DNA from: Methanomicrobiales archaeon
GTDB taxonomy: Archaea > Halobacteriota > Methanomicrobia > Methanomicrobiales > JACTUA01
Assembly (NCBI GenBank): GCA_015660865.1
Contig: JACTUA010000001.1
Coordinates: 124,001-188,000, forward strand
Direction of reading: 5' to 3'
DNA: 64,000 nucleotides
In this document: in pieces, positions 1 to 64,000 of the stretch
How the letters are laid out: each line of letters starts with the position of its first letter
How positions within the stretch are numbered: position 1 is the first letter of the stretch
Translations under genes and position numbers: made by a program
The notes under the pieces: model-generated
The model's database searches: none
Seen by the model: the letters and a program-made list of their open reading frames with translations, nothing else
Told to the model about the DNA's origin: nothing

Positions 1-653
1 GTTGGGTACTTGATGACCACCGGGGTCTTGTACGCGGCTGCCCGCCGTACATTCGCGTCCTCGGGGATCATGTCGATCACCCGCACGCCCAGGACATCCT
101 CGACGCTGTGCCTCCTGAGCTCGGTGTTCTCCATCCCTGCCCGGTTAAGGATCGCCCCGTAGACCTTCCCCCCGACCATCTCGGTGAGGATCTTGGTCTT
201 CAGGGCATCGGCCATGGACGAGAGCTCCGGGTTCACGACGAGGATCACCTCGTCGGCTATGGCAAGGGCCACCACCCCGTCCTTGCTGATCCCGGCAGGG
301 GCATCGATGAGGAGAAAATCGCTCCGGCCGATGAGGTCCCTCATGACGTCCTTCATCTTCTCGGGATCCGCGTTCTGGAACCCCTGGAGGGAGATGCCGC
401 TCGGCACCACCTTGAGGCCGTTCGGGCCCTCGTAGATGGCGTCATCCACGCTCGCTTTTCCCGCAAGGACCTCGTGGAGGGTCACCGGGACGCTCTCAAG
501 ACCAAGGACGAGTCCGAGGTTGGCCATACCGATGTCGGCATCGAGGATGAAGGTCTCTTTCCCGAGCTGGGCGAGGGATGTACCCAGGTTCACGGTGACC
601 GTTGTTTTTCCTGTTCCACCTTTACCAGAAGCAATCGTGTACGCTCTGAACAT
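1..653 (-). CDS. MinD/ParA-family P-loop ATPase (3' end outside window)
   Basis: The minus-strand frame opens with ATG at 653 and runs off the left edge, so only about 217 N-terminal residues are present. The N-terminus reads MFRAYTIASGKGGTGKTT, which contains the deviant Walker A motif KGGTGKTT with the signature lysine of the MinD/ParA/SIMIBI class. Further on come FILDADIGMANLGL (the ADxGxxN switch I segment) and LLIDAPAGI (Walker B, with DAPAG as in MinD). Archaeal MinD-family proteins are ATP-dependent positioning or scaffold ATPases; the partner is not known here. A purine-rich ribosome site (caccctct on the plus strand, 658-665) and a TATA-like box near 680-687 suggest a promoter separate from the gene upstream at 739. 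The family call is firm; the cellular role is inferred from the roadblock and DUF2226-like neighbours. Confidence 0.93.
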   Translation of the reverse strand, partial: MFRAYTIASGKGGTGKTTVTVNLGTSLAQLGKETFILDADIGMANLGLVLGLESVPVTLHEVLAGKASVDDAIYEGPNGLKVVPSGISLQGFQNADPEKMKDVMRDLIGRSDFLLIDAPAGISKDGVVALAIADEVILVVNPELSSMADALKTKILTEMVGGKVYGAILNRAGMENTELRRHSVEDVLGVRVIDMIPEDANVRRAAAYKTPVVIKYP

Positions 654-738
654 TCAACACCCTCTCATGACGAGATCCCTATAAATCTCATGTTTAACTT
701 TTCTCTATTCAAATACTTATCCGTTGCTGTCAACGTGA
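654..738 (-). promoter_or_regulatory. Probable promoter and ribosome site of the minD-like gene
   Basis: On the minus strand this 85-nt gap holds TTTATAG around 680-687 and a second AT-rich box (AAGTATTTGAATA) around 706-718. A purine-rich GAGGGTG lies just before the ATG at 653. The further box fits a short-leader transcript that includes the ribosome site. The assignment is from sequence pattern only. Confidence 0.45.
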
Positions 739-1410
739 TCACCCTGTACCACTCTTTTCTCCCCCTTCACCCTCTTTTCCTTTGTCTGTTTTGGAGCGAT
801 TCACCACAAGATGACTCAGGTTCAGCTCCGAGAGGAGGTCTGCAGCGTTGAAGCTGTCCTTCAGGGACTTGATCTTCTCGAGGCCCTTCCGGTCCAGGCG
901 TTCGGCCTGCCCCGGGGCCGCCCTGACTCCGGGTACCCTCTCCTTCCTCGAGGCCGGGGATGGCCGTGCCTTCTCCTCCACCCTCCGGGTCTGGACTGCG
1001 ATCACCTTCACCGGTCTCCCTGGCCCGCCTCCGATATTGACGGGACGGATGACAGTCGTGCTCGCACGCACATCTGTCCCATGGGCGGATCCAGGCGGAC
1101 GCGGCGGATCGACGAGGAAGGGTTCGTTCATCAGCCTCATTTCCGCGATCTGGTTCCTATCTGAAGGGGCGATGACGACGTCGATCAGGGGGTCACCGAT
1201 GGAGCGGATGCTTACGAGAGCGTCCTTCCCCCGGATACCCCGGTATTCCGCGAGGATGTACTTCCCTTCCTCGAGGACGAGCAGCGCATTCGCCCCGGCG
1301 ATGGGCATCGCACAATAGCCGGTGAACCGCCTCTTCTCGAGCTCGGAGAGAAGTGTCCTGAGGGGGATCCCCTTCATGACCTCCTGCCGCTCCGAGGGCG
1401 GGATCTGCAT
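739..1410 (-). CDS. Unknown protein with DUF2226-like N-terminus
   Basis: This is a 223-residue soluble protein read from ATG 1410. The ATG overlaps the stop of the upstream gene (TGATG), which is why I prefer it to the TTG at 1413. Residues 1-110 form a compact domain (RTLLSELEKRRFTGYCAM, then LLVLEEGKYILAEYRG) that looks like the one opening the next gene upstream and like the archaeal DUF2226 / bacterial DUF4388 type. A Pro/Arg-rich linker follows, then a short C-terminal helix region (LKDSFNAADLLSELNLSHL). No catalytic motif is visible. Its coupling to the 628-residue DUF2226-roadblock gene and closeness to MinD suggest a shared complex; this is inference. Confidence 0.75.
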   Translation of the reverse strand: MQIPPSERQEVMKGIPLRTLLSELEKRRFTGYCAMPIAGANALLVLEEGKYILAEYRGIRGKDALVSIRSIGDPLIDVVIAPSDRNQIAEMRLMNEPFLVDPPRPPGSAHGTDVRASTTVIRPVNIGGGPGRPVKVIAVQTRRVEEKARPSPASRKERVPGVRAAPGQAERLDRKGLEKIKSLKDSFNAADLLSELNLSHLVVNRSKTDKGKEGEGGEKSGTG

Positions 1411-3296
1411 CAACCAGTCTCCACCTGCATACTCTTGACGGCAACCCGGATAAGACCCAGGTTGGCATCGGACTCGGTGAAGATGCAGACATTCAGATCC
1501 CCGTAAGGGGCGATGATGAGCTTCCCCTTTCCGGTCTCGAGGATGATCTGGCTGAGCGGGCCGATATCGATCTCGCGTGCGATCTTCTTCCCTGCCCGGA
1601 AGAGATCCTCGGCATGTGCGGCAACCTGCTCGAAGTCCGCCCGCCCGGCCGACTGGACCGCAAAACCCTCGAAGAAGGTGGAGACGGCGATCACCCCCGG
1701 CTGCTTCAGGATCTTCTGGATCATCCTCTCATCGAGGAGGGGGGGCTCCCTCAGGGGCTTCTCGGGTCTCTTCGGGACGCGGGTGATCTCGACCTTCTTC
1801 CTCTGGGGCCTCGGGAGCCTGATCTCGGCCTCATCGGGCAGGGCGGCAGGTTCCCTCTTCTCATCGGGGATCGTGGGCTCGACCACGATCTCGGAGATCA
1901 GTTCCCCGGGGGGCTCCTCGGCAGGGGGCTTTACCAGGCCGGAGCGCCTGAGGAGGGAGGCGATCTTTGCCTTGCGATCAGGTTCGGCGGGGCGGGGCGC
2001 TTCCCTTACCTCGGGAACTTTCGGCTCGGCCTTCGCCTCGGGTCTCGCCACCGCATCCTCCGGGGCCTTCTCTCTCTTCGAGATCGGAATCGGGATCTCG
2101 CGCCTCCTGGGAGGTGCCGGCGCTTCAGCCGCCCGGGGTTTCACCCCGAGCTTGGCGAACAACCCCTTCCCCGGAGGCGGGGATTCCCCCGGCTCCTCAA
2201 GGACCTCCAGGCGCTGGATAAAGGCCTTCAGCTCATCGATATCGCTTTTGCCCTTTGCATCGGCCGGGGGGGCAGGGGCCCGGACCGGGACCGTTGCAGG
2301 AGCTTCGGCCGGCCCGGGTGAAGCGGATGGGGCTTCAGCAGTCCCCCGGGGTACAGATCCCTCACCTTCAGTACCTGCCTGGAGTTCCTCGCGGATGGAG
2401 GTGATGTCGAGGCGCTTGATCCTCTTCATCATCTTTCCCAGGTCAACCCTGACACGGCCCTCCGGCGCATTGCCCTCCGGGACCCGCGGCCCCGCCTCTT
2501 CGACAGGCGGTTTTGCCTCGGCAGCAGCCGGAGGTCTCAGAATCTGGGAGACGATACTCTCGGCAGCCTTTGCCTTCCATTCCGGTTCGGGAACCCCTGC
2601 CTTCGGGGTGATCTCTTCTGCCTTCACGTCGGGGGTGGGTGCCGATCCCTTCTCGATCCTGCCTGATTCCCGGAGCCTTCGTATGATGGCTGAGAGCTCG
2701 GTCTCCTGCGGTGGGCTCGCGGGGACTTCCTTCCCTTCGGGGACATGAAGCCCCTTTTTCTCCATCACAGGTGGAAGTGGTTCAGGCATCTTCGGTTCCT
2801 CCCTCTCCACCACTGTCGCCGGAACCGGTGTTCCCGCTTCAGCCTTCGGAACCGCCGCCCGGGCAGGTTCCTGCTTCTCTCCAATCTTCGGGGCGGCAAA
2901 CCGCCTCATCATCGCAGAGAGAACGTTCTCCTCCTCCCGCGGCTTCGTCTCCCTGGACTGTGCTGGTGCGACGACAGCTGCACCCTTCTCCTCGGTAAGG
3001 AGGAGCCCCCGGTTATCGCAGATGATCATGGCCTCCCTGAACTGTTCCTCGTCATACCGGAGGATCTCGAACTCTGCGATCTCCTTCTGTTCGAGGAGTT
3101 CAAGGGATGCCTTTCCCCGGTGGAGAACCCCTTCCTGTGTCAGGTAGGATGCAACGGGCTTTCCCATATCCACGAGGATGCCGCCTTTTCCCGACTGGGT
3201 GGTGACCTTTACCGCGCCCACGAAGTTCCGGAGCTTCGGCATCACATCCCGGAGGGATCCCCTGATCTTCCCCGTCGGTATCGGTGTCGTGGTCAT
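1410..3296 (-). CDS. DUF2226-like N-terminus, disordered linker, roadblock/LC7 C-terminus
   Basis: This 628-residue protein starts at ATG 3296, only 3 nt after the stop of the roadblock gene. Residues 1-105 (PTGKIRGSLRDVMPKLRNFV, then GGILVDMGKPVASYLTQEGV) form a DUF2226-like domain. Residues about 110-515 are Pro/Glu/Ala/Lys-rich and probably disordered. They contain short repeated LSAMMRRF / LSAIIRRL / IASLLRRSG helices that could be docking motifs. Residues about 520-628 (MIQKILKQPGVIAVSTFFEGFAVQ and onward to LIRVAVK, quoted in parts) have the roadblock/LC7 pattern. Roadblock proteins dimerise and in prokaryotes regulate small GTPases; no GTPase is visible here, only a MinD ATPase. The domain order is read from the sequence; the role is unknown. 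Confidence 0.8.
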   Translation of the reverse strand: MTTTPIPTGKIRGSLRDVMPKLRNFVGAVKVTTQSGKGGILVDMGKPVASYLTQEGVLHRGKASLELLEQKEIAEFEILRYDEEQFREAMIICDNRGLLLTEEKGAAVVAPAQSRETKPREEENVLSAMMRRFAAPKIGEKQEPARAAVPKAEAGTPVPATVVEREEPKMPEPLPPVMEKKGLHVPEGKEVPASPPQETELSAIIRRLRESGRIEKGSAPTPDVKAEEITPKAGVPEPEWKAKAAESIVSQILRPPAAAEAKPPVEEAGPRVPEGNAPEGRVRVDLGKMMKRIKRLDITSIREELQAGTEGEGSVPRGTAEAPSASPGPAEAPATVPVRAPAPPADAKGKSDIDELKAFIQRLEVLEEPGESPPPGKGLFAKLGVKPRAAEAPAPPRRREIPIPISKREKAPEDAVARPEAKAEPKVPEVREAPRPAEPDRKAKIASLLRRSGLVKPPAEEPPGELISEIVVEPTIPDEKREPAALPDEAEIRLPRPQRKKVEITRVPKRPEKPLREPPLLDERMIQKILKQPGVIAVSTFFEGFAVQSAGRADFEQVAAHAEDLFRAGKKIAREIDIGPLSQIILETGKGKLIIAPYGDLNVCIFTESDANLGLIRVAVKSMQVETG

Positions 3297-3299
3297 AGT

Positions 3300-3647
3300 C
3301 TAGAGTGCTGCAATGATCCGTTCCTTGTTCTTCTTCAGCTCATACCTGATGCGCCCGATATTTCCCGTATTGTCGCTGACGATGGCGATGAGCTCGTCCT
3401 TGGAGAGAGGAGAGAGGAGGATGGGGCCCTTCTCCAGCTCCACGAGCATCTGGTTGAGCTCGCCCTTTCCGAGCTCGTTCCCCATCGCCTCGGCGGTGCC
3501 CATGCCGGTGGAAGCCATGGCACCGAGGGCGTCCGTGTCGACCTTTCCCGAGACTGCGCTCTCGATGACCATCCCGTCCCTCCCTACCACTACCGCAGCG
3601 AACACCCCGTCCAGCTTCAGGAATTCGGCCAGGATCTGATTCAGCAT
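3300..3647 (-). CDS. Roadblock/LC7 domain protein (MglB-like fold)
   Basis: The 115-residue protein is a single roadblock domain: an N-terminal helix (LNQILAEFLKLDGVFAAV), the strand VVGRDGMVIESAV, a central helix rich in Met/Gly/Ala, then ILLSPLSKDELIAIVSD and the final helix GRIRYELKKNKERI. The length equals the family norm. It is the first gene of a tightly packed minus-strand set (roadblock, DUF2226-roadblock, DUF2226-like). The AT-rich sequence at 3661-3669 (TATAAAAAG on the minus strand) just upstream may be its TATA box, though it sits only about 18 nt from the ATG. It lies 50 nt after the hydrogenase large-subunit gene, so read-through from that operon is also possible. Confidence 0.88.
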   Translation of the reverse strand: MLNQILAEFLKLDGVFAAVVVGRDGMVIESAVSGKVDTDALGAMASTGMGTAEAMGNELGKGELNQMLVELEKGPILLSPLSKDELIAIVSDNTGNIGRIRYELKKNKERIIAAL

Positions 3648-3697
3648 AAGAGATTATCCCCTTTTTATAGCCTTAATCCTTCTCCTCAACGAACCGA

Positions 3698-5065
3698 TCA
3701 CCGGCCCCGGTCAAACCCGAACCGTACAGGCATTCTCCCAACGGCATGGGTGGCGCAGGAGATACAGGGATCGTACGCCCTGATGACCATCTCGATCCTG
3801 TTCGCCGCGGCCTCGGAGAGAACGCCGTTCTTCACGAGAGGGCGTGCCACCGCCTCCACGCTCCGGTCGATGGCATAGTTGTTCTGGCAGGTTGCCACGA
3901 GGAGGTTGCACCTCTCGATGAAGCCCTTCTCGTTCACCGTGTAGTCATGGATGAGGGTCCCCCTCGGGGCCTCGATGATCCCGACCCCTCTCCTCGCCTT
4001 TACCCCTGTCACCGGTTCCCTGACATTCGTTCCCGTGATCCCGGGATCCTGGAGGAGCTCCACCACCTTCTCGCAGCTCGCCAGGAACTCGACGTAGCGG
4101 GCCATGTTGTAGGCAAGGGGCGCCTGGACCATCTCCCCGAACTTCGCCCGGTACTCCTTGAAGGCGGCGTCCGCGAGGGGTGTGCCCATGGATGCACAGA
4201 TGTTGAGCCGGGCGAGGGGACCGACCCGGTAGAAGGTGCCGTTCGAAAGGCGCGTGAATTTCAGGTATGACCAGTCCTCTGAGAACTCCTCGATATGCTG
4301 GGTATAGTCAGCACCCGTGAAGGTCCCGAGGGGGCTCCTGTCCTTCCCGATGATCTCGACAGTACCCTCATAAGGGGAGTACTTCCTGTCCTTCGTCATC
4401 GCCATGAAGCCGGTCTCCACCATGCCGAGGGTGAGATCGGTCCCGTCCATCATCGTCCGGGCAACATCCCACCCCTCCTGGGCGATTGCGAGGCCGCCCT
4501 TTGCCATGGCGAGGAGGTTCCCGCGTGCGGTTTCATCCAGGGCTCTGGACATTCCGCCTGGAACGGCATTCGACGGGTGGATGGGCTTTCCGCCCACCGC
4601 CTCGGTGATCCGCTGCCCGAGCTTCCTCACCTCGATGGCCTTCTTTGCGAGAGCTGGTGCCTTTTTCGCGATGCCGATGACCGACCGATCGGCAACCGGG
4701 GCATCGTGGCCTATCAGGAAGTCCGGTGCCGCGAGCATGAAGAAGTGGAGTGCATGGGAGTGTATGTACTGGGCATGGTTCAGGAGCTCGCGGAGTTTCT
4801 TCGCTGTCTCGGTCGGCTGGACACCGAAGATGGCATCCACGGCCTTCACCGAGGCCAGGTGGTGCGAGGTCGGGCAGATCCCGCAGATCCGGGGGGTGAT
4901 CCGGGGCGCTTCCTCCACCGCGGCCCCGATGAGGAACTTCTCGAACCCCCGGAGTTCCATTACGTTGAAGTGGGCCCTCTCGACCTGGTTCTCGCTATTC
5001 AGGGTGATGCGGACCTGGGCATGCCCCTCGAGCCGGGTGACGGGGCTGATCCGGATCTCGGTCAT
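3698..5065 (-). CDS. mvhA: [NiFe] hydrogenase large subunit, MvhA-like (group 3 type)
   Basis: This 455-residue protein carries both nickel-binding motifs: RICGIC near the N-terminus (Cys61, Cys64) and DPCISCATH at the C-terminus (Cys434, Cys437, His440). The 15 residues after the histidine are the expected peptide removed by the maturation protease. The opening TRLEGHAQVRITL and the overall length match F420-non-reducing hydrogenase subunit A. It heterolyses H2 and passes electrons to the small subunit. Its ATG overlaps the end of the small-subunit gene (5062-5065). No MvhD and no HdrABC are present in the window, so the electron acceptor cannot be read from context. FrhA of the F420-reducing enzyme is less likely because no frhB or frhD neighbour is present. 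Confidence 0.9.
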   Translation of the reverse strand: MTEIRISPVTRLEGHAQVRITLNSENQVERAHFNVMELRGFEKFLIGAAVEEAPRITPRICGICPTSHHLASVKAVDAIFGVQPTETAKKLRELLNHAQYIHSHALHFFMLAAPDFLIGHDAPVADRSVIGIAKKAPALAKKAIEVRKLGQRITEAVGGKPIHPSNAVPGGMSRALDETARGNLLAMAKGGLAIAQEGWDVARTMMDGTDLTLGMVETGFMAMTKDRKYSPYEGTVEIIGKDRSPLGTFTGADYTQHIEEFSEDWSYLKFTRLSNGTFYRVGPLARLNICASMGTPLADAAFKEYRAKFGEMVQAPLAYNMARYVEFLASCEKVVELLQDPGITGTNVREPVTGVKARRGVGIIEAPRGTLIHDYTVNEKGFIERCNLLVATCQNNYAIDRSVEAVARPLVKNGVLSEAAANRIEMVIRAYDPCISCATHAVGRMPVRFGFDRGR

Positions 5066-5979
5066 ATGTTCCTTTCCTTGATGAGGTCGCGGATCTTGGA
5101 GATCCCCTTGTCCTCCATGATAAGGGAGCCGATGGTGAAGGGGTAGAAGGTGTGAGCGATGTCGTAGATCCCCTTCTCTATCTCTGCCTCGGGCTTGTCG
5201 GTGAGGTCCGCTATCCGCCGGATCATCATATTGTAGATATCACGGCAAGGCTCCCTGAGGATGTCGAGGGACGGCCCGTTGCACCCGTGGCAGGGGACGT
5301 TGCTGTGGGGGCAGGATGCGCCGCAGCGTCCGAAGGTGACGGCACCCAGGCAGAGGTACCCCTGGCCGAGGAGGCAGTGCTCCCGGTCCGGGATCCCCTC
5401 ATGCCGGCGCCTGAGCTGCCAATTCTCGTGCGCCCCCATGATCCGGTCGCACTCGGAACAGACCGACTTCTTGGAGAGGGCGAGGGGTTCACCGGAGACT
5501 AGTGCCGGAAGGATCTTCTTGAGGTACATCTCCTTGGGGGGACACCCTGTTATGTAATAGTCCACCTTCACGAGATCCCCGACGGCGAAGGCCCGGTACA
5601 GGAACGGGGGGACATCCGTCGGGATGACCCCGTCCGGCTTCACGGTCTCGACGCCGCGGAAGACGTAGTTGAAGAGGTCCTCACGGTTGAAGAGCATGGA
5701 GAGGCCGGATATGCCGCCGTAGCAGGCACAGGTCCCAAGGGCAACCACTGTCTTTGCCCTCTTCCGGATCTTTCGGAGGCGCTCCTGGTTCTCCTCGTTC
5801 CTCACCGCTCCTGTGACAAAGGCGATGTCGATCCCTTCGGGAGGCTCTTTCACGTCCATGATGACAGGGGCATAGACGATCTCGGCCTTCCCAAGAATGT
5901 CGAGGAGCGCTTCGTGGAGGTCAAGGATTGCAATGGTACAGCCGGAGCAGCTCGCCAGTTCCTCGATGGCTATCTTCAT
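5062..5979 (-). CDS. mvhG: [NiFe] hydrogenase small subunit, MvhG-like
   Basis: The 305-residue protein opens with EELASCSGCTIAILD, giving the proximal-cluster cysteines Cys11 and Cys14. It continues with GTCACYGG and GCPPKE, the remaining proximal-cluster motifs of the family. The C-terminal half has a Cys-rich stretch (CSEC, then CLLGQGYLCLG, CGASCP and CHGCNGP) for further Fe-S clusters. This subunit relays electrons from the NiFe site. It is translated from ATG 5979 with a strong GGGGGAG ribosome site, 9 nt after the V4R gene, and overlaps the large-subunit gene by 4 nt. The pair is certainly one operon. Confidence 0.9.
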   Translation of the reverse strand: MKIAIEELASCSGCTIAILDLHEALLDILGKAEIVYAPVIMDVKEPPEGIDIAFVTGAVRNEENQERLRKIRKRAKTVVALGTCACYGGISGLSMLFNREDLFNYVFRGVETVKPDGVIPTDVPPFLYRAFAVGDLVKVDYYITGCPPKEMYLKKILPALVSGEPLALSKKSVCSECDRIMGAHENWQLRRRHEGIPDREHCLLGQGYLCLGAVTFGRCGASCPHSNVPCHGCNGPSLDILREPCRDIYNMMIRRIADLTDKPEAEIEKGIYDIAHTFYPFTIGSLIMEDKGISKIRDLIKERNI

Positions 5980-5988
5980 GTCTCCCCC

Positions 5989-6552
5989 TCACTGGATGAT
6001 GAGCTTCTTCAGGCACGCGTTCGGGCCCGTGTGGACGATCTCGAGCTTGGCCTTCTTCCCCGTGATCTCCTCGATTGCCCCCACGACATAGCCGTAGAGG
6101 GTCTGACAGAGGGGACCACCCTGGGCCTGGCCGTTCCTCCGGAGGGTCTGGCGGACGATGCAGTCATGGAAGACGAGGTAGATGAAGGTCGACCCGTTCT
6201 CCTGGATGATGTAGGACGTCTTGTCCGCCGGCTTCCAGATCTCGAAGGTGAACTGCCCGCGGAGGATGTCGGAGAGCTCTTTCAGCGCTTCTTCGATGTT
6301 CTCTATCTTCTCGAAGTACTTCGCGACCTCGTGGCCGTACTTCCTCCCTGCACGGTAGGTGACGGCATTCGCGCCCCTCCCTGCCACCTCCTCGAGGGAA
6401 CGGATGATGAGGCCGTTCAGCTTCATGAGGCCGTGGAGGGTATCCTCCAGCTCCTCGGGGTGGGGAATGCAGGTGAGGGGCACATCCTCGGACCGGTAGA
6501 CCAGGTCCGTGGAGAAGGCCCCCTTCATCTTCTCGATGGTACCATCGGTCAT
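5989..6552 (-). CDS. V4R (4-vinyl reductase-like) domain protein of the hydrogenase operon
   Basis: This 187-residue protein resembles the V4R fold: an N-terminal helical part (GRGANAVTYRAGRKYGHEVA) and a C-terminal part with the characteristic FHDCIVRQ, GGPLCQTLYGYVVGAIEE and GPNACLKKLI segments and their cysteines. V4R domains usually bind small ligands and act as sensors or accessory domains; BchJ and bacterial enhancer-binding proteins carry them. Its position between the ferredoxin and the hydrogenase small-subunit gene points to an accessory or regulatory role, but that is inference. It is preceded by a repeat-rich junction (6572-6636). Confidence 0.75.
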   Translation of the reverse strand: MTDGTIEKMKGAFSTDLVYRSEDVPLTCIPHPEELEDTLHGLMKLNGLIIRSLEEVAGRGANAVTYRAGRKYGHEVAKYFEKIENIEEALKELSDILRGQFTFEIWKPADKTSYIIQENGSTFIYLVFHDCIVRQTLRRNGQAQGGPLCQTLYGYVVGAIEEITGKKAKLEIVHTGPNACLKKLIIQ

Positions 6553-6571
6553 CAGATCACCCTCGAGAGTG

Positions 6572-6636
6572 TCATTAAATCACCCTGTTCAGGGTGTTTA
6601 AAACCCCTGTTCGGGTTCATTAAATCACCCTGTTCA
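6572..6636 (-). repeat. 20-bp direct repeat spanning the ferredoxin 3' end and the intergenic gap
   Basis: The 20 bases tcattaaatcaccctgttca occur at 6572-6591 and again at 6617-6636, a 45-bp period. The second copy contains the last codons and stop of the ferredoxin gene, read on the minus strand. A third shorter echo (AGGGTGATCTGATG) forms the start region of the V4R gene. Short inverted repeats (caccct-gttc-agggtg at 6581-6596) lie inside. It looks like an old tandem duplication of the gene end that may fold into small hairpins between the two coding regions. Confidence 0.7.
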
Positions 6637-6889
6637 ACATCTCGCAGACCCGGATATCGATGTAGTGCCTCCGGGAGGGGTAGATCCCCTTGTGCTCAAG
6701 GGCCTGTGCCGGGCAGATCTCGTGGCAGGAGAGGCAGCCCATGCAGTTCTCGGGATGGATCGGAACCGAGAGGCTCTCCCTGAGCTCGTAAACATGCATC
6801 GGGCAGTCCTTCACGCAGAGACCGCAGCCGTTGCACGCGTTGTCGTCAACCCTGATCTCGATCACAGAACCGTACCTTCTGCTAATCAT
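6620..6889 (-). CDS. Two-cluster [4Fe-4S] ferredoxin of the hydrogenase operon
   Basis: The 89-residue protein has two complete CxxCxxCxxxCP motifs: Cys19/22/25/29 followed by Pro, and Cys49/52/55/59 followed by Pro. This is the classic 2[4Fe-4S] polyferredoxin-like layout. I chose ATG 6889 over the in-frame ATG 6907 because GGAGA sits seven bases before it. The protein would carry electrons to or from the hydrogenase encoded downstream on the same strand. It is first in the operon, and an AT-rich box near 6910-6925 (minus strand ATATAAGTATTTAA) is the likely promoter of the cluster. Confidence 0.88.
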   Translation of the reverse strand: MISRRYGSVIEIRVDDNACNGCGLCVKDCPMHVYELRESLSVPIHPENCMGCLSCHEICPAQALEHKGIYPSRRHYIDIRVCEMLNRVI

Positions 6890-6905
6890 ACAAAGTTCTC
6901 CGTGC

Positions 6906-6926
6906 AAAGTTAAATACTTATATTAT
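6906..6926 (-). promoter_or_regulatory. Likely TATA region of the ferredoxin-hydrogenase operon
   Basis: On the minus strand the sequence ATATAAGTATTTAA lies about 20-35 nt before the ATG at 6889. That leaves room for a short leader with the GGAGA ribosome site. It is in the divergent gap with the peptidase gene at 6994. Pattern only. Confidence 0.4.
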
Positions 6927-6993
6927 CCAAAGTATACGCGAAAACGGGAACCGTCAAGCATAAGAATGAGGGGAGAAAAATATCAGACAATCC

Positions 6994-8124
6994 ATGATCC
7001 TCCCGCTTGTTGTCGCGTCCATCGCCGTCCTGATAACTCTCGCGTATGCATCGATCCTTGACGTACGGGAACGATCTGTCCCTGTTCACACCTGGTATCC
7101 GCTCTATCTCGTCGGGACCGTCGCAGTTCTCTGGTACCTCATAACAGCCCCTTCAGGCTGGGGAACCGTCATCGGGTATACCGCCCTCATCGTCACCCTC
7201 ATCTATGGCATCGAGCTTGAGGTCGAGAACGGGAAGATCGCAACGAAGGTCCTCCTCCTGGCACTCGGTGCGACCGTCTTTCAGGCCCTTGCCTGGGGCT
7301 TTCTCTGGAGGAACCTCGGGTTCACCGCCATCACCGGTTTCATCGTCATCGTGGCTGCACTCTGGACTGGCCTCGAACTTGAGAGACGGGCGAGCCTGAA
7401 CGAGGAGACCCTCTCCCCGGCCTCCCGGTGGTTCCGGGTCTGGCACGTCCCCATCATCATCGCCTTCCAGGGAATTGCCTGGGCCGCCCTCTTTCTCGCA
7501 GGGAAGGGTGGTTCCGGGGATCTCCTCCTGGTCCTCGTTGCCCTCTACTCCGAGCTCTTCCTCGTCTTTGCCGGGATGAACCTCTTCGGGGGGGCGGATG
7601 CGATCGCACTCGTCGCCATCGCCCTCTTCGTGCCGGTCTTTCCCCTGGAGCCTCTCCTCGGGTATCCCCCTCTCCAGTTCCTCCCGTTCTCCGCCCTTAC
7701 GAACGCGGTCATCCTGAACCTGGTGACACCGGTCGGTTTCGCCATCCTGAACGCCGTCAGGGGGAACCGGGCGCCTTTCCCCTATACATTCTTCGGTTAC
7801 CCGGTGAAAGGGGATTCCATCGAGCATACCTTCGGCTTCGTCATGGAGGACTTCAGGGAGGAGGGGGGCGAGCTGAAGAGGCGGTTCATTCCCATCGGAT
7901 CTGCGCTCAGGCGTATGGTGGAGGGGAAGGGGAGGATCTACACCAAGCACCTGAAGGAGCACCCTGAACGCTACGGGAAGGAGCTCGCCCTCTACCGCAG
8001 GGCCGGGGAGGTCTGGATCTCCTACGGTGTCCCGTTCATCCTCCCCATCCTTGCAGGGTTCGCAACGGCACTTGTGGGAGGAGATATCCTCTTCACCGTT
8101 ATGAGGGCGGCAGGCGGCTGGTGA
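6994..8124 (+). CDS. Archaeal A24-family prepilin/preflagellin peptidase (FlaK/EppA-like)
   Basis: This 376-residue polytopic membrane protein carries the two catalytic aspartates of A24 peptidases: Asp23 in [10 protein letters not shown] and Asp202 in the GGAD motif ([11 protein letters not shown]), a variant of GxGD. About eight hydrophobic segments are visible. The last 130 residues include a long hydrophilic stretch ([17 protein letters not shown] to KHPERYG, given as end points) and a final membrane segment, matching the archaeal A24 type II C-terminal extension. Such enzymes cut class III signal peptides of pilins and archaellins. The stop overlaps the GTG of hisI (GTGA), so the two are probably cotranscribed although unrelated in function. 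Confidence 0.88.
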
Positions 8125-8516
8125 GATGGAGTGATGCACCCGTGATAGACCTGAAGTACTCCAACGATCTCATCCCGGTGGTCACGGTCGATGCGAGGAC
8201 CCGCGAGGTGCTCATGGTGGCGTACGCCAGCCGGGAAGCCCTTGAGCTCACCAGGAAGACGGGCTTTGCCCACTACTACAGCCGGTCCCGGAAGCAGATC
8301 TGGAAGAAGGGCGAGGAGAGCGGCCACCTCCAGCGGGTGCTGAGGATCCTCGTAGACTGCGACGAGGACACCCTCCTCTACGAGGTCGAACAGAAAGGGG
8401 TCGCCTGCCACACCGGCCACAGGTCCTGTTTCTACCGGACCCTCGAAGGGGAGGAGATTTCATCCCGGGTCATCGATCCTGCCGATGTGTACAGGAAAGA
8501 TACCATGAAACGCTGA
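8121..8516 (+). CDS. hisI: Phosphoribosyl-AMP cyclohydrolase
   Basis: This 131-residue enzyme opens the adenine ring of phosphoribosyl-AMP in histidine biosynthesis. Family motifs are visible: [22 protein letters not shown]-type [20 protein letters not shown], the metal-site DCDEDTLL, and [14 protein letters not shown] with the conserved Cys/His ligands. The length is normal for the stand-alone enzyme; no HisE domain is fused. The start is GTG 8121, overlapping the peptidase stop. GTG 8142 with GGAG about ten bases upstream is an alternative that would remove seven residues. No other his genes lie in the window. Confidence 0.95.
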
Positions 8517-8649
8517 ACCCCAGCGATATTTCTCTTTACCCCGTCCGGATCATAACAAAAAATCAATGACCCCGTGCATGCAACATCTTCCTGAATAATA
8601 CAACAACCTGATCCCACATACGAGAACATCTGGAGGCGTGAGTGTTTTT

Positions 8650-10515
8650 ATGAAGATAGTCCCGGATACGAGCGCCGTGATAGACGGGCGCATCACCCAG
8701 ATGATCAAGACGGGTGAATACAAGAGTGCAATTGTCATTATCCCCGAGGCGGTCGTTGCCGAGCTCGAGGCCCAGGCGAACCAGGGAAGGGAGATAGGGT
8801 TCTCGGGCCTCACCGAGCTCCAGGACCTCTCCCGGATGGCGAAGGAGGGCACGATCGAGCTCAGGTTCGTGGGCGAACGGCCGAGCCTCGACCAGGTGAA
8901 GCTCGCGAGCGGGGGGGAGATCGATGCCCTGATCCGGAACGTCGCGATCGAGCACGAGGCCCAGTTCATCACGAGCGACGTGGTCCAGGCCGAGGTTGCG
9001 CGGGCAAAGGGCCTCGATGTCACGTACTTAAAACCCCAGATCGGAGATTTCGCCCCCCTTGCGATCGACCAGTTCTTCGACGAACATACCATGGCGGTCT
9101 ACCTCAAGGAGCGGATGCCCCCCGTGGCGAAGAAGGGGACCCTGAAGGAGGTCCGGCTCGTCACCATCCGCGATGCACCCCTCTCGGAGCACGAGCTCAA
9201 GGCCATGGCACAGGAGATCCTCGAGCGGGCGAAGCGGGATCCCGACGGGTTCATCGAGCTGGAGAAGCGGGGCGTGACGGTGATCCAGATCGGGTCGCTC
9301 AGAATCGCCATTGCCCGGAGGCCCTTCTCCGACGGGATGGAGATCTCCGCCGTCCGGCCCGTGGGGAAGGTCACCCTCGAGGACTATGGGAAGGCCGCCC
9401 TCATCAAGAAGAGGGTCATCGCCGACCGGCGGGGGCTCCTCATCGCCGGGCCGCCCGGGTCGGGGAAGACGACCCTCGCCCAGTCCATCGCGACCTTCCT
9501 CTCCGACCAGGGGCTCGTGGTAAAGACGATGGAGGCCCCCCGGGACCTCCAGGTCCCTGATCAAATCACCCAGTACACCTCCCTCGAGGGCTCGATGCAG
9601 TCCACGGGCGACGTGCTCATGCTGGTGAGGCCGGACTTCGTCATCTTCGATGAGCTCCGGAAGAACGAGGACTTCACGACCTTCGCGGACATGCGGCTCG
9701 CGGGAGTCAGCATGATCGGCGTGGTCCATGCCCTCGAGGTGCAGGATGCCCTCCAGCGGTTCCTGGAGCGGGTCGCCTTCGGGGTCCTCATCCAGGTGGT
9801 GAATACCATCTTCTTCGTGACGGACGGGGAGGTCTCGCAGGTCTATGAGCTCCAGTTCGGGATCCAGGTGCCGTCGGGTATGGCGGGCGAGACGCACCAG
9901 CGGCCGGTCATCCTTGTCCGGAACCAGGAGACCGCCACCATCGAGTTCGAGGTCTACCGGCACGAGGGCGAGACCATCGTTATGCCGGTGAAGGAGGAGG
10001 AGCCGAGACCCGCCCCCGCGGGTGCAGGGGCTGCCCGGAGCGAGGAGAGGCTCTCGAGAAAACTCCTGGAGAAGGAGATCCAGCGGGAGATCGGGAGATA
10101 TACCGCAGGTTTCGTGGATGTCCGCATGATCAGCGACAACAAGGCGGTCGTCTACATAGAGGACAAGGACGTCCCGGCCGCGATCGGGAAGGGCGGGAAG
10201 AATGTCTCGGGGATCGTGAACAAGCTCTCCGTCGGCATCGACATCAGGCCCAGGAGTGAGCTGGAGAAGCCGGTCTCCGAGGAGGAGGTCCAGCTGGAGG
10301 GCGGGTTCCGGATCCGCACCGACCGGAAGCAGCTCTCCATCGTCGCGACCGAGCACCGCGGGAAGATCGTGGACCTCTTCGCGGGCAAGGAGTACCTCTT
10401 CACCGCGACCGTCGGCGAGGATGGCGAGATCCGCCTGGCCCGGAACAGCACCATCGCCCAGGAGATGATGCGCAGGCTGAATAACAAGGAGAGCATCCGG
10501 GTCAAGCCGGTCTAG
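8650..10515 (+). CDS. PIN-domain / PilT-like ATPase / KH fusion (PINc-ATPase, COG1855 type)
   Basis: This is a 621-residue three-part protein. Residues 1-130 form a PIN nuclease domain (VPDTSAVIDG, VVAELE, GGEIDALI, FITSDVV with acidic metal ligands). Residues about 240-460 form a secretion-type ATPase with Walker A GPPGSGKT at 267-274 and Walker B-like VIFDELRKNED. Near residue 510 there is a KH-like RNA-binding segment (VPAAIGKGGKNVSGIV), followed by a small beta-rich tail. The family is widespread in archaea, and an RNA-processing role is supposed but not established. GGAGG at 8632-8636 lies before both GTG 8638 and ATG 8650; I chose ATG because GTG would leave only two bases of spacing. 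Confidence 0.92.
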   Translation: MKIVPDTSAVIDGRITQMIKTGEYKSAIVIIPEAVVAELEAQANQGREIGFSGLTELQDLSRMAKEGTIELRFVGERPSLDQVKLASGGEIDALIRNVAIEHEAQFITSDVVQAEVARAKGLDVTYLKPQIGDFAPLAIDQFFDEHTMAVYLKERMPPVAKKGTLKEVRLVTIRDAPLSEHELKAMAQEILERAKRDPDGFIELEKRGVTVIQIGSLRIAIARRPFSDGMEISAVRPVGKVTLEDYGKAALIKKRVIADRRGLLIAGPPGSGKTTLAQSIATFLSDQGLVVKTMEAPRDLQVPDQITQYTSLEGSMQSTGDVLMLVRPDFVIFDELRKNEDFTTFADMRLAGVSMIGVVHALEVQDALQRFLERVAFGVLIQVVNTIFFVTDGEVSQVYELQFGIQVPSGMAGETHQRPVILVRNQETATIEFEVYRHEGETIVMPVKEEEPRPAPAGAGAARSEERLSRKLLEKEIQREIGRYTAGFVDVRMISDNKAVVYIEDKDVPAAIGKGGKNVSGIVNKLSVGIDIRPRSELEKPVSEEEVQLEGGFRIRTDRKQLSIVATEHRGKIVDLFAGKEYLFTATVGEDGEIRLARNSTIAQEMMRRLNNKESIRVKPV

Positions 10516-10534
10516 GCGGGACGGGAGGCGGACT

Positions 10535-13321
10535 GTGGCAGACACCGTCGATCTCCATACACTCGAGGAGAAGTACCGGGACCGCTGGTCGGCCGAGTTC
10601 GAGGCAGATCCCTCGGGGAAGGAGAAGTACTACTTAAACGTCGCCTTCCCCTACCCGAGCGGGGCGATGCACGTCGGGCACGGGCGGACCTACACGGTGC
10701 CCGATATCGTCGCCAGGTTCTGGAGGATGCGGGGGAAGCAGGTCCTCTTCCCGATGGGCTTCCATGTCACGGGAACCCCGGTCATCGGGATCTCGAAACG
10801 GATCGCCCGGAAGGATGAGAAGACCGTCTGGCTCTACCGCGACCTCTACGGGGTTCCCCAGGATGTCCTCGATAGCTTCACCGACCCCATGGTCATCGTC
10901 CGCTACTTTGCGGGCGAGTACGAGCGGATCATGCGGAGCCTGGGCCTCTCCATCGATTGGCGCAGGCGGTTCATCACGGTCGACCCCCAGTACAGCAAGT
11001 TCATCGAATGGCAGTACAGGCACCTCCATGCCCTGGGCCACGTGGTGAAGGGGGTCCATCCCGTCAAGTTCTGCCCCCAGTGCGACAACCCGGTCGGGGA
11101 CCATGACCTCCTCGAGGGGGACAAGGCCGAGATCATCAGGTTCGTACTCGTCATGTTCCGGTTCGGGGACTCCTTCATCCCCACCGCGACGCTCCGGCCC
11201 GAGACGGTCTATGGCGTGACGAACCTCTGGGTGAACCCGAACGTCACCTACGTGAAGGCCATGGTCGACGGGAACGCCTGGATCATCTCGCGGGAGGCTG
11301 CCGAGAAGCTGAAGCTCCAGGACCACACGGTCACCATCGGGGACGAGATCCCGGGAAGGGATCTCGTGGGAAAGAAGGCCTCCCACCCGCTCTCGGGCGA
11401 GATACCCATCCTCCCGGCCGATTTTGTCGACCCCGAGATGGCGAGCGGCATGGTCATGTCGGTCCCCGCCCATGCCCCGTACGACTACATCGCCCTCCGT
11501 GACCTCCAGGAGAAGGGGATGTACACCGATATCCGGCCGAAGAGCCTCCTCACCCTGGAAGGCCACGGCGAGTTCCCGGCAAAAGATGCCGTGGAACGGG
11601 CGGGTATCCGCGACCAGAAGGACCCGAAGCTCGAGTCCATCACGCAGGAGATCTACAGCGCCGAGTTCGCAAGGGGGAAGATGCATGACCGGTACGGCGG
11701 CCGGAGCGTGCGGGAGGCGAGGGACGATATCACGGAGAAGATGCTGGCCGAGTTCGGTTCCGCCGTCCTCTATGACTTCGATACCCGCCCCGTGGTCTGC
11801 CGCTGCGGCGGGCGGGTCATGGTCCGGATCCTGCACGACCAGTGGTTCCTCGCCTACAGCGACCCTGCGTGGAAGGCCGAGGTCCACGATCAGCTCGGAA
11901 AGATGGTCCTCGTCCCGCCCGAGACCCGGGCCGAGTTCGAGCGGACGGTGGACTGGCTGAAGGACTGGGCCTGCACCCGGCGGGTCGGGTTGGGGACGAA
12001 GCTCCCCTGGGACCGGAACTGGATCGTGGAGCCCCTCTCTGACTCCACCATCTACATGGCCTACTACACCATCGCCCACCACATGAAGAAGCTGCCAGCC
12101 GAGAAACTCACCCCCGAGGTCTTCGACTACATTCTCCTCGGGAAGGGGACCCCGTCCACCCTGCCCATGGAGGTCCTCGAACCCATCAGGCGGGAGCTGC
12201 TCTACTGGTACCCGTACGACTTCAGGTTCTCGGCAAAGGACCTCATATCCAACCATCTCACCTTCCAGCTCTTCCACCACAGGGCCCTCCTCCCGCCCGA
12301 GCTGCAGCCGAAGGGCATGGTGGTCTTTGGCATGGGGCTCCTCTCAGGGGCAAAGATGTCCTCGTCCAAGGGGAACGTGTTCCTCCTCGAGGATGCTATC
12401 GAGGAGTTCGGGGCCGATACCGTGCGCATGTTCCTCACGGGGAGCGCCGAGCCATGGCAGGACTTCGACTGGAGGAACGAGCTTGTCCTCTCGGTGAAGA
12501 AGCAGATAGAACGGTTCTGGGCCGCGGTCCAGGAGAACGCCGCCGCAAAGGGTGCATCAGGAGGAGCCCTCGACACATGGCTTGAGAGCCGGCTCCAGGG
12601 ACGGGTCGCCCGCACAACCCGCGCCCTCGAACTTTTCCAGACCCGCCAGGCCCTCCAGGAATGCTTCTATGGCATGGAGGCGGACCTGCGATGGTACCGC
12701 CGCAGAATGGGAGAAAAGTCAGATCCAGGGCCTGCTGCAAGAGCCCTTGCCTCTGCATGGATCCGGCTCCTCGCCCCCTTCATCCCCTATACCTGTGAAG
12801 CCCTCTGGGAAGCCCTGGGAGAGGAGGGGCCCATCGCCTTCGCCCGCTGGCCGGAGGCTGACCCGGAGAAGATCCGGCCGGATGCAGAACTCGCCGAGGA
12901 ACTCCTTGCCCGGACCCTGGAGGACATCGAGTCCATCACCAAGATCCTTCCCGTCAACCCGAAGGAGATTCAGATCCTCGTTGCACCAGAATGGAAACGG
13001 GCAATCTTCGTGACCATTGCCGGGTCTCCTGAGAAGAGGGATGTCGTCCGGGAGATCATGAAAGACGAGGGGATGCGCAGGAGAGGGAAGGAGTCAGCGG
13101 ATGCGGTGAAGCAGATCACATCCCTGATACACCGGCTGCCGCCCGGGTACAGGGAAGGGCTCCTCTCCTATCAGGTTGACGAGAAGGGGGTCTTCGTGGC
13201 CGCACAGGACTTTATCGGGAGGGAGTTCCACGTCGCTGTAAGGGTTCTTTCGGCGGATGAGTCCAGCCACCCGAAGGCCCGGCTCGCCCTGCCCTACAAG
13301 CCCGCGATCGTGATCGAATAA
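10535..13321 (+). CDS. leuS: Leucyl-tRNA synthetase, archaeal type
   Basis: The 928-residue class I synthetase has the HIGH-type motif HVGH in YPSGAMHVGHGRTY near residues 46-49 and the KMSKS loop as KMSSSKGN near 607. A zinc-ribbon segment FCPQCDNPVGDHDLLEG and a large CP1 editing insertion are present, as expected for the archaeal/eukaryal form. The C-terminal region ending in LPYKPAIVIE is intact. It starts at GTG 10535 behind GGGAGGCGGACT. It follows the PINc-ATPase by 19 nt and is probably cotranscribed with it. A T-run after the stop (13332-13337) may end the transcript. Confidence 0.97.
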   Translation: MADTVDLHTLEEKYRDRWSAEFEADPSGKEKYYLNVAFPYPSGAMHVGHGRTYTVPDIVARFWRMRGKQVLFPMGFHVTGTPVIGISKRIARKDEKTVWLYRDLYGVPQDVLDSFTDPMVIVRYFAGEYERIMRSLGLSIDWRRRFITVDPQYSKFIEWQYRHLHALGHVVKGVHPVKFCPQCDNPVGDHDLLEGDKAEIIRFVLVMFRFGDSFIPTATLRPETVYGVTNLWVNPNVTYVKAMVDGNAWIISREAAEKLKLQDHTVTIGDEIPGRDLVGKKASHPLSGEIPILPADFVDPEMASGMVMSVPAHAPYDYIALRDLQEKGMYTDIRPKSLLTLEGHGEFPAKDAVERAGIRDQKDPKLESITQEIYSAEFARGKMHDRYGGRSVREARDDITEKMLAEFGSAVLYDFDTRPVVCRCGGRVMVRILHDQWFLAYSDPAWKAEVHDQLGKMVLVPPETRAEFERTVDWLKDWACTRRVGLGTKLPWDRNWIVEPLSDSTIYMAYYTIAHHMKKLPAEKLTPEVFDYILLGKGTPSTLPMEVLEPIRRELLYWYPYDFRFSAKDLISNHLTFQLFHHRALLPPELQPKGMVVFGMGLLSGAKMSSSKGNVFLLEDAIEEFGADTVRMFLTGSAEPWQDFDWRNELVLSVKKQIERFWAAVQENAAAKGASGGALDTWLESRLQGRVARTTRALELFQTRQALQECFYGMEADLRWYRRRMGEKSDPGPAARALASAWIRLLAPFIPYTCEALWEALGEEGPIAFARWPEADPEKIRPDAELAEELLARTLEDIESITKILPVNPKEIQILVAPEWKRAIFVTIAGSPEKRDVVREIMKDEGMRRRGKESADAVKQITSLIHRLPPGYREGLLSYQVDEKGVFVAAQDFIGREFHVAVRVLSADESSHPKARLALPYKPAIVIE

Positions 13322-13325
13322 AATA

Positions 13326-13340
13326 GAATAATTTTTTAGA
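13326..13340 (+). terminator. T-rich transcription stop after leuS
   Basis: Five to sixteen bases after the leuS stop, a run of six T (13332-13337) follows an A/T stretch. Archaeal termination needs little more than an oligo-T tract, so this is a plausible terminator. A second T-run follows at about 13346-13351. Confidence 0.45.
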
Positions 13341-13530
13341 CACTGATTTTTCCAACCGGTGACCGCTCTCAGGGTTTGCCCCCACGAGCGGCTACAAATG
13401 ATCCGAATCCTTTGAGAAATGAATGATCCGAACTGTATGGGTGTTCATCTTTCTATTGGGCTCTTGGGGGACTACCGCCCCCGCCGCAGGCATTCCCCGC
13501 CGTGTACTGGGACAGGCGAATTTTTCGGAG

Positions 13531-13881
13531 TTATTCCTCTTCCTCGATCGCCTTCTTCGCCCGCTTCACCCGCTCTTTCGAGCTGAACCCTGTCACCCGG
13601 TCGAGGAAGGTCCGGAACCTGCGGTTCGTGTCAAGGATGGTCGCTTCGTCCGCATCCTTCCTTGAAACGGTATTCACGGTCACCGTCTTCCCGCCCTCCC
13701 CGACGCGCACCTCCATCCGCGAGAGCGCTCCATACGAAATGGCATAGGTGCCACCTTCCTTCTCCGGCCGTACACCAAAGCCCTCGGTGAACGCCTTCTC
13801 CACCTCCTCTCCAAGATCCTTTGTATGGCCCCGCTTGACCTGGAACTCCTGCATAATATTTTTTACCAACTCAATCATCAT
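13531..13881 (-). CDS. Small conserved methanogen protein (DUF5611-like)
   Basis: This 116-residue acidic/basic protein contains QEFQVKRGHTKDLGEEVEKA, ISYGALSRMEVRVGEGGKTV and ILDTNRRFRTFLDRVTGF, ending in KAIEEEE. I recall a methanogen family of unknown function (DUF5611) with this pattern, but could not run a search. No catalytic motif or membrane segment is seen. The start may be ATG 13881 or 13878, or the internal ATG at 13854, where the conserved part begins. A perfect 16-bp palindrome lies just upstream (13895-13910). It faces leuS across a 210-nt gap that holds T-runs but no gene. Confidence 0.72.
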   Translation of the reverse strand: MMIELVKNIMQEFQVKRGHTKDLGEEVEKAFTEGFGVRPEKEGGTYAISYGALSRMEVRVGEGGKTVTVNTVSRKDADEATILDTNRRFRTFLDRVTGFSSKERVKRAKKAIEEEE

Positions 13882-13894
13882 AACGATATTTCAC

Positions 13895-13910
13895 ATCTAA
13901 AATTTTAGAT
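13895..13910. promoter_or_regulatory. Perfect 16-bp palindrome before the DUF5611-like gene
   Basis: The sequence ATCTAAAATTTTAGAT is its own reverse complement and is centred about 21 nt upstream of ATG 13881 on the minus strand. That is where an archaeal TATA box or transcription start would lie. It could be an operator, or simply an AT-rich core promoter with symmetry. Confidence 0.45.
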
Positions 13911-14024
13911 TCAAAATCTCCAGTTTCTTGTTGTTTTTGCCGAAGTAACTTATTTACCCTTTTCTAGCCTTAATCGATTCTTCTGGGGTTCTAATTCTCC
14001 CACTTGGCGGAGAGATGAGGAGTC

Positions 14025-14444
14025 CTAAACCGACTTCTCCCAGCCCTGGCCCATATCGATGAGCGGCCGGACTTCCGTGACTAGGAAGCTCACCGCGGCA
14101 TGGATCATCTTTGTCGCTTCTACCCCGGTAACCTTTGCCATCTGGGCCTTGAAAGCATCGAGCACCGGCCCGGATGTTGCGATGTTCTGTGCCTTCAGGT
14201 AGACCCGGATCCCCTTCCAGTCCTTGAGGGTTGCTCCCGGCTCCATGATCAGGTACACGGCGTGGGGATTCTGCTGGAGATTAGCCAGCGAGCGGTTCTT
14301 CCCGAGCCCCATAACCACGGTCTTTTCGTCGGTCATACGGGGCGAGCCGAAGACGCCGGAATCCACCTTTCCCGCCTTGTCTGCGGTGCTGAGCGTTCCG
14401 ATCCGCGGTGCTTTGTTGAAATACTCCATCAGTTTTGCTGACAT
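14025..14444 (-). CDS. PPOX-class FMN-binding pyridoxamine 5'-phosphate oxidase-like protein
   Basis: The 139-residue protein has the split-barrel flavin-binding pattern: an N-terminal helix (LMEYFNKAPRIGTLSTAD), VDSGVFGSPRM, a strand-turn KTVVMGLGKNRSLANLQQNP, then HAVYLIMEPG and KGIRVYLKAQ. Members bind FMN or F420 and act on varied substrates, so the reaction is unknown. The gene stands alone on the minus strand and diverges from the marR gene. Between the two starts lie a degenerate CPCCGS-coding segment and a MarR-type palindrome. Confidence 0.88.
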   Translation of the reverse strand: MSAKLMEYFNKAPRIGTLSTADKAGKVDSGVFGSPRMTDEKTVVMGLGKNRSLANLQQNPHAVYLIMEPGATLKDWKGIRVYLKAQNIATSGPVLDAFKAQMAKVTGVEATKMIHAAVSFLVTEVRPLIDMGQGWEKSV

Positions 14445-14515
14445 GCAGGAACACCTTGTTTTGTATTGGATTCTGTCGAAGTGGAGTTAAAGGTTGTGGG
14501 GGGGCAACCGATCCC

Positions 14516-14587
14516 CTCGTCCACTGTCCTTGCTGCGGGTCGGTTCTCGTCTCGACCGGAGAATCCGTTTGCGCAACGATTAAATAA
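14516..14587 (+). pseudogene. Degenerate copy of the CPCCGS small ORF
   Basis: The frame from about 14516 reads LVHCPCCGSVLVSTGESV and then CATIK before a stop at 14585-14587. The DNA around TGTCCTTGCTGCGGGTC is close to that of the 38-codon ORF at 18093-18209, roughly three quarters identical over 43 bases by eye. No ATG or convincing GTG precedes it in frame, so it appears to lack a start. The two related copies bracket the MarR-ABC cassette. Confidence 0.45.
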
Positions 14588-14602
14588 TTAGAATGTCTAA
14601 TT
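14586..14602. promoter_or_regulatory. Palindromic operator of the marR gene
   Basis: AATTAGA-ATG-TCTAATT is a perfect inverted repeat with 7-bp arms and a 3-bp centre. It lies about 20 nt before the marR ATG (14622) and overlaps the end of a TATA-like stretch (ttaaataatt, about 14580-14589). MarR dimers bind such dyads, and the position would block the promoter, so autorepression of the regulator and exporter genes is likely. Confidence 0.65.
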
Positions 14603-14621
14603 GTTAGAAGATGCAATTAAT

Positions 14622-15080
14622 ATGACCGGTGACCTGGAAGAATCCGCCCGTAAGCTGCTCGAAGTGGTTCCAATTATTATGCAGGATATACGATCCGAGA
14701 TGCGGAGGCGACGCTCACTCGACTTGACCGTCCCTCAGTTCCGCGCATTGGCTTTTGTGAACCGCAATGAAGGTTCTTCACTCTGGGAGGTGGCATTTCA
14801 CATGGGGCTGACTCCCCCTTCCATGTCCAGGCTCGTGGACGGTCTCATCGAGCGGGGTCTGATGGCACGGGAAGATCATCCCGCAGATAGACGACGTGTA
14901 AGGCTAACCGTCACCGATCATGGACTGGCGATCTTGGGGGCTTCTACCCAGGGAACTCTGTCATATCTGGCAGACAAACTGAGCGGTGTGGAGGCTGACA
15001 AGAGAGAAGTTATCGACAAAGCCATGGAAACACTGCGAACTGTCTTTGCAACCGGCACACGAAAAAGAGAGGTGACGTAG
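14622..15080 (+). CDS. MarR-family transcriptional regulator
   Basis: This 152-residue winged-helix regulator has a first helix with IIMQDIRSEMRRRRS, then LTVPQFRALAFVNRNEGSS, the recognition segment HMGLTPPSMSRLVDGLIERG and the wing REDHPADRRRVRLTVTDHG. All are diagnostic of MarR. I chose ATG 14622; the in-frame TTG at 14601 lies inside the palindromic operator and would be at or before the likely transcription start. Three nucleotides separate it from the first ABC ATPase gene, so it is the first gene of the exporter operon and probably controls it in response to a small molecule. Confidence 0.93.
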   Translation: MTGDLEESARKLLEVVPIIMQDIRSEMRRRRSLDLTVPQFRALAFVNRNEGSSLWEVAFHMGLTPPSMSRLVDGLIERGLMAREDHPADRRRVRLTVTDHGLAILGASTQGTLSYLADKLSGVEADKREVIDKAMETLRTVFATGTRKREVT

Positions 15081-15083
15081 ACT

Positions 15084-16133
15084 GTGTCCATCCTCGCAAC
15101 AGAGCACCTCACTCGTGGGGTTGACGAGCTGAATACCGTCAATGACCTGAGCGCACCCCCCAGGTTCACGCTCGACCAAGACAGGAAACCAATCCTTGTC
15201 GTAAGGAATCTGGGCAAAAGGTTCGGCAGGGTCACGGCAGTGGATGCCATCAACTTTGAGGTGTTTGAGGGAGAGATCTTCGGGCTTGTCGGCCTGAACG
15301 GCGCCGGGAAGACAACAACAATGTTGATCCTGTCGTCCCTTCTCAATCCAAATTCCGGCAGCGCGAGCGTATGCGGGTATGACGTCATGAAGGAGAAGGA
15401 TGACGTGCGGCGTTCCATCGGATTTGTATTCGAGGAAGAGGCCGTTGACATCTACCTTACCGGCAGGCAGAACCTGGACTTCGCCGCGCGCATGTACAGT
15501 CTTTCCCGGCAGGAGAGGGAGCGGATGGTAGCGTCGGTCTTAAAAACGGTCGGGCTGGAACAGCACGCGAATTCGAAAGTAAGGAATTATTCCGGGGGGA
15601 TGCTGCGGAGGCTTGAGATAGCAAGAGGAATGCTGACCTCTCCCCGGGTCCTCCTCCTTGACGAGCCGACCATTGGCCTTGACGTACAGACGCGGAGATA
15701 TGTCTGGGATTACATCCGAAGAACGAACAGGGAGCGAGGGGTAACTGCCCTGTTGGCGACATCGTATCTTGACGAAGCCGATTATCTCTGTAACCGGATA
15801 GCGATTCTGCACGAAGGTAGGATAGTAGCGACAGGTACCCCTGAGGCGCTGAAAGCCTCGATTGGGGAGAACCTGATAACGTTTAAGCTGTCAAAGGGTT
15901 CTCCGGAAGAATTCGCAGGACTGCTGCAGAAGATGCCTTGGACAAAAAGCATTGAGCGTCGGGACAACGGCACGTTCGTGCTGAGCCTGAAGGATAAAAG
16001 CATCGGCATACCCGCAATCGTGAGAATGGCCAAAGCACACGGGTTTGGCATCTCCTCTATACAATCGAGCACGCCAAGCCTGAATGATGTTTTACTGCAT
16101 TACACGAAGAAGGGCACGGAAGGGGCACGATGA
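15084..16133 (+). CDS. ABC-2 type exporter ATPase 1 (non-consensus Q- and H-loop)
   Basis: This 349-residue DrrA-type ATPase has Walker A GLNGAGKTTT (about 69-78), signature YSGGM (169-173) and Walker B LLLDEPTIGLD (Asp193, Glu194). Two catalytic-site residues are altered: the Q-loop position is Glu117 (GFVFEEE instead of VFQ) and the H-switch position is Ser227 (ATSYLDEAD instead of TTH). The first 35 residues are an extra N-terminal stretch. It starts at GTG 15084 with AGGTGA upstream and is followed directly by a second ATPase. Together with that ATPase and the permease it should form an export pump; the substrate is unknown. It uses less GC-rich codons than the flanking genes. Confidence 0.93.
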   Translation: MSILATEHLTRGVDELNTVNDLSAPPRFTLDQDRKPILVVRNLGKRFGRVTAVDAINFEVFEGEIFGLVGLNGAGKTTTMLILSSLLNPNSGSASVCGYDVMKEKDDVRRSIGFVFEEEAVDIYLTGRQNLDFAARMYSLSRQERERMVASVLKTVGLEQHANSKVRNYSGGMLRRLEIARGMLTSPRVLLLDEPTIGLDVQTRRYVWDYIRRTNRERGVTALLATSYLDEADYLCNRIAILHEGRIVATGTPEALKASIGENLITFKLSKGSPEEFAGLLQKMPWTKSIERRDNGTFVLSLKDKSIGIPAIVRMAKAHGFGISSIQSSTPSLNDVLLHYTKKGTEGAR

Positions 16134-17135
16134 ATGATGGAAGACGTAATTGAGGTACATCAGCTCACAAAGAAGTTCGGTGACTTTGCTGCGGTCGACC
16201 ACATCGATTTTACCGTCAGGAGAGGCGAAATATTCGGATTCGTTGGTCCAAATGGAGCGGGAAAATCAACGACCATCAAGATGCTGACAACAATGCTGCA
16301 CCCGACCTCAGGTTCCGCCCGGATCTGCGGGTACGACGTGGCAAAAGAGGGCGATGAAGTCCGAAGGCATATCGGGATTGTCTTCCAGGACCGGTCCAGC
16401 GATGACTATCTCACCGGCCGGCAGAACCTCGATTTTCACGCACGGATGTACGGTATGAGCAAAAGAGACCGTGAGGAGAAGATGGAAGAGGTTCTTGACC
16501 TGCTCGAATTGAAAGGAAAAGAGAACATCAGGCTTCGTATCCTGCCGGAAGGTGTCCGTCGCCGGTTTGAAGTGGCACGGGGCTTCATGACCCGTCCCGA
16601 TGTCGTGTTCCTCGACGAACCGACCATAGGATTTGATATAAAGGCGAGGATGGATCTCTGGAACCAGATAAAGACGGCGAGGGAGAAAGAGGGGGTAACC
16701 ATCTCGCTCACGACACATTTTATCGAGGAAGCGAACTATCTCTGTGACCGGGTGGCGATCATCGACAAGGCACGAATTGTAGCGCTGGATACGCCCCGGA
16801 AGCTGAAGGAAGCGGTAGGTACGGATTTAATTTCCGTCCAGATTGCTGACGGGGGAGAGAGAAGATCTGCCTTCATGGAGAGAGTAAAAGAATTAGACTG
16901 GGTCAAGCGTGTCGAGGAATACAGCAATTCGATATTGTTAAATGCGGAAAGCGGCGAGGGACGGGTGGCTGACCTCATAGATTTTGCAGATGCGCATGGA
17001 TTTGACATTACCTCTATAGATGAGCATGAACCGAGCCTGGAGGACGTCTTTGTGCATTTCACCGGGAGGACGATACGGGAAGCTGAAGGCGAGGGTACCG
17101 ACATGAGACCGGGAAGAATTATGGGGGAGATGTGA
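16134..17135 (+). CDS. ABC-2 type exporter ATPase 2 (degenerate signature motif)
   Basis: This 333-residue ATPase resembles the preceding one. It has Walker A GPNGAGKSTT (38-47), a normal Q-loop Gln85 (GIVFQD), Walker B VVFLDEPTIGFD (Asp161, Glu162) and the H-switch His195 (TTHFIEEA). The signature motif is changed to LPEGV (137-141) where LSGGQ-like residues are expected. Its defects therefore complement those of ATPase 1. It starts at ATG 16134 directly after the TGA of gene 1 (TGAATG), and its own stop overlaps the GTG of the permease gene. Confidence 0.93.
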   Translation: MMEDVIEVHQLTKKFGDFAAVDHIDFTVRRGEIFGFVGPNGAGKSTTIKMLTTMLHPTSGSARICGYDVAKEGDEVRRHIGIVFQDRSSDDYLTGRQNLDFHARMYGMSKRDREEKMEEVLDLLELKGKENIRLRILPEGVRRRFEVARGFMTRPDVVFLDEPTIGFDIKARMDLWNQIKTAREKEGVTISLTTHFIEEANYLCDRVAIIDKARIVALDTPRKLKEAVGTDLISVQIADGGERRSAFMERVKELDWVKRVEEYSNSILLNAESGEGRVADLIDFADAHGFDITSIDEHEPSLEDVFVHFTGRTIREAEGEGTDMRPGRIMGEM

Positions 17136-17965
17136 GGAAAATGGAAACAAAAACAGTAAAACAAAAACCGTTGTTTGAGGGGGAGCCGATCTACAGCATG
17201 TGGTTGCGGGAATTGCTGCGGTTCATCGCTATGCCGTCCCGGATCCTCGCGACATTTGCATCGCCGTTCACCTGGCTTGTCCTTTTGGGTGTCCCGTTGA
17301 GCCAGGTATTCCCAACCGGGGATATCCAGAGTATGTTCGGGGGATTGACCTTCTTCGCGTTCATCGTCCCGGGGGTTCTGAGCATGGGCCTGCTGTTCGG
17401 TGGCACGAACAGTGGTGTCACCGTTCTCTGGGATAAGGAGTTTGGTTTCTTGAAAGAAGTGATGGTCGCTCCTGTACGGCGCACATCACTCATGATCGGC
17501 AGGAGCCTGGGAGCGCTGACGATTGCACTCATTCAGGCAGTGACCACGATGGTAGTTGCGCTCATCCTTGGCATATGGCTTGGTTTCAGGATCATCAGCG
17601 TTTCCGGTTTTGTCCTGGCGCTGGGATTTATGATTATTACCTTTTTTGCCTTCGTCGGTTTCGGCCTGACGCTTGGCGCGATGATCGAGGAGACCGAGGG
17701 GTTTATGACGATTATACGCATGATCGAGTTTCCGATGTTCTTCCTGTCCGGTGCTTTATTGCCCATTAACATGATTCAGGGCATACCTGTTCTGTATCAG
17801 TTACAGTTCGTCAATCCCCTCACTTACGGCGTAGACGGGATACGGGGGCTCCTCACCGGCGTATTCATCATTCCGCTCTGGATTGATGTCACTGTTATTG
17901 TCGCTTTCGCACTGCTATTCCTTTTCCTTGGTGCCTATACATTCTCTAGGATGGAAGTTGGCTAA
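17132..17965 (+). CDS. ABC-2 type exporter permease (DrrB-like)
   Basis: The 277-residue membrane protein has six hydrophobic segments and the ABC-2 pattern, with an N-terminal amphipathic part (SMWLRELLRFIAMPSRIL) and NPLTYGVDGIRGLL before the last segment. One permease with two unlike ATPases implies a homodimeric membrane part driven by an ATPase heterodimer. The start GTG 17132 overlaps the previous stop; ATG 17141 is possible. A T-run just after the stop (17975-17980) is a plausible terminator. Confidence 0.93.
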   Translation: MRKMETKTVKQKPLFEGEPIYSMWLRELLRFIAMPSRILATFASPFTWLVLLGVPLSQVFPTGDIQSMFGGLTFFAFIVPGVLSMGLLFGGTNSGVTVLWDKEFGFLKEVMVAPVRRTSLMIGRSLGALTIALIQAVTTMVVALILGIWLGFRIISVSGFVLALGFMIITFFAFVGFGLTLGAMIEETEGFMTIIRMIEFPMFFLSGALLPINMIQGIPVLYQLQFVNPLTYGVDGIRGLLTGVFIIPLWIDVTVIVAFALLFLFLGAYTFSRMEVG

Positions 17966-18092
17966 TTTCCTTCCTTTTTTCCCCCGACATAACGCCGTTG
18001 CCGACCGGGAAGACCCCTCTCTTCCTTTCTGCTGCGAAAGTATAACTCCCCCAACCCAATTCTGACATACCCACATATCCTCCCCCTCCCTC
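17966..18092. other. Gap after the exporter operon
   Basis: The gap starts with a T6 tract (17975-17980) that can end transcription of the ABC operon. The rest is pyrimidine-rich, and I see no gene or clear promoter in it before the small CPCCGS ORF. Confidence 0.4.
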
Positions 18093-18209
18093 ATGGACCG
18101 AACCCTGCTCCCCTGTCCTTGTTGCGGGTCCGTCCTTACCTCGCCCCGTGAGAATCCGGAGATGTGGGAATGCCGGTGCCCTCATGTTCCCGGCAAAGAA
18201 ACTATTTGA
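18093..18209 (+). CDS. Possible 38-residue zinc-ribbon-like microprotein (CPCCGS)
   Basis: ATG 18093 opens a 38-codon frame reading MDRTLLPCPCCGSVLTSPRE, then NPEMWECRCPHVPGKETI. Cys8, Cys10, Cys11 and Cys27, Cys29 form two Cys pairs, as in a small metal-binding knuckle. No Shine-Dalgarno sequence is evident. A related, start-less segment lies at 14516-14587. The cysteine pattern and the preserved second copy argue for coding; its shortness and missing ribosome site argue against. Function unknown. Confidence 0.45.
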   Translation: MDRTLLPCPCCGSVLTSPRENPEMWECRCPHVPGKETI

Positions 18210-18232
18210 GTTATTCTAATGAAGAAATACTC

Positions 18233-18301
18233 ATGCCAAGCAAAAAGCCACAGGCCACCAAAAAGAAGGTTACCAAGAAGAAGGCCACCAAGAAGAAGTG
18301 A
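18233..18301 (+). CDS. Possible 22-residue lysine-rich peptide
   Basis: ATG 18233 opens MPSKKPQATKKKVTKKKATK followed by KK and TGA. Thirteen of 22 residues are lysine and the (V/A)TKKK unit is repeated, like the tail of histone H1-type nucleic-acid-binding proteins. It might bind DNA or RNA. A T-rich stretch follows the stop (ttttcttttact, 18320-18335). The ribosome site is weak. The repeat could also be a chance simple-sequence tract, so confidence is moderate. Confidence 0.42.
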   Translation: MPSKKPQATKKKVTKKKATKKK

Positions 18302-18413
18302 CCCCCTCTCCCTGATACAAAATTTTCTTTTACTACCCATCTTCCTGATTTATCCCTGAGCTAGTCCAACCCTAATATTTTTTAAGGAGGTTCCACTATC
18401 TTAAGATGCTGTG

Positions 18414-19133
18414 ATGCTTGTGGATGAAATTCGTATCATATCCAAACCTCTTGGCGATAACACAAAGACCGTGCTCATCGGGTTCCCCGGGAGCGGGCTC
18501 GTGGGGTCCATCGCGCTCCAGTACCTGGTCGACAACCTCGAGTTCACGCAGATCGGCTCGGTGACGAGCAAGTACTTCCCGCCCCTCGCGATGATGACGA
18601 AGGGGGTCATCAATGTCCCGGTCCGGTTCTACGAGAAGGATGACATAGCCGTGGTGGTGGGCGATATCCCCATCCACCCCATGATCTGCTACGAGGTGGC
18701 ATGCGGCCTCCTCGACTGGTTCGCGCAGTTCAAGCCGAAGGAGATCCTCACCATTGCAGGGATCGTGACGAACGAGCCCGAGAAGAGGGTCTTCGGTGTG
18801 GCCACCAACACCGAGGCGCTCCAGCGGATCCAGGACCTGACCATGATCCTCCCGATTGGATCCATCTCGGGGATCGCCGGCTCCATCCTTACCGAGTGCA
18901 AGATCCGGGACATCTGGGGCCTCGGGCTCCTCGGCGAGACGGTGAACAACCCCGATCCCCGCTCGTCGGCCGCGACCATCCAGGTCCTCAATAAGATGTA
19001 CGATCTCAAGCTCGATGTCGGGCCCCTCGTGGAGCAGGCCGAGGAGATCGAGGCCGCCATGCACCGGATCGCTGAAGAGGTCCAGACCACCGAGGCGGGA
19101 CAGAAGAAAGAGCAGCTCCCCATGTACGGGTGA
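18414..19133 (+). CDS. PAC2-family protein (proteasome-assembly chaperone-like ATP-grasp-associated family)
   Basis: This 239-residue protein matches the archaeal PAC2 family: TVLIGFPGSGLVGSIALQYL near the start, SKYFPPLAMMTKGV, VVVGDIPIHPMICYEVA, TIAGIVTNEPEKRVFGVATN and LGLLGETVNNPDPRSSA. These proteins relate to a eukaryotic proteasome assembly chaperone; their role in archaea is not settled. ATG 18414 follows a GTG codon, either of which could be used. AATATTTTTTAAGG at about 18375-18388 is the probable TATA region. It overlaps or abuts the DUF473 gene and is likely cotranscribed with it. Confidence 0.9.
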   Translation: MLVDEIRIISKPLGDNTKTVLIGFPGSGLVGSIALQYLVDNLEFTQIGSVTSKYFPPLAMMTKGVINVPVRFYEKDDIAVVVGDIPIHPMICYEVACGLLDWFAQFKPKEILTIAGIVTNEPEKRVFGVATNTEALQRIQDLTMILPIGSISGIAGSILTECKIRDIWGLGLLGETVNNPDPRSSAATIQVLNKMYDLKLDVGPLVEQAEEIEAAMHRIAEEVQTTEAGQKKEQLPMYG

Positions 19134-19138
19134 GATCC

Positions 19139-19531
19139 ATGTCCTATGCAGCACTGACCGGTATCTCTCCTGCCATCATTGCGGAGCTGAAGCACGGGAA
19201 GCCGAGGACCGTGGAGCTCACCTCGGCCAACAATGTCATCACCCTGACCGGCGTAAAGCCGGGCGATCATATCTTCATAACCGCCCTTGACATGGAGGAC
19301 CTGTCCCCGGGGGATCCCGGGATCCTCGTCGAGGTTCTCTCCCTCGCCATCTCCATGAAGCGGAGCATCGAGTTCACGAACCCCATGTTCTTCGAGGAGC
19401 GGGAGAGGATGGCGGCGCGGATGCAGGTGAGGTACTGCGGGACCTCCCTTGTGAAGCAGGTGGAGACCCGGAGGATGGCGAGCCCCATCACCATCGAGCT
19501 CGTAAAGACCGGTTGTTACCACGCCCGCTGA
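19139..19531 (+). CDS. DUF473-like conserved archaeal protein
   Basis: The 130-residue protein begins MSYAALTGISPAIIAELKHG and contains PRTVELTSANNVITLTGVKP, ITALDMEDLSPGDPGILVEV, then a helix with two Arg/Glu-rich turns and a final strand. The pattern recalls methanogen DUF473; function unknown. I start at ATG 19139 because GGTGA lies five bases upstream, overlapping the end of the PAC2 gene. Five nucleotides separate the two genes. Confidence 0.8.
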   Translation: MSYAALTGISPAIIAELKHGKPRTVELTSANNVITLTGVKPGDHIFITALDMEDLSPGDPGILVEVLSLAISMKRSIEFTNPMFFEERERMAARMQVRYCGTSLVKQVETRRMASPITIELVKTGCYHAR

Positions 19532-19601
19532 TACCCTGACGGGGCATCCATCCCCTTTTTCCGAGGCTTAATGACGCATGAAGGCCTAATATCTCCGCTA
19601 G

Positions 19602-19676
19602 GGGCTTGTGGCTTAGCCAGGACATAGCGCCGGGCTTCTAACCCGGATGCCGGGGGTTCGAATCCCCCCAGGCCCG
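19602..19676 (+). tRNA. tRNA-Arg (anticodon UCU)
   Basis: The 75-nt cloverleaf can be drawn by hand. The acceptor GGGCTTG pairs with CAGGCCC (one G-T pair). The D arm starts with GCTTAGC. The anticodon stem CCGGG/CCCGG holds the loop CTTCTAA with TCT at 34-36, and the T arm is GGGGG-TTCGAAT-CCCCC. The discriminator is G and CCA is not encoded. An AT-rich element at 19566-19575 may be its TATA box. Confidence 0.96.
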
Positions 19677-19867
19677 CTCAGCCATCTCTCCTTTCCGGAT
19701 GATCGGACAATTCTGTGCCATTTCCAAGGCCATCATCCCACCCCAAGAATTATAATCCGGGATGTCTCCGGGGTGGTGTATGGCGTTGCAGGTTCGATCC
19801 GGAATACACCGTCAGGTTCGCCTCTCGAATCCTGAAGGGGAAGCAGAAACTTGAGGGGAGATCGACG
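19677..19867. other. Gap between tRNA-Arg and the CDGSH gene
   Basis: No RNA gene or supported ORF is visible. The last 20 bases hold a ribosome site (GGGGAG) for the ATG at 19868. Confidence 0.4.
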
Positions 19868-20660
19868 ATGAATAGGGAGGGAGAAGAGAAGGGGGAGGGA
19901 ACGGCCCCCGCGAAGCCGTCATGGGAAGAGATCCAGAAATATGGACAGAGGATCAGGGTCTGCAAGAATGGGCCTTACCAGGTCTTCGGCGGTATTCCGC
20001 TCTCCGTTCAGAGGATCGTCCTTGACAAGGACGGGTTTTCCTCAGAGTGGAGGGAGGAAGAGAAATTCCCGGTGCAGGACCAGTACATCCTCTGCCGGTG
20101 CGGGAGATCGGGCACCCGGCCCTTCTGCGACGGTATCCATAAGGAGATCTTCTTCATGGGAACCGAGCACGCCAGCCGGGAGCCGTACATCAGCCAGTCA
20201 AAGGAGTATGCCGGCCCTGATCTGGTGCTGACCGATGCCGAGATCCTCTGCTCGGTCGCGAAGTTCTGCGAGAGGGCGGGGGGGATCTGGAAACTGACCC
20301 TCGAGTCGGCGAATAAAGAGGCGAGGGAGATCGCCATCCGGGAGGCCGCGGCCTGCCCCTCCGGCCGCCTCGTCGTTTGGGATAAGATGACACAGACCCC
20401 CATCGAGCCCAAGTTCGAGCCTTCCATCGGGCTCGTGGAGTATCCCCCAGGAAGGTTTGAGCGGCCCGGTCTGGGTCAGGGGAGGCATCCCCATCATCTC
20501 CGATGACGGCTGGGTGCACGAGATCCGCAACCGGGTCACCCTCTGCCGCTGCGGCCATTCCTTCAACAAGCCCTTCTGCGACAGCAGCCATCTCCGGTTT
20601 TCGTCGAGAAGCATTATACAGACAAAGGTCCCCGGGACCAGGCTCTCATCCCGGCCATGA
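19868..20660 (+). pseudogene. Double-CDGSH iron-sulfur protein gene with a single frameshift
   Basis: The first frame (ATG 19868, ribosome site GGGGAG) encodes an N-terminal domain, then CRCGRSGTRPFCDGIHKE, a complete CDGSH [2Fe-2S] motif (C-x-C-x2-(S/T)-x3-P-x-C-D-G-x-H). A middle domain ends in RLVVWDKMTQTP. After EPSIGLVEYPPG (about 20455) the frame becomes nonsense and stops at 20506. The shifted frame continues SGPVWVRGGIPIISDDGWVH and a second motif CRCGHSFNKPFCDSSHLRF, ending at 20660 with TGA overlapping the next ATG. One extra base near 20460-20470 explains the break. It may be a real mutation or a sequence error. CDGSH proteins hold labile [2Fe-2S] clusters for redox or iron handling. 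Confidence 0.85.
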
Positions 20661-21091
20661 AGGGAATCGTTGCCCGCCAGTCCATCGTTATCCACGCTCC
20701 TCCCGAAAGGGTATGGAAGGCCCTCACTGACCCAGATATGATCAAGGAGTACCTGTTCGGCACACAGGTGAGCTCTGACTGGAAAGTCGGTGGTCCTATC
20801 AGGTACAGGGGTGTATGGGAGGGCCGGACTTACGAGGACAAAGGGATGGTCATCCGGGTTGTCCCTGGACGATTGCTCGAGACGACGTTCTGGAGCAGCC
20901 TCTCCGGCGTTGCAGACACCCCGGAGAATTACAAGCAGGTCACCTATGAACTCACGCCGGAACCAGGAAGAACCAGGCTCACCGTCATCCAGGATAATAA
21001 TGCCTCGGAAGAAGAGAGGAAGCACTCGGAGCAGAACTGGAAGATGGTGCTTGGGAAGTTGAAGGACCCGTTGGAAAAACAGGTCGGGTGA
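20657..21091 (+). CDS. SRPBCC/AHSA1-like ligand-binding protein
   Basis: This 144-residue protein has the START-like helix-grip pattern: ARQSIVIHAPPERVWKALTD at the N-terminus, a glycine-rich strand region (DWKVGGPIRYRGVWEG), the strand VTYELTPEPGRTRLTVIQD and a C-terminal helix WKMVLGKLKDPLEKQ. Members bind hydrophobic ligands or act as Hsp90 activators; the ligand is unknown. The ATG overlaps the stop of the second CDGSH frame (ATGA), which supports cotranslation and supports that frame as the true C-terminus of its neighbour. Confidence 0.88.
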   Translation: MKGIVARQSIVIHAPPERVWKALTDPDMIKEYLFGTQVSSDWKVGGPIRYRGVWEGRTYEDKGMVIRVVPGRLLETTFWSSLSGVADTPENYKQVTYELTPEPGRTRLTVIQDNNASEEERKHSEQNWKMVLGKLKDPLEKQVG

Positions 21092-21124
21092 GTCAACCGG
21101 AAGAGGTTCGACCCAGAAGGCCCC

Positions 21125-23113
21125 TCACCGGATCTTCGTTCCGGGAGGGACCTCCTTCTGTGGCACGAGGATGCTCGCCTCCTCTCCCGCGGCAAGGACC
21201 ATCCCCTGGCTCTCGACCCCGAAGATCTTCGCCGGTTTCATGTTGGTGACCATGATGACCGAGAGCCCGGTCATCTCCTCGGGCCGGTAGAACTCGGCCA
21301 TGCCCGCCACCACGGTTCGCCTCTCGTCCCCGATATCCACCGTAAGCTTCAGGAGTTTCTTCGAGCCCTTCACCGGTTCGGCTGAGAGGATCTTCCCGAC
21401 CCTCAGGTCCATTCGGGAGAACTCCTCGATGGATACGAGGTCCTTCTCCTTTGCCGCCATCTTCGCCTTCTCCGTCCTCCCCTTCAGGATCTTCTCCAGC
21501 TCCCTGATGCGGCTATCCTCGAGCTTCTCGAAGAGGGGAGACGGCTCGGGGAGCTCGACCGATGGAATCTGGACAGCCGCGTCAGAGACGGGGTGAGTCT
21601 CCACCACATCCGTATTCCCGAGCATCCTCCACACCCGTCCGGCAGCGTCGGGAAGGACCGGCTCCATCAGGAGGGCGAGGGCATGGGCGATCTGGAGGCA
21701 GTCCTTCACCACCCTTTCGGCAGCTGTCTTGTCCGTCTTGATGAGCTTCCAGGGGGCCTGGTTCTGGATGTAGGTGTTCCCGTAGGCCGCAAGCGCCATC
21801 ATCGCGTCGATGGCTCCCTTGAACTCGAACTCCCGTACCGACCGGTCCATCTCCCTTATGCAGCACCCGATAGCCTCGCTCGTGGCCGCCCCGACCGGTC
21901 CTTCAGGCACCTTTCCGAAGAACTTGTGGGCAAAGAAGAGGCTCCTGTAGATGAAGTTCCCGAGGGTGGAGACCAGTTCGTTATTGACCCGTTCCGAGAA
22001 GACCTGCCAGGAGAAGTTCAGCTCCTTGGTGTGGTTCGTGTACGAGAGGAGGTAGTAACGGAGGTAGTCGGGGGGGAGGCCCTTGTCTAGGTAGTCCTCC
22101 CCTGTCCAGACGACATAGCCCCTCGACTTGGAGAACTTCTGGTCATCGATCTTTACCATCCCGCTCGCGACGACGGCGAGGGGCGGGGTATAGCCGGCGC
22201 CGGTGAGGAGAGCGGGCCAGAAGATGCAGTGGTGGTAGATGATGTCGCTCCCGATGAAGTGGGTGACGCGGTTCTTGCCGCACCAGTACCGTTTCCAGTC
22301 CAGTCCCCTCGCCCTCGCCCACTCCTCGGTGAAGGAGATGTAGCCGATGGGGGCATCGACCCAGACATAGACCACGAGATCGTCGTGCCCCGGGAACTTC
22401 ACCCCCCAGTCCAGGGTGCGGGTGATACACCAGTCGCGGAGGCCCTCCTTCACCCAGCCGAGGGCATAGTTGCGGGCGTTCGCGGTGCCCTGGAGGGCGG
22501 GGAGGTAGCTCTCCAGGAAACCCCCGAACTCCGAGAGCCGGAAGAAGAAGTGCTCCTGCTCCCTGAGCTCTGCATCCGTACCGCAGACCAGGCACCGCGG
22601 CTTCTTGATCTCCCCGGGCTCGAGGTGCCTCCCGCACCCCTGGTCGCACTCGTCCCCCCGTGCAGGTGTGTCGCAGTAAGGGCAGATCCCCTCGACGTAC
22701 CTGTCCGGGAGAAACCGCTTGCACTTCGGGCAGAAGCTCTGCTCCACCACCTTCGAGTAGATGTAGCCCTTCTCCTTGAGGGCGTTCACGATGGACCTTG
22801 TCCGCCGGTGGTTCGTCTCCCCGTCCGTCATCCCGAAGTGATCGAAGCGGATGCCCATCCGCGAAAAGATATGGGCGAAGTGCTCGTGGTAGCGGTTGGA
22901 GAGGTCCCGGGGGGTTACCCCCTGGTCCTCGGCCATGACCACGATCGGGGTGCCATGATTGTCCGAGCCGCAGACGAAGAGAACCTCCTCGCCTCTCCTC
23001 CTCAGGAACCGGACGTAGAAGTCTGCGGGGACGTAGGTCCGCAGGTGGCCGAGGTGACAGGGGCCGTTCGTGTAGGGGAGCCCGCAGGTTACGAGCAGGG
23101 GTCCATCACTCAT
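21125..23113 (-). CDS. metG: Methionyl-tRNA synthetase with fused EMAP-type tRNA-binding domain
   Basis: The 662-residue class I enzyme begins MSDGPLLVTCGLPYTNGPCH with HLGH at residues 20-23 and carries KFSKSRG near 330. A knuckle insert has paired cysteines (CPKC, CPYC, CGRH, CLVC). The C-terminal 110 residues (FSRMDLRVGKILSAEPVKGS and onward) are the OB-fold tRNA-binding domain. ATG 23113 is chosen because residues upstream in frame are not conserved and a TATA box (CTATTTATAG, 23137-23146) lies 28 nt before it, which fits a leaderless transcript. Confidence 0.97.
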   Translation of the reverse strand: MSDGPLLVTCGLPYTNGPCHLGHLRTYVPADFYVRFLRRRGEEVLFVCGSDNHGTPIVVMAEDQGVTPRDLSNRYHEHFAHIFSRMGIRFDHFGMTDGETNHRRTRSIVNALKEKGYIYSKVVEQSFCPKCKRFLPDRYVEGICPYCDTPARGDECDQGCGRHLEPGEIKKPRCLVCGTDAELREQEHFFFRLSEFGGFLESYLPALQGTANARNYALGWVKEGLRDWCITRTLDWGVKFPGHDDLVVYVWVDAPIGYISFTEEWARARGLDWKRYWCGKNRVTHFIGSDIIYHHCIFWPALLTGAGYTPPLAVVASGMVKIDDQKFSKSRGYVVWTGEDYLDKGLPPDYLRYYLLSYTNHTKELNFSWQVFSERVNNELVSTLGNFIYRSLFFAHKFFGKVPEGPVGAATSEAIGCCIREMDRSVREFEFKGAIDAMMALAAYGNTYIQNQAPWKLIKTDKTAAERVVKDCLQIAHALALLMEPVLPDAAGRVWRMLGNTDVVETHPVSDAAVQIPSVELPEPSPLFEKLEDSRIRELEKILKGRTEKAKMAAKEKDLVSIEEFSRMDLRVGKILSAEPVKGSKKLLKLTVDIGDERRTVVAGMAEFYRPEEMTGLSVIMVTNMKPAKIFGVESQGMVLAAGEEASILVPQKEVPPGTKIR

Positions 23114-23136
23114 CTCTATGCTTTTTGATACTCGTG

Positions 23137-23146
23137 CTATAAATAG
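23137..23146 (-). promoter_or_regulatory. TATA box of metG
   Basis: On the minus strand CTATTTATAG is centred about 28 nt upstream of ATG 23113, the spacing of a leaderless archaeal transcript. On the plus strand it also reads CTATAAATAG, but there it is only about 15 nt from the ATG at 23157, so it less readily serves that gene. Confidence 0.6.
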
Positions 23147-23156
23147 GATACAAGGT

Positions 23157-23942
23157 ATGGCAAAGATCCGGAGGGTTCCTGTCAGGTCGTTCGGTTCTGA
23201 GACCCCCCAGCCGACTGTCCCGGTGCTGGCCGAATGGGTGAAGGAGAGGAAGGGGGTAGCGGGGGATCTCACCACCTATTATCTCGAGGAATCCCTGCGC
23301 CCGCAGGAGGGTGTGGACCTGCCCTGTCCCGGAGGGCGCATCTACCTTGCCAGGATCCTTGAGACCTTCGTTGGGCTCGAAGGGGAGACCCTCACCCGGG
23401 AACCCGCCGTTGAGACCGCCCTTGTCGAAGAAGATGCGCGCTGGGGCGCCGCCAGGAAGAAGGGGCTCTGGTTCTCCATCCCCGCGCCCCACCTCCTCGG
23501 TATCAGGGACGAGTACTACCATGACCGCGAGGAGTTCTGCGAGGGGATCTGCACCTGCTACCGGCAGGTGATGCGGGCGATGAGGGATTCGGGTGCCGGC
23601 GGGCATATCCTTCTCGGGGATGATGTCCACGAAAGTGAGTTTGAACACCTGGCGCTCCGGCGCACCTTCTTCTTTTACCCCGACCTTGCAGAAGAAGATC
23701 TCCCTGTGATCCTCGAGTTCCAGACCTCCGTTGCGGTACCCGTAAGCCTGCTCTCCACCGCCCTTGACCTCCTTGATGAATACGACCTCCGCTCCCTGTT
23801 CATCGTCGATGGGAAACAGGAGGATATCCTCGCTGCCGCAGAGTACCTGGACCCCGAGCAGATCTCGTTCGGGGGCTATTGCACGGAGGACTGTGAGAGG
23901 TACTGGAAGGAGCTTGTGGAGAGGGCGGTCATTCCCCGATAG
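23157..23942 (+). CDS. Unrecognised soluble protein
   Basis: I do not recognise this 261-residue protein. It starts MAKIRRVPVRSFGSETPQPT at ATG 23157, chosen because the upstream in-frame ATG at 23118 would overlap the metG promoter. There is no signal peptide or membrane segment. Notable are a Cys-containing stretch REEFCEGICTCYRQVMRAM, the acidic strand HILLGDDVHESEFEHLALRR, and FGGYCTEDCERYWKELVERA near the end. Codon use equals that of its neighbours. Its last 14 bases overlap the end of the convergent DHH gene. Confidence 0.75.
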   Translation: MAKIRRVPVRSFGSETPQPTVPVLAEWVKERKGVAGDLTTYYLEESLRPQEGVDLPCPGGRIYLARILETFVGLEGETLTREPAVETALVEEDARWGAARKKGLWFSIPAPHLLGIRDEYYHDREEFCEGICTCYRQVMRAMRDSGAGGHILLGDDVHESEFEHLALRRTFFFYPDLAEEDLPVILEFQTSVAVPVSLLSTALDLLDEYDLRSLFIVDGKQEDILAAAEYLDPEQISFGGYCTEDCERYWKELVERAVIPR

Positions 23943-24900
23943 TCTCGGCGACCTCAACGAGATCCCCGAAGTGGTGGTTCTTCTTGAAGAGGACAAAGGC
24001 GATCCGGTCGACCAGGGTGAAGGGGAACGCCCCGCCGGAGGCATGGGGGTGACCGCCGCCGCCGAACCTCCTTGCAATGAGGTGGCTGATCCCGGGGACC
24101 GAGCGGATGGAGAAGCGGCCGTTCCGCGAGACGATCACCTCGATATCCGACCCGAAAGTCCCCCTCACCCTCGAGGCTGTATCGCTCGGGTACCCGTAGA
24201 GGGGTGAGAAGGCGATCCGGTATCTCTCCCCGAACAGCTTCGTGTGCCGGATGCTCTTCCTGATGTCCTGGTCCATTTCGGCGAGGATCCCGTCATACTC
24301 CTTCTGGATGACGGGGTCGATGAAAGTCCCCTCGACGAGCCGGTCCCGTACATAATCCCGCAGGCCCGGTTTCGAGAGGATCCTGCCGAGGACCGTGCTC
24401 CTCGGGTCCTCGTTTCTCCAGAGGTCATAGTCGCAGACCACCCTCGCTATCTCCGCCGCCCGCGTGTCCCCTCCGGCGAGCTCCCTTGCAGCAATCCCCG
24501 TCGCGCATGTGGCGGTATCGATGGAGAGGTGTGCGACCAGCGGCCGTACAATGTCAGCCTCCCGATCCTCCCACCGGTGGTGGTCCCTCCATTCCACCTT
24601 CCAGCCGGCGTCCCTCGCCTTCTTCAGCCAGCGCTCGACGCCCTGCTGGTACCCGAGATCGGTGATGGAGAGGAGGTCACCCCCTCCCTTCACCTCGGCG
24701 AGCGCCGAGAGGAGGAAGGAGTAGTTCCCGACCGAGGCCCAGATCGTGAAGACCTCCCCGTACTTCAGCCGGTGGATGGCATCAGACCCTGCGGCATCCA
24801 GGTCATTGTGGGTGAGGTGCACCACCTTCGCCTTCCTGCCGCGGAGAGCCTCCTTCAGCTCCTCGCCGCTCAATTTCCCTTTCGGCACCGTCCCGGCCAT
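23929..24900 (-). CDS. DHH/DHHA1-family phosphoesterase
   Basis: This 323-residue protein has the DHH-family metal motifs: HNDLDAAGSDA (about residues 30-40), SITDLG, the signature RDHHRWED, and a DHHA1 C-terminal motif FGGGGHPHASGGAF. Members hydrolyse phosphodiesters in short RNA or cyclic dinucleotides. ATG 24900 is chosen because a TATA box (CTTATATAGG, 24924-24933 on the minus strand) lies 28 nt upstream, indicating a leaderless message. The longer in-frame start at 24996 would begin before the promoter. It overlaps the convergent unknown gene by 14 nt. Confidence 0.92.
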   Translation of the reverse strand: MAGTVPKGKLSGEELKEALRGRKAKVVHLTHNDLDAAGSDAIHRLKYGEVFTIWASVGNYSFLLSALAEVKGGGDLLSITDLGYQQGVERWLKKARDAGWKVEWRDHHRWEDREADIVRPLVAHLSIDTATCATGIAARELAGGDTRAAEIARVVCDYDLWRNEDPRSTVLGRILSKPGLRDYVRDRLVEGTFIDPVIQKEYDGILAEMDQDIRKSIRHTKLFGERYRIAFSPLYGYPSDTASRVRGTFGSDIEVIVSRNGRFSIRSVPGISHLIARRFGGGGHPHASGGAFPFTLVDRIAFVLFKKNHHFGDLVEVAETIGE

Positions 24901-24922
24901 CGGTATACCGTTGCCCCGGCAC

Positions 24923-24933
24923 CCTATATAAGG
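24923..24933 (-). promoter_or_regulatory. TATA box of the DHH gene
   Basis: CCTTATATAGG on the minus strand is centred 28 nt before ATG 24900, with no room for a 5' leader. The box decides the start codon of the gene. Confidence 0.65.
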
Positions 24934-25018
24934 GGTGACCTTCCGCACCAGCCGGGGTACCGTCAGAACCGTGAAACCAGATGATTTAATATTCATACGA
25001 GAGATACGTATGGTCGCT

Positions 25019-25092
25019 GCCTTAGTAGCTCAGCTTGGGAGAGCGCCAGACTGAAGATCTGGTTGTCCCCGGTTCAAATCCGGGCTGAGGCA
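25019..25092 (+). tRNA. tRNA-Phe (anticodon GAA)
   Basis: The 74-nt cloverleaf shows acceptor GCCTTAG with CTGAGGC (one T-G pair), D arm GCTC-AGCTTGGGA-GAGC, anticodon stem CCAGA/TCTGG with loop CTGAAGA (GAA at 34-36), and T arm CCCGG-TTCAAAT-CCGGG. The discriminator is A and CCA is not encoded. TTTAATATTCATAC (about 24985-24998) is a fitting TATA region. The AT-rich island starts directly after its 3' end. Confidence 0.96.
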
Positions 25093-25220
25093 CTTCTCAA
25101 AATTTTTCTTTGTTCATTGCCTCTAAAATAATTATATAAAAAATTGGGCCTCATAAAAATATAAATATAGAGATGGTGGAATATTTAAATTTAGGAATGA
25201 GCGACAATTGATTCCTCCCA
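25093..25220. other. AT-rich left edge of the island
   Basis: The 128 bases between tRNA-Phe and the 837-codon gene are very AT-rich, unlike the region to the left. They contain several TATA-like runs (ataattatataaaa, aatatttaaattta). No copy of the tRNA 3' end could be found at the other side of the island, so no att pair is shown. Confidence 0.45.
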
Positions 25221-27734
25221 ATGGTAACAACAATGTTTGAAGAGAAAAATAATCAGTTCTGGAATGAGCGGGAGATTAATTACAGTTTTTTTTCGGAACG
25301 TTGGAAAACAACAGGGAAGGCACTATTAAAACATAATCTCGAAAACCTTTCAATCGATGACCTAAAATATATTCATCGGGAACTGGGGTTGAGTAACCCC
25401 CCGATAGATGATAAACAGAATTATCTAAATAACATATTGATATCAGAAAAAGCATTCCAGCTATTTTTAGTATTTGAGTTTCAAAGAAAGTTCCAAAAAA
25501 GTATTCTGGATTATTCAACGAGACAAACAACTGGAACAGACATCACACACAAGCCGTTTATAAAATTATTTAAATTATTTATAGATCCAACTACTGATCA
25601 TCTTCTCAACATATTCGTTTATCATATTTGGAATGCTGCCTCTACAGGGACTGTATTCAATTCTACGACGCCATTTCCCGGTGATTTTATTGATCAATTT
25701 ACCCATTTTGTTCATATTTTTGCCAAGAGGTTGTCCACAAAAAATTGGTATTTCGGGAAGAGAAAAGTTCGATTTATTGGAGCAGCTGACTCGATTTTCA
25801 TTTTCGATAAACAAACCGGAGATAAATTACTTCAAACAACGTCCGGGCATAAAAGGGTGAAACCATCTAAATATATCCTCTTAAAATTTCTTCCAAGTTC
25901 AATAGAGATCCGCGAAGTAAGAGGAGCGAGTAAATTCATTGCTGAAAGTATAAAGAAAATACTTGAATCGCAGTATTCAATTGAGCTAATAGACCAAAAC
26001 CTCACCCCGATCCGAGGCAGCTTTGGTACCTTTTTAACAAGATTAAAGAATTCATCAGATAGCCATGATGAATTCAGAATTATATCGCTCAAAACAAAAC
26101 GGTCGAAGTTGGACAAGGGGGTTCCAATTGAAATTGATAATTTTAGTGAGGCTGTTGATATTTCCAAGGCAATTAGTGAACTAATCGAATACGATGTAAT
26201 TGTTTTAGAAAATCTTTCGGATATCGATACGTTTTCTGTAAGTTTCTCTCAAACAAGAGAAGTCGGAAAAAGAAAAACTGTCGTCGTAAAAGAAAACGAA
26301 GATGGAACTTTGATATTAAGTCTGAATAGTAAAGAATTGAAGGATGATGAACGTCGTGAATTTATTAGTCTATTTTCCCGAAGATTTGGAATTGGATTAA
26401 ATATTCCTCTTGATCCAACGGATTTAGCTGCAAATCAAAAATCCGTCTTCAAGAATTTACTTTCGGAACCAGGTGTGAATAATCCCTCACGATTCAAATT
26501 GGATGCGATTGAAAGACTTCATGATATTGGCGTTTTAAATAGACAGAAGCAATTCAAATTAAAATGTTCAAACCCCGATTGCAGGCATTTGATGAATTCC
26601 TCGGATGAAATCGATCTATGCCGTGATTGCGGGTCTCAAGCAATTAAAAAATTCGAATTCTATAAGTTAGAAGTCTCAGAAAGAGGAACTCGCAATTATA
26701 TCCGTGGGATTATCTCAAGGAGTCCTCGACTCAGAGAACGGACTTCACGGATACTCAAGATAAACAGGACTAAATTCGAATTTTATGAGGTTGAAATCGA
26801 AAACCAACCAATATTCATCTATTTAAACTTTAAACGGGTATCAAAAAATCTATTAGGTTATCTTGAAAGATCTGGCTTACCAATTCTTTTCATAAATATT
26901 GCCAAGGTCGTTAATACTTCTGATATAGAACAGCGACTTTTCGAGCAAATAGACTTAAGTGATATACTAATTGATGAAAATGCTGGCTTAAAAGAAATTG
27001 AGGATAAATTAACAAGACTTCGTTCATATTCTTTAGATCGTGAACTGAGAGCCGCCCGGAGTTCATACGATAATCTCAGACAAAAAATTAACCAACCCCA
27101 GGAGTACTCGCCACAGGAGTTTGAAACAGATGCTTTTAATATTCTTAAGAAGATTTTCCCAACCGCATACCGCGCCGGAGGTAAGTATGTTCCCGAAGGA
27201 TTTGTTGGGTTAGAATACCTAACAAATCGAAAACATAAACGGGTATTTGAATGGGACTGCAAGCTCGCAAGGGGAGGGAATTACCTACTTGATCAAAGTG
27301 AAATCGATAAAGCTTGGCGTTATATACGTGGTACTCTAAACTCCGACGATTTAAAACATTTCAACAAGAAACTTGATCATTATATAATCATATCAAATTC
27401 CGTTGATCCATCGATGTTTGAAAATTTCGCTAAAGCTCTAAATCGGAAGAAAACATGGATCGGCGATAGAAGTGTTGTTCTCCTATCCTCAAATTCTTTG
27501 ATGGAATTGCACAATCAGTATGCTCGATATCAAGATGAAATTCATCGGAGACCCAATACTTTTTACGAAAAATTTTTTAAATTACTCCTTCAGGTGGATC
27601 CAAGTAAAGGATACTGTAATATTCAAAGCGAACAAATTTCAGGCTTATTCCAGGAAATAATCGCAAGCCCACAAGAATTCAGCGAGCTGGATGGGGCAGG
27701 AGTAGAAGAACATTTGAGGAGAGATGAAGATTAA
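25221..27734 (+). CDS. Large AT-rich island protein with zinc ribbon and possible PD-(D/E)xK nuclease region
   Basis: I do not recognise this 837-residue protein. Codon use is strongly AT-rich, unlike all genes to its left, which suggests transfer. Residues 1-430 are helical/mixed with no known motif. A four-cysteine zinc ribbon lies near 448-470 (KCSNPDCRHL, then LCRDCGS). Residues about 630-700 resemble a restriction-endonuclease fold: a helix starting SPQEFETDAFNILKKIFP, then GFVGLEYLT, and VFEWDCKLARGG, where D-C-K may be the (D/E)xK of the active site. Two more strands follow (HYIIISNSVD and RSVVLLSSN). No helicase or methylase motif is visible. A role in defence is a guess from location, composition and this motif. 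Start ATG 25221; ATG 25233 is possible. Confidence 0.75.
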   Translation: MVTTMFEEKNNQFWNEREINYSFFSERWKTTGKALLKHNLENLSIDDLKYIHRELGLSNPPIDDKQNYLNNILISEKAFQLFLVFEFQRKFQKSILDYSTRQTTGTDITHKPFIKLFKLFIDPTTDHLLNIFVYHIWNAASTGTVFNSTTPFPGDFIDQFTHFVHIFAKRLSTKNWYFGKRKVRFIGAADSIFIFDKQTGDKLLQTTSGHKRVKPSKYILLKFLPSSIEIREVRGASKFIAESIKKILESQYSIELIDQNLTPIRGSFGTFLTRLKNSSDSHDEFRIISLKTKRSKLDKGVPIEIDNFSEAVDISKAISELIEYDVIVLENLSDIDTFSVSFSQTREVGKRKTVVVKENEDGTLILSLNSKELKDDERREFISLFSRRFGIGLNIPLDPTDLAANQKSVFKNLLSEPGVNNPSRFKLDAIERLHDIGVLNRQKQFKLKCSNPDCRHLMNSSDEIDLCRDCGSQAIKKFEFYKLEVSERGTRNYIRGIISRSPRLRERTSRILKINRTKFEFYEVEIENQPIFIYLNFKRVSKNLLGYLERSGLPILFINIAKVVNTSDIEQRLFEQIDLSDILIDENAGLKEIEDKLTRLRSYSLDRELRAARSSYDNLRQKINQPQEYSPQEFETDAFNILKKIFPTAYRAGGKYVPEGFVGLEYLTNRKHKRVFEWDCKLARGGNYLLDQSEIDKAWRYIRGTLNSDDLKHFNKKLDHYIIISNSVDPSMFENFAKALNRKKTWIGDRSVVLLSSNSLMELHNQYARYQDEIHRRPNTFYEKFFKLLLQVDPSKGYCNIQSEQISGLFQEIIASPQEFSELDGAGVEEHLRRDED

Positions 27735-27787
27735 CCAGCAAAAATATTAATCTCACTCGCTATAAGCATCCAGATTGGAGAGTAACA

Positions 27788-27994
27788 ATGGCATGGGAAA
27801 CTATGTCTGATACCTCATATAAATGCCCGAAATGTGGTGAAGAATTGAGAATACGTTTTCGGATGGATGATTGGAGTCGACGAGAATATATCAAAATTAA
27901 AGATGAGATTGACATCGAAAAATCCATATGTGAACCATCCAAGGTTTGTTCTAAGTGTGGAATAACTATGGAATTTCTTCGATATAACGAATAA
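27788..27994 (+). CDS. Small zinc-ribbon protein of the island
   Basis: This 68-residue protein has two CxxCG knuckles, YKCPKCGEELRIRF (N-terminal) and VCSKCGITMEFLRYNE (C-terminal), which form one zinc ribbon. A charged linker lies between them. It starts at ATG 27788 with GGAGAG seven bases upstream, 53 nt after the large island gene, and shares its AT-rich codon use. The two are probably one transcription unit. Function unknown. Confidence 0.72.
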   Translation: MAWETMSDTSYKCPKCGEELRIRFRMDDWSRREYIKIKDEIDIEKSICEPSKVCSKCGITMEFLRYNE

Positions 27995-28021
27995 AATTCG
28001 AACTTTCATACGCCATCTCAG

Positions 28022-28111
28022 TTATTTATTTAACATATATTGGATCACATACATCACCGAGAGCCCAAGGAGGATGTTTACCCCCATCAGCTCGATTGCG
28101 GTGAACCCCAT
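28022..28111 (-). CDS. Possible 29-residue membrane peptide after the Rieske gene
   Basis: On the minus strand, ATG 28111 opens MGFTAIELMGVNILLGLSVM followed by YVIQYMLNK and TAA at 28022. The peptide is one hydrophobic helix with a short basic end. It lies 9 nt after the stop of the Rieske gene on the same strand, so it could be translated from the same message. Small single-helix peptides are common partners of membrane proteins, but no family is recognised and chance is possible. It sits at the boundary of the AT-rich island. Confidence 0.35.
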   Translation of the reverse strand: MGFTAIELMGVNILLGLSVMYVIQYMLNK

Positions 28112-28120
28112 CAGGAGACC

Positions 28121-28426
28121 TTACATCTCCACCCAGATCCCGTCCCCCTCAACCTGGACAGGGAATGAGGGTTCCGGCTCCCCCGCAGGGCCCCTTACAA
28201 TGACACCGGTCTTTACATTAAACCGCGAGCCATGGCAGGGGCAGGTGACGACATCCCCCTCGATCCTCCCCTTGGAGAGGCTGCATCCCCTGTGGGTGCA
28301 TTTGTCGCCGATTGCATAGAATTTCCCGTCGATGTTTGAGACGAGGACCCCCTTGTCCCCTGCCTTGAACCCCTTCATCGCACCCGGGGCAACGTCCTTC
28401 ACAAGGCCGACCTGAACTTTTGCCAA
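28121..28426 (-). CDS. Rieske [2Fe-2S] ferredoxin-like protein
   Basis: The protein (about 101 residues from TTG 28426) has the full Rieske motif: CTHRGCSLSKG, 15 residues, then CPCHGSRFN, giving C-x-H and C-x2-H ligands, followed by GPAGEPEPSFPV. The compact form equals soluble Rieske ferredoxins of dioxygenase or nitrite-reductase systems. I prefer TTG 28426 (LAKVQVGLVKDVAPGAMKGF) because AGGTCA lies shortly upstream and a TATA-like ATCTTTATCC at about 28467-28476 would start transcription downstream of the ATG at 28510. The longer form adds 28 unconserved residues. It diverges from the extradiol dioxygenase-like gene; a joint pathway is possible but unproven. Confidence 0.87.
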   Translation of the reverse strand: MAKVQVGLVKDVAPGAMKGFKAGDKGVLVSNIDGKFYAIGDKCTHRGCSLSKGRIEGDVVTCPCHGSRFNVKTGVIVRGPAGEPEPSFPVQVEGDGIWVEM

Positions 28427-28647
28427 ATCCGAATGACCTGAATTCCTGCTTTGCTTCCTATTCAGGGATAAAGATTTCTCCGGGTTCCAGATTTTTGAAA
28501 CGCCGGACAAAACCGGTCGGTCCCTGCGCAGGGCCTACGGTGCGAAAGGGCGGTTCTGCCTCCACGATCGCCATGGTAACCTGAAGGTGACCAGCCCGCG
28601 AAAAAGCTGAAATAGATATCACCCCATCTCATTCTGGTGTACCTGGG

Positions 28648-29472
28648 ATGGAAGCCACTGAAGATCCCGCGGATACCGGAAAGATGCCGGTCCTCTTCAT
28701 CGGGCACGGCTCCCCCATGAACATGGTCCTCTCGAACCGGTTCACGATGAGTCTTGCAGACCTGGAACCTGCCCTTCCGAGGCCGAATGCCATCATGGTC
28801 ATATCGGCACACTGGCTGACCCATGGCACCTTCGTCACCTGCGCTGAACAACCCCGCATGATCTATGATTTCTATGGGTTTCCCAGGGACCTCTACAAGG
28901 TGAAGTACGAATGCACGGGTGCGCCCGGGTATGCGAATCGTACCGTCGAGGTTGGAAACGGCGGCGGCGCCATCAGGTGTAACAATACACGGGGGCTGGA
29001 CCATGCTTCATATTCCATTCTCCGGCATATGTTCCCTGCAGCCGATATTCCCGTCTTCGAGATGAGCCTGGACTACTCGTTCAATGACTGGCACCCGAAG
29101 GCGGTCCAGTACCACTACGGACTCGGCAAGAGGCTCGGATCCCTCAGGCGGAATGGTGTCCTCATCATCGGCAGCGGAAACATGGTCCATAACCTCGATC
29201 TCATCGATTTCTCGGATATGGACGCGGAACCGTATGAATGGGCGGTCGAGATGGATGCGAAGATGCGATTGCACCTGATTGCCGGAGAACACAAGCAACT
29301 CATCGATTACCTGTCCATGGGAGACGGATCTTCCCTCGCGATCCCGACCCTCGATCACTACCTGCCGATGATCTACGCCCTTGCGCTCCAGGTGAAGGGG
29401 GAGGGAATACGGTTCATCCACGAGGGGTTCCAGAACGGCTCCATCTCGATGAGGTCATTCCGGATAGGATGA
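28648..29472 (+). CDS. Class III extradiol dioxygenase-like protein (DODA/YgiD type, LigB fold)
   Basis: This 274-residue protein carries the LigB-fold metal and active-site segments: VLFIGHGSPMN (His), VISAHWLTHG (His), GLDHASYSILRHMFP, and IIGSGNMVHNLD (His). Relatives are the 4,5-DOPA extradiol dioxygenases, a group that includes YgiD; in archaea the substrate is unknown. A natural O2-using role in a strict anaerobe would be odd, so the fold may serve another reaction. ATG 28648 is used; ATG 28684 (MPVLFIGHG) would begin nearer the conserved part. Confidence 0.9.
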   Translation: MEATEDPADTGKMPVLFIGHGSPMNMVLSNRFTMSLADLEPALPRPNAIMVISAHWLTHGTFVTCAEQPRMIYDFYGFPRDLYKVKYECTGAPGYANRTVEVGNGGGAIRCNNTRGLDHASYSILRHMFPAADIPVFEMSLDYSFNDWHPKAVQYHYGLGKRLGSLRRNGVLIIGSGNMVHNLDLIDFSDMDAEPYEWAVEMDAKMRLHLIAGEHKQLIDYLSMGDGSSLAIPTLDHYLPMIYALALQVKGEGIRFIHEGFQNGSISMRSFRIG

Positions 29473-29733
29473 CCCGCGGGATCTCTCCCGGCACAGGCAT
29501 GCTCGCGGGCACTCTCCCGCTGGATGATGCCCGTCAGGAATAACGAATGAAGGGAAATACCCTGCCGATCCTTCCCGGAAGAGGCAGAAACCCCTGGTTC
29601 CGGGAAATGGCCCCACGACTGACCTCGCGGGCCGTTCATGCCCGATACCGGGCCCCTTTCTCACATACTACCGGAATACGGGGTGATCCGTGTGAGAAAA
29701 AGGTGCCAGTAAAGATTTAAACCAATTTTTCCG
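29473..29733. other. Gap before the giant TPR gene
   Basis: About 260 bases hold no supported gene. A short inverted pair (gggcc about 29630, ggccc about 29655) could form a weak hairpin after the dioxygenase gene. TATA-like TTTAAA lies near 29717. Confidence 0.4.
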
Positions 29734-29801
29734 ATATATATAAAGAGACATTTTGCCCGGGCCGATACAGATAGGGAACCCGATTCAGCTGGAGTGAGGG
29801 A
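29734..29801 (+). promoter_or_regulatory. Promoter and ribosome site of the giant TPR gene
   Basis: ATATATATAAAG (29734-29745) is a strong TATA box about 60 nt before the ATG. A start near 29770 would leave a leader of about 30 nt that holds GGAGTGAGG (29791-29799) right before ATG 29802. Both signals are as good as in any highly used gene of the window, so the giant ORF is probably expressed. Confidence 0.65.
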
Positions 29802-32800
29802 ATGGAAGGGCCGCGCGAGAGGAAGATAGGCGGGAAGACAGCCGAGGAATGGCGCGATCTGGGATACCATGAGAAGGATCCCGAGAAGAGGGTGAGGTAC
29901 TACTCCTTCGCCCTCCAGATCGACCCGCGAAACCTCCATGCATGGTACCAGCAGGGCCTCGCCCTCCAGCGGCTGGGGAGGCTGAAGGAGGCCGCCGCCT
30001 CCTTCGGGAAGGTCCTCGAGATGGACGAGAAGCACACGGGCGCCTGGTTCTCCCTCGGGCAGGTCCAGAAGGACCAGAAGAAGTTCGAGGAGGCGGTCGG
30101 GACATTCGACCACCTCCTCGGTATCGATCCAGGGCACTCCGATGCCCTGTACTCGAAGGGCCTCGCCCTCCTCTCGCTCAAGCGACCCGACTCTGCCCTC
30201 GAGACATTCGACCGTCTCCTCGGTATCGATCCCGGACATGCCAATGCATGGTACGCGAGAAGCATCGCCCTCATCGACCTCGACAGGCCCGCTGACGCCC
30301 TCGAAGCTCTGGACCATGCCCTCGAGTTCGAGCCCCGCCATTCCGGCGCATGGCATGCAAAGGGCCTCGCCCTTATCGACCTCGACAGGCCCGCTGACGC
30401 CCTCGAAGCTCTGGACCATGCCCTCGAGTTCGAGCCCCGCCATTCCGGCGCATGGCACGCAAAAGGCCTCGCACTCATGGAGATGAAGCGCTATGCCCCG
30501 GCCCTCGGTGCATTCGACCATGCCATCGAGATCGACCCCCGGAACGCGGCTGCCTTCTACTCACGGGGCCTCGTCCTCATGGAGATGAAGCGTTATCCCC
30601 TGGCCCTCGAGGCTTTTGACCAGGCCCTCGGGATCGACCCGCTCCATGCCGGCGCCTGGCACTCGAAGGGCCTCGCCCTCATCGACCTCGAGCGGTTCGG
30701 CGATGCCCTCGAGGCCCTGGACCGGACCCTCGAGATCGACCCGCGGCAGGCAGGCGCCTGGTACTCGAAGGGGCTCGCCCTCATGGAGCTCGAGAGGTTC
30801 GCAGAGACCGTAAAAGCCCTTGACAGCGCCCTGGAGCTCGAACCTGACCATGCCCGGGCCTGGTACACCCGGGGGCTGGCCCTCGCCGAGATCGGCAAGA
30901 ACGAGGAGGCGGTGGCGTCCCTCTCAAAGGTCCTCGCCGTGGAGGCGGAGGACCCCAACACCCTGGGCATCAAGGGGCTCGCCCTCAAGGCCATGGGGAG
31001 GTACGGGGAGGCGGTGGAGATGCTCGACCGGTCCCTCGAAGGCGATCCCCAGAACGCCAACGGGTGGTATAACCGCGGCCTCTGCCTGAGGGAGCTCGGC
31101 CGGTACAGGGATGCGGTCGAGTCCTTCGACCGGACCCTCGCCATCGAGAAGAACCTGGGCGTGATCTGGTACAACCGCGGGCTCGCACTGATCGAACTCC
31201 AGGATTTCGCGCCCGCCGTCGAGTCCTTTGACCGGAGCCTCGCCCTGGAGGGGGAACACTTCGGATCCTGGTACCGGCGGGGGCTCGCACTCGTCGGCCT
31301 GGACCGGTTCAAGGAGGCGGTGGAGTCCTTTGACCACGCCGTCGCCCTCGAACCGGGGCTCTCCATGGCCTGGTTCCACCGGGGCCTCTCCCTCGCCGAG
31401 ATCGGGCGGACCCAGGATGCCATCAAGGACCTGGACCATACGCTGTCCATCGACCCGAGCCATGCCCGGGCATGGTTCCAGAAGGGCACCCTCCTCCACC
31501 ACCAGGGGAGGAGGGAGGAGGCGCTGGCCTGCCTCGAGAAGTCGACCCGGTTCGATGCTGCAAGCCGCGACGCCTGGTTCGGAAAAGGGCTCCTCCTCCT
31601 GGAACTCGAACGGTTCGGGGAGGCGGAGAAGGCCCTCCAGCGCGCCCTGGAGCTGGACCCGCTCTTCGGTGAAGCATGGTACCGGCGGGGGGTTGCCCTG
31701 GTCAGGCTGGACCGGCTTGACGATGCGGTGACTGCCCTCGGGGAGAGCACCCGGATCACCCCGGAACGGGCGGAAGCCTGGTTCGACCGGGGCAGTGCCC
31801 TCCTCACCCTCGGCAGGAACAGGGAAGCGGCGGAGGCCCTCGGCCATGCCGCGGAACGGGATCCGAAGAACGCGCTCGGGCACTACCGGCTCGGCCTCGC
31901 GTTTGCCGGGCTCGGGCGGAACGAGGAGGCCGAGAAGGCATTCGGGCGGGCCACCGAGCTGGATCCATCCTTTGCCGAGGCCTGGTCCCGGAGGGGACGG
32001 GCGCTCGCAGACCTCGGGAGGTTTGAGGATGCAGCGACCACCCTCTCCCGTTCCCTGGACCTGAACCCGAGGGACGGACTGGCATGGTTCTCCCTCGCCC
32101 GCGTCCAGGAGGGGCTGGGGAGACGGGAGCTCGCCGTCCAGTCCCTCGAAAAGGGGATAGGGATCGATCCATCGCAGCCATCCTCCTGGTACCAGAAAGG
32201 CCTCCTCCTCTATGACCTGGGGCGGTTCGAGGAGGCGAAGCGATCCCTCGACCAGGCCCTCCAGCTCGAACCCGGCCGTGCTGAGTACTGGTTCTGCCAT
32301 GGCATCACCCTCCTTGCACTCGGGATGCCGAAGGAGGCAGCGGTCTCCATCCAGCGGGCCCTGGAGATCGACCCCTCGAACCCGGAGGGATGGCTCCAGC
32401 TCGCGAGGGCCAGAGAAGAGGACGGCGATCCCGCCGGTGCCGTGGACGCGCTCAAAAGTTCTACCGCCCGGAAGGCCGATACCCCCGGGGCATGGCTCAG
32501 GCTCGGGGAGCTGGAGCTCGGGCTCGGGAGGGCCGGGGACGCCCTTGCCTCGGGAGACCAGGCTGTGGCACGGGATCCCTCGCTCGTGGCGGGCTGGCTG
32601 CTCCGGGGACGCGCGCTCGCCGCCCTCCGGAAGCCCGGAGAGGCTCACGAATCCCTCGAACGCTCCCTCGCCCTCGAGCCCCGCCAGGGAGAGGCATGGT
32701 TCGAGGACGGCCTTGCCCTGGAGGAGCTCGGGAAACACAGGGAGGCGGTGGCTGCCTTTGAACGCGCCATCGGCATCAACCCGAAGGGGATCGGGGCCTG

Positions 32801-35800
32801 GTACGGGAAGGGCCGGTCCCTCCAGGCCCTGGGGAGGAGCAGGGAGTCCCTCCAGGCTCTCGAGAAGGGCCTTGCCATCGAGCCAAGGGGCCCGGAGGAC
32901 TGGTTCAGCAGGGGCCTGATCCTCGAGGACCTGGGGAGGTACCAGGATGAGATCCCGTCCCTGGAGAAGGCGCTGCGGTCGAACCCGAACCATGCGCAGG
33001 CCTGGTTCCACCGCGGGGTCGCCCTCTCCGCCCTGGGAAGGACGGAAGAAGCGGCAGAGGCGTTCCGCGAGACGCTCAGGATCGACCCGGAGGACGTGAG
33101 GGCCAGCTTCCAGCTCGGGTCCCTTGAGAAGGACCTGGGCCACTACGACAAGGCGGTGGAGGCCCTCGAACGGGCGACCCGGATGGCCCCCGCCGATGCA
33201 AAGGCCCACTACATCGCTGGCCTCGCCCAGAACGGGCAGGGGAACTACGAGGAGGCGGCCCGCGCCTTCCGGCGGTCCCTGGAGATCCAGCTCGACGACG
33301 CCCGGGTCTGGTACACCCTCGGGTGGACCCTCGTCAAGCTCGGGAGGTTCGACGAAGGGAGTGAGGCCTTCGAGCGGGCCACCACCCTCGACCCCGGGAA
33401 CTTCCAGGCATGGTACAACCGTGCGTCCTGCGAGAAGGAGCTCGGCCGGCATAACCAGGCGATCGCCTCCATAGAAAAGGCCCTCCAGATCGATCCACGC
33501 CACGATGGCGCATGGTTCCTGAAGGGGTTCTCCCAGAAGGAGCTCGGCCGATACGAAGATGCCGTGGCATCCTTCGAGCGCGCCGCCGGGATCAACGAGA
33601 TGAACGGCGTCGGGTGGTTCATGCTCGGGTGGACCCTCTCGAAGCTCGGGAGTTATGACCGTGCGGTCGAGGCCTTTGACCGGGCGATCCGCATCCACCC
33701 CGATGATGCAGGCGCCTACTATAACCGGGCCCTCGCCCTCGGGGCCCTCGGGAAGGAGAGGGAGGCCATGGAGGCCCTCGACGCGTCCCTGGAGAGAGAC
33801 CCGTCGTACGCGCCCGCCTGGTTCCAGCTGGGGGCGGCCCTCGCGGCCCAGGGGCTGCACGAGAGGGCGGTGGAGGCCTTCGGGACGGGGCTCGGCCTCG
33901 ATCCCGGAAACTCCCCCATCTGGTTCCGGGAGGGCCAGTCCCTCCTCGCCCTCGAGAAGGAGGAGCAGGCGGTCATCGCCTTCGAGAGGGCCATCGAGGT
34001 CAGCCCGGAGGATACCGAGAGCAGGTGCTACCTCGGCTTCGCCCTTGCGGCGGTAGGCAGGATGGAGGAGGCGGTCACAGCCTTCGACCGGGTGCTCGAG
34101 GCCGATCCGTCGCGCTTCCAGGCATGGTACCACCGCGGGCTCGCCCTCATGGAGCTCGGGCGGCACGAGGAGGCCCTCGGTTCCTTCACCCATGCCCTCG
34201 GGAAGAGACCCGAGGACCCCGGGTCCTGGTACCAGAAGGGGCTGGCCCTCGCGGCGCTCTCCCGGCACGGGGAGGCGATCGATTCCTTCAGGAAGGCCCT
34301 TGACCTCTCCCCCGATGATGCGAGCTCCTGGTACTACTCGGGCATCTCTCTCCTTGAGAAGGGGCAGGATGCAGAGGCCCTGGAGGCCTTCGATGTCTCC
34401 CTCTCCCTCGATCCTGGCGACATGCACGCCAGGTACAACCGCGGGATCTGCCTCTCCCGCCTGGGGAGAAACGAGGAGGCAGCCCGGGCATTCGAGGAGG
34501 TAACGAAGATCGACCCCCACCACCCCCATGCATGGTACCTGAAGGGCCTTGCCCTCAGGGACCTCGGGAGGCCGGAGAAGGCCCTCGTCTCCTTTGACCG
34601 GGCCCTGGAGATCGACCCCCAGTGCGCCCCCTGCTCCTATGCACGGGGCCTCATCCTCGAGGCCCAGCACCGGTTCAGCGAGGCTCTTTCGGCATATGAC
34701 CGGACCCTCGAGTCCAGTCCCGACGATGCAGAGGCCCATTTCCACCGTGGACTCACCCTCATCTCTCTCGAGCGGCCGGCCGAGGGGCTCCTCGCGTTCG
34801 AGAGGGCCACCGAGCTCGCCCCCCGGAACTTCGCGGCCTGGATCCAGCGGGGCCTCGCCCTTGCCCGGTCCGACCGTTTCGGGGAGGCGGCCGATGCCTT
34901 TGAGACGGCGACCCGGATCAACCCGGACGACAAGGCGGCCTGGTACGAGAAGGGCCTCGCCTATTCATCTCTCGGAGATCACCATGAGGCCCTGGCAGCG
35001 CTCGACCGCGCCCTGGAGCTGGACCCCGAGAATGCGGATGCATGGTTCCGGAGGGCGCTCTCCCTCTCGGCCCTCGGGGATCATGCGGGAGCCATCGGTG
35101 CCCTGGACCGGACCCTTGCCCTCAACCCCGGAGACGGGGAGGCCTGGCACCGAAAAGGGCTCGCCCTGCGGACACTCGGGAGAGAGGAGGACGCCCTCGA
35201 GGCCATCTCCCATTCTGTGGAGATGGACCCCGAGAACCAGGAGGCATGGTTCCACCTGGGGGAGGTGCAGAGGGACCTCGGGAGGGACGGGGAGGCAGTG
35301 GAGTCCTTCGGGACGGTCGTCTCGCTGAATCCGGAGCACCGGGATGCCTGGTTCATGACGGGACTCGTCCGGGAGGTCACCGGGGATATTGAGGGTGCCC
35401 TCTCTGCATTCACCCGCTGCGTGGACCTGGATGGCCGTCACGCGGACAGTCACTACCACCGGGGCCTCATCCTCGTTGCCCTCAAGAGACCCGAGGCCGC
35501 CATCGATGCCTTCGATGCCGTGCTCGATATCGACCCGTCCCGGAAGGATGCATGGTTCCAGGAGGGCCTGATCCTCGAACAGTTCGGGGAGTACGAGGAG
35601 GCACTCTCTGCCCTCGATACCTCCCTCACGCTCGATCCGCACCAGCCCGAGGCATGGTTCCACATCGCACGGTGCCATGCAGGCATGGGGAAGCCGCGGG
35701 AGGCCATCGAGGCCTCCGACCAGGCCACAATGCTCGATCCCCGACATGCAGGGGCCCTGACCCAGAGAGGCCTCTCCGAGGAGGTACTCGGGGAATGGGA

Positions 35801-38800
35801 GCCCGCCCTCCAGTCCTTCGGGAGGAGCCTCGGGGTCGACCCGGCCCAGCCGGTGGCCTGGCATCACCGCGGCTCGGTCCTCCTCTCCCTGGGGAGGTTT
35901 GCAGAGGCGGTGGATGCGCTGGACCGATCCCTTGCCCTTGCACCCGCGAACGCGGAGGCCCTCTACCGGAAAGGCCTCGCCTGCCTCGGGATGGGCACCC
36001 GGGAAGAAGCGGCAGAGGCCCTCGCTGCGAGCCTGGATCTCGAACCGGGGAATGCGGATGCATGGTTCAGGAGAGGTGTCGCCCTTTCGGCCCTCGGGAG
36101 GCACAGGGACGCGGTCCAGGACCTCGATCGCTCTCTCTCCCTGGATCCGGCGAACCCGGACGGTTGGCTCGAGAAGGGGCTCTCCCTGCAGGCCCTCGGG
36201 GATCTCCCGGGGGCGATGGCAGCCTTCAAGGCCTCCATCGACGCGGATCCCTCCCGGGCCCGGGCCTGGTTGCAGCTCGGGGTTGCCGGGCGTCTCTCGA
36301 ACAGGATGGGGGAGGCACTCTCTTCCCTGGATCGGGCGGTGAAGATCGATCCGGGAGACCCCGAGGGATGGTTTGAGCGGGGCCTGGTCCTCCTGGAGCT
36401 GGTGAGGACCGACGAAGGGATCTCCTCCTTCGAGCAGGCCCTTGAACTCCAGCCCGACCATGCCGGTTCCCTGCTCAGCCGCGGCCTGGCCCTGGCAATG
36501 GTCGGTAAGTTCGGGGACGCGCTCGATTCCATAGAGAAGGCGCTCCCCGGAAAAGAGGAGGATCCCGACGCATGGTTCCAGCATGGGTTCCTCCTCCACC
36601 GCCTCGGGAGGGACGAGGAGGCGGTCACCTCCCTCGACCGCTCCATCGCCCTCGATCCCGGACGGACCCTCTCCTGGTTCCACCGTGGAGAGGCCCTCGA
36701 ACAGCTCGGCCGGTATGCCCCGGCCCTCGAATCCTTCGAGCGTGCGGTGCGTCTTGAGCCCCAGCTCACGGAAGGATTCTACCATCTCGGCCTCTGCCGG
36801 GAACGGCTGGGAGACCATGCAGGAGCGGAGGAGTCCTTCTCCCGGGTCCTCGAGAAGGAGCCCAGGAACCCCTCTGCCCTCTTCCACCGGGGCCTCGCCC
36901 TCATAAAGACCCGGAAGTACCTCGAGGCGGCCACCTCCCTGGAGAAGGCCCTTGCCCTCGAACCGTCGGCGGACGCCTGGTATCAGCTCGGGATCACAAG
37001 GGAGCGGCTCGGGAAGTTCGGCGAGGCGGTCGATGCCCTGGACCGGGCCATCGCCCTGGACCCGGACCATGGCATGGCATGGTGCGTCCGCGGGGTTGCC
37101 ATGGCGAGGGGAGGGGATCAGCCGGGCGCGATCGGGTCATTCGAGCGGTCGGTTGCCCTCTCGCCCGAGAACGGGCGTGCATGGTACGAGATGGGCTACT
37201 CCTTCCAGATGCTCGGGCGGCTCCCCGAGGCGAGGGACGCCCTGGAGAGGGCAATCGGGCTCTCTTACAGCGGTCCACCGGTCCTCCTCCGGCACGGCCT
37301 GGTCCTCGAGGACCTGGGGGACCGCACCGGCGCTTCCCGCTCCTTTGCTCAGGCGGTGGAGCTGGACCCGGGCTCGGGGGAGGCCTGGTTCCACCTCGGC
37401 CTCGCCCAGCTCGCCCTCAGGCTGTTCGAGGAGGCGGTGGAGTCCTTCGGGAGAGCGGTGAAGATCCAGGGAAAGTCGAGCCGTTCCTGGTTCCACCTCG
37501 GTCAGGCTTACCAGGAGCTGGGGAAGTTCGAGGATGCCCTCGCCCCCCTCAAGGAGGCCATCCGCCTCGAGCCCGACAATGCGGAGGCCAGGTACCTCGA
37601 GGGCCTTGCCCTCTACCGGCTGGACCGGTTCAAGAAGGCAGCCGTATCGCTGGAGAAGGCGACCAAACTCGCCCCGACCCATCCACAGGCCTGGTACTAC
37701 CTGGGGCTCACCCGTGCAGCGCTGGACGAGGAGAACGAAGCCGCCAGGTCATTTGCCCGGGTGACGGAGCTCGACCCCTCTTTCGGGCCCGCCTGGCACC
37801 GGCTGGGCATTGCAGAGCGCAGGCTCGGCCAGAGCCAGAAGGCGCTCGATGCCCTGGACGAGGCCCTCGCCCTCGATCCCTCCCTCGCAGAGGGCTGGGT
37901 GGAGAAGGGGCTCGCCCTCGAGGATCTCGGCAGGCACGAGGACGCGGTTCCGGCCTTTGGGAGGGCCATGGAGCTCGACCCGAAGAACGCCGCTGCATGG
38001 TTCCACCAGGGCTCGAACCTCCAGGCGGCAGGGAGGCACCAGGAGGCGGTCCAGGTCCTCGGGCACGCCATTGACCTTGAGAAGGAGAATCCACGGACCT
38101 GGGCCCTCCTGGGCGAGGCCCGGATCTCCCTCGGAGAATATCCCCAGGCGGAAGATGCCTTTGCCCGGGCCATCGCCCTCTCGGATAAGGACCCACGCGC
38201 CTTCTTCCACCACGGGCTCGCCCTGGAGCACCTTGAGCGCTACGCCGAGGCGGCAGGATCCTTCGGGAAGGCCTGCATGATCTCACCGGAGGATCCCCTC
38301 TCCTGGTGCCATCGGGGCTTTGCCCTCGAGCACCTCGGGAGGTTTCCCGAGGCAGAGGAGGCCTACCAAAAGGCAGTCTCCCTGGATCCGGGGAACGGGC
38401 CGGCATGGTTCCATCTCGGGAACGTATATCTCGAGCTCGGGAAGGCGGACGGGGCCCGCGACGCCCTGGAGCACTTCATCACCATCACACCCGGGCACGG
38501 GGAGGGGTACTACCGGCTGGGGGTCGCCCTGGAGGAGATGGGGTTCTTTGCGCGGGCCGAGGAGGCTTACCTCCAGGCCATCGCCCGGGGCAGGGCGGAA
38601 CCGCGGGTCTGGTTCCGGACAGGCATGGTGAGAGAGCGGCTCTGGAACCTGGACGGGGCGGTCGAGGCGTACATGAAGGCACTGGAAGGCGACCCCCGCG
38701 ACACCCAGGTCTGGTTCCAGCTGGGGAGGTGCGAGGCGGCACGCGGGCACCCGGATGAGTCACTCTCGGCCTTTGACAGGGTTCTCGAGATCGCCCCCGG

Positions 38801-41800
38801 TGACATCTCCGCCCTCGTCGCCCGTGCCGAGACCCTGACGCTCGCGGAGAGGTTCGCGGACGGGCTGGCCGTTTCGCGGAAGGTCATCGAGCGGGACCCC
38901 TCCCAGGCCATGGCCTGGTTCCTCAAGGGGCGGTGCCTCTCGGGGCTGGGGCGCCACGGGGAGGCAGTGGAGGCCCTCGAGCGGGCCATCGAGCTCAACC
39001 CCGACCATGCCCCATCCTGGCACCACCTGGGCCTTGCGCACGAGGCCATGGGGTTCCTCGGGGATGCAGCCGATGCCTTCTGGAGAGCCGGCCAGATAGC
39101 ACCCGATGAGGCGGTCTCCTGGTTCCACCTGGGATCGGACCTGATCCAGCTCTCCCGGTGGAGGGAGGCCCTGGAGGCTCTCCGGCGGGCAACAGCCCGG
39201 AAGCCCGGCGATAGCCAGGCATGGCATGCGACAGGAATCGCCCTCAGGGGGCTGGGGAGGGGGGGCGAGGCCGTGGACGCCTTCGAGCGGGCCCTCTCGC
39301 TCGAGCCGGAGCGGCCGGTGACCCTCGCCGCCCTGGGCCAGACCTTCATGCTCCTGGAGAGGTTTGGGGATGCCTCCCGGGTCCTTGCACAGGCAGTCTC
39401 CCTCGCCCCTGACGATCCGGATACATGGTTCCGGAAAGGCATCTCCGAGGAGCGGACCGGTAAGTTCGCGGAGGCCGTGGAATCCTTCGACGAGGCCCTT
39501 GCCCGGGACCCCTCGAACCCGTCGATCTCGTTCCACCGGGGCCTCACCCTGCAGCACTCGGGTGACCTCGCGGGAGCGCTCGAGGCCTTCGATCATGTGC
39601 TCTCCCTCGATCGGGAGGACAAGGAGACATGGTTCCACAAGGGAGAGATCCTCCGGAGGCTTGGACGATCCGAGGAGTCGCTCTCTGCCCTCGAGAAGAA
39701 CCTCGGGATGGAGCCCGAGAACCCCATGGCATGGTTCGAGAAGGGTCTTGCAGAGAAGGAGCTGGGGAGACAGGGCGATGCGGTCGCGTCGCTGAAGCGG
39801 GCCCTCGCCCTCTCGCCCCAGCACGGGCCCTCCTGGTGCGCCCTCGGGCTCACCCTCATGGAGGAGGGCCTCACCGAGAAGGCCATCGAGACCCTCGCCC
39901 GTGCAGTGGTCTTTGACCCGGCCCTCGCCCGTGCATGGTATTACCTCGGGGTATGCTCGGTCGAGCTCCGCCGGTTCCGGGATGCCGCGGATGCCTTCGG
40001 GAACTGCCTTGCCCTGGACCCCGGGAACTCGAATGCCTGGTACTACCATGGATTCGTAGAGAACCGGCTCAGGCGCCACAGGAAGGCCGCCGAATCCCTG
40101 GACCATGCCCTCGCCATCGACCCCGGGAACACGAAAGCTCTCCTCGAGAAGGGGCGGGCCCAGATGGAGGGGCTCCAGTACGGGGAGGCCCTGGAGACCC
40201 TCGACCGGCTCATTGCCCTCGAACCCGAGAACGGGGAGGCATGGTACCGGAAGGGCGCGATCATGGCCCTCCTCGGGATCCACGAGGAGGCCATCGACCA
40301 CCTGGCAACCGCGCTCCGTTTCGAACCCTCCTGCCAGCCTGCCCTGCTCCAGGCAGCCCTCTCGTACCTCGAGCTCGGCAGGCACAGCGAGGCCCTGGAC
40401 TCCCTGGAGAGGACCATCACCCTCAACCCGTCTGACCCACGGCCATGGTTCTACAGGGGAGTGATCCTCGAACGGATGAGCCGGCACCCGGAGGCGGCCG
40501 TAGCCTACGACGAAGTGATCCGGCTCCGGCCGGGTGACCTGCTCGCAAGGGAGCAGAAGGCGCAGATCCTGCTCACCCTCGGAAAGTTCGAGGAGACCCT
40601 GGCCGCGGCCGATGAGGGGATCCGGATGGATCCACAGAACGCGGGCTTCCATACCGTCCGGGGTCTCGCCCTCCTCCAGCTCAAGAGGACGGGTGAGGCG
40701 GAGGAGGCCTTCGCCCGGGCCCTGGAGAGGGAGCCGCTCAGGGCGGGGGCGTGGTACCACCGGGGCATCGCCCTCATGGATCTCGGGAGGAACGAGGAGG
40801 CCGCCGATGCCTTTCGGGAGACCCTCCTCCTCGAACCCGCAAACATCCTGGCCTTCTTCTACGCAGGCATCGCCTACGAGCGGCTCGGGAACCACGAGAA
40901 AGCGGTGAAGAGCCTCGAGGAGGGGCTTCTCCTCGACCCGTCCAATGCCAGGGCCTGGCTGACCCGGGGCATTGCAGAGAAGGAGCTCGGCAGGTACGGA
41001 CCCGCTCTCTCGTCCCTTGAGAAGGCATGCGACCTCGATCCCGGGAACGCCGAGGCATGGTATGAGAAGGGGGTTGCCCTCCAGCTCCTTGGGAGGGAAG
41101 AGGAGACGCTCGCCTCGCTCGATACTGCCATCACTCTCAGGCCCGGGGACACGGGGTCCTGGAACCTGAAGGGATCTATCCTCCGCCACCTCGGCCGGCA
41201 CGAGGAGTCGGTGGAGGCCTTCCGGAAGGTTCTCGAAGGGGAACCCCACAGTACCCAGGCATGGTTCCAGCTCGGCGAGGCCCTCTACGAGCTCGGCCGG
41301 TACGGTGAGGCGGCCGATGCCACGGAGAAGGCCCTGGAGCTGGACCCCGCCCTCACCCGGGCATGGTTCACGAGGGGTATGGCCTTCAACCGGCTCGGGA
41401 GGTACGGGGAGGCCGTCGAGGCCTTCCGGAAGGTCGTCGGGCAGGACCGGGATCACGGCCTCGCCTGGTACAACATGGGGTGGGCGGAACGGGAGATGCG
41501 CCTCTATGGAGAGGCCGTGGATGCCTTCGATCAGGCGATCCGGATCGAGTCCCGGGATGCCGGCTCCTGGTACAACCGCGGCCTCGCCCTCCACGAGATG
41601 GGGAGGTTCGGCGACGCGGTCTCGTCCTTCGACCAGGTCACCGCCATCGAGCCCGGGAACGCCCCGGCATGGTTCAGGAAGGCCCTCGCCCTCTCCTCCC
41701 TCGGGAGGGACGAGGAGGCTGCCGATGCCCTCGACCGGATGATCCAGCTCGATCCCGAGAACCAGGAGCCATGGTACCGCCTGGGGGAGATCTTCCTCAA

Positions 41801-44800
41801 GCTCGGAGGGAACGACGAGGCTCTTGTCTGCCTGGACCGCGCCCTCCAGATCAGCCCCGAGTACCACCCCGCCTGGTTCCTCAAAGGCGAGGTCCTCTCT
41901 CTCCAGAAACGCTTCAATGAGGCGGTCGAGGCGTACAGCCGTGTCCTCGCCCACGAGGACGGGGAGCCCCGGGCCTGGCTCAGGAAGGGGCTTGCCCTTC
42001 GGGAGCTCGGGGACGACGACGGGGCTGCCCAGGCCCTGGAGCGCTACCTCCTCATCGAGCCCGGTTCCGCCGAGGCCTGGTACGAGAAAGGGCTCTCCCT
42101 GGAGAGGAAGGGGAAATACGCCACGGCGGCAGAGGCCTTCGGAAAGGCCCTCGAGATCGAGCCGGGAAGGGTGGATGCATGGTACCAGAAGGGCCTCTCC
42201 CTGGCCGGGCTCGGGAACTACGATGAGGGGATCCTCGCGTTCCAGGAGGGGCTCAGGCTCGAACCCGGGAACGCCATGGCCTGGTACAGCCTGGGCCTCG
42301 CCCAGGAGCAGATGAAACGCTTCGTAAAAGCGATGGACTCCTTTGCCCGGGCGCTCCAGATCCAGCCCAGGAACCTGCCTGCCTGGTACCACCGCGGGAT
42401 CTGCGAGGAGGAGGGGGGGTTCTCGAGCGACGCGGTCTTCTCCTTTGAAAAAGCCCTCGAGATCGATCCCAGGGACGTGGATTCCTGGTACCACAAGGGC
42501 ATCTGCCTGGCGAAGGCCGGAAGGCACCAGGATGCGGTCAGCGCCTTCGGGAACGCCCTCCTCCATGACCCCGAGAACCCGCAGGCCTGGTTCCACCAGG
42601 GCCTCTCCCTCCTCGAGACAGGGGAGCATGCAGCGGCGGTCGCTTCCTTTGACCGGGCGCTGGGCCTCGACAACCGGAACCCGATAGTCTGGTACGAGAA
42701 GGGGGTCGCCCTCCAGAGCCTCGGGCGGGGCAAGGAGGCCCTGGAGGCTTTCGGGAGATCCCTTGACCTTGACCCGGAGAGAAAGGAGGCCTGGAAGCAC
42801 CGGGGTTCCATCCTCTTCGAGGAGCGATCACTCGATGCAGCCCTCGAGGCCTTCGACCGTGTGCTCCAGATCGATTCCAAGGACGCCGGCTCCTGGTACA
42901 ACCGCGGCTGTATCCTCGGCGACCTCGGGGATGCCGAGGGTGCGGTGGGCTCCTTCGACCGCGCCCTTGCCATCGAACCGGGAAACTCCCGGGCCTGGAA
43001 CAACAAGGGCGCCATCCTCTTCCAGCTCGAGCGGAACGCGGAGGCGGTCGATGCCTTCGACCACTCCCTCGAGATCGACGGGAAGAACGCCGGGACATGG
43101 TTCAACCGGGGGCTCGTGGAGATGGAGCTCGGGGAGGACGAGGCGGCCATCGGGTCCTTTTCCCGGACCCTCGACCTGGACCCGGGGAACGCGGAGGCAT
43201 GGTTCCAGAAGGGGAAGGGGCTTGAGCGCACCGGGAGACCCGCAGAGGCCGTGGAGGCCGTGGACGAGGCGCTCAGGAGGCTGCCAAACCATGGCCCGTC
43301 CTGGTTCGTGCGCGGCCTGGCCCTGGAACGGCTCCAGCGGTTCGACGAGGCGGTGAATGCCTTTGACCGGTCCCTCGCCGCCGACCCTGACAACCCCGAG
43401 GCCCTCTACCACCAGGGGCTCGCTCTCCATGCCCTGGGCATGCACCACGAGGCCGTGGAGGTCTTCACCCGTGCAGCCGAGCTGGACCCGAAATCGGCGG
43501 GGATCTGGTACCACGAGGGCCTTGCGCTCCATACCCTGGGGAGGCTCCCGGAGGCGATCGCCGCCTTTGACCGGTCCCTCGCGATCCAGCCCGGTGCGCC
43601 GGACGCATGGTATTACCGGGGCATCGCCCTCTCTGCCCTCAGGCGGCATGGCGAGGCCCTGGAGGCCTTCGAGAAGGGCCTTCTCATCCAGGGAAGGGAC
43701 GGGAGGCTCTGGCACGGGAAGGGGGTGTCCCTCGCGGAGCTGGGCAGGAACGAGGAGGCAGCCCAGGCCCTGGGGGTCGCGGTGGAGATCGATCCCGCCG
43801 ACGAGCGGGGCTGGTTCACCCTGGGGGTCTCCCTCCACCGCCTCGAACGGTACGCGGATTCCATCCCGGCCTTCGAGCGGGCCGTTGCCCTGGACCCGGC
43901 GAACCTTGAGGCATGGCTCCTCCTGGGCTTCGATCTCCATGAAGTGGGGCGGAATGAGGAGGCTGCCGGTGCAGCCGACGGTGCACGGAAGACCGATCCC
44001 GGGAACCCGAGGGCATGGACGCTCCTCGGGATCGCCCAGAAGGACCTCGGCAGGTACGGGGAGGCCCTGGAGTCCCTGAACCATGTCATCGCCCTTTCGC
44101 CGAACGATCCCGAGGCCTGGTTCGAGAAGGGCCTCGTCGAGGAGCGGCTCGGGAGGGAGCAGGACGCCGTCGCTTCTCTCGCGAAGTCCCTCGAGCTGGA
44201 GCCCTCCCACCCGGGAGCGCTCTTCGAGAGCGGGAGGATCCTGTCCCGTGCAGGATCTCACCCCGAGGCCATAGAGTACTTCAGGAGGCTGGTCCGGCTC
44301 GACCCCGCCAACGGGGAGGCGTGGTACTGGCTGGGAATGAGCCTCTCCCTGGTCGGGGATGAGGACGAGGCGCTGGAGGCTTTCGAGAAGACCCTGAAGC
44401 GCGATCCCAATCATGGGCCGGCCTGGTACAACAAGGGGTGCATCCTGAACAGCCTCGGCCGCCTCGAAGAGGCCGTGGCCGCCTTTGACCGGGCGCTCTC
44501 CATCGACCCGGATGATGCCCAGGCCTGGAACAACAAGGGGGGGACCCTCCTCGGGCTCGGGCGCTCTGCCGAGGCTGCCGAAGCATTCCGGCATGTTCTC
44601 GCCACGACCCCGGGCTATGGTCCGGCCTGGTACAACCTCGGCCTCGCCGAGATGGAGCTCGGGCACTATGCCCTGGCCGCCGAGGCCTTCGAGAAGGCCC
44701 TGGATATCGATCCTGCCCTTGCCGAGGGGTGGTACCAGAGGGGGGTATCCCACGAGAAGCTCGGGCAACACGCCGAGGCCGTCGCCTGCTACGACAGGGC

Positions 44801-47800
44801 CATCGCCCTCTCCCCCGATGACAGTCCGGCATGGTTCCGGAGGGGTGTCTCACTCGCAGCGCTCGGGAAAGGGAGCGATGCCCTCGAGTCCCTGGAGCGG
44901 GCGGTCGAGCTCGACCCCGGGGACCCGGAGGCCTGGTTCCAGATGGGCCTCGTCTTCATGGGTGGGAAGACCTATGACCGGGCCCTCGATTCCTTCACCC
45001 AGGCCCTCGAGCTCCAGCTGGAGGACGGGAGGATCTGGTTCGAGAGCGGCCTTGCCCTCGAGGGGCTGGAGCACCGGGAGGATGCCATCGAGGCGTTCCG
45101 GAGGGCCGTGGAGTTCGACCCGGGCAATATCGAGGCATGGTACCACCGGGGCCTCATGGAGGCAAGGCTCGACCGGCCCCGGGATGCCATCGAGTCCTTT
45201 GACCAGGTCATCGCCCGGGACGAGGGGCATGCCGCATCCCACTACCGGAAGGGACTGGCCCTGCTCGCCCTCGGGGAGCCCGGCGGTGCCGTCCCAGCCC
45301 TCTCGCGGGCCATCGAGCTCGATCCCCGGAATACCGATGCCCGGAACCGGAAAGGGATCGCCCTGGCAGCGAGCGGGAGATACGAGGAGGCCATCTCCGC
45401 CTTCGATGAGGTCCTCTCCCTTGACCCGTCCCACGGGCCGGCGTGGCTCGGGAAGGGGACCACCCTCTCCCACCTGGGGAGATACGAGGGGGCGGTGGCG
45501 GCCTTTGACCGGGCCATCGACCTGGAACCCCTGAGCGTTCCTGTCCACCTCTCGCTGGGAAGAGCCCTCATGAGCCTCGGGCGCCATGAAGGGGCGGTGA
45601 GGGCCTTCGAGCGGGGGCTCCTCATCAGCCCTGACCATGCCGGCCTCTGGATGCTCAAGGGGACCTGCGAGAAGGAGCTCGGGAGGTTCGCCGATGCTGC
45701 TGCCTCCTTCGGCGAGGCCATCGGGATCGAGCCCGGGAACCCCGAGCCATGGTTCCACCTGGGCATCACCCTTGAGAAGGCAGGCAGGCCCGAGGATGCC
45801 CTCAACGCCCTGGAAGGGTTCCTGACCCTGATCCCGGAGAGCCAGGAAGCCTGGATGAAGACCGGGGATCTCCTCACCGGCCTGGGCCGCCATCCCGAGG
45901 CGGTGGAGGCGTTCGGGAAAGCGACCGGCCTCCCCCCCGAGAGTGCCACCGCATGGTCCCGGTACGGGGAGGCCCTCCTGGCCGTCTCTCGGTTCGGGGA
46001 CGCCGCGGAGGCCTACGAGAGGTCCCTCTCTCTCGATCCGGGCGATGCCCGCGCATGGTTCCACCGCGGGCTCGCCCTGGCCGGGAGCGGGGATGACAGC
46101 GGAGCGGTAGAGGCCTTCTCCCGCTCCCTTGGGCTCGACGGGAAGCAGGCCAACGCCTGGAACAGCAGGGGGAGGAGCCTCGTGCGGCTGGGCAGGACCG
46201 GGGAGGCGATCGAGGCGTTTGCCCGCGCCCTCGAGCTCGACCCTGGCCTCACTGACGCCCGCCAGGGCGAGGGTATGGCCCTCCACGCCCTCGGGAGAAA
46301 CGGGGAGGCCGAGACAGCCCTCGGGGAGGTTCTCAGCCGTGAACCCGGGAATTCCGCCGCATGGCGGGAACTCTCCCTTGTGAAGAAGGCCCTCCGGAAA
46401 CTCCCCGATGCCATGGCGGCCATCGACAGGGCCCTTGAGATCGACCCGAAAAGCGCTTCTGCCTGGGCCGAGAAGGGCGCCCTCGAGGAGACCCTCGGCG
46501 AGAACGCCCGTGCGGTTGAGGCCTTCAGGACCGCCCTCTCCCTCAGTCCCGATGACCCACTGCTCTGGTCCGGCCTTGGGAGGGCTGAGCTCTCCCTCCA
46601 GCATCACCGCGAGGCTGCCGAGGCCTTCGGCGAGAGCCTGCAACGTTCTCCCGAGGACGCCTTTACCTGGTTCCACTTCGGAGAGGTGCTCCTCCTCCTC
46701 GAGCACCTCGAGGATGCCTACGATGCCTTCAGGAAGAGCGCCGATATCCGGCCGGACCAGGCCAGAGCCTGGCACTATCAGGGGCTCGTTCTCACGCGGC
46801 TTGTACGGATGAACGAGGCAATCGAGGCCTTCGATCGCGCCCTGGAGCTGGACCCGCAGGATGCCGGGTCCTGGTATGCGCGGGGTATCGCCCTCTATGA
46901 CCTCGGGAGGTACGAGGAATCGATCGAATCCTTCGAGAGGACGCTTGCCATTCGCGGGGAGATGGGAGAGGCATGGTTCCGGATGGGGCTCTCCCACGAG
47001 GCCCTGTCGGATCATGGTGGGGCCGAGAAGGCATTTGCCCGCGTGACCGAGCTCTCGCCCGGGAACGGGGATGCCGCCTATCACCGCGCCGTCGCCCTCA
47101 TGGCCCTGGGGAAGGAGAGCGAGGCCCTCGGGAGCCTTGAGCAGGCACTGGAGATCGATCCCGACCATGCGGATGCCTGGTTCCGGAAGGGGCTCGTCCT
47201 CGCAGGAATGGGCAGGAAGGAGGAGGCGATCCCGGCCTTTGACTCCGTTCTCCGCATATCCCCCGAGCATGCCGGCGCATGGTTCCAGAAGGGGCTCGCC
47301 CTGGAGTCCGTCGGGAAGAGGGAGGAGGCCTCGGGATGCTATGAGACGGCGGTCAGGTTCGATCCAAATCACGGGCAGGGGTGGCTGCATCGTGGCCGGA
47401 TGCTCATCTCCCTTGGCAGGCTTGAAGAGGGCCTCGCGGCCCTCGATCATGCCCTTGCCATCGATCCAGGGAACGGGGATGCCCTCATCTCCCGGGCGGA
47501 TGCTCTCGCCGATCTCGAAAGACCCGACGAAGCCCTGGAAACGTTCGACCGGGCTCTCGAGAAGAGCCCCCGGAACCTGGAGGCATACCTCAGGAAGGGG
47601 AAGCTCCTCCTCTCCCTCTCCCGCACCGAGGAGGCCCTCGGGGCCTTCCTCCTCGCTATCGAGGCGGACGAGGCGAACGCCGGAGCATGGTACCAGAAGG
47701 GGGCCGTCCTCGTAGGGATGGGGCGCTTAGATGAGGCGGTGGAGGCGTACGGCCGGTCGCTCGCCCTTTTCCCCGAGAACCCAGAAACCCTCATGAAGAG

Positions 47801-49934
47801 GGGGGTCGCCCTCCTCTCACTCGCGAGGATCCCCGAGGCGGTCTCCGACCTTGAGAAGGCGGCGGCGGCAGGGGGTGATGGAGCCATCTGGTTCAACCTG
47901 GGGCGAGCCCAGCTCCGGGCGGGGAAGTTTGAGGAAGCATCCTCCTCCCTGAGCCGGTCCCTGGCAATCGATCCAGGAAACCCGCTCACCTGGTGCCACC
48001 AGGGTGCCGCCCTGACCCATCTCGGCCGGCTGGAGGAATCCATCTCCTCCTTCGGCAGGGCTCTCGCCGGGGACGAGACCCTGGAGCCGGCATGGTTCCA
48101 CCTCGGGATCGCCCAAGAGGGTCTCGGACGGTATGAGGACGCGGTCGAGTCCTTCCGGCGGGCCCTCAAGATCGATGCCCGGAACGGCGACGCGTGGTAC
48201 CATGCAGGGGGGGCCCTCTACCATCTCGGCAGGACCGATGAAGCCCTGCGGGCCTTCGACCGTTCCACGAAGCTCAGCCCCCGGGACCCGAGGCCCTGGT
48301 ACAACCGGGGGTGCATCCTCTCCGAGCGGGGGGAGTTCGCACCCGCGGTCGAGGCCTTTGACCGGGCACTGGAGGCCGATCCCCGTTTCGCTGCGGCCCT
48401 GAACAACCGCGGGAGCGCCCTCTTCGAGCTCGGCAGGTACAGGGAGGCAGAGTCCTCCTTTGAGCGGTCCCTTGAGATCGAGCCTGGCAACCCCTCAACC
48501 TGGTACAATAGGGCCCTCATCCAGAAGCAGCTGGGGGCCAATGGCCCTGCCCTGGAATCCCTCCAGCACGTGCTCGATCTAGACCCTGGCCACACGGGCG
48601 CGCGGCACACCCAGGGACTCATCCTTCATGCCCTCGGGCGGAATGGGGAGGCGCTCGCTGCCTATGACCAGGCCATCGGCCTGGATCCCGCCCAGGGGCA
48701 GGTATGGTACGACCGGGGGGTCGTCCTGGAGGAGCTGGGCAGGCCTGGTGAAGCGATCCAGTCCTACGAGCGTGCCACAGGGATCGATCCCGGCGACGGC
48801 CGCGCCTGGCACCGCATGGGGTCGCTCCTCGGGTTGCAGGGCCGCCACGGGGACGCGACGGCCGCCCTTGAGAAGGCTCTCGGGATAGACCCATCGAACA
48901 CCGACGCGTGGTACCGGCTCGGGCTCACCCTGAGGAACCTTGGCAACGAGGAGGGGGCGATCACGGCTTTTGACCATGCCGTCCAGCTGGAGCCCCGCCA
49001 CCAGGGAGCCTGGTACAACCGCGGGCTCGCCCTCTTCTCCCTGGCCAGGTTCGTGGAGTCCATCACATCCTTTGAACGGGCCCTGGAGATCGACCCCGGG
49101 GATGCGGGTGCCTGGCATAACCGGGGATATGCCTACATGGCCATCAGGAGCCATACCGAGGCGCTCGCGTCCTTCGAGAAGGCTCTCGAGATTGACGACG
49201 GGAACCCCCTCTCCTGGACCTACCGGGGCCTCGCCCTCGGGATGCTCGGGAGGAAGGAGGAGGCCTTCATCTCCTACCAGAAGGCCCTCGAGAGGGATCC
49301 GGTGAACAAGATCGCGCTTTCGAACCAGGCCTGGGCATTCCATGGGGAGAAGAGGCTCGACGAGGCCCTCGCCGACTTTGAGAAGATCCTCGCAGCGGAT
49401 CCGGGGTACGCCCCCGCCTTGCTGGGGAAGGGCGCCGTCCTCGACGCGCAAGGAAAGGCGGAGGAGGCCCTCAGGGCCTATGACCGGGCGGTGGAGACCG
49501 GGCCAAGGGATGCCCAGGCATGGAACAGCAGGGGCGGGCTCCTCTACCGCATGGGCAGGATCCCGGAGGCGATCCATTCCTTCGAGACCGCCGTCGAGCT
49601 AGATCCCCTCCTTGCCGGCGCATGGTACAACCTTGCAGCGGTCAAGGGAGGCCAGGGCAGGCACGAGGAGGCCCTCATTGCGGTTGAGAAGGCCCTCCAG
49701 ATCAACCCGGACGATGCCCTTTCCTGGAACAACAAGGGAGGTACCCTCTTCCAGATGGGGAGAATCGAGGAGGCTCTCGCCTGTTTCGAAAGAGCCATCG
49801 TCCTCAACCCCGGATATGCCTCCCCGTGGATGAACAAGGGTTCCGCTCTCGTGAAGCTCAAGAGGAAACGGGAGGCGAAGGCGGCCTTCAAGAAGGCGAA
49901 GGAGCTTGATCCCTCTGTGGGGGAGCTCTCGTGA
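29802..49934 (+). CDS. Giant all-TPR protein, 6,710 residues
   Basis: One uninterrupted frame of 20.1 kb encodes tandem 34-residue tetratricopeptide units. Each reads roughly AW(Y/F)xKGLALxxLGR, then EEAVxAFDRALxLDPxN, keeping the TPR positions W4, L7, G8, Y/F11, A20, F24, A27 and P32. From the first unit Trp (residue 48) to the last (6676) is 6,628 residues, that is 195 x 34 minus 2. Two units that are one residue short are visible (LEPSADAWYQ near 36.97 kb; AAAAGGDGAIWF near 47.87 kb). That gives about 196 units. There is no signal peptide, membrane segment or enzymatic domain, so it should form a cytoplasmic superhelical scaffold. The last unit is basic (LVKLKRKREAKAAFKKAKEL). Codon use matches the host. 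Partners are unknown and the flanking genes are unrelated. Confidence 0.95.
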   Translation: MEGPRERKIGGKTAEEWRDLGYHEKDPEKRVRYYSFALQIDPRNLHAWYQQGLALQRLGRLKEAAASFGKVLEMDEKHTGAWFSLGQVQKDQKKFEEAVGTFDHLLGIDPGHSDALYSKGLALLSLKRPDSALETFDRLLGIDPGHANAWYARSIALIDLDRPADALEALDHALEFEPRHSGAWHAKGLALIDLDRPADALEALDHALEFEPRHSGAWHAKGLALMEMKRYAPALGAFDHAIEIDPRNAAAFYSRGLVLMEMKRYPLALEAFDQALGIDPLHAGAWHSKGLALIDLERFGDALEALDRTLEIDPRQAGAWYSKGLALMELERFAETVKALDSALELEPDHARAWYTRGLALAEIGKNEEAVASLSKVLAVEAEDPNTLGIKGLALKAMGRYGEAVEMLDRSLEGDPQNANGWYNRGLCLRELGRYRDAVESFDRTLAIEKNLGVIWYNRGLALIELQDFAPAVESFDRSLALEGEHFGSWYRRGLALVGLDRFKEAVESFDHAVALEPGLSMAWFHRGLSLAEIGRTQDAIKDLDHTLSIDPSHARAWFQKGTLLHHQGRREEALACLEKSTRFDAASRDAWFGKGLLLLELERFGEAEKALQRALELDPLFGEAWYRRGVALVRLDRLDDAVTALGESTRITPERAEAWFDRGSALLTLGRNREAAEALGHAAERDPKNALGHYRLGLAFAGLGRNEEAEKAFGRATELDPSFAEAWSRRGRALADLGRFEDAATTLSRSLDLNPRDGLAWFSLARVQEGLGRRELAVQSLEKGIGIDPSQPSSWYQKGLLLYDLGRFEEAKRSLDQALQLEPGRAEYWFCHGITLLALGMPKEAAVSIQRALEIDPSNPEGWLQLARAREEDGDPAGAVDALKSSTARKADTPGAWLRLGELELGLGRAGDALASGDQAVARDPSLVAGWLLRGRALAALRKPGEAHESLERSLALEPRQGEAWFEDGLALEELGKHREAVAAFERAIGINPKGIGAWYGKGRSLQALGRSRESLQALEKGLAIEPRGPEDWFSRGLILEDLGRYQDEIPSLEKALRSNPNHAQAWFHRGVALSALGRTEEAAEAFRETLRIDPEDVRASFQLGSLEKDLGHYDKAVEALERATRMAPADAKAHYIAGLAQNGQGNYEEAARAFRRSLEIQLDDARVWYTLGWTLVKLGRFDEGSEAFERATTLDPGNFQAWYNRASCEKELGRHNQAIASIEKALQIDPRHDGAWFLKGFSQKELGRYEDAVASFERAAGINEMNGVGWFMLGWTLSKLGSYDRAVEAFDRAIRIHPDDAGAYYNRALALGALGKEREAMEALDASLERDPSYAPAWFQLGAALAAQGLHERAVEAFGTGLGLDPGNSPIWFREGQSLLALEKEEQAVIAFERAIEVSPEDTESRCYLGFALAAVGRMEEAVTAFDRVLEADPSRFQAWYHRGLALMELGRHEEALGSFTHALGKRPEDPGSWYQKGLALAALSRHGEAIDSFRKALDLSPDDASSWYYSGISLLEKGQDAEALEAFDVSLSLDPGDMHARYNRGICLSRLGRNEEAARAFEEVTKIDPHHPHAWYLKGLALRDLGRPEKALVSFDRALEIDPQCAPCSYARGLILEAQHRFSEALSAYDRTLESSPDDAEAHFHRGLTLISLERPAEGLLAFERATELAPRNFAAWIQRGLALARSDRFGEAADAFETATRINPDDKAAWYEKGLAYSSLGDHHEALAALDRALELDPENADAWFRRALSLSALGDHAGAIGALDRTLALNPGDGEAWHRKGLALRTLGREEDALEAISHSVEMDPENQEAWFHLGEVQRDLGRDGEAVESFGTVVSLNPEHRDAWFMTGLVREVTGDIEGALSAFTRCVDLDGRHADSHYHRGLILVALKRPEAAIDAFDAVLDIDPSRKDAWFQEGLILEQFGEYEEALSALDTSLTLDPHQPEAWFHIARCHAGMGKPREAIEASDQATMLDPRHAGALTQRGLSEEVLGEWEPALQSFGRSLGVDPAQPVAWHHRGSVLLSLGRFAEAVDALDRSLALAPANAEALYRKGLACLGMGTREEAAEALAASLDLEPGNADAWFRRGVALSALGRHRDAVQDLDRSLSLDPANPDGWLEKGLSLQALGDLPGAMAAFKASIDADPSRARAWLQLGVAGRLSNRMGEALSSLDRAVKIDPGDPEGWFERGLVLLELVRTDEGISSFEQALELQPDHAGSLLSRGLALAMVGKFGDALDSIEKALPGKEEDPDAWFQHGFLLHRLGRDEEAVTSLDRSIALDPGRTLSWFHRGEALEQLGRYAPALESFERAVRLEPQLTEGFYHLGLCRERLGDHAGAEESFSRVLEKEPRNPSALFHRGLALIKTRKYLEAATSLEKALALEPSADAWYQLGITRERLGKFGEAVDALDRAIALDPDHGMAWCVRGVAMARGGDQPGAIGSFERSVALSPENGRAWYEMGYSFQMLGRLPEARDALERAIGLSYSGPPVLLRHGLVLEDLGDRTGASRSFAQAVELDPGSGEAWFHLGLAQLALRLFEEAVESFGRAVKIQGKSSRSWFHLGQAYQELGKFEDALAPLKEAIRLEPDNAEARYLEGLALYRLDRFKKAAVSLEKATKLAPTHPQAWYYLGLTRAALDEENEAARSFARVTELDPSFGPAWHRLGIAERRLGQSQKALDALDEALALDPSLAEGWVEKGLALEDLGRHEDAVPAFGRAMELDPKNAAAWFHQGSNLQAAGRHQEAVQVLGHAIDLEKENPRTWALLGEARISLGEYPQAEDAFARAIALSDKDPRAFFHHGLALEHLERYAEAAGSFGKACMISPEDPLSWCHRGFALEHLGRFPEAEEAYQKAVSLDPGNGPAWFHLGNVYLELGKADGARDALEHFITITPGHGEGYYRLGVALEEMGFFARAEEAYLQAIARGRAEPRVWFRTGMVRERLWNLDGAVEAYMKALEGDPRDTQVWFQLGRCEAARGHPDESLSAFDRVLEIAPGDISALVARAETLTLAERFADGLAVSRKVIERDPSQAMAWFLKGRCLSGLGRHGEAVEALERAIELNPDHAPSWHHLGLAHEAMGFLGDAADAFWRAGQIAPDEAVSWFHLGSDLIQLSRWREALEALRRATARKPGDSQAWHATGIALRGLGRGGEAVDAFERALSLEPERPVTLAALGQTFMLLERFGDASRVLAQAVSLAPDDPDTWFRKGISEERTGKFAEAVESFDEALARDPSNPSISFHRGLTLQHSGDLAGALEAFDHVLSLDREDKETWFHKGEILRRLGRSEESLSALEKNLGMEPENPMAWFEKGLAEKELGRQGDAVASLKRALALSPQHGPSWCALGLTLMEEGLTEKAIETLARAVVFDPALARAWYYLGVCSVELRRFRDAADAFGNCLALDPGNSNAWYYHGFVENRLRRHRKAAESLDHALAIDPGNTKALLEKGRAQMEGLQYGEALETLDRLIALEPENGEAWYRKGAIMALLGIHEEAIDHLATALRFEPSCQPALLQAALSYLELGRHSEALDSLERTITLNPSDPRPWFYRGVILERMSRHPEAAVAYDEVIRLRPGDLLAREQKAQILLTLGKFEETLAAADEGIRMDPQNAGFHTVRGLALLQLKRTGEAEEAFARALEREPLRAGAWYHRGIALMDLGRNEEAADAFRETLLLEPANILAFFYAGIAYERLGNHEKAVKSLEEGLLLDPSNARAWLTRGIAEKELGRYGPALSSLEKACDLDPGNAEAWYEKGVALQLLGREEETLASLDTAITLRPGDTGSWNLKGSILRHLGRHEESVEAFRKVLEGEPHSTQAWFQLGEALYELGRYGEAADATEKALELDPALTRAWFTRGMAFNRLGRYGEAVEAFRKVVGQDRDHGLAWYNMGWAEREMRLYGEAVDAFDQAIRIESRDAGSWYNRGLALHEMGRFGDAVSSFDQVTAIEPGNAPAWFRKALALSSLGRDEEAADALDRMIQLDPENQEPWYRLGEIFLKLGGNDEALVCLDRALQISPEYHPAWFLKGEVLSLQKRFNEAVEAYSRVLAHEDGEPRAWLRKGLALRELGDDDGAAQALERYLLIEPGSAEAWYEKGLSLERKGKYATAAEAFGKALEIEPGRVDAWYQKGLSLAGLGNYDEGILAFQEGLRLEPGNAMAWYSLGLAQEQMKRFVKAMDSFARALQIQPRNLPAWYHRGICEEEGGFSSDAVFSFEKALEIDPRDVDSWYHKGICLAKAGRHQDAVSAFGNALLHDPENPQAWFHQGLSLLETGEHAAAVASFDRALGLDNRNPIVWYEKGVALQSLGRGKEALEAFGRSLDLDPERKEAWKHRGSILFEERSLDAALEAFDRVLQIDSKDAGSWYNRGCILGDLGDAEGAVGSFDRALAIEPGNSRAWNNKGAILFQLERNAEAVDAFDHSLEIDGKNAGTWFNRGLVEMELGEDEAAIGSFSRTLDLDPGNAEAWFQKGKGLERTGRPAEAVEAVDEALRRLPNHGPSWFVRGLALERLQRFDEAVNAFDRSLAADPDNPEALYHQGLALHALGMHHEAVEVFTRAAELDPKSAGIWYHEGLALHTLGRLPEAIAAFDRSLAIQPGAPDAWYYRGIALSALRRHGEALEAFEKGLLIQGRDGRLWHGKGVSLAELGRNEEAAQALGVAVEIDPADERGWFTLGVSLHRLERYADSIPAFERAVALDPANLEAWLLLGFDLHEVGRNEEAAGAADGARKTDPGNPRAWTLLGIAQKDLGRYGEALESLNHVIALSPNDPEAWFEKGLVEERLGREQDAVASLAKSLELEPSHPGALFESGRILSRAGSHPEAIEYFRRLVRLDPANGEAWYWLGMSLSLVGDEDEALEAFEKTLKRDPNHGPAWYNKGCILNSLGRLEEAVAAFDRALSIDPDDAQAWNNKGGTLLGLGRSAEAAEAFRHVLATTPGYGPAWYNLGLAEMELGHYALAAEAFEKALDIDPALAEGWYQRGVSHEKLGQHAEAVACYDRAIALSPDDSPAWFRRGVSLAALGKGSDALESLERAVELDPGDPEAWFQMGLVFMGGKTYDRALDSFTQALELQLEDGRIWFESGLALEGLEHREDAIEAFRRAVEFDPGNIEAWYHRGLMEARLDRPRDAIESFDQVIARDEGHAASHYRKGLALLALGEPGGAVPALSRAIELDPRNTDARNRKGIALAASGRYEEAISAFDEVLSLDPSHGPAWLGKGTTLSHLGRYEGAVAAFDRAIDLEPLSVPVHLSLGRALMSLGRHEGAVRAFERGLLISPDHAGLWMLKGTCEKELGRFADAAASFGEAIGIEPGNPEPWFHLGITLEKAGRPEDALNALEGFLTLIPESQEAWMKTGDLLTGLGRHPEAVEAFGKATGLPPESATAWSRYGEALLAVSRFGDAAEAYERSLSLDPGDARAWFHRGLALAGSGDDSGAVEAFSRSLGLDGKQANAWNSRGRSLVRLGRTGEAIEAFARALELDPGLTDARQGEGMALHALGRNGEAETALGEVLSREPGNSAAWRELSLVKKALRKLPDAMAAIDRALEIDPKSASAWAEKGALEETLGENARAVEAFRTALSLSPDDPLLWSGLGRAELSLQHHREAAEAFGESLQRSPEDAFTWFHFGEVLLLLEHLEDAYDAFRKSADIRPDQARAWHYQGLVLTRLVRMNEAIEAFDRALELDPQDAGSWYARGIALYDLGRYEESIESFERTLAIRGEMGEAWFRMGLSHEALSDHGGAEKAFARVTELSPGNGDAAYHRAVALMALGKESEALGSLEQALEIDPDHADAWFRKGLVLAGMGRKEEAIPAFDSVLRISPEHAGAWFQKGLALESVGKREEASGCYETAVRFDPNHGQGWLHRGRMLISLGRLEEGLAALDHALAIDPGNGDALISRADALADLERPDEALETFDRALEKSPRNLEAYLRKGKLLLSLSRTEEALGAFLLAIEADEANAGAWYQKGAVLVGMGRLDEAVEAYGRSLALFPENPETLMKRGVALLSLARIPEAVSDLEKAAAAGGDGAIWFNLGRAQLRAGKFEEASSSLSRSLAIDPGNPLTWCHQGAALTHLGRLEESISSFGRALAGDETLEPAWFHLGIAQEGLGRYEDAVESFRRALKIDARNGDAWYHAGGALYHLGRTDEALRAFDRSTKLSPRDPRPWYNRGCILSERGEFAPAVEAFDRALEADPRFAAALNNRGSALFELGRYREAESSFERSLEIEPGNPSTWYNRALIQKQLGANGPALESLQHVLDLDPGHTGARHTQGLILHALGRNGEALAAYDQAIGLDPAQGQVWYDRGVVLEELGRPGEAIQSYERATGIDPGDGRAWHRMGSLLGLQGRHGDATAALEKALGIDPSNTDAWYRLGLTLRNLGNEEGAITAFDHAVQLEPRHQGAWYNRGLALFSLARFVESITSFERALEIDPGDAGAWHNRGYAYMAIRSHTEALASFEKALEIDDGNPLSWTYRGLALGMLGRKEEAFISYQKALERDPVNKIALSNQAWAFHGEKRLDEALADFEKILAADPGYAPALLGKGAVLDAQGKAEEALRAYDRAVETGPRDAQAWNSRGGLLYRMGRIPEAIHSFETAVELDPLLAGAWYNLAAVKGGQGRHEEALIAVEKALQINPDDALSWNNKGGTLFQMGRIEEALACFERAIVLNPGYASPWMNKGSALVKLKRKREAKAAFKKAKELDPSVGELS
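30273..30476 (+). repeat. Near-identical tandem duplication of one TPR unit
   Basis: The 102-bp unit starting ATCGACCTCGACAGG at 30273 is repeated at 30375. The first 83 bases (30273-30355 and 30375-30457) are identical, with only a few differences after that. Most other units of the gene differ clearly from each other, so this pair is a recent expansion by exactly one 34-codon unit, without loss of frame. Confidence 0.93.
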
Positions 49935-50023
49935 AGCTCAACGGAAAGCGGAAACAGAGGGCGGCTTTCAAGAAGGCGAAGGAACTCGATCCCGCCACGG
50001 GTGAGCCCGATGGGACGCGGTGA
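49845..50023 (+). repeat. Tandem duplication of the 3' end of the TPR gene, second copy out of frame
   Basis: An 81-bp stretch coding for ALVKLKRKREAKAAFKKAKE and LDPSVGE (from 49845) is followed from 49925 by a copy coding for ALVKLNGKRKQRAAFKKAKE and LDPATGE. They differ at about 17 of 81 positions. The copies share one base, so the period is 80, not 81, and the frame shifts. This creates the present stop (TCG TGA, 49932-49934). The second copy then stays open to a TGA at 50021-50023, overlapping the start of the next gene. It is a frameshifted remnant of a longer C-terminus. Confidence 0.85.
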
Positions 50024-50762
50024 CCCCGGGAAAGGCCGGGGGAAGAAGGAAGGTGACGGGGGCTCTCCCGGGCCCCTTCGCCGGCCGTACATCATCGTGA
50101 ACATGGCCATGAGCGCCGACGGGAAGATCTCGTCTGTCGGGAGGAGGCAGGTGAGGATCAGCGGGGCAGAAGACCGCGGGCGGGTCGATACCATCAAGGC
50201 AGGGAGCGATGCCGTGATGGTCGGGATAGGAACGGTCCTTGCCGATAACCCGTCCCTCACCGTGAAGTCCGGGGATCTCCGCAGGGAGCGGGTCCTTGCA
50301 GGGAAGGCGGAGAACCCGGCGAGAATTGTCGTCGACAGCCAGGGCAGGACGCCCCTCACCGCAGATATCCTCCACAAGGGGGACGGCGAGCGGATCATTG
50401 CCGTCTCACAGAGAGCAGGCGGGGATGCCCCCGAACGGTTCCGTGGCCTCGCCACGGTCCTCATTGAAGGCGAGGAGGAGGTGGACCTGCCCCTGCTCAT
50501 GGCCCGGCTTCATGACCTGGGGATCGGGAGGCTCATGGTGGAGGGCGGGGGGAGCCTCATCGCATCCCTCTTTTCCCACGGGCTCGTGGACGAGTTCTTC
50601 ACCTTCATCGGGAACCTCATCATCGGGGGGAAGGACGCCCCCACACCCGTGGACGGCAGGGGCTTTTTGAATGACAACGAATTTGTGCGGCTGAGTCTCA
50701 TGGATGTGAGAGAGGTTGGGGAAGGAGTGCTCCTGCGGTGGCGGGTGAAAAATCGCCGGTAA
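50010..50762 (+). CDS. RibD-like reductase (2,5-diamino-6-ribosylamino-pyrimidinone 5'-phosphate reductase type)
   Basis: This 250-residue protein has the RibD C-terminal / DHFR-like pattern: IIVNMAMSADGKISSVGRRQ, VDTIKAGSDAVMVGIGTVLADNP, then PARIVVDSQGRTPL and LMVEGGGSLIASLFSHGLVD. Archaeal members reduce the ribosyl-pyrimidine intermediate of riboflavin and deazaflavin (F420) synthesis with NAD(P)H. The length fits a stand-alone reductase with a 25-residue extra N-terminus. ATG 50010 is chosen because GGTGA lies six bases upstream; GTG 50001 is in frame too. It begins inside the frameshifted tail of the TPR gene and overlaps the membrane-protein gene downstream. Confidence 0.9.
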   Translation: MGRGDPGKGRGKKEGDGGSPGPLRRPYIIVNMAMSADGKISSVGRRQVRISGAEDRGRVDTIKAGSDAVMVGIGTVLADNPSLTVKSGDLRRERVLAGKAENPARIVVDSQGRTPLTADILHKGDGERIIAVSQRAGGDAPERFRGLATVLIEGEEEVDLPLLMARLHDLGIGRLMVEGGGSLIASLFSHGLVDEFFTFIGNLIIGGKDAPTPVDGRGFLNDNEFVRLSLMDVREVGEGVLLRWRVKNRR

Positions 50763-52027
50763 ACCGGCGTGTTCTCGTGGACCTGGCGGTGGTCCTTGTC
50801 TGCTATACCGGTGTAGCCGCCCTTATCGCCGTCCTCATGTACCTGTTGAGCGGGAGCGGCTCGGCCTGGCTCACCTTCGATGCCGACCGGTTCCACGCAA
50901 TGGCAGAGGTGATCATCGGGGGCTTCAAGCCCTACATCGACTTCGTGGACCCGAAACCGCCCCTCCTCTTCTTCATGGTCTCCCTGATGGACCTCATCGC
51001 CCCTGCAGGGAGCGTGGACATCATCGTGATGTCCGGCGTGAACGTCCTCTGCGCCATCCTCATCTACTGGATCGGGAGGAACGACTACGGGAATATCTCG
51101 GGCTTCTCGGCCGGCCTCCTGTACCTGGTGGCAGCGGTCTTTGTCCAGGGCTACTTCCTCTTCTCAGAGCAGTTCGCGGTCCTCTTCCTCATCCTCGCGT
51201 TCATGCTCGGGCGGAAGGACCATCTTGCGGCGGCAGGCCTCTGCCTCGGCCTTGCCATGGGGTTCAAGCAGTACGCGTTCCTCGCCATCCCGCCCCTCCT
51301 CTTCCTCGCCCGGGTGAAGGGGAACCGCAGGCTCCTCGGCTACGTCGAGTTTATCGTCCCGGCCATCGGCGTATTCTTCTGCATCTTCGGGGCCCTGTAC
51401 CTCGCCTACGGGCCGGACACGACGAGGAGCGCGATCAACTGGACCTTCGGCATCGCCCCCTCATACGTCACGGGGAACCTCATCGAGGTCCCCGCATACC
51501 AGCCCGACAATGTCCTCGCCTTCACCGCGAACCTCCTCGGCTCGGTCATGATGGTCCTCCCCACCCTCCTCTTTGCGGGAACGAGCATCTGGAGGAGGGG
51601 CCTCCGTACCGATGACGAGTACTCCTTCGGGCTCTTCATCATCTTCTTCCTGGGGACCCTCCTGATCCGCCAGTACCTCCACTACTGGATCCTCATGCTC
51701 CCCTTCCTCGTCCTCCTCGCGTGCCGGGAGTTTGCCGTCGGGTCGGCCAGGGAATCCGATGAGAGCCCCGAGGGATCCCTCCTCAAGCGCTTCGCCGGGT
51801 TCGCGAGGGAGGTTGGATCCCCTCCCGAGATCCGGAGCGGCGAAGAAGGACAGGAATCCTCTGCCGACAGGATCGTCTTCTCGGCACCGGTCACCGGATC
51901 CCCGCCTCCCGCTTCAGGGGACCTCAGGGTACCAGGGGGCCTCATCCCTTACAAGAGAGGCGACCAGGGGAACGGGAACCGCGGTGAAGGGGGGGCCGCG
52001 CCCGGTCCCGGGAAGAAAGAGGAATAG
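50738..52027 (+). CDS. Polytopic membrane protein, GT-C/PMT-like
   Basis: The 429-residue protein has about nine to ten hydrophobic segments in residues 1-330. The first loop, GGFKPYIDFVDPKPPLLFFM, resembles the catalytic outer loop of PMT/ArnT-type glycosyltransferases (a Y-x-D near PP). A hydrophilic tail of about 95 residues rich in Gly, Ser and Pro follows and is probably disordered. GT-C enzymes transfer sugars from lipid carriers at the membrane; the acceptor is unknown. The GTG start at 50738 overlaps the RibD-like gene by 25 nt. Confidence 0.75.
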   Translation: MAGEKSPVNRRVLVDLAVVLVCYTGVAALIAVLMYLLSGSGSAWLTFDADRFHAMAEVIIGGFKPYIDFVDPKPPLLFFMVSLMDLIAPAGSVDIIVMSGVNVLCAILIYWIGRNDYGNISGFSAGLLYLVAAVFVQGYFLFSEQFAVLFLILAFMLGRKDHLAAAGLCLGLAMGFKQYAFLAIPPLLFLARVKGNRRLLGYVEFIVPAIGVFFCIFGALYLAYGPDTTRSAINWTFGIAPSYVTGNLIEVPAYQPDNVLAFTANLLGSVMMVLPTLLFAGTSIWRRGLRTDDEYSFGLFIIFFLGTLLIRQYLHYWILMLPFLVLLACREFAVGSARESDESPEGSLLKRFAGFAREVGSPPEIRSGEEGQESSADRIVFSAPVTGSPPPASGDLRVPGGLIPYKRGDQGNGNRGEGGAAPGPGKKEE

Positions 52028-52092
52028 ATCGCCCTGGAAGGAGAGCTACCCGGCGGAGCGCTCCTGAGCGGGAAAAAGAGGATCCGGGTTAT

Positions 52093-52593
52093 TTAACTCC
52101 TTGAGATGAGCGGGAGAAGCTGATCATAGATCTTATAGGAAACCCCGTTGAGCGTTGCTGTAATTTCGACCCGGTCAAGATTTGTTCCCGTGAAAGTTAG
52201 TGTGCTCCCGGCCTGTATGGATCCTGATTCGGGCCGTGTGATGGACTTCGTCTCGGTCGTGCCGTCCTCGTGGGTCACCTTCACATCGATCTCCTGAGTG
52301 ATAAACTGTCCCTTCCCCCCCTGGAAGATGACCGATATCTTCCTGGTGAACGTGTTCGATTCGCGCAGTACCTGGACCGCGATATCGAAGACAGGGGGCA
52401 CGGTCACGGTTGGGCCTGGCTCGAGAGAGCCGGGCGTTGTCACGGGCGGGGTCTCCACGGTGGTCGGTGGTGTACTCATCTCCGTTGCCGGCGTCGGGGT
52501 TGGTGTCGGCCCCGGCCCGGTCCCTGCGCAGCCTGCCCCGAGGGCAGCCACAAGGACCATGAGAATGGGAATGATTGCTATCCTCCAGTGCAT
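52093..52593 (-). CDS. Small secreted lipoprotein
   Basis: The 166-residue protein starts with a signal peptide (HWRIAIIPILMVLVAALGAGC) ending in a lipobox-like AGC, so Cys22 may be lipid-modified. A Thr/Pro-rich linker of about 40 residues follows. A beta-rich domain comes after it (FDIAVQVLRESNTFTRKISV, then KGQFITQEIDVKVTHEDG) and should lie outside the membrane. No family is recognised. It faces the membrane protein gene across 65 nt. Confidence 0.82.
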   Translation of the reverse strand: MHWRIAIIPILMVLVAALGAGCAGTGPGPTPTPTPATEMSTPPTTVETPPVTTPGSLEPGPTVTVPPVFDIAVQVLRESNTFTRKISVIFQGGKGQFITQEIDVKVTHEDGTTETKSITRPESGSIQAGSTLTFTGTNLDRVEITATLNGVSYKIYDQLLPLISRS

Positions 52594-52790
52594 ACCCGGA
52601 GGTATGAACTCCGGATACTTGAGGATTGTGCTCTACCACAAATCCGTTATACAGGGAGATTGACGGGAAGAGAGCGGCACATCGACCTCTGGCCGGTGTC
52701 CGGCCGGGATGAAAGTGCGCGGGGTGACAGGAAGATGGTCCACAACCATCTTCGAAAATCATTTTACAGGGAGAAAGAGAACGTGTTCGT

Positions 52791-54380
52791 ATGAACTTAC
52801 GACGGCCAAACTCAAACGAGGCCCTGGGGACCTCGAACCGGTCACGGAACGTGGCTCCCATGTCCGGCATCTGCACCCGCTGCCTGGACGGCTGCAAGGG
52901 GATGTGTGACATCTGGCTCTCCACCTTCCGCGGGCGCGAGGTGCTCTACCCCGGACCATTCGGGGAGATGACCGCAGGAGCAGACAAGGACTATCCCATC
53001 GACTATTCCCACATAAATATCCAGGGCTATGCACGGGGTGCAAAAGGGCTCCCGGAGGGGACCGATATCGGCCCCGACACGGCGGTCTTCTACTCGGTGA
53101 ACACCGAGACCTCCTATGGCTGGGACAAGAAGGTAAAACTCAGGATCCCCATCTTCACCGGGGCCCTCGGGTCCACCGAGATCGCGCGGAAGAACTGGGA
53201 GCATTTTGCGGTCGGCGCTGCCATGGCCGGCATTACCATCGTCTGCGGCGAGAACGTCTGCGGGATGGACCCGGACCTGGTGCTTGATGCCAAGGGCAAG
53301 GTCAAGAAATCCCCGGAGATCGATCGGAGGATCGAGACCTACAAAAAGTTCAACGAGGGATACGGGGAGATCCTCGTCCAGATGAACGTCGAGGACACGC
53401 GCCTCGGGACGGCCGAGTACGTCTCCTCCACCCACAATCTGGACACCATCGAGCTCAAGTGGGGGCAGGGTGCCAAGTGCATAGGAGGGGAGATCAAGGT
53501 CAAGACCCTCGAGCGGGCCCTTGCCCTGAAGAAGATGGGCTACATCGTGCTCCCCGACCCGACCCTGCCCGAGGTGCAGAAGGGATTTGCGAGCGGCTCC
53601 TTCAAGGAGTTCGAGCGCCACTCGAGGATGGGTTTTGTCTCGGGCGACGGGCTCCTCGCGGAGGTTGACCGGCTTCGCGATCTCGGGTTCTCACGGGTGA
53701 CCTTGAAGACTGGCGCCTACTCGGCCGTGGAACTCGCCCTAGCCATGAGGTTCGGGTCCGAGGCGAAGATCGACCTCCTCACCATCGACGGGGCATCCGG
53801 CGGGACAGGGATGAGCCCGTGGCCCATGATGAACGAGTGGGGTATCCCGACCTTCTATCTCCAGTGCCTGGCCATGGAGTATGCAAACAAGCTGAAGAGG
53901 AGGGGGAAGAGGGTACCGGACATGGCCATGGCCGGCGGGTTCTCCTCCGAGGACGGGGTCTTCAAGGCCCTCGCCATGGGAAGTCCCTTTATAAAAGCGG
54001 TCTGCATGGGACGCGGCCTCATGATCCCCGGCATGGTCGGGAAGAACATCGGTATCTGGCTCAAGGAAGGGACCCTCCCCAACACGGTCTCCAAGTACGG
54101 AAAGTCCCTCGAGGAGATCTTCATCTCCTACGAGGACATCCGCGCCAAGTACGGCGCACGGATGAAGGAGATCCCCACGGGCGCCATCGGGATCTACACC
54201 TATGCCCAGCGGTTCAGGACCGGGCTCCAGCAGATCATGGCAGGGTCCCGCAACTTCACCGTCCCCTCCATCACGCGGAAGGATATCATGGCCCTCACAG
54301 AAGAGGCCTCCCGTATCTCGGGCATCCCCTACGTCATGGAGGCCTACCGGGACGAGGCAGAGGCTATCCTTGAGTCATAA
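52791..54380 (+). CDS. FMN-binding glutamate synthase family protein (archaeal GltB central/FMN domain)
   Basis: The 529-residue protein carries the glutamate-synthase (beta/alpha)8 barrel. Visible segments are PIFTGALGSTEIARKNWEHF, GQGAKCIGGEIKVKTLERAL, the flavin site LLTIDGASGGTGMSPWPM and MAMAGGFSSEDGVFKALAMG. The N-terminus has a cysteine set Cys28, Cys31, Cys35, Cys39 (ICTRCLDGCKGMCDIW) that could hold an Fe-S cluster. Archaeal stand-alone versions lack the glutaminase domain and are thought to make glutamate from 2-oxoglutarate with ferredoxin and ammonia supplied separately. No glutaminase or GXGXG domain gene is adjacent. ATG 52791 has GGGAG about 17 nt upstream. Confidence 0.9.
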   Translation: MNLRRPNSNEALGTSNRSRNVAPMSGICTRCLDGCKGMCDIWLSTFRGREVLYPGPFGEMTAGADKDYPIDYSHINIQGYARGAKGLPEGTDIGPDTAVFYSVNTETSYGWDKKVKLRIPIFTGALGSTEIARKNWEHFAVGAAMAGITIVCGENVCGMDPDLVLDAKGKVKKSPEIDRRIETYKKFNEGYGEILVQMNVEDTRLGTAEYVSSTHNLDTIELKWGQGAKCIGGEIKVKTLERALALKKMGYIVLPDPTLPEVQKGFASGSFKEFERHSRMGFVSGDGLLAEVDRLRDLGFSRVTLKTGAYSAVELALAMRFGSEAKIDLLTIDGASGGTGMSPWPMMNEWGIPTFYLQCLAMEYANKLKRRGKRVPDMAMAGGFSSEDGVFKALAMGSPFIKAVCMGRGLMIPGMVGKNIGIWLKEGTLPNTVSKYGKSLEEIFISYEDIRAKYGARMKEIPTGAIGIYTYAQRFRTGLQQIMAGSRNFTVPSITRKDIMALTEEASRISGIPYVMEAYRDEAEAILES

Positions 54381-55531
54381 ACCCATTCCAACCTCATCCT
54401 TTTCCCTTGTTTTCGCAAGAGCCCCACGTAGTATCTCTTGTATCCGTGGAGCAGGGTTCTTTCGGGATCATCCTCTGGAAGAGGGATGGCGCTCCGAAAA
54501 AGACGGGAAGATTATTGCAATTCTGAAATGTAAGGAGGATGATTCAAGGAATGAATTACGCTTCCTGGTGAGGGAATCGCACAGAGTTGCCCGTTCGCAG
54601 TGGTCCTGCTGCCCCTGTGGCCTGGTTTCTCCCCTGTCTTACCCCGTACAACCGTTTCAGCAGGGGACGCTCCTGCTGAAGCAGGTACGGTAACCGCAGG
54701 GGCAGCTCCGTGGAGTGAGCCCCAATCACTCCAGGGACAGAGCGGAAATATGGTACATTCGGATGCGGAGGTGGTTGTGATTCTCTTTGAAATGCCAGCC
54801 GGAGGGACGTGACTCTCGTGCTGGAGGAGTTGAATTGCAGTGGAAGCACCACAGGCGACGACCAGCATCTGCGTGAAGAGGACAGGATGAACCATGCCCA
54901 TGGTGCCCACGGCTGCGATCAGTGCGGAGATGGCGAGGGGAAGATATGTCGCGGAGATGATAGATCGGAGGTTCTCGATAGCACCGTTCCTCCCCGCCAC
55001 CGGGATGAGAGGCAGTTCTGCGCCGGGGGACCATCCACCGGGCTCCCCTGGTGCGCTTTGAACCCGTCTGGATCCCCGATATGCCCCGTGAGCGCGGAAT
55101 TCGCCCGTCATCCCGGTACTCTCCTTCACACCCAGGGTGCGTGCTGTGCCCGCACCGGGTGGTGAGCTCAAGGACTCAGGGCCGGTGCTGGTGGCCAACA
55201 CTGCCACCGCTGGCACTTGCTACTACAGCATTATATTATATAAATGCTTTGATTTAGAATTCCAATGAAAAATGTATCTGTCTATGAAAATCCTTGTTAT
55301 TCAAACATAATTAAAATAGAAATCCTTATATATATGTAATCTTTTCCTGAATGTGTTCCGCCAGTTTTTAAGACCATTTATACAAACCAAGGACATAACA
55401 CCGGTTTTATCATGAATCGGGTTCTGGACCGATTTATTCCCCTGCCCCTAAGATTGGCCTGAATACACGCCCTTTCAGACCTGAGCGGTACCCTTATCTA
55501 CCGAATGCGTATGCATATACGGAGAGATTTC
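54381..55531. other. 1.15-kb stretch without a convincing gene
   Basis: No frame here has a family pattern I recognise. The longest minus-strand frame (54512-55216) contains a stretch of about 45 residues that could be a membrane pair (YLPLAISALIAAVGTMGMV, then MLVVACGASTAIQLLQ) with plausible codon use. Both ends of that frame are Pro/Ser/Gly-rich and unlike protein, so it may be a remnant. A perfect hairpin lies at 54656-54680. AT-rich stretches near 55230-55260 and 55320-55345 could be promoter elements for the oxidoreductase genes. Confidence 0.5.
54656..54680. other. Perfect 9-bp hairpin
   Basis: TTCAGCAGG and CCTGCTGAA form a perfect 9-bp stem around a 7-base loop. No T-run follows directly, so it is not a typical terminator. 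It may be structure in the 3' region of the glutamate synthase transcript or part of a decayed element. Confidence 0.5.
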
Positions 55532-57196
55532 ATGCCGGAGTACTCCATCCTCATCGGGGGAAAAGCGGGCGAAGGACTGAATAAAGCGGGGATCATCCTT
55601 GCACGGATCATGAACGGGCTTGGGTACCGAGTCTTCATGTACTATGATTACCCGTCCCTCATCCGGGGAGGCCATAACTTCTCCATCATCAGGGCCGCAC
55701 CCCGCCGGATCTACTCTCACCGTACCGGGGTGGATTTCCTCCTTGCCATGAACCGGGAGACCCTGGATCTCCATGCACACCGGAGAAGTGCAGGGACGGT
55801 TGCCATCTTCAACTCGGACGCGGTGAAGGCCGAGGGGATCGGCCTCCCCCTCTCGCAGATTGCCAAGGAGGAGGGCGCCCCGGAGATCGCCCGGAACACG
55901 GGCATCATCGCTGGGTTCTGCGGGGCCTCCGGTATCCCGTGGGATGTGCTCGAGAGCACACTCAGGAAGGAGATCCCAAGAGGCCTCGAGAGCAACCTCG
56001 CGATCGCACGGAGGGCGTTCTCTGCTGTGGAGCCCGTCCCTGCCGCCCGGATAGCCACCCTTCCCCGGACTGAGAAGATCCTTCCATTCCTCACGGGAAA
56101 CGAGGCTGCCGGCCTCGGCCTCCTCGCTGGCGGGCTCCAGGCTTACGTGGCCTATCCCATGACCCCCACCTCGAACCTCCTCCACTTCCTGGCAGGAGTC
56201 CCCGCAGACCTCGGTCTCACCGTCGTCCACCCGGAGAACGAGATCGGGGTGATGCTCATGGCTCTGGGGTTTGCATACGCCGGGAAGAAGGTGGCGGTCG
56301 GCACCTCGGGAGGAGGCTTCTGCCTCATGACCGAGGGCTTCTCCCTCTCGGGGATGTCCGAGATCCCCGTCGTCGTCATGCTCGGCCAGAGGCCCGGGCC
56401 AAGCACCGGCCTCCCCACCTACTCGTGCCAGACCGAGCTCCATTTCGCAGCGAATGCAGGGCAGGGTGAGTTTGTCCGGTTCATCGTCGCCCCGGGCGAC
56501 CTGGAGGAGACCTACTTCTGGGCTTCCGCCGCCCTCTCACTCTCCTGGAAGTTCCAGATCCCCTCCATTGTCCTCTATGACAAGAACCTGGCCGAACATG
56601 GGTACAACTTCGATATCGATTCCGTCCCACCCCTTCCCGATATGCCTGCGATGGCCTGGGATAGGAATACCCCTTACCGCAGGTATGCCCTCACCGAATC
56701 CGGGGTATCTCCCCTCGCCTTCCCTTCAGCCAAGGGGGCGGTGGTGAAGGTGAACGGCTATGCCCATGACGAGTCGGGGATCACGACGGAGGAGGCAGGG
56801 ATGGTGACCCGGATGCAGGAGAAGATCCTTCGGAAGGGGGAGGGGCTTGCAGAAGATCTCAGGGGGATGCCGACGGTGACGGTCAGCGGGTCGAAAGGGG
56901 CCGGGGACACCCTACTCAGCTGGGGTTCCACCGCCGGGGTCTGCCGGGAGGTGGGCGAAGCCCTTGGGCTCCGGGTCGTCCAGCCGGTCGTCCTCAACCC
57001 CATCCCCGCAGGGAAGGTCCGCGAGGCCCTGGAAGGGTCCCGCCGTGTCGTCACCGTTGAGCAGAACGCAACCGGCCAACTCGAGAAGCTCCTCGCCCTC
57101 CACTCCATCCGGCCCGACGGGAGGATCCTGAAGTACGACGGGAGGCCCTTTGCCCTCGACGAACTCGAGGCCAGGGTCCGGGAGGCGCTCGCATGA
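55532..57196 (+). CDS. 2-oxoacid:ferredoxin oxidoreductase, fused gamma-alpha subunit
   Basis: The 554-residue protein joins the gamma domain (residues 1-190: YSILIGGKAGEGLNKAGIIL, SLIRGGHNFSII) to the alpha domain (about 195-554: LTGNEAAGLGLLAGGLQAYV, AYPMTPTSNLLHFL, GTSGGGFCLMTEGFSLSGM, VVMLGQRPGPSTGLPTY). This layout is typical of two-subunit 2-oxoacid oxidoreductases that oxidise a 2-oxoacid to acyl-CoA with CoA and ferredoxin, or run in reverse. The precise 2-oxoacid cannot be read. ATG 55532 follows GGAGAG by six bases; the ATG at 55505 adds nine unconserved residues. Its stop overlaps the micro-ORF between it and the beta gene. Confidence 0.93.
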   Translation: MPEYSILIGGKAGEGLNKAGIILARIMNGLGYRVFMYYDYPSLIRGGHNFSIIRAAPRRIYSHRTGVDFLLAMNRETLDLHAHRRSAGTVAIFNSDAVKAEGIGLPLSQIAKEEGAPEIARNTGIIAGFCGASGIPWDVLESTLRKEIPRGLESNLAIARRAFSAVEPVPAARIATLPRTEKILPFLTGNEAAGLGLLAGGLQAYVAYPMTPTSNLLHFLAGVPADLGLTVVHPENEIGVMLMALGFAYAGKKVAVGTSGGGFCLMTEGFSLSGMSEIPVVVMLGQRPGPSTGLPTYSCQTELHFAANAGQGEFVRFIVAPGDLEETYFWASAALSLSWKFQIPSIVLYDKNLAEHGYNFDIDSVPPLPDMPAMAWDRNTPYRRYALTESGVSPLAFPSAKGAVVKVNGYAHDESGITTEEAGMVTRMQEKILRKGEGLAEDLRGMPTVTVSGSKGAGDTLLSWGSTAGVCREVGEALGLRVVQPVVLNPIPAGKVREALEGSRRVVTVEQNATGQLEKLLALHSIRPDGRILKYDGRPFALDELEARVREALA

Positions 57197-57255
57197 ACGG
57201 CAGGCCCTTTGCCCTTGAGAGGCTTGAGAAGAGGGTCAGAGAGGTACTCTTATGA
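57193..57255 (+). CDS. 20-codon micro-ORF, a duplicated tail of the gamma-alpha gene
   Basis: ATG 57193 (overlapping the TGA of the gamma-alpha gene as ATGA) opens MNGRPFALERLEKRVREVLL, and its TGA overlaps the ATG of the beta gene at 57252. The DNA is a copy of the preceding 59 bases, which encode DGRPFALDELEARVREALA, with about three quarters identity. The 59-bp period plus the two ATGA overlaps keep all three frames coupled. Whether the peptide is used or only passes ribosomes along is unknown. Confidence 0.6.
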   Translation: MNGRPFALERLEKRVREVLL

Positions 57256-58103
57256 ACGGCAGGCAGCTCATCACCGGGGCCCAGAACACCTGGTGCCCCG
57301 GGTGCGGGAATTTCTCCATCCAGTTCGCCTTAAAGGCACTCCTCCAGGACCTTGAGAAGCGAGGGACCTCCCTGGACGACGTGGTCCTTGTGACGGGGAT
57401 CGGGTGCCATGCCAAGATGGCCGATTACCTGAACATCAACACCTTCTACTCCATCCACGGGCGGGTGCTCCCCGTCGCCACCGCCATCAAGCTCGCGAAC
57501 CCCGACCTCACTGTGATCGGGTGCGCGGGGGACGGGGATGCCTATGCCGAGGGCCTTGACCACCTCATCTTCGCCGCGAAGAGGAACGTCGATATCACCC
57601 TCTTCATCCACAACAACAGGGTGTACGGGCTGACCACCGGCCAGTACACCCCCACCTCGCCGCTGGGGTTCAAGGGGAGGTCCACCCCTGCGGGGACCCT
57701 GGAGTATCCCCTGAACCCGCTCGAGCTCATGTACGCGAGCGGGGCGAGCTTCGTCGCCCGGGGCTACACCCGCAACCAGCCGCTCCTCAAGAAGATCATG
57801 GCCGATGCGGTCCGCCACCAGGGATTCTCCTTTGTCGATATCCTCCAGATCTGCGCCACCTACTTCGATGTCCACGACGTGTATGACAAGTACGTGTATG
57901 AGCTCAAGGACCATGACACGCACGACCCCGCAAAGGCGATGAAACGGATCCTCGAATGGGACTACAACAACCCTGCCCCTATCGCCCTCGGGACCTTCCT
58001 TGAGAGAGAGATCCCCACCTTCGACGGCCGGTTTCCCGTACAGCCCGCCGTCCCCGCGGAACGGATGGGGAAGATCCGGACGATCCTCGAGAGCTACCGG
58101 TGA
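57252..58103 (+). CDS. 2-oxoacid:ferredoxin oxidoreductase, beta (TPP-binding) subunit
   Basis: The 283-residue beta subunit has NTWCPGCGNFSIQFALK at the N-terminus, GIGCHAKMADYLN, and the thiamine-diphosphate motif VIGCAGDGDAYAEGLDHLIF followed by NVDITLFIHNNRVYGLTTGQ. The cysteines CPGCG and GIGC are those that hold the [4Fe-4S] cluster in this family. It is coupled to the gamma-alpha gene through the micro-ORF. No separate delta ferredoxin subunit is nearby. Confidence 0.94.
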   Translation: MNGRQLITGAQNTWCPGCGNFSIQFALKALLQDLEKRGTSLDDVVLVTGIGCHAKMADYLNINTFYSIHGRVLPVATAIKLANPDLTVIGCAGDGDAYAEGLDHLIFAAKRNVDITLFIHNNRVYGLTTGQYTPTSPLGFKGRSTPAGTLEYPLNPLELMYASGASFVARGYTRNQPLLKKIMADAVRHQGFSFVDILQICATYFDVHDVYDKYVYELKDHDTHDPAKAMKRILEWDYNNPAPIALGTFLEREIPTFDGRFPVQPAVPAERMGKIRTILESYR

Positions 58104-58148
58104 TCAGGGCGGGATCCCCCCTCCCGTCCGGTTTTCGTCCGCACATTC

Positions 58149-58192
58149 AGATATATATGGATCCTCCGCCTTAAGGGATTGGAGGCAGTACC
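58149..58192 (+). promoter_or_regulatory. Promoter and ribosome site of the ferritin gene
   Basis: AGATATATATGG (58149-58160) is a TATA box about 38 nt before ATG 58193. GGAGG at 58181-58185 is the ribosome site, eight bases before the start. Confidence 0.6.
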
Positions 58193-58696
58193 ATGATCAA
58201 GGAAAATGTCCGGGATGCACTCAACGCCCAGATGAACCGCGAGTTCTTCTCATCCTACCTGTACCTCGCCATGGCCGGTTACTTCGAATCGGTGAACCTG
58301 AAGGGGTTCTCCCGGTGGATGCAGGTGCAGGCGCAGGAGGAGCATGCCCACGGGATGAAGTTCTATGGCTACCTCGTCGACCAGGGTGCCCGGATCTCCC
58401 TCGCCGCCATCGAGGCCCCGCCATCCGAGTGGACAAACCCTCTCGACGCCTTCGAGCATACCCTCGGGCACGAACAGAAGGTAACGGCGAGGATCCATGA
58501 CCTCATGGAGCTTGCCATGTCAGAGATGGACCATGCAACCGCTGGCTTTCTCCAGTGGTTCGTGAAGGAACAGGTCGAGGAGGAGGCCAATGCCACCGAG
58601 ATCGTCTTCAAGATGAAACTCGCGTCAGTAGAGAAGGGAGCGGTCCTCCTCTACCTCCTGGACCACGAGCTCGGGAAACGCGGCAAGAGCGCGTAA
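58193..58696 (+). CDS. ftnA: Ferritin (non-haem, FtnA-like)
   Basis: This 167-residue four-helix bundle protein shows the ferroxidase ligands: Glu in NREFFSSYLYLAMAGYFE, the E-E-x-x-H set in QAQEEHAHGMKFYGY, and the later Glu/Gln in GFLQWFVKEQVEEEANATE. The length is normal. It oxidises Fe(II) and stores iron in the cytoplasm. It stands next to mntP, and a perfect palindrome lies between the two genes, which suggests joint metal control. Confidence 0.95.
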   Translation: MIKENVRDALNAQMNREFFSSYLYLAMAGYFESVNLKGFSRWMQVQAQEEHAHGMKFYGYLVDQGARISLAAIEAPPSEWTNPLDAFEHTLGHEQKVTARIHDLMELAMSEMDHATAGFLQWFVKEQVEEEANATEIVFKMKLASVEKGAVLLYLLDHELGKRGKSA

Positions 58697-58731
58697 GAGA
58701 GAATCCCCAAAACCCCATATTCCTCTTTCGT

Positions 58732-58747
58732 GGCTGGCATGCCAGCC
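58732..58747. promoter_or_regulatory. Perfect 16-bp palindrome between ferritin and mntP
   Basis: GGCTGGCATGCCAGCC is its own reverse complement and lies 23 nt before ATG 58771 of mntP. In this position it could be an operator for a metal-dependent dimeric regulator (DtxR/MntR type), or form a hairpin in the mRNA. A TATA-like CCATATTCC is at about 58714-58722, so the dyad covers the probable transcription start. Confidence 0.5.
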
Positions 58748-58770
58748 GGATGCTTTGGTACTGATGCCCC

Positions 58771-59325
58771 ATGGATCTCACCACCCTCCTCCTGATCGCT
58801 CTCGCCCTCGCCCTTGACTGCTTTGCAGTTGCCCTCGCCGCGTGCATCAGGCCTGGAGAGCGGTTCAGGGGCGCAATGCGAATCGCCCTTGCCTTCGGGC
58901 TCTTCCAGGCCGGGATGCCGGTCCTCGGCTGGCTCGCTGGGCACACGCTCTCAGATCTCATCTCCGGCTTCGACCACTGGGTCGCCTTCGGCCTCCTCGC
59001 GTTCGTGGGGCTGCGGATGATCCGCGGCGGGATATCCGCCGGGATGGGCCGGGGAAGCCCCTGCCTGGATGCCACCCACCTCCTCGTCCTCTCGGTGGCG
59101 ACCTCCATGGATGCCCTCGCTGTCGGGGTCTCCCTTGCGCTTCTCAGTTCCGGTATCCTCGTCCCATGCCTCGTTATCGGGCTCTCCGCCTTCTGCATCT
59201 CCTTTCTCGGGGCGGTTCTCGGAGGGGTTGCCGCAGAGAGGTGGGGGAAGACCATGGAGGTGCTGGGCGGGGTGGTGCTCATCGGTATCGGGATCCAGAT
59301 CCTCGTCACACACCTGGCCTCCTGA
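58771..59325 (+). CDS. mntP: Manganese efflux pump
   Basis: The 184-residue protein has six membrane segments and the MntP repeat pattern: LLIALALALDCFAVALAACI and, in the second half, LSVATSMDALAVGVSLALL. The two acidic residues (Asp in ALD and SMD) are the conserved transport residues. It exports Mn(II). Its neighbours ferritin, aquaporin and a ZIP transporter make a metal/solute transport region. A hairpin with T-run ends the transcript (59375-59399). Confidence 0.95.
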   Translation: MDLTTLLLIALALALDCFAVALAACIRPGERFRGAMRIALAFGLFQAGMPVLGWLAGHTLSDLISGFDHWVAFGLLAFVGLRMIRGGISAGMGRGSPCLDATHLLVLSVATSMDALAVGVSLALLSSGILVPCLVIGLSAFCISFLGAVLGGVAAERWGKTMEVLGGVVLIGIGIQILVTHLAS

Positions 59326-59374
59326 CAAGAAGGAACACGGTGAGCAGTACATGAAGATCGACCAGCCCCGGATT

Positions 59375-59399
59375 TCCCTTCGATGCAAAGGGATATTTT
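59375..59399 (+). terminator. Hairpin and T-run after mntP
   Basis: TCCCTT and AAGGGA form a 6-bp stem around CGATGCA, followed by TATTTT. It lies 50 nt after the mntP stop, between convergent genes, and may end transcription from the left. Confidence 0.55.
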
Positions 59400-59441
59400 G
59401 CAAGGATTAGGACGCAAAGACGGCTGGACCGGAAAAACGAG

Positions 59442-60105
59442 TTAGGGTGTGGCCGGCTCGAAGGCGTACTTCCAGACGAGGGCCGCAAGGATCCCGCCGA
59501 TGATGGGGGGCGACGATGAAGAGCCAGAGCTGGGCGAGGGCCGTCCCGCCGACGATGACCGCGGGGCCGAGGCTCCGTGCCGGGTTCACCGAGGTGCCGG
59601 TGAGGGGGATACCGATGATGTGCACCATGCCGAGGGCAAATCCTATCGCGAGGCCGGCGAACCCCTTCGGGGCGTCCTTCGAGAGGGAGCCGAAGATCAC
59701 GAAGATGAAGAGGGCCGAAAGAAGGATCTCCCCGAGGGCGCAGGCAAGGAGGGAGTAGCCCCCCGGCGAGGCGAGGCCGTTCACCGCGATGGAGTATCCT
59801 GCCTGGCCCGAGGCGATGACGAGGAGGAGACCGGCCGCGATGACGGCCCCGATGCACTGGGCGATGATATAGCCGGCGGCATCCTTCACGCTGATCTTCC
59901 CTGCGACGAGCATCGCGATGCTGACCGCAGGGTTGACGTGGCAGCCCGAGATGGACCCGATGGCATAGACCATCGTGAGGAGCACAAGGCCGAAGGCGAG
60001 GGCGATCCTCAGGAAACCGATCTGCTTTCCGGCGATCACCGCGCTCCCGCACCCGATGAAGACCAGGATGCCGGTGCCGAGCAGTTCTGCGATACACTTC
60101 TTCAT
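59442..60105 (-). pseudogene. MIP-family aquaporin (AqpM-like) with a 3' frameshift in a G run
   Basis: From ATG 60105 (GGTGAG upstream) the frame reads MKKCIAELLGTGILVFIGCG, then the two NPA boxes GCHVNPAVSIAML and TSVNPARSLGPAV, a full aquaporin up to LWLFIVAP. There a run of six G on the plus strand (59505-59510) shifts the frame, and it continues as unrelated, basic sequence to 59407. With one base less the sequence reads VAPIIGGILAALVWKYAFEP and ends at 59442, which is the normal last membrane segment. The break is a homopolymer indel, either true or a sequence error. AqpM-like channels pass water, glycerol and small neutral solutes. Confidence 0.88.
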
Positions 60106-60200
60106 ACTCACCACCAGCAGGAGATACCAGTCCAGAGCCATTTGCCTTTCGGAGTAGGCGGGCCTAGAAAACCCTCGACCGGCTGGGCGATCCGTTTCCC

Positions 60201-60230
60201 ATACCCTGCAACCCCCGGAATTGAGGGTAT
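60201..60230. promoter_or_regulatory. Inverted repeat upstream of the aquaporin gene
   Basis: ATACCCT (60201-60207) and AGGGTAT (60224-60230) are perfect inverted arms 16 bases apart, about 100 nt before the aquaporin ATG. They may be an operator or leader structure. On the minus strand CCTATACCC next to it is TATA-like. Confidence 0.35.
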
Positions 60231-60302
60231 AGGGCAAAGCAGACCTCGCGGGAAAGAATTTTCACCGCGGGACGAATGGGTGGAGAAGGACCGGGAGCCC
60301 TA

Positions 60303-61022
60303 TTACGCGAGGAGCGTGAGGGCAAGGATCAGGAGGATCCCCAGTCCCATGGAGATCACCATCTTCCTTGGCGGGTACCGGTAGGTCTCCGGGAGGAGGC
60401 TCGCCGCCCCGATAAAGAGGAACTCGCCCGCAAAGATGGAGAGGAGGATGGCGAGGACGGGCTCCGGGATCTGGAGGGGAACGGTAAGGAGGATCCCGAG
60501 GGCGGGGGCGATGGAATCCAGGAGGAGGAACACCATCGAATTCTTCGTTGACTGCCGGTTCTTCAGCATGATCACCACGGTGTTCATCCCGTCCGTGATG
60601 TCATGGAAGATTACGGCAAGACCGACGATGAGCCCGATGCCCGCGCCCACCTGGAAGGCGATGCCGATGGCCACCCCGTCCAGGAGGCTGTTGATGACGA
60701 GGCCCCCGGCACCCACGGGCCCCATGATATGGCCATGGAAGTTGTCGCTGTCGGTATGGTAGAGGACGAGGTACCTTTCCAGCAGGTTGAAGAAGAAGAA
60801 GGAGGCGACGATGATGACCATGAGATATCTCATGGAGATCCCCGAGGGACCCCCGATCTGGAAGAGCACCGGCTGGATATCGAAGAAGGAAACCCCGATT
60901 AGGTTTCCGGCGGCAAAGGCGAAGAGGTAGGGCAGGGTCCTCTTGAGCCTGAACACGATGAGCCCGCCCAGTAAGGTCGCGAGAAATACCGTGAGCGCTA
61001 TACCGGCGATCTGCCAGTTCAT
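60303..61022 (-). CDS. ZIP-family divalent metal transporter
   Basis: The 239-residue protein has about eight membrane segments. The two metal-site helices read VINSLLDGVAIGIAFQVGAG and VIFHDITDGMNTVVIMLKN. The second has HDITDG where many ZIPs have HEIPEG, and the first has N-x3-D rather than H-x3-D, a variant pattern. ZIPs bring zinc, iron or manganese into the cytoplasm. A short His-containing loop (NFHGHIMG) precedes the first metal helix. ATG 61022 has a TATA-like stretch about 10 nt upstream, too close to be the promoter. Confidence 0.85.
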   Translation of the reverse strand: MNWQIAGIALTVFLATLLGGLIVFRLKRTLPYLFAFAAGNLIGVSFFDIQPVLFQIGGPSGISMRYLMVIIVASFFFFNLLERYLVLYHTDSDNFHGHIMGPVGAGGLVINSLLDGVAIGIAFQVGAGIGLIVGLAVIFHDITDGMNTVVIMLKNRQSTKNSMVFLLLDSIAPALGILLTVPLQIPEPVLAILLSIFAGEFLFIGAASLLPETYRYPPRKMVISMGLGILLILALTLLA

Positions 61023-61206
61023 CCAATCAATATAATGCAGGAACTGGTAAAAATTCTATCCCGTCCTGCCAGAAGGCCAGAGAGATGGGAGGTTTATGGC
61101 GGGCCGGTGAGGAACCTGTCCGAGTGGCAGCACTCCAGCCCGGAACCCCACATGAAGACGGTCCTGCATGGATGCTATCGGGGCCCCGCGTCCTCGTCGG
61201 TTTCCT

Positions 61207-61920
61207 TCAGTCCAGCCTCTCCCGGACCCGCTTCACGACATGGGTGATGAGGTGGACCCCCCGGTTCATCCTCCGGAAGGTGAACGGCGCCCCTGCAAGC
61301 CCCCTCAGGAGTCCTTTCGGGCTGTCGAAGGGGGGCACCTCCATCCAGACCCTGCCGAGCTCCATCGTCGTATGGGCATCCGAGCCTGCCGTGAAGGGTA
61401 TCCCCACGTCGCATGCGAAGACCACGGCCAGCCGGTCCTCCTCGTCCGAGAGGTTCCGTGCATTGTGCCCCTCGATCAGGTCGATGCGGTCCACGAGCGC
61501 GTTCCTTGCATCCGGCCTGAGCACCTTTCCCCGGTAGGTGCAGAAGGGGTGGGGGATGAGGGAGAGCCCCCCCTGGCCATGGATCAGGTCGAGGGTCTCG
61601 GCGGCGGAGAGCCACGGCGGGATCTCCTCGGTAAGGAAGAGCCCGATGATCTCCCCGTCCCGGGTGGTGATCTCCTCGGCGAGGAGGAGGGGGAGATCGG
61701 GATCCTCGGCGTGAATCGCTCTCATCACCCGGTTCGAACCCTCGAGGGTGTCGTGGTCGCAGACGAGGGGGATGATCCCCGTCCTCCGCCAGGACTGAAA
61801 GATCGTCTTCGCCGGTATCACCGAGTCCCTCGAATACGACGAATGCACGTGCATATCGATGCGCAGGAGGCCGTCCTGTGGTTCAGAAACGGTTCGGTTC
61901 GATCCGGCCCTCTGCTGCAT
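61207..61920 (-). CDS. PHP-domain metal-dependent phosphoesterase
   Basis: This 237-residue protein has the PHP-family metal ligands in order: DMHVHSSYSRDS, CDHDTLEGS, LAEEITTRDGE, SLIPHPF, DLIEGHNARN and GSDAHTTMELG. PHP enzymes hydrolyse phosphoesters such as histidinol phosphate or nucleotide ends; the substrate is not clear here. ATG 61920 is used; TATA-like CTTATAGG (about 61947-61954 on the minus strand) lies about 30 nt upstream. Confidence 0.92.
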   Translation of the reverse strand: MQQRAGSNRTVSEPQDGLLRIDMHVHSSYSRDSVIPAKTIFQSWRRTGIIPLVCDHDTLEGSNRVMRAIHAEDPDLPLLLAEEITTRDGEIIGLFLTEEIPPWLSAAETLDLIHGQGGLSLIPHPFCTYRGKVLRPDARNALVDRIDLIEGHNARNLSDEEDRLAVVFACDVGIPFTAGSDAHTTMELGRVWMEVPPFDSPKGLLRGLAGAPFTFRRMNRGVHLITHVVKRVRERLD

Positions 61921-62071
61921 CAGGTGAGACTACCCCGGGATATTCCTATAAGATACGTGGACACAGGGGGATATACCTGTTTCGGGTATTTTGGTGAGGA
62001 TTAAGGCTGGTTATCAGAATTCGGGGGCTGGCAGGGCGGCGGGGGCGGGTGGGGGGTGCGGAAGGATGGAA
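61921..62071. other. Gap at the border of the right AT-rich patch
   Basis: The gap holds the promoter region of the PHP gene and a very G-rich stretch (about 62022-62065) next to the end of the AT-rich gene. I see no gene or RNA in it. Confidence 0.4.
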
Positions 62072-62917
62072 CTAGGTATCCTTCTTGTCCCCCTTGGTCG
62101 CCTCTTCCATAATCCATCGGTGGTCATCAGTCAGATAATAAATTTGAATGCCTCCATTTCGAAGGTCCTTCTTAATGGACTCCGGTAATGGTTTATCAGC
62201 ATTGGGATTCATGAATAACCTGACACTTATATGACAGCCTTCATTGTTCTGATAATGATGGTATAACAATAATCCGGTAATTATCGGATTGACCTCAGCA
62301 ATCTCAAAAAATGCGGTTTCAATGTGCCGTGTCAATGCAATGGAGGGATCTAAATAAACCGCGACTATTCCCGGATATAAATGAGATAATTGTTTAGTCT
62401 TGTCTTCAATTTTATTTTGAATATTTATTGTGGGATGTTTGTTGATAGTCCTGATTATTATTCTGCCTTTTTGATAAATAATTTCGCCTGCTCGTTCATT
62501 TAATGTCCGGACTTCAATATAAACTGAATTTTGCCCCTTTGATATCTTGATATCCGATATGTTACGAGAATTGGGAATTAATGGATCTAGTTCCACGGTA
62601 AATCCCAGATTTTTAATAAATGAGCTTATTTCAATTTGTCCGATAAAGTTGGGGAATTCATTAGAATCTCTTAATTTTCGTTTTATTTTACCTTTTCTTT
62701 GAATTTCATTTTTTAAATTTTTAAGATATTCTTCTAAATGATCGAACCTATGATTGGAAATCGAATTATTGTAGGATGTATTACCAAAAGTGAATTGCTT
62801 TGCAAGTACATGCATTTCGTCTTTAGGTTTTTTTAATTCGGATTCGAACCACTCCTCGGAAAATATTTCAGCGATGTTTTTATAGATTTCAAGAAATTCT
62901 ACTAAATTTCTATCCAA
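62072..62917 (-). CDS. Unknown AT-rich protein, possible PD-(D/E)xK nuclease, in the RM locus
   Basis: I do not recognise this 281-residue protein. Its AT-rich codon use differs from the host. Residues 90-140 read FIGQIEISSFIKNLGFTVEL, DPLIPNSRNISDIKI and NSVYIEVRTLNE. Asp122 and Glu135-Val-Arg137 follow the spacing of a PD-(D/E)xK core, but with Arg in place of the usual Lys, which weakens the call. The C-terminal half has strands (GIVAVYLDPS and GIQIYYLTDD). It lies 22 nt after the type IIG-like gene, so it may be the second component of that restriction system or an accessory. Confidence 0.65.
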   Translation of the reverse strand: MDRNLVEFLEIYKNIAEIFSEEWFESELKKPKDEMHVLAKQFTFGNTSYNNSISNHRFDHLEEYLKNLKNEIQRKGKIKRKLRDSNEFPNFIGQIEISSFIKNLGFTVELDPLIPNSRNISDIKISKGQNSVYIEVRTLNERAGEIIYQKGRIIIRTINKHPTINIQNKIEDKTKQLSHLYPGIVAVYLDPSIALTRHIETAFFEIAEVNPIITGLLLYHHYQNNEGCHISVRLFMNPNADKPLPESIKKDLRNGGIQIYYLTDDHRWIMEEATKGDKKDT

Positions 62918-62939
62918 TTAGAAAACCCCCAAGGAAATT

Positions 62940-64000
62940 TCATCCTATCTCTTCGATAATTTTGATCTCCTCCTCCGTCAGCCCGTAGAGCTCGTACACC
63001 AGATCATCGATCTGTTTGTCCGTCGCTTCGATCTGCCGCTGGATCACCGTCTTCTCGTGCTCCAGCGTGGTTTCGCCCAGCCGCTTGTGAAGGTCGAGCA
63101 TCTGAGTAACAAGGGCTTCGATTCGGTCGTGGCGGGCAACGTCGGCAGAATCGTCGAAGTCGGGGACGTAGATAGGGATTTTTTCTACATCTTGGGTAAA
63201 CCAGCGAAGACGACCTTTTTTATCTGGATCACCAATAACAGTTGAAATCCGTTTATAATAATTGAATATGAGTTTTGAATTAAGGGTACCAAGAAGATAG
63301 AGATCATTTGTCGGAATCATATATCCTGTATTCCCGATATAGAATCCCTCAACATCGTAGGTCATTCTACTTTCCTTGGCTATATCCGGGAAAATGATTT
63401 TGGGCCTTTCGAATTCAGATAAATAAGCACAAGCCCTTAATTCCCACCAATAATCTCCCTTATCCCCTCTTTTTTCGCCGTCAGCAGCAAAGGGAGCGAG
63501 ATATTCTGCGATGGAAGGATATTTTTCCTGTAACCATCGCCATTTATCTTTCGCTGCGCCTGATTTTTCATTTGTCCATCCTTTCGGAATTAAAATGATA
63601 TATTTTTTCTGAGAATCTATGTGATATTTTCTGATTTCATCACCGATTATGAAGGGTTTGATAATTTCCGCTGATAATCTATCTTTGCTAATCAAATCCT
63701 TCTTTTTTTCTTCACTTATGACAAAAACTTTGTTTAAGCCCGTTATAATGCCCCTGTATATGGTATTATGCACGTAATACCCGAGGGGTGTCCCAATTTT
63801 ATTCATTTTTTCGATAATAGAGATTGATGAAATATCGACGAGAGTCCATATATTGTTGATTAAAGCCCTATTATCGAGAATAAAACCAATTCCTTTCACT
63901 TCTTCATCCAATGAAGAAAATTGAAGCGATTTAATTGGAGCATAAGTGAAATTCTGCGATTGTACGATCACTTTTTGTGTGATGAAAATGCTTGGGAAAG
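62940..64000 (-). CDS. Type IIG-like restriction-modification enzyme, specificity/C-terminal part (5' part outside window)
   Basis: The frame is open to the right edge, so about 353 C-terminal residues are present. The sequence resembles the TaqI-like specificity domain of class I DNA methyltransferases of the Eco57I/type IIG group: GYYVHNTIYRGIITGLNKVF, SAEIIKPFIIGDEIRKYHI, KWRWLQEKYPSI, then YLLGTLNSKLIFNYYKRIST and a C-terminal helix pair (EALVTQMLDLHKRLGETTLE). The methylase motifs would lie outside. Composition is mixed: the last 80 codons are GC-rich like the host, the rest AT-rich, as in a chimeric or recently acquired gene. Confidence 0.85.
   Translation of the reverse strand, partial: FPSIFITQKVIVQSQNFTYAPIKSLQFSSLDEEVKGIGFILDNRALINNIWTLVDISSISIIEKMNKIGTPLGYYVHNTIYRGIITGLNKVFVISEEKKKDLISKDRLSAEIIKPFIIGDEIRKYHIDSQKKYIILIPKGWTNEKSGAAKDKWRWLQEKYPSIAEYLAPFAADGEKRGDKGDYWWELRACAYLSEFERPKIIFPDIAKESRMTYDVEGFYIGNTGYMIPTNDLYLLGTLNSKLIFNYYKRISTVIGDPDKKGRLRWFTQDVEKIPIYVPDFDDSADVARHDRIEALVTQMLDLHKRLGETTLEHEKTVIQRQIEATDKQIDDLVYELYGLTEEEIKIIEEIG

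Follow-up and report, generated by a model that had tools for sequence, protein, structure and literature searches.

Within the window, i.e. the whole stretch of 64,000 nucleotides that was analysed, which comes from a wetland methanogenic archaeon, the open reading frame at positions 29802-49934 of the plus strand encodes a giant protein built of TPR units only. The gene is real and its product is under selection. The protein probably forms a cytoplasmic superhelical rod and, on balance, most likely serves as a multivalent scaffold acting through its concave groove. It comprises 6,710 amino acids with a calculated mass of 737.6 kDa and a calculated pI of 5.1; the sole stop codon of the frame is the terminal one. 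Segmentation with a self-derived profile, which was refined by dynamic programming, yielded 196 contiguous TPR units at amino acids 46-6707 (29937..49922, plus strand), 194 of them with 34 and two with 33 residues (amino acids 2358-2390 and 5995-6027), an assignment also based on Pfam, the unit alignment and a model of 20 units. The distance between the tryptophan residues of unit 1 (amino acid 48) and the last unit (amino acid 6676) is 6,628 residues. This is exactly the value of 195 x 34 minus 2 given in the original prediction, which had also correctly described about 196 uninterrupted units in an open frame of 6,710 residues and two units short by one residue. Its statement that the pattern is kept in every unit is almost correct, but units 25, 87, 84 and 189 are weak (20-25 bits, compared to a median of 53). 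A count of 197 is also defensible, because amino acids ~12-45 form a further, degenerate unit N-terminal to the array. When amino acids 1-4500 and 4501-6710 were compared with Pfam, the best 25 matches listed were TPR or TPR-like models only, PF00515 reaching 2,207 and 1,273 bits, respectively; no non-TPR domain was found among them, as had been predicted. By its 34-residue helix-turn-helix units and the models PF00515, PF07719 and PF13432, the protein is a TPR alpha-solenoid.

The length of the open frame alone is weak evidence for a gene, because antisense ORFs in the same GC-rich DNA are as long as 1,346 amino acids. That the gene is real follows from the agreement of repeat pattern, codon usage and conservation of orthologs. 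The codon usage, for which a host-like pattern had been claimed, indeed correlates with that of eight host genes at r = 0.99, while an antisense ORF reached only 0.84, and the GC content at codon position 3 (84.5%) resembles that of neighbour genes. A good TATA box and a ribosome site had been claimed as well. By eye, an AT-rich, archaeal TATA-like promoter element (AAAGATTTAAACCAATTTTTC and CGATATATATAAAGAG; ~29711..29747, plus strand) was recognized ~55-90 bp upstream of the ATG, and a ribosome-binding site GGAGTGAGGG is located at 29791..29800 (plus strand). The first part of the AT-rich element is common to the ortholog of the related genome OWC_0083 (AAAGATTTAAACCAATTTTTC and AAGGATTTATAGCAATTTTTC, respectively). 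The N-terminal 45 amino acids (29802..29936, plus strand), comprising a short basic start and the degenerate TPR-like unit (GKTAEEWRDLGYHEKDPEKRVRYYSFALQIDPRN), are 69% identical to this positional ortholog. A DNA repeat search revealed recent unit duplications with a period of 102 bp at 30195..30884 (plus strand). Apart from an exact repeat of ~83 bp at 30273 and 30375, the 20-kb coding sequence has no long exact DNA repeat, and its units are strongly diverged at the DNA level. The same search detected an imperfect tandem duplication (~80 bp) of the gene end (49845..49993, plus strand). The stop codon sits in the second copy; behind it, part of the last unit remains in a different frame.

Upstream of the giant gene, metG (21125-23275) and two genes without a named family (23106-24077 and 23929-24996), all on the minus strand, constitute a flank common to the orthologs. 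The downstream flank (50001..58103, plus strand), which according to synteny comparison is common to the ortholog of OWC_0078, contains genes for a pyrimidine reductase (TIGR01508), a PMT_2-like membrane protein, a glutamate synthase-like protein and 2-oxoacid:ferredoxin oxidoreductase A and B. Judged by their sequences, the flanking genes are housekeeping genes that give no functional clue, and none of those examined was recognized as an adjoining functional partner. Directly 5′ of the giant gene, a LigB-type gene (28648-29472; NCBIfam 4,5-DOPA-extradiol-dioxygenase) is unusual company for a methanogen. A 625-aa protein (8638-10515) that combines a PIN domain with a T2SSE-like ATPase domain is conserved beside metG in relatives. 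Directly behind tRNA-Phe begins an AT-rich segment of ~3.0 kb (25095-28118, about 36% GC). The codon usage of an 837-aa ORF within it (25221-27734) is foreign (r = -0.07), and searches of Pfam, NCBIfam, PADLOC and PHROGs gave no match for this ORF. No direct repeat flanking the segment was found. It is absent in OWC_0070, a genome of the same genus, in whose contig ~20 bp separate the tRNA from the counterpart of window position 28119. A second AT-rich stretch (62001-64000, 38% GC) harbors two ORFs. One, of 343 aa and possibly cut by the window end, matches type IIG restriction-modification proteins in their C-terminal part (TaqI_C); the other, of 281 aa, has no family match.

The same locus is occupied in two relatives belonging to another genus of the same family. 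OWC_0083 (G006) contains the upstream flank with the metG cluster and the N-terminus of a window-type giant. In OWC_0078 (G007), the C-terminus is present together with the genes downstream of it (pyrimidine reductase, PMT-like, glutamate synthase-like, oxidoreductase). In the comparison with these partial orthologs, none of which is assembled at full length, units 1-37 of the window protein matched OWC_0083 at offset 0 and units 82-196 matched the 115 units of OWC_0078 at a single offset and in exact register (36.9% vs. 30.3% background); in neither case did any of 500 unit permutations perform better. A third piece, C181 of OWC_0078, fitted at offset 22, with 4 of 500 permutations exceeding it. 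The exact unit register across genera covers 152 sampled units. Members of this family (genera g1 and g4) have in common the position between metG cluster and pyrimidine reductase gene, the N-terminus and collinear units. Between the pieces of OWC_0083 and OWC_0078, one unit indel was detected and dN/dS was 0.23, indicating purifying selection on the array; for a Methanoregula pair (G185/G180), it was 0.13. In OWC_0070 (G001, 71% complete), the N-terminal, middle and C-terminal pieces had no match, the metG contig stopping before the locus. The giant frame was not found in G010 (99% complete) nor in G009 (98% complete, 70 contigs), in the latter also not within 10 kb beside the metG cluster.

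As findings that would speak against the giant protein, the original prediction had named a misassembled array shown by long reads, and stop codons in close relatives combined with proteomic absence. No in-frame stops exist in the OWC_0078 pieces (3,923 and 1,096 amino acids) or in OWC_0083 (1,336 amino acids before a single frameshift near the contig end, which is either real or an assembly error). An array that was lengthened or mis-joined by the assembler has to be considered, since repeats are generally risky and the window genome is a draft of nine contigs. Such an artefact is nevertheless very unlikely and its probability practically negligible, because the 20 kb contain one exact repeat of ~83 bp, the other units being too diverged to confuse an assembler, and because collinear arrays occur in independent assemblies; moreover, closed Methanoregula genomes hold similar giants. 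It is also conceivable that the array is loosely constrained, grown by slippage and recombination to a length without specific role, as TPR arrays expand readily and both families described here gain and lose units. This reading is already disfavoured and must be regarded as improbable in view of the exact register across genera, the dN/dS values of 0.13-0.23, the 20 kb without stops and the fact that giants have persisted in 36 Methanoregula-type genomes.

The latter genomes were identified by searching with the N-terminal sequence of the giant from G139. They represent 36 of the 108 genomes of family f6, which contains Methanoregula, and are confined to Methanoregula (g34) and its sister genus. 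Most of the frames are 3,000-5,400 amino acids long, and complete arrays, some from genomes closed as a single contig, comprise 111-158 units; most Methanoregula genomes seen hold such proteins. A strict query returned giant TPR frames in few genomes of the order and misses giants such as that of G157. For this reason, it is not claimed that the window protein is the longest anywhere. Like the window protein, the Methanoregula-type giants are TPR-only proteins of several thousand residues with one uninterrupted array, intact frames and purifying selection. By contrast, they have fewer units than the 196 of the window protein, are not collinear with it, change in length mostly by steps of eight units and have another neighbourhood and other termini. 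Their common N-terminus S-DAEALLRQGIELYDLGR and C-terminus W-DIG-ILDKIGKHEEAKICY-KA, as well as their gene position, are not those of the window protein. Comparison of the window protein with G139, G160 and G180 at the unit level revealed no diagonal (151, 432 and 310 of 500 permutations exceeded the observed fit). A single giant family across Methanomicrobiales was rejected on account of this result and the differing neighbourhoods. Because the termini differ and the diagonal is absent, the giant TPR-only proteins of Methanomicrobiales belong to two or more lineages. Thus, the large TPR solenoid of the original prediction was supported but is not singular, given the orthologs in OWC_0083 and OWC_0078 and the giants of Methanoregula.

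Further TPR proteins were noticed in these genomes. The Methanoregula genome G188 encodes a large TPR-only protein of yet another, third type (L042:1121-10216; 3,031 amino acids, 88 units), which is Trp-rich and has more homogeneous units, in addition to a giant of 4,637 amino acids. In G139, a gene convergent to the giant gene (L028:6813-7502) encodes a small TPR protein, both ends of which are hydrophobic and may be membrane anchors. It is kept in G171, G180 and G185 and may be a partner of the giant.

The 24 complete Methanoregula-type arrays contain 111 (three arrays), 119 (seven), 120 (two), 127 (four), 133 (one), 135 (three), 143 (two), 150 (one) or 158 (one) units. In pairwise unit alignments, 344 of the 563 indels, which are non-independent events, were exactly 8 units long, 49 had 16 and 13 had 24 units; indels of 7 and 15 units amounted to 100 together, mainly from two shared changes. 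Recent duplications with a lag of 8 were detected at units about 17, 38-44, 75, 82 and 90, and none was seen at another short lag. A lag-15 duplication occurred once, in three related arrays, and compensating 8-unit deletions are also present. In the superhelix of designed TPR proteins (CTPR), eight repeats make one turn, which is 7.2 nm long and 3.8 nm wide (PMC12060649). Either the two ends are kept in phase by selection, or an early 8-unit duplication has set a register for unequal recombination. An 8-unit rule was also sought in the window family and not found, recent length changes there being 1, 2 or 4 units.

The only literature found on giant TPR proteins in Methanomicrobiales is a study of a river-sediment proteome (PMC10384328). 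It reported a TPR protein of 516.17 kDa (A0A2I0PCX3) with 18 peptides, 14 of them unique, at an FDR of <= 1%; among the proteins of 'Methanomicrobiales archaeon' in the sediment, it was the best represented and the most abundant (PMC10384328). The calculated mass of Methanoregula-type proteins with 135 units is 514-519 kDa. A0A2I0PCX3, which is not the window protein, was assigned to this family by mass only; expression of the Methanoregula type is probable. Expression of the window gene is likely, as had been proposed.

For a 20-unit piece of the window protein, AlphaFold2 predicted 40 regular helices (pLDDT 95.5, pTM 0.65), two antiparallel helices per unit stacking as a superhelix. The best-superposing solved folds were CTPR superhelices (8chy with 1.3 Å rmsd over 268 columns, TMt 0.95), whereas the TPR superhelix of O-GlcNAc transferase (OGT) superposed less closely. 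CTPR8/16/20 (PDB 8chy, 9qhb, 2fo7) share the 34-residue unit and the superhelical geometry, but consist of 8-26 designed, identical repeats without natural function. OGT and SPINDLY (PDB 1w3b, 7y4i) also possess a long right-handed TPR superhelix, the concave groove of which binds peptide. However, their repeats number about 12 and are followed by a glycosyltransferase at the C-terminus, a domain for which the window protein, filled with TPR units up to amino acid 6707, leaves no space. MamA, YrrB and ordinary prokaryotic TPR proteins of 300-700 amino acids are TPR-only cytoplasmic adaptors or scaffolds like the proposed one, but with 5-20 units they are shorter than the window protein by a factor of about ten or more. 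In two Methanoregula-type pairs, unit-specific conservation was higher in the groove than on the other surface (0.38 vs. 0.23, p = 0.0003; 0.47 vs. 0.35, p = 0.01). The pair of window protein and OWC_0078, which is more diverged, had an excess in the same direction that was not significant (0.117 vs. 0.089, p = 0.18). Groove conservation, like the mainly whole-turn length changes and probable expression, was thus established for the Methanoregula family only.

At CTPR geometry, 196 units would make ~24.5 turns and a rod or spring of ~175 nm, a value which is an extrapolation because it applies the geometry of designed TPRs to the whole array. The concave groove of successive turns might bind extended segments of partner proteins, by which many copies or several partners would be held in line along the rod. 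Of the cytoplasmic scaffold originally suggested, the likely scaffold role was supported, while location and function are what we infer. No function is assigned to giant TPR-only proteins of methanogens in the literature found by full-text search, in line with the earlier statement. The main rival to the multivalent scaffold is a rather unlikely one, a mechanical or length-defining element (spring, ruler or filament), for which the turns and the relative angle of the ends would matter rather than many separate binding sites. The Methanoregula classes of 111, 119, 127, 135, 143 and of 150, 158 units, mostly following 8-unit steps, the 8-unit tandem duplications at several positions together with compensating deletions, the completion of a CTPR turn by eight repeats (PMC12060649) and the spring-like behaviour of TPR arrays (PMC8944806) are consistent with such an element. 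On the other hand, the classes 120, 133, 150 and 158 are out of strict 8-unit phase, the window family does not show the rule, and total length differs 1.4-fold among Methanoregula species, therefore there is no fixed ruler length. TPR proteins are also classic partners of Hsp70 and Hsp90, and grpE-dnaK-dnaJ lie ~1-5 kb from the giant gene in G139, G160, G180, G185 and G158, which could suggest that the giants serve the DnaK system as a co-chaperone platform. This link was rejected as quite improbable, since the adjacency is limited to some Methanoregula loci (the window genome has dnaK on a different contig, and its distance to the giant gene is large in G195 and G157) and since the DnaK C-termini of the window genome and its relatives are KVKDE- or VEDEK-like and lack the EEVD end of a carboxylate-clamp partner.

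More tentatively, giant TPR-only rods from at least two independent families of Methanomicrobiales might form a class of nano-scaffolds or nano-springs, of which the window protein is the longest found here and in which selection in Methanoregula might act on the whole turn of eight units. If they are true scaffolds or springs, these proteins would rank with the largest cytoplasmic proteins of a single fold that are known from archaea. With its closed genomes and cultured strains, Methanoregula is a suitable test ground. The steps of eight units are a natural experiment on whether the evolution of repeat proteins proceeds in whole turns of the superhelix, a question beyond the reach of designed TPR arrays alone.
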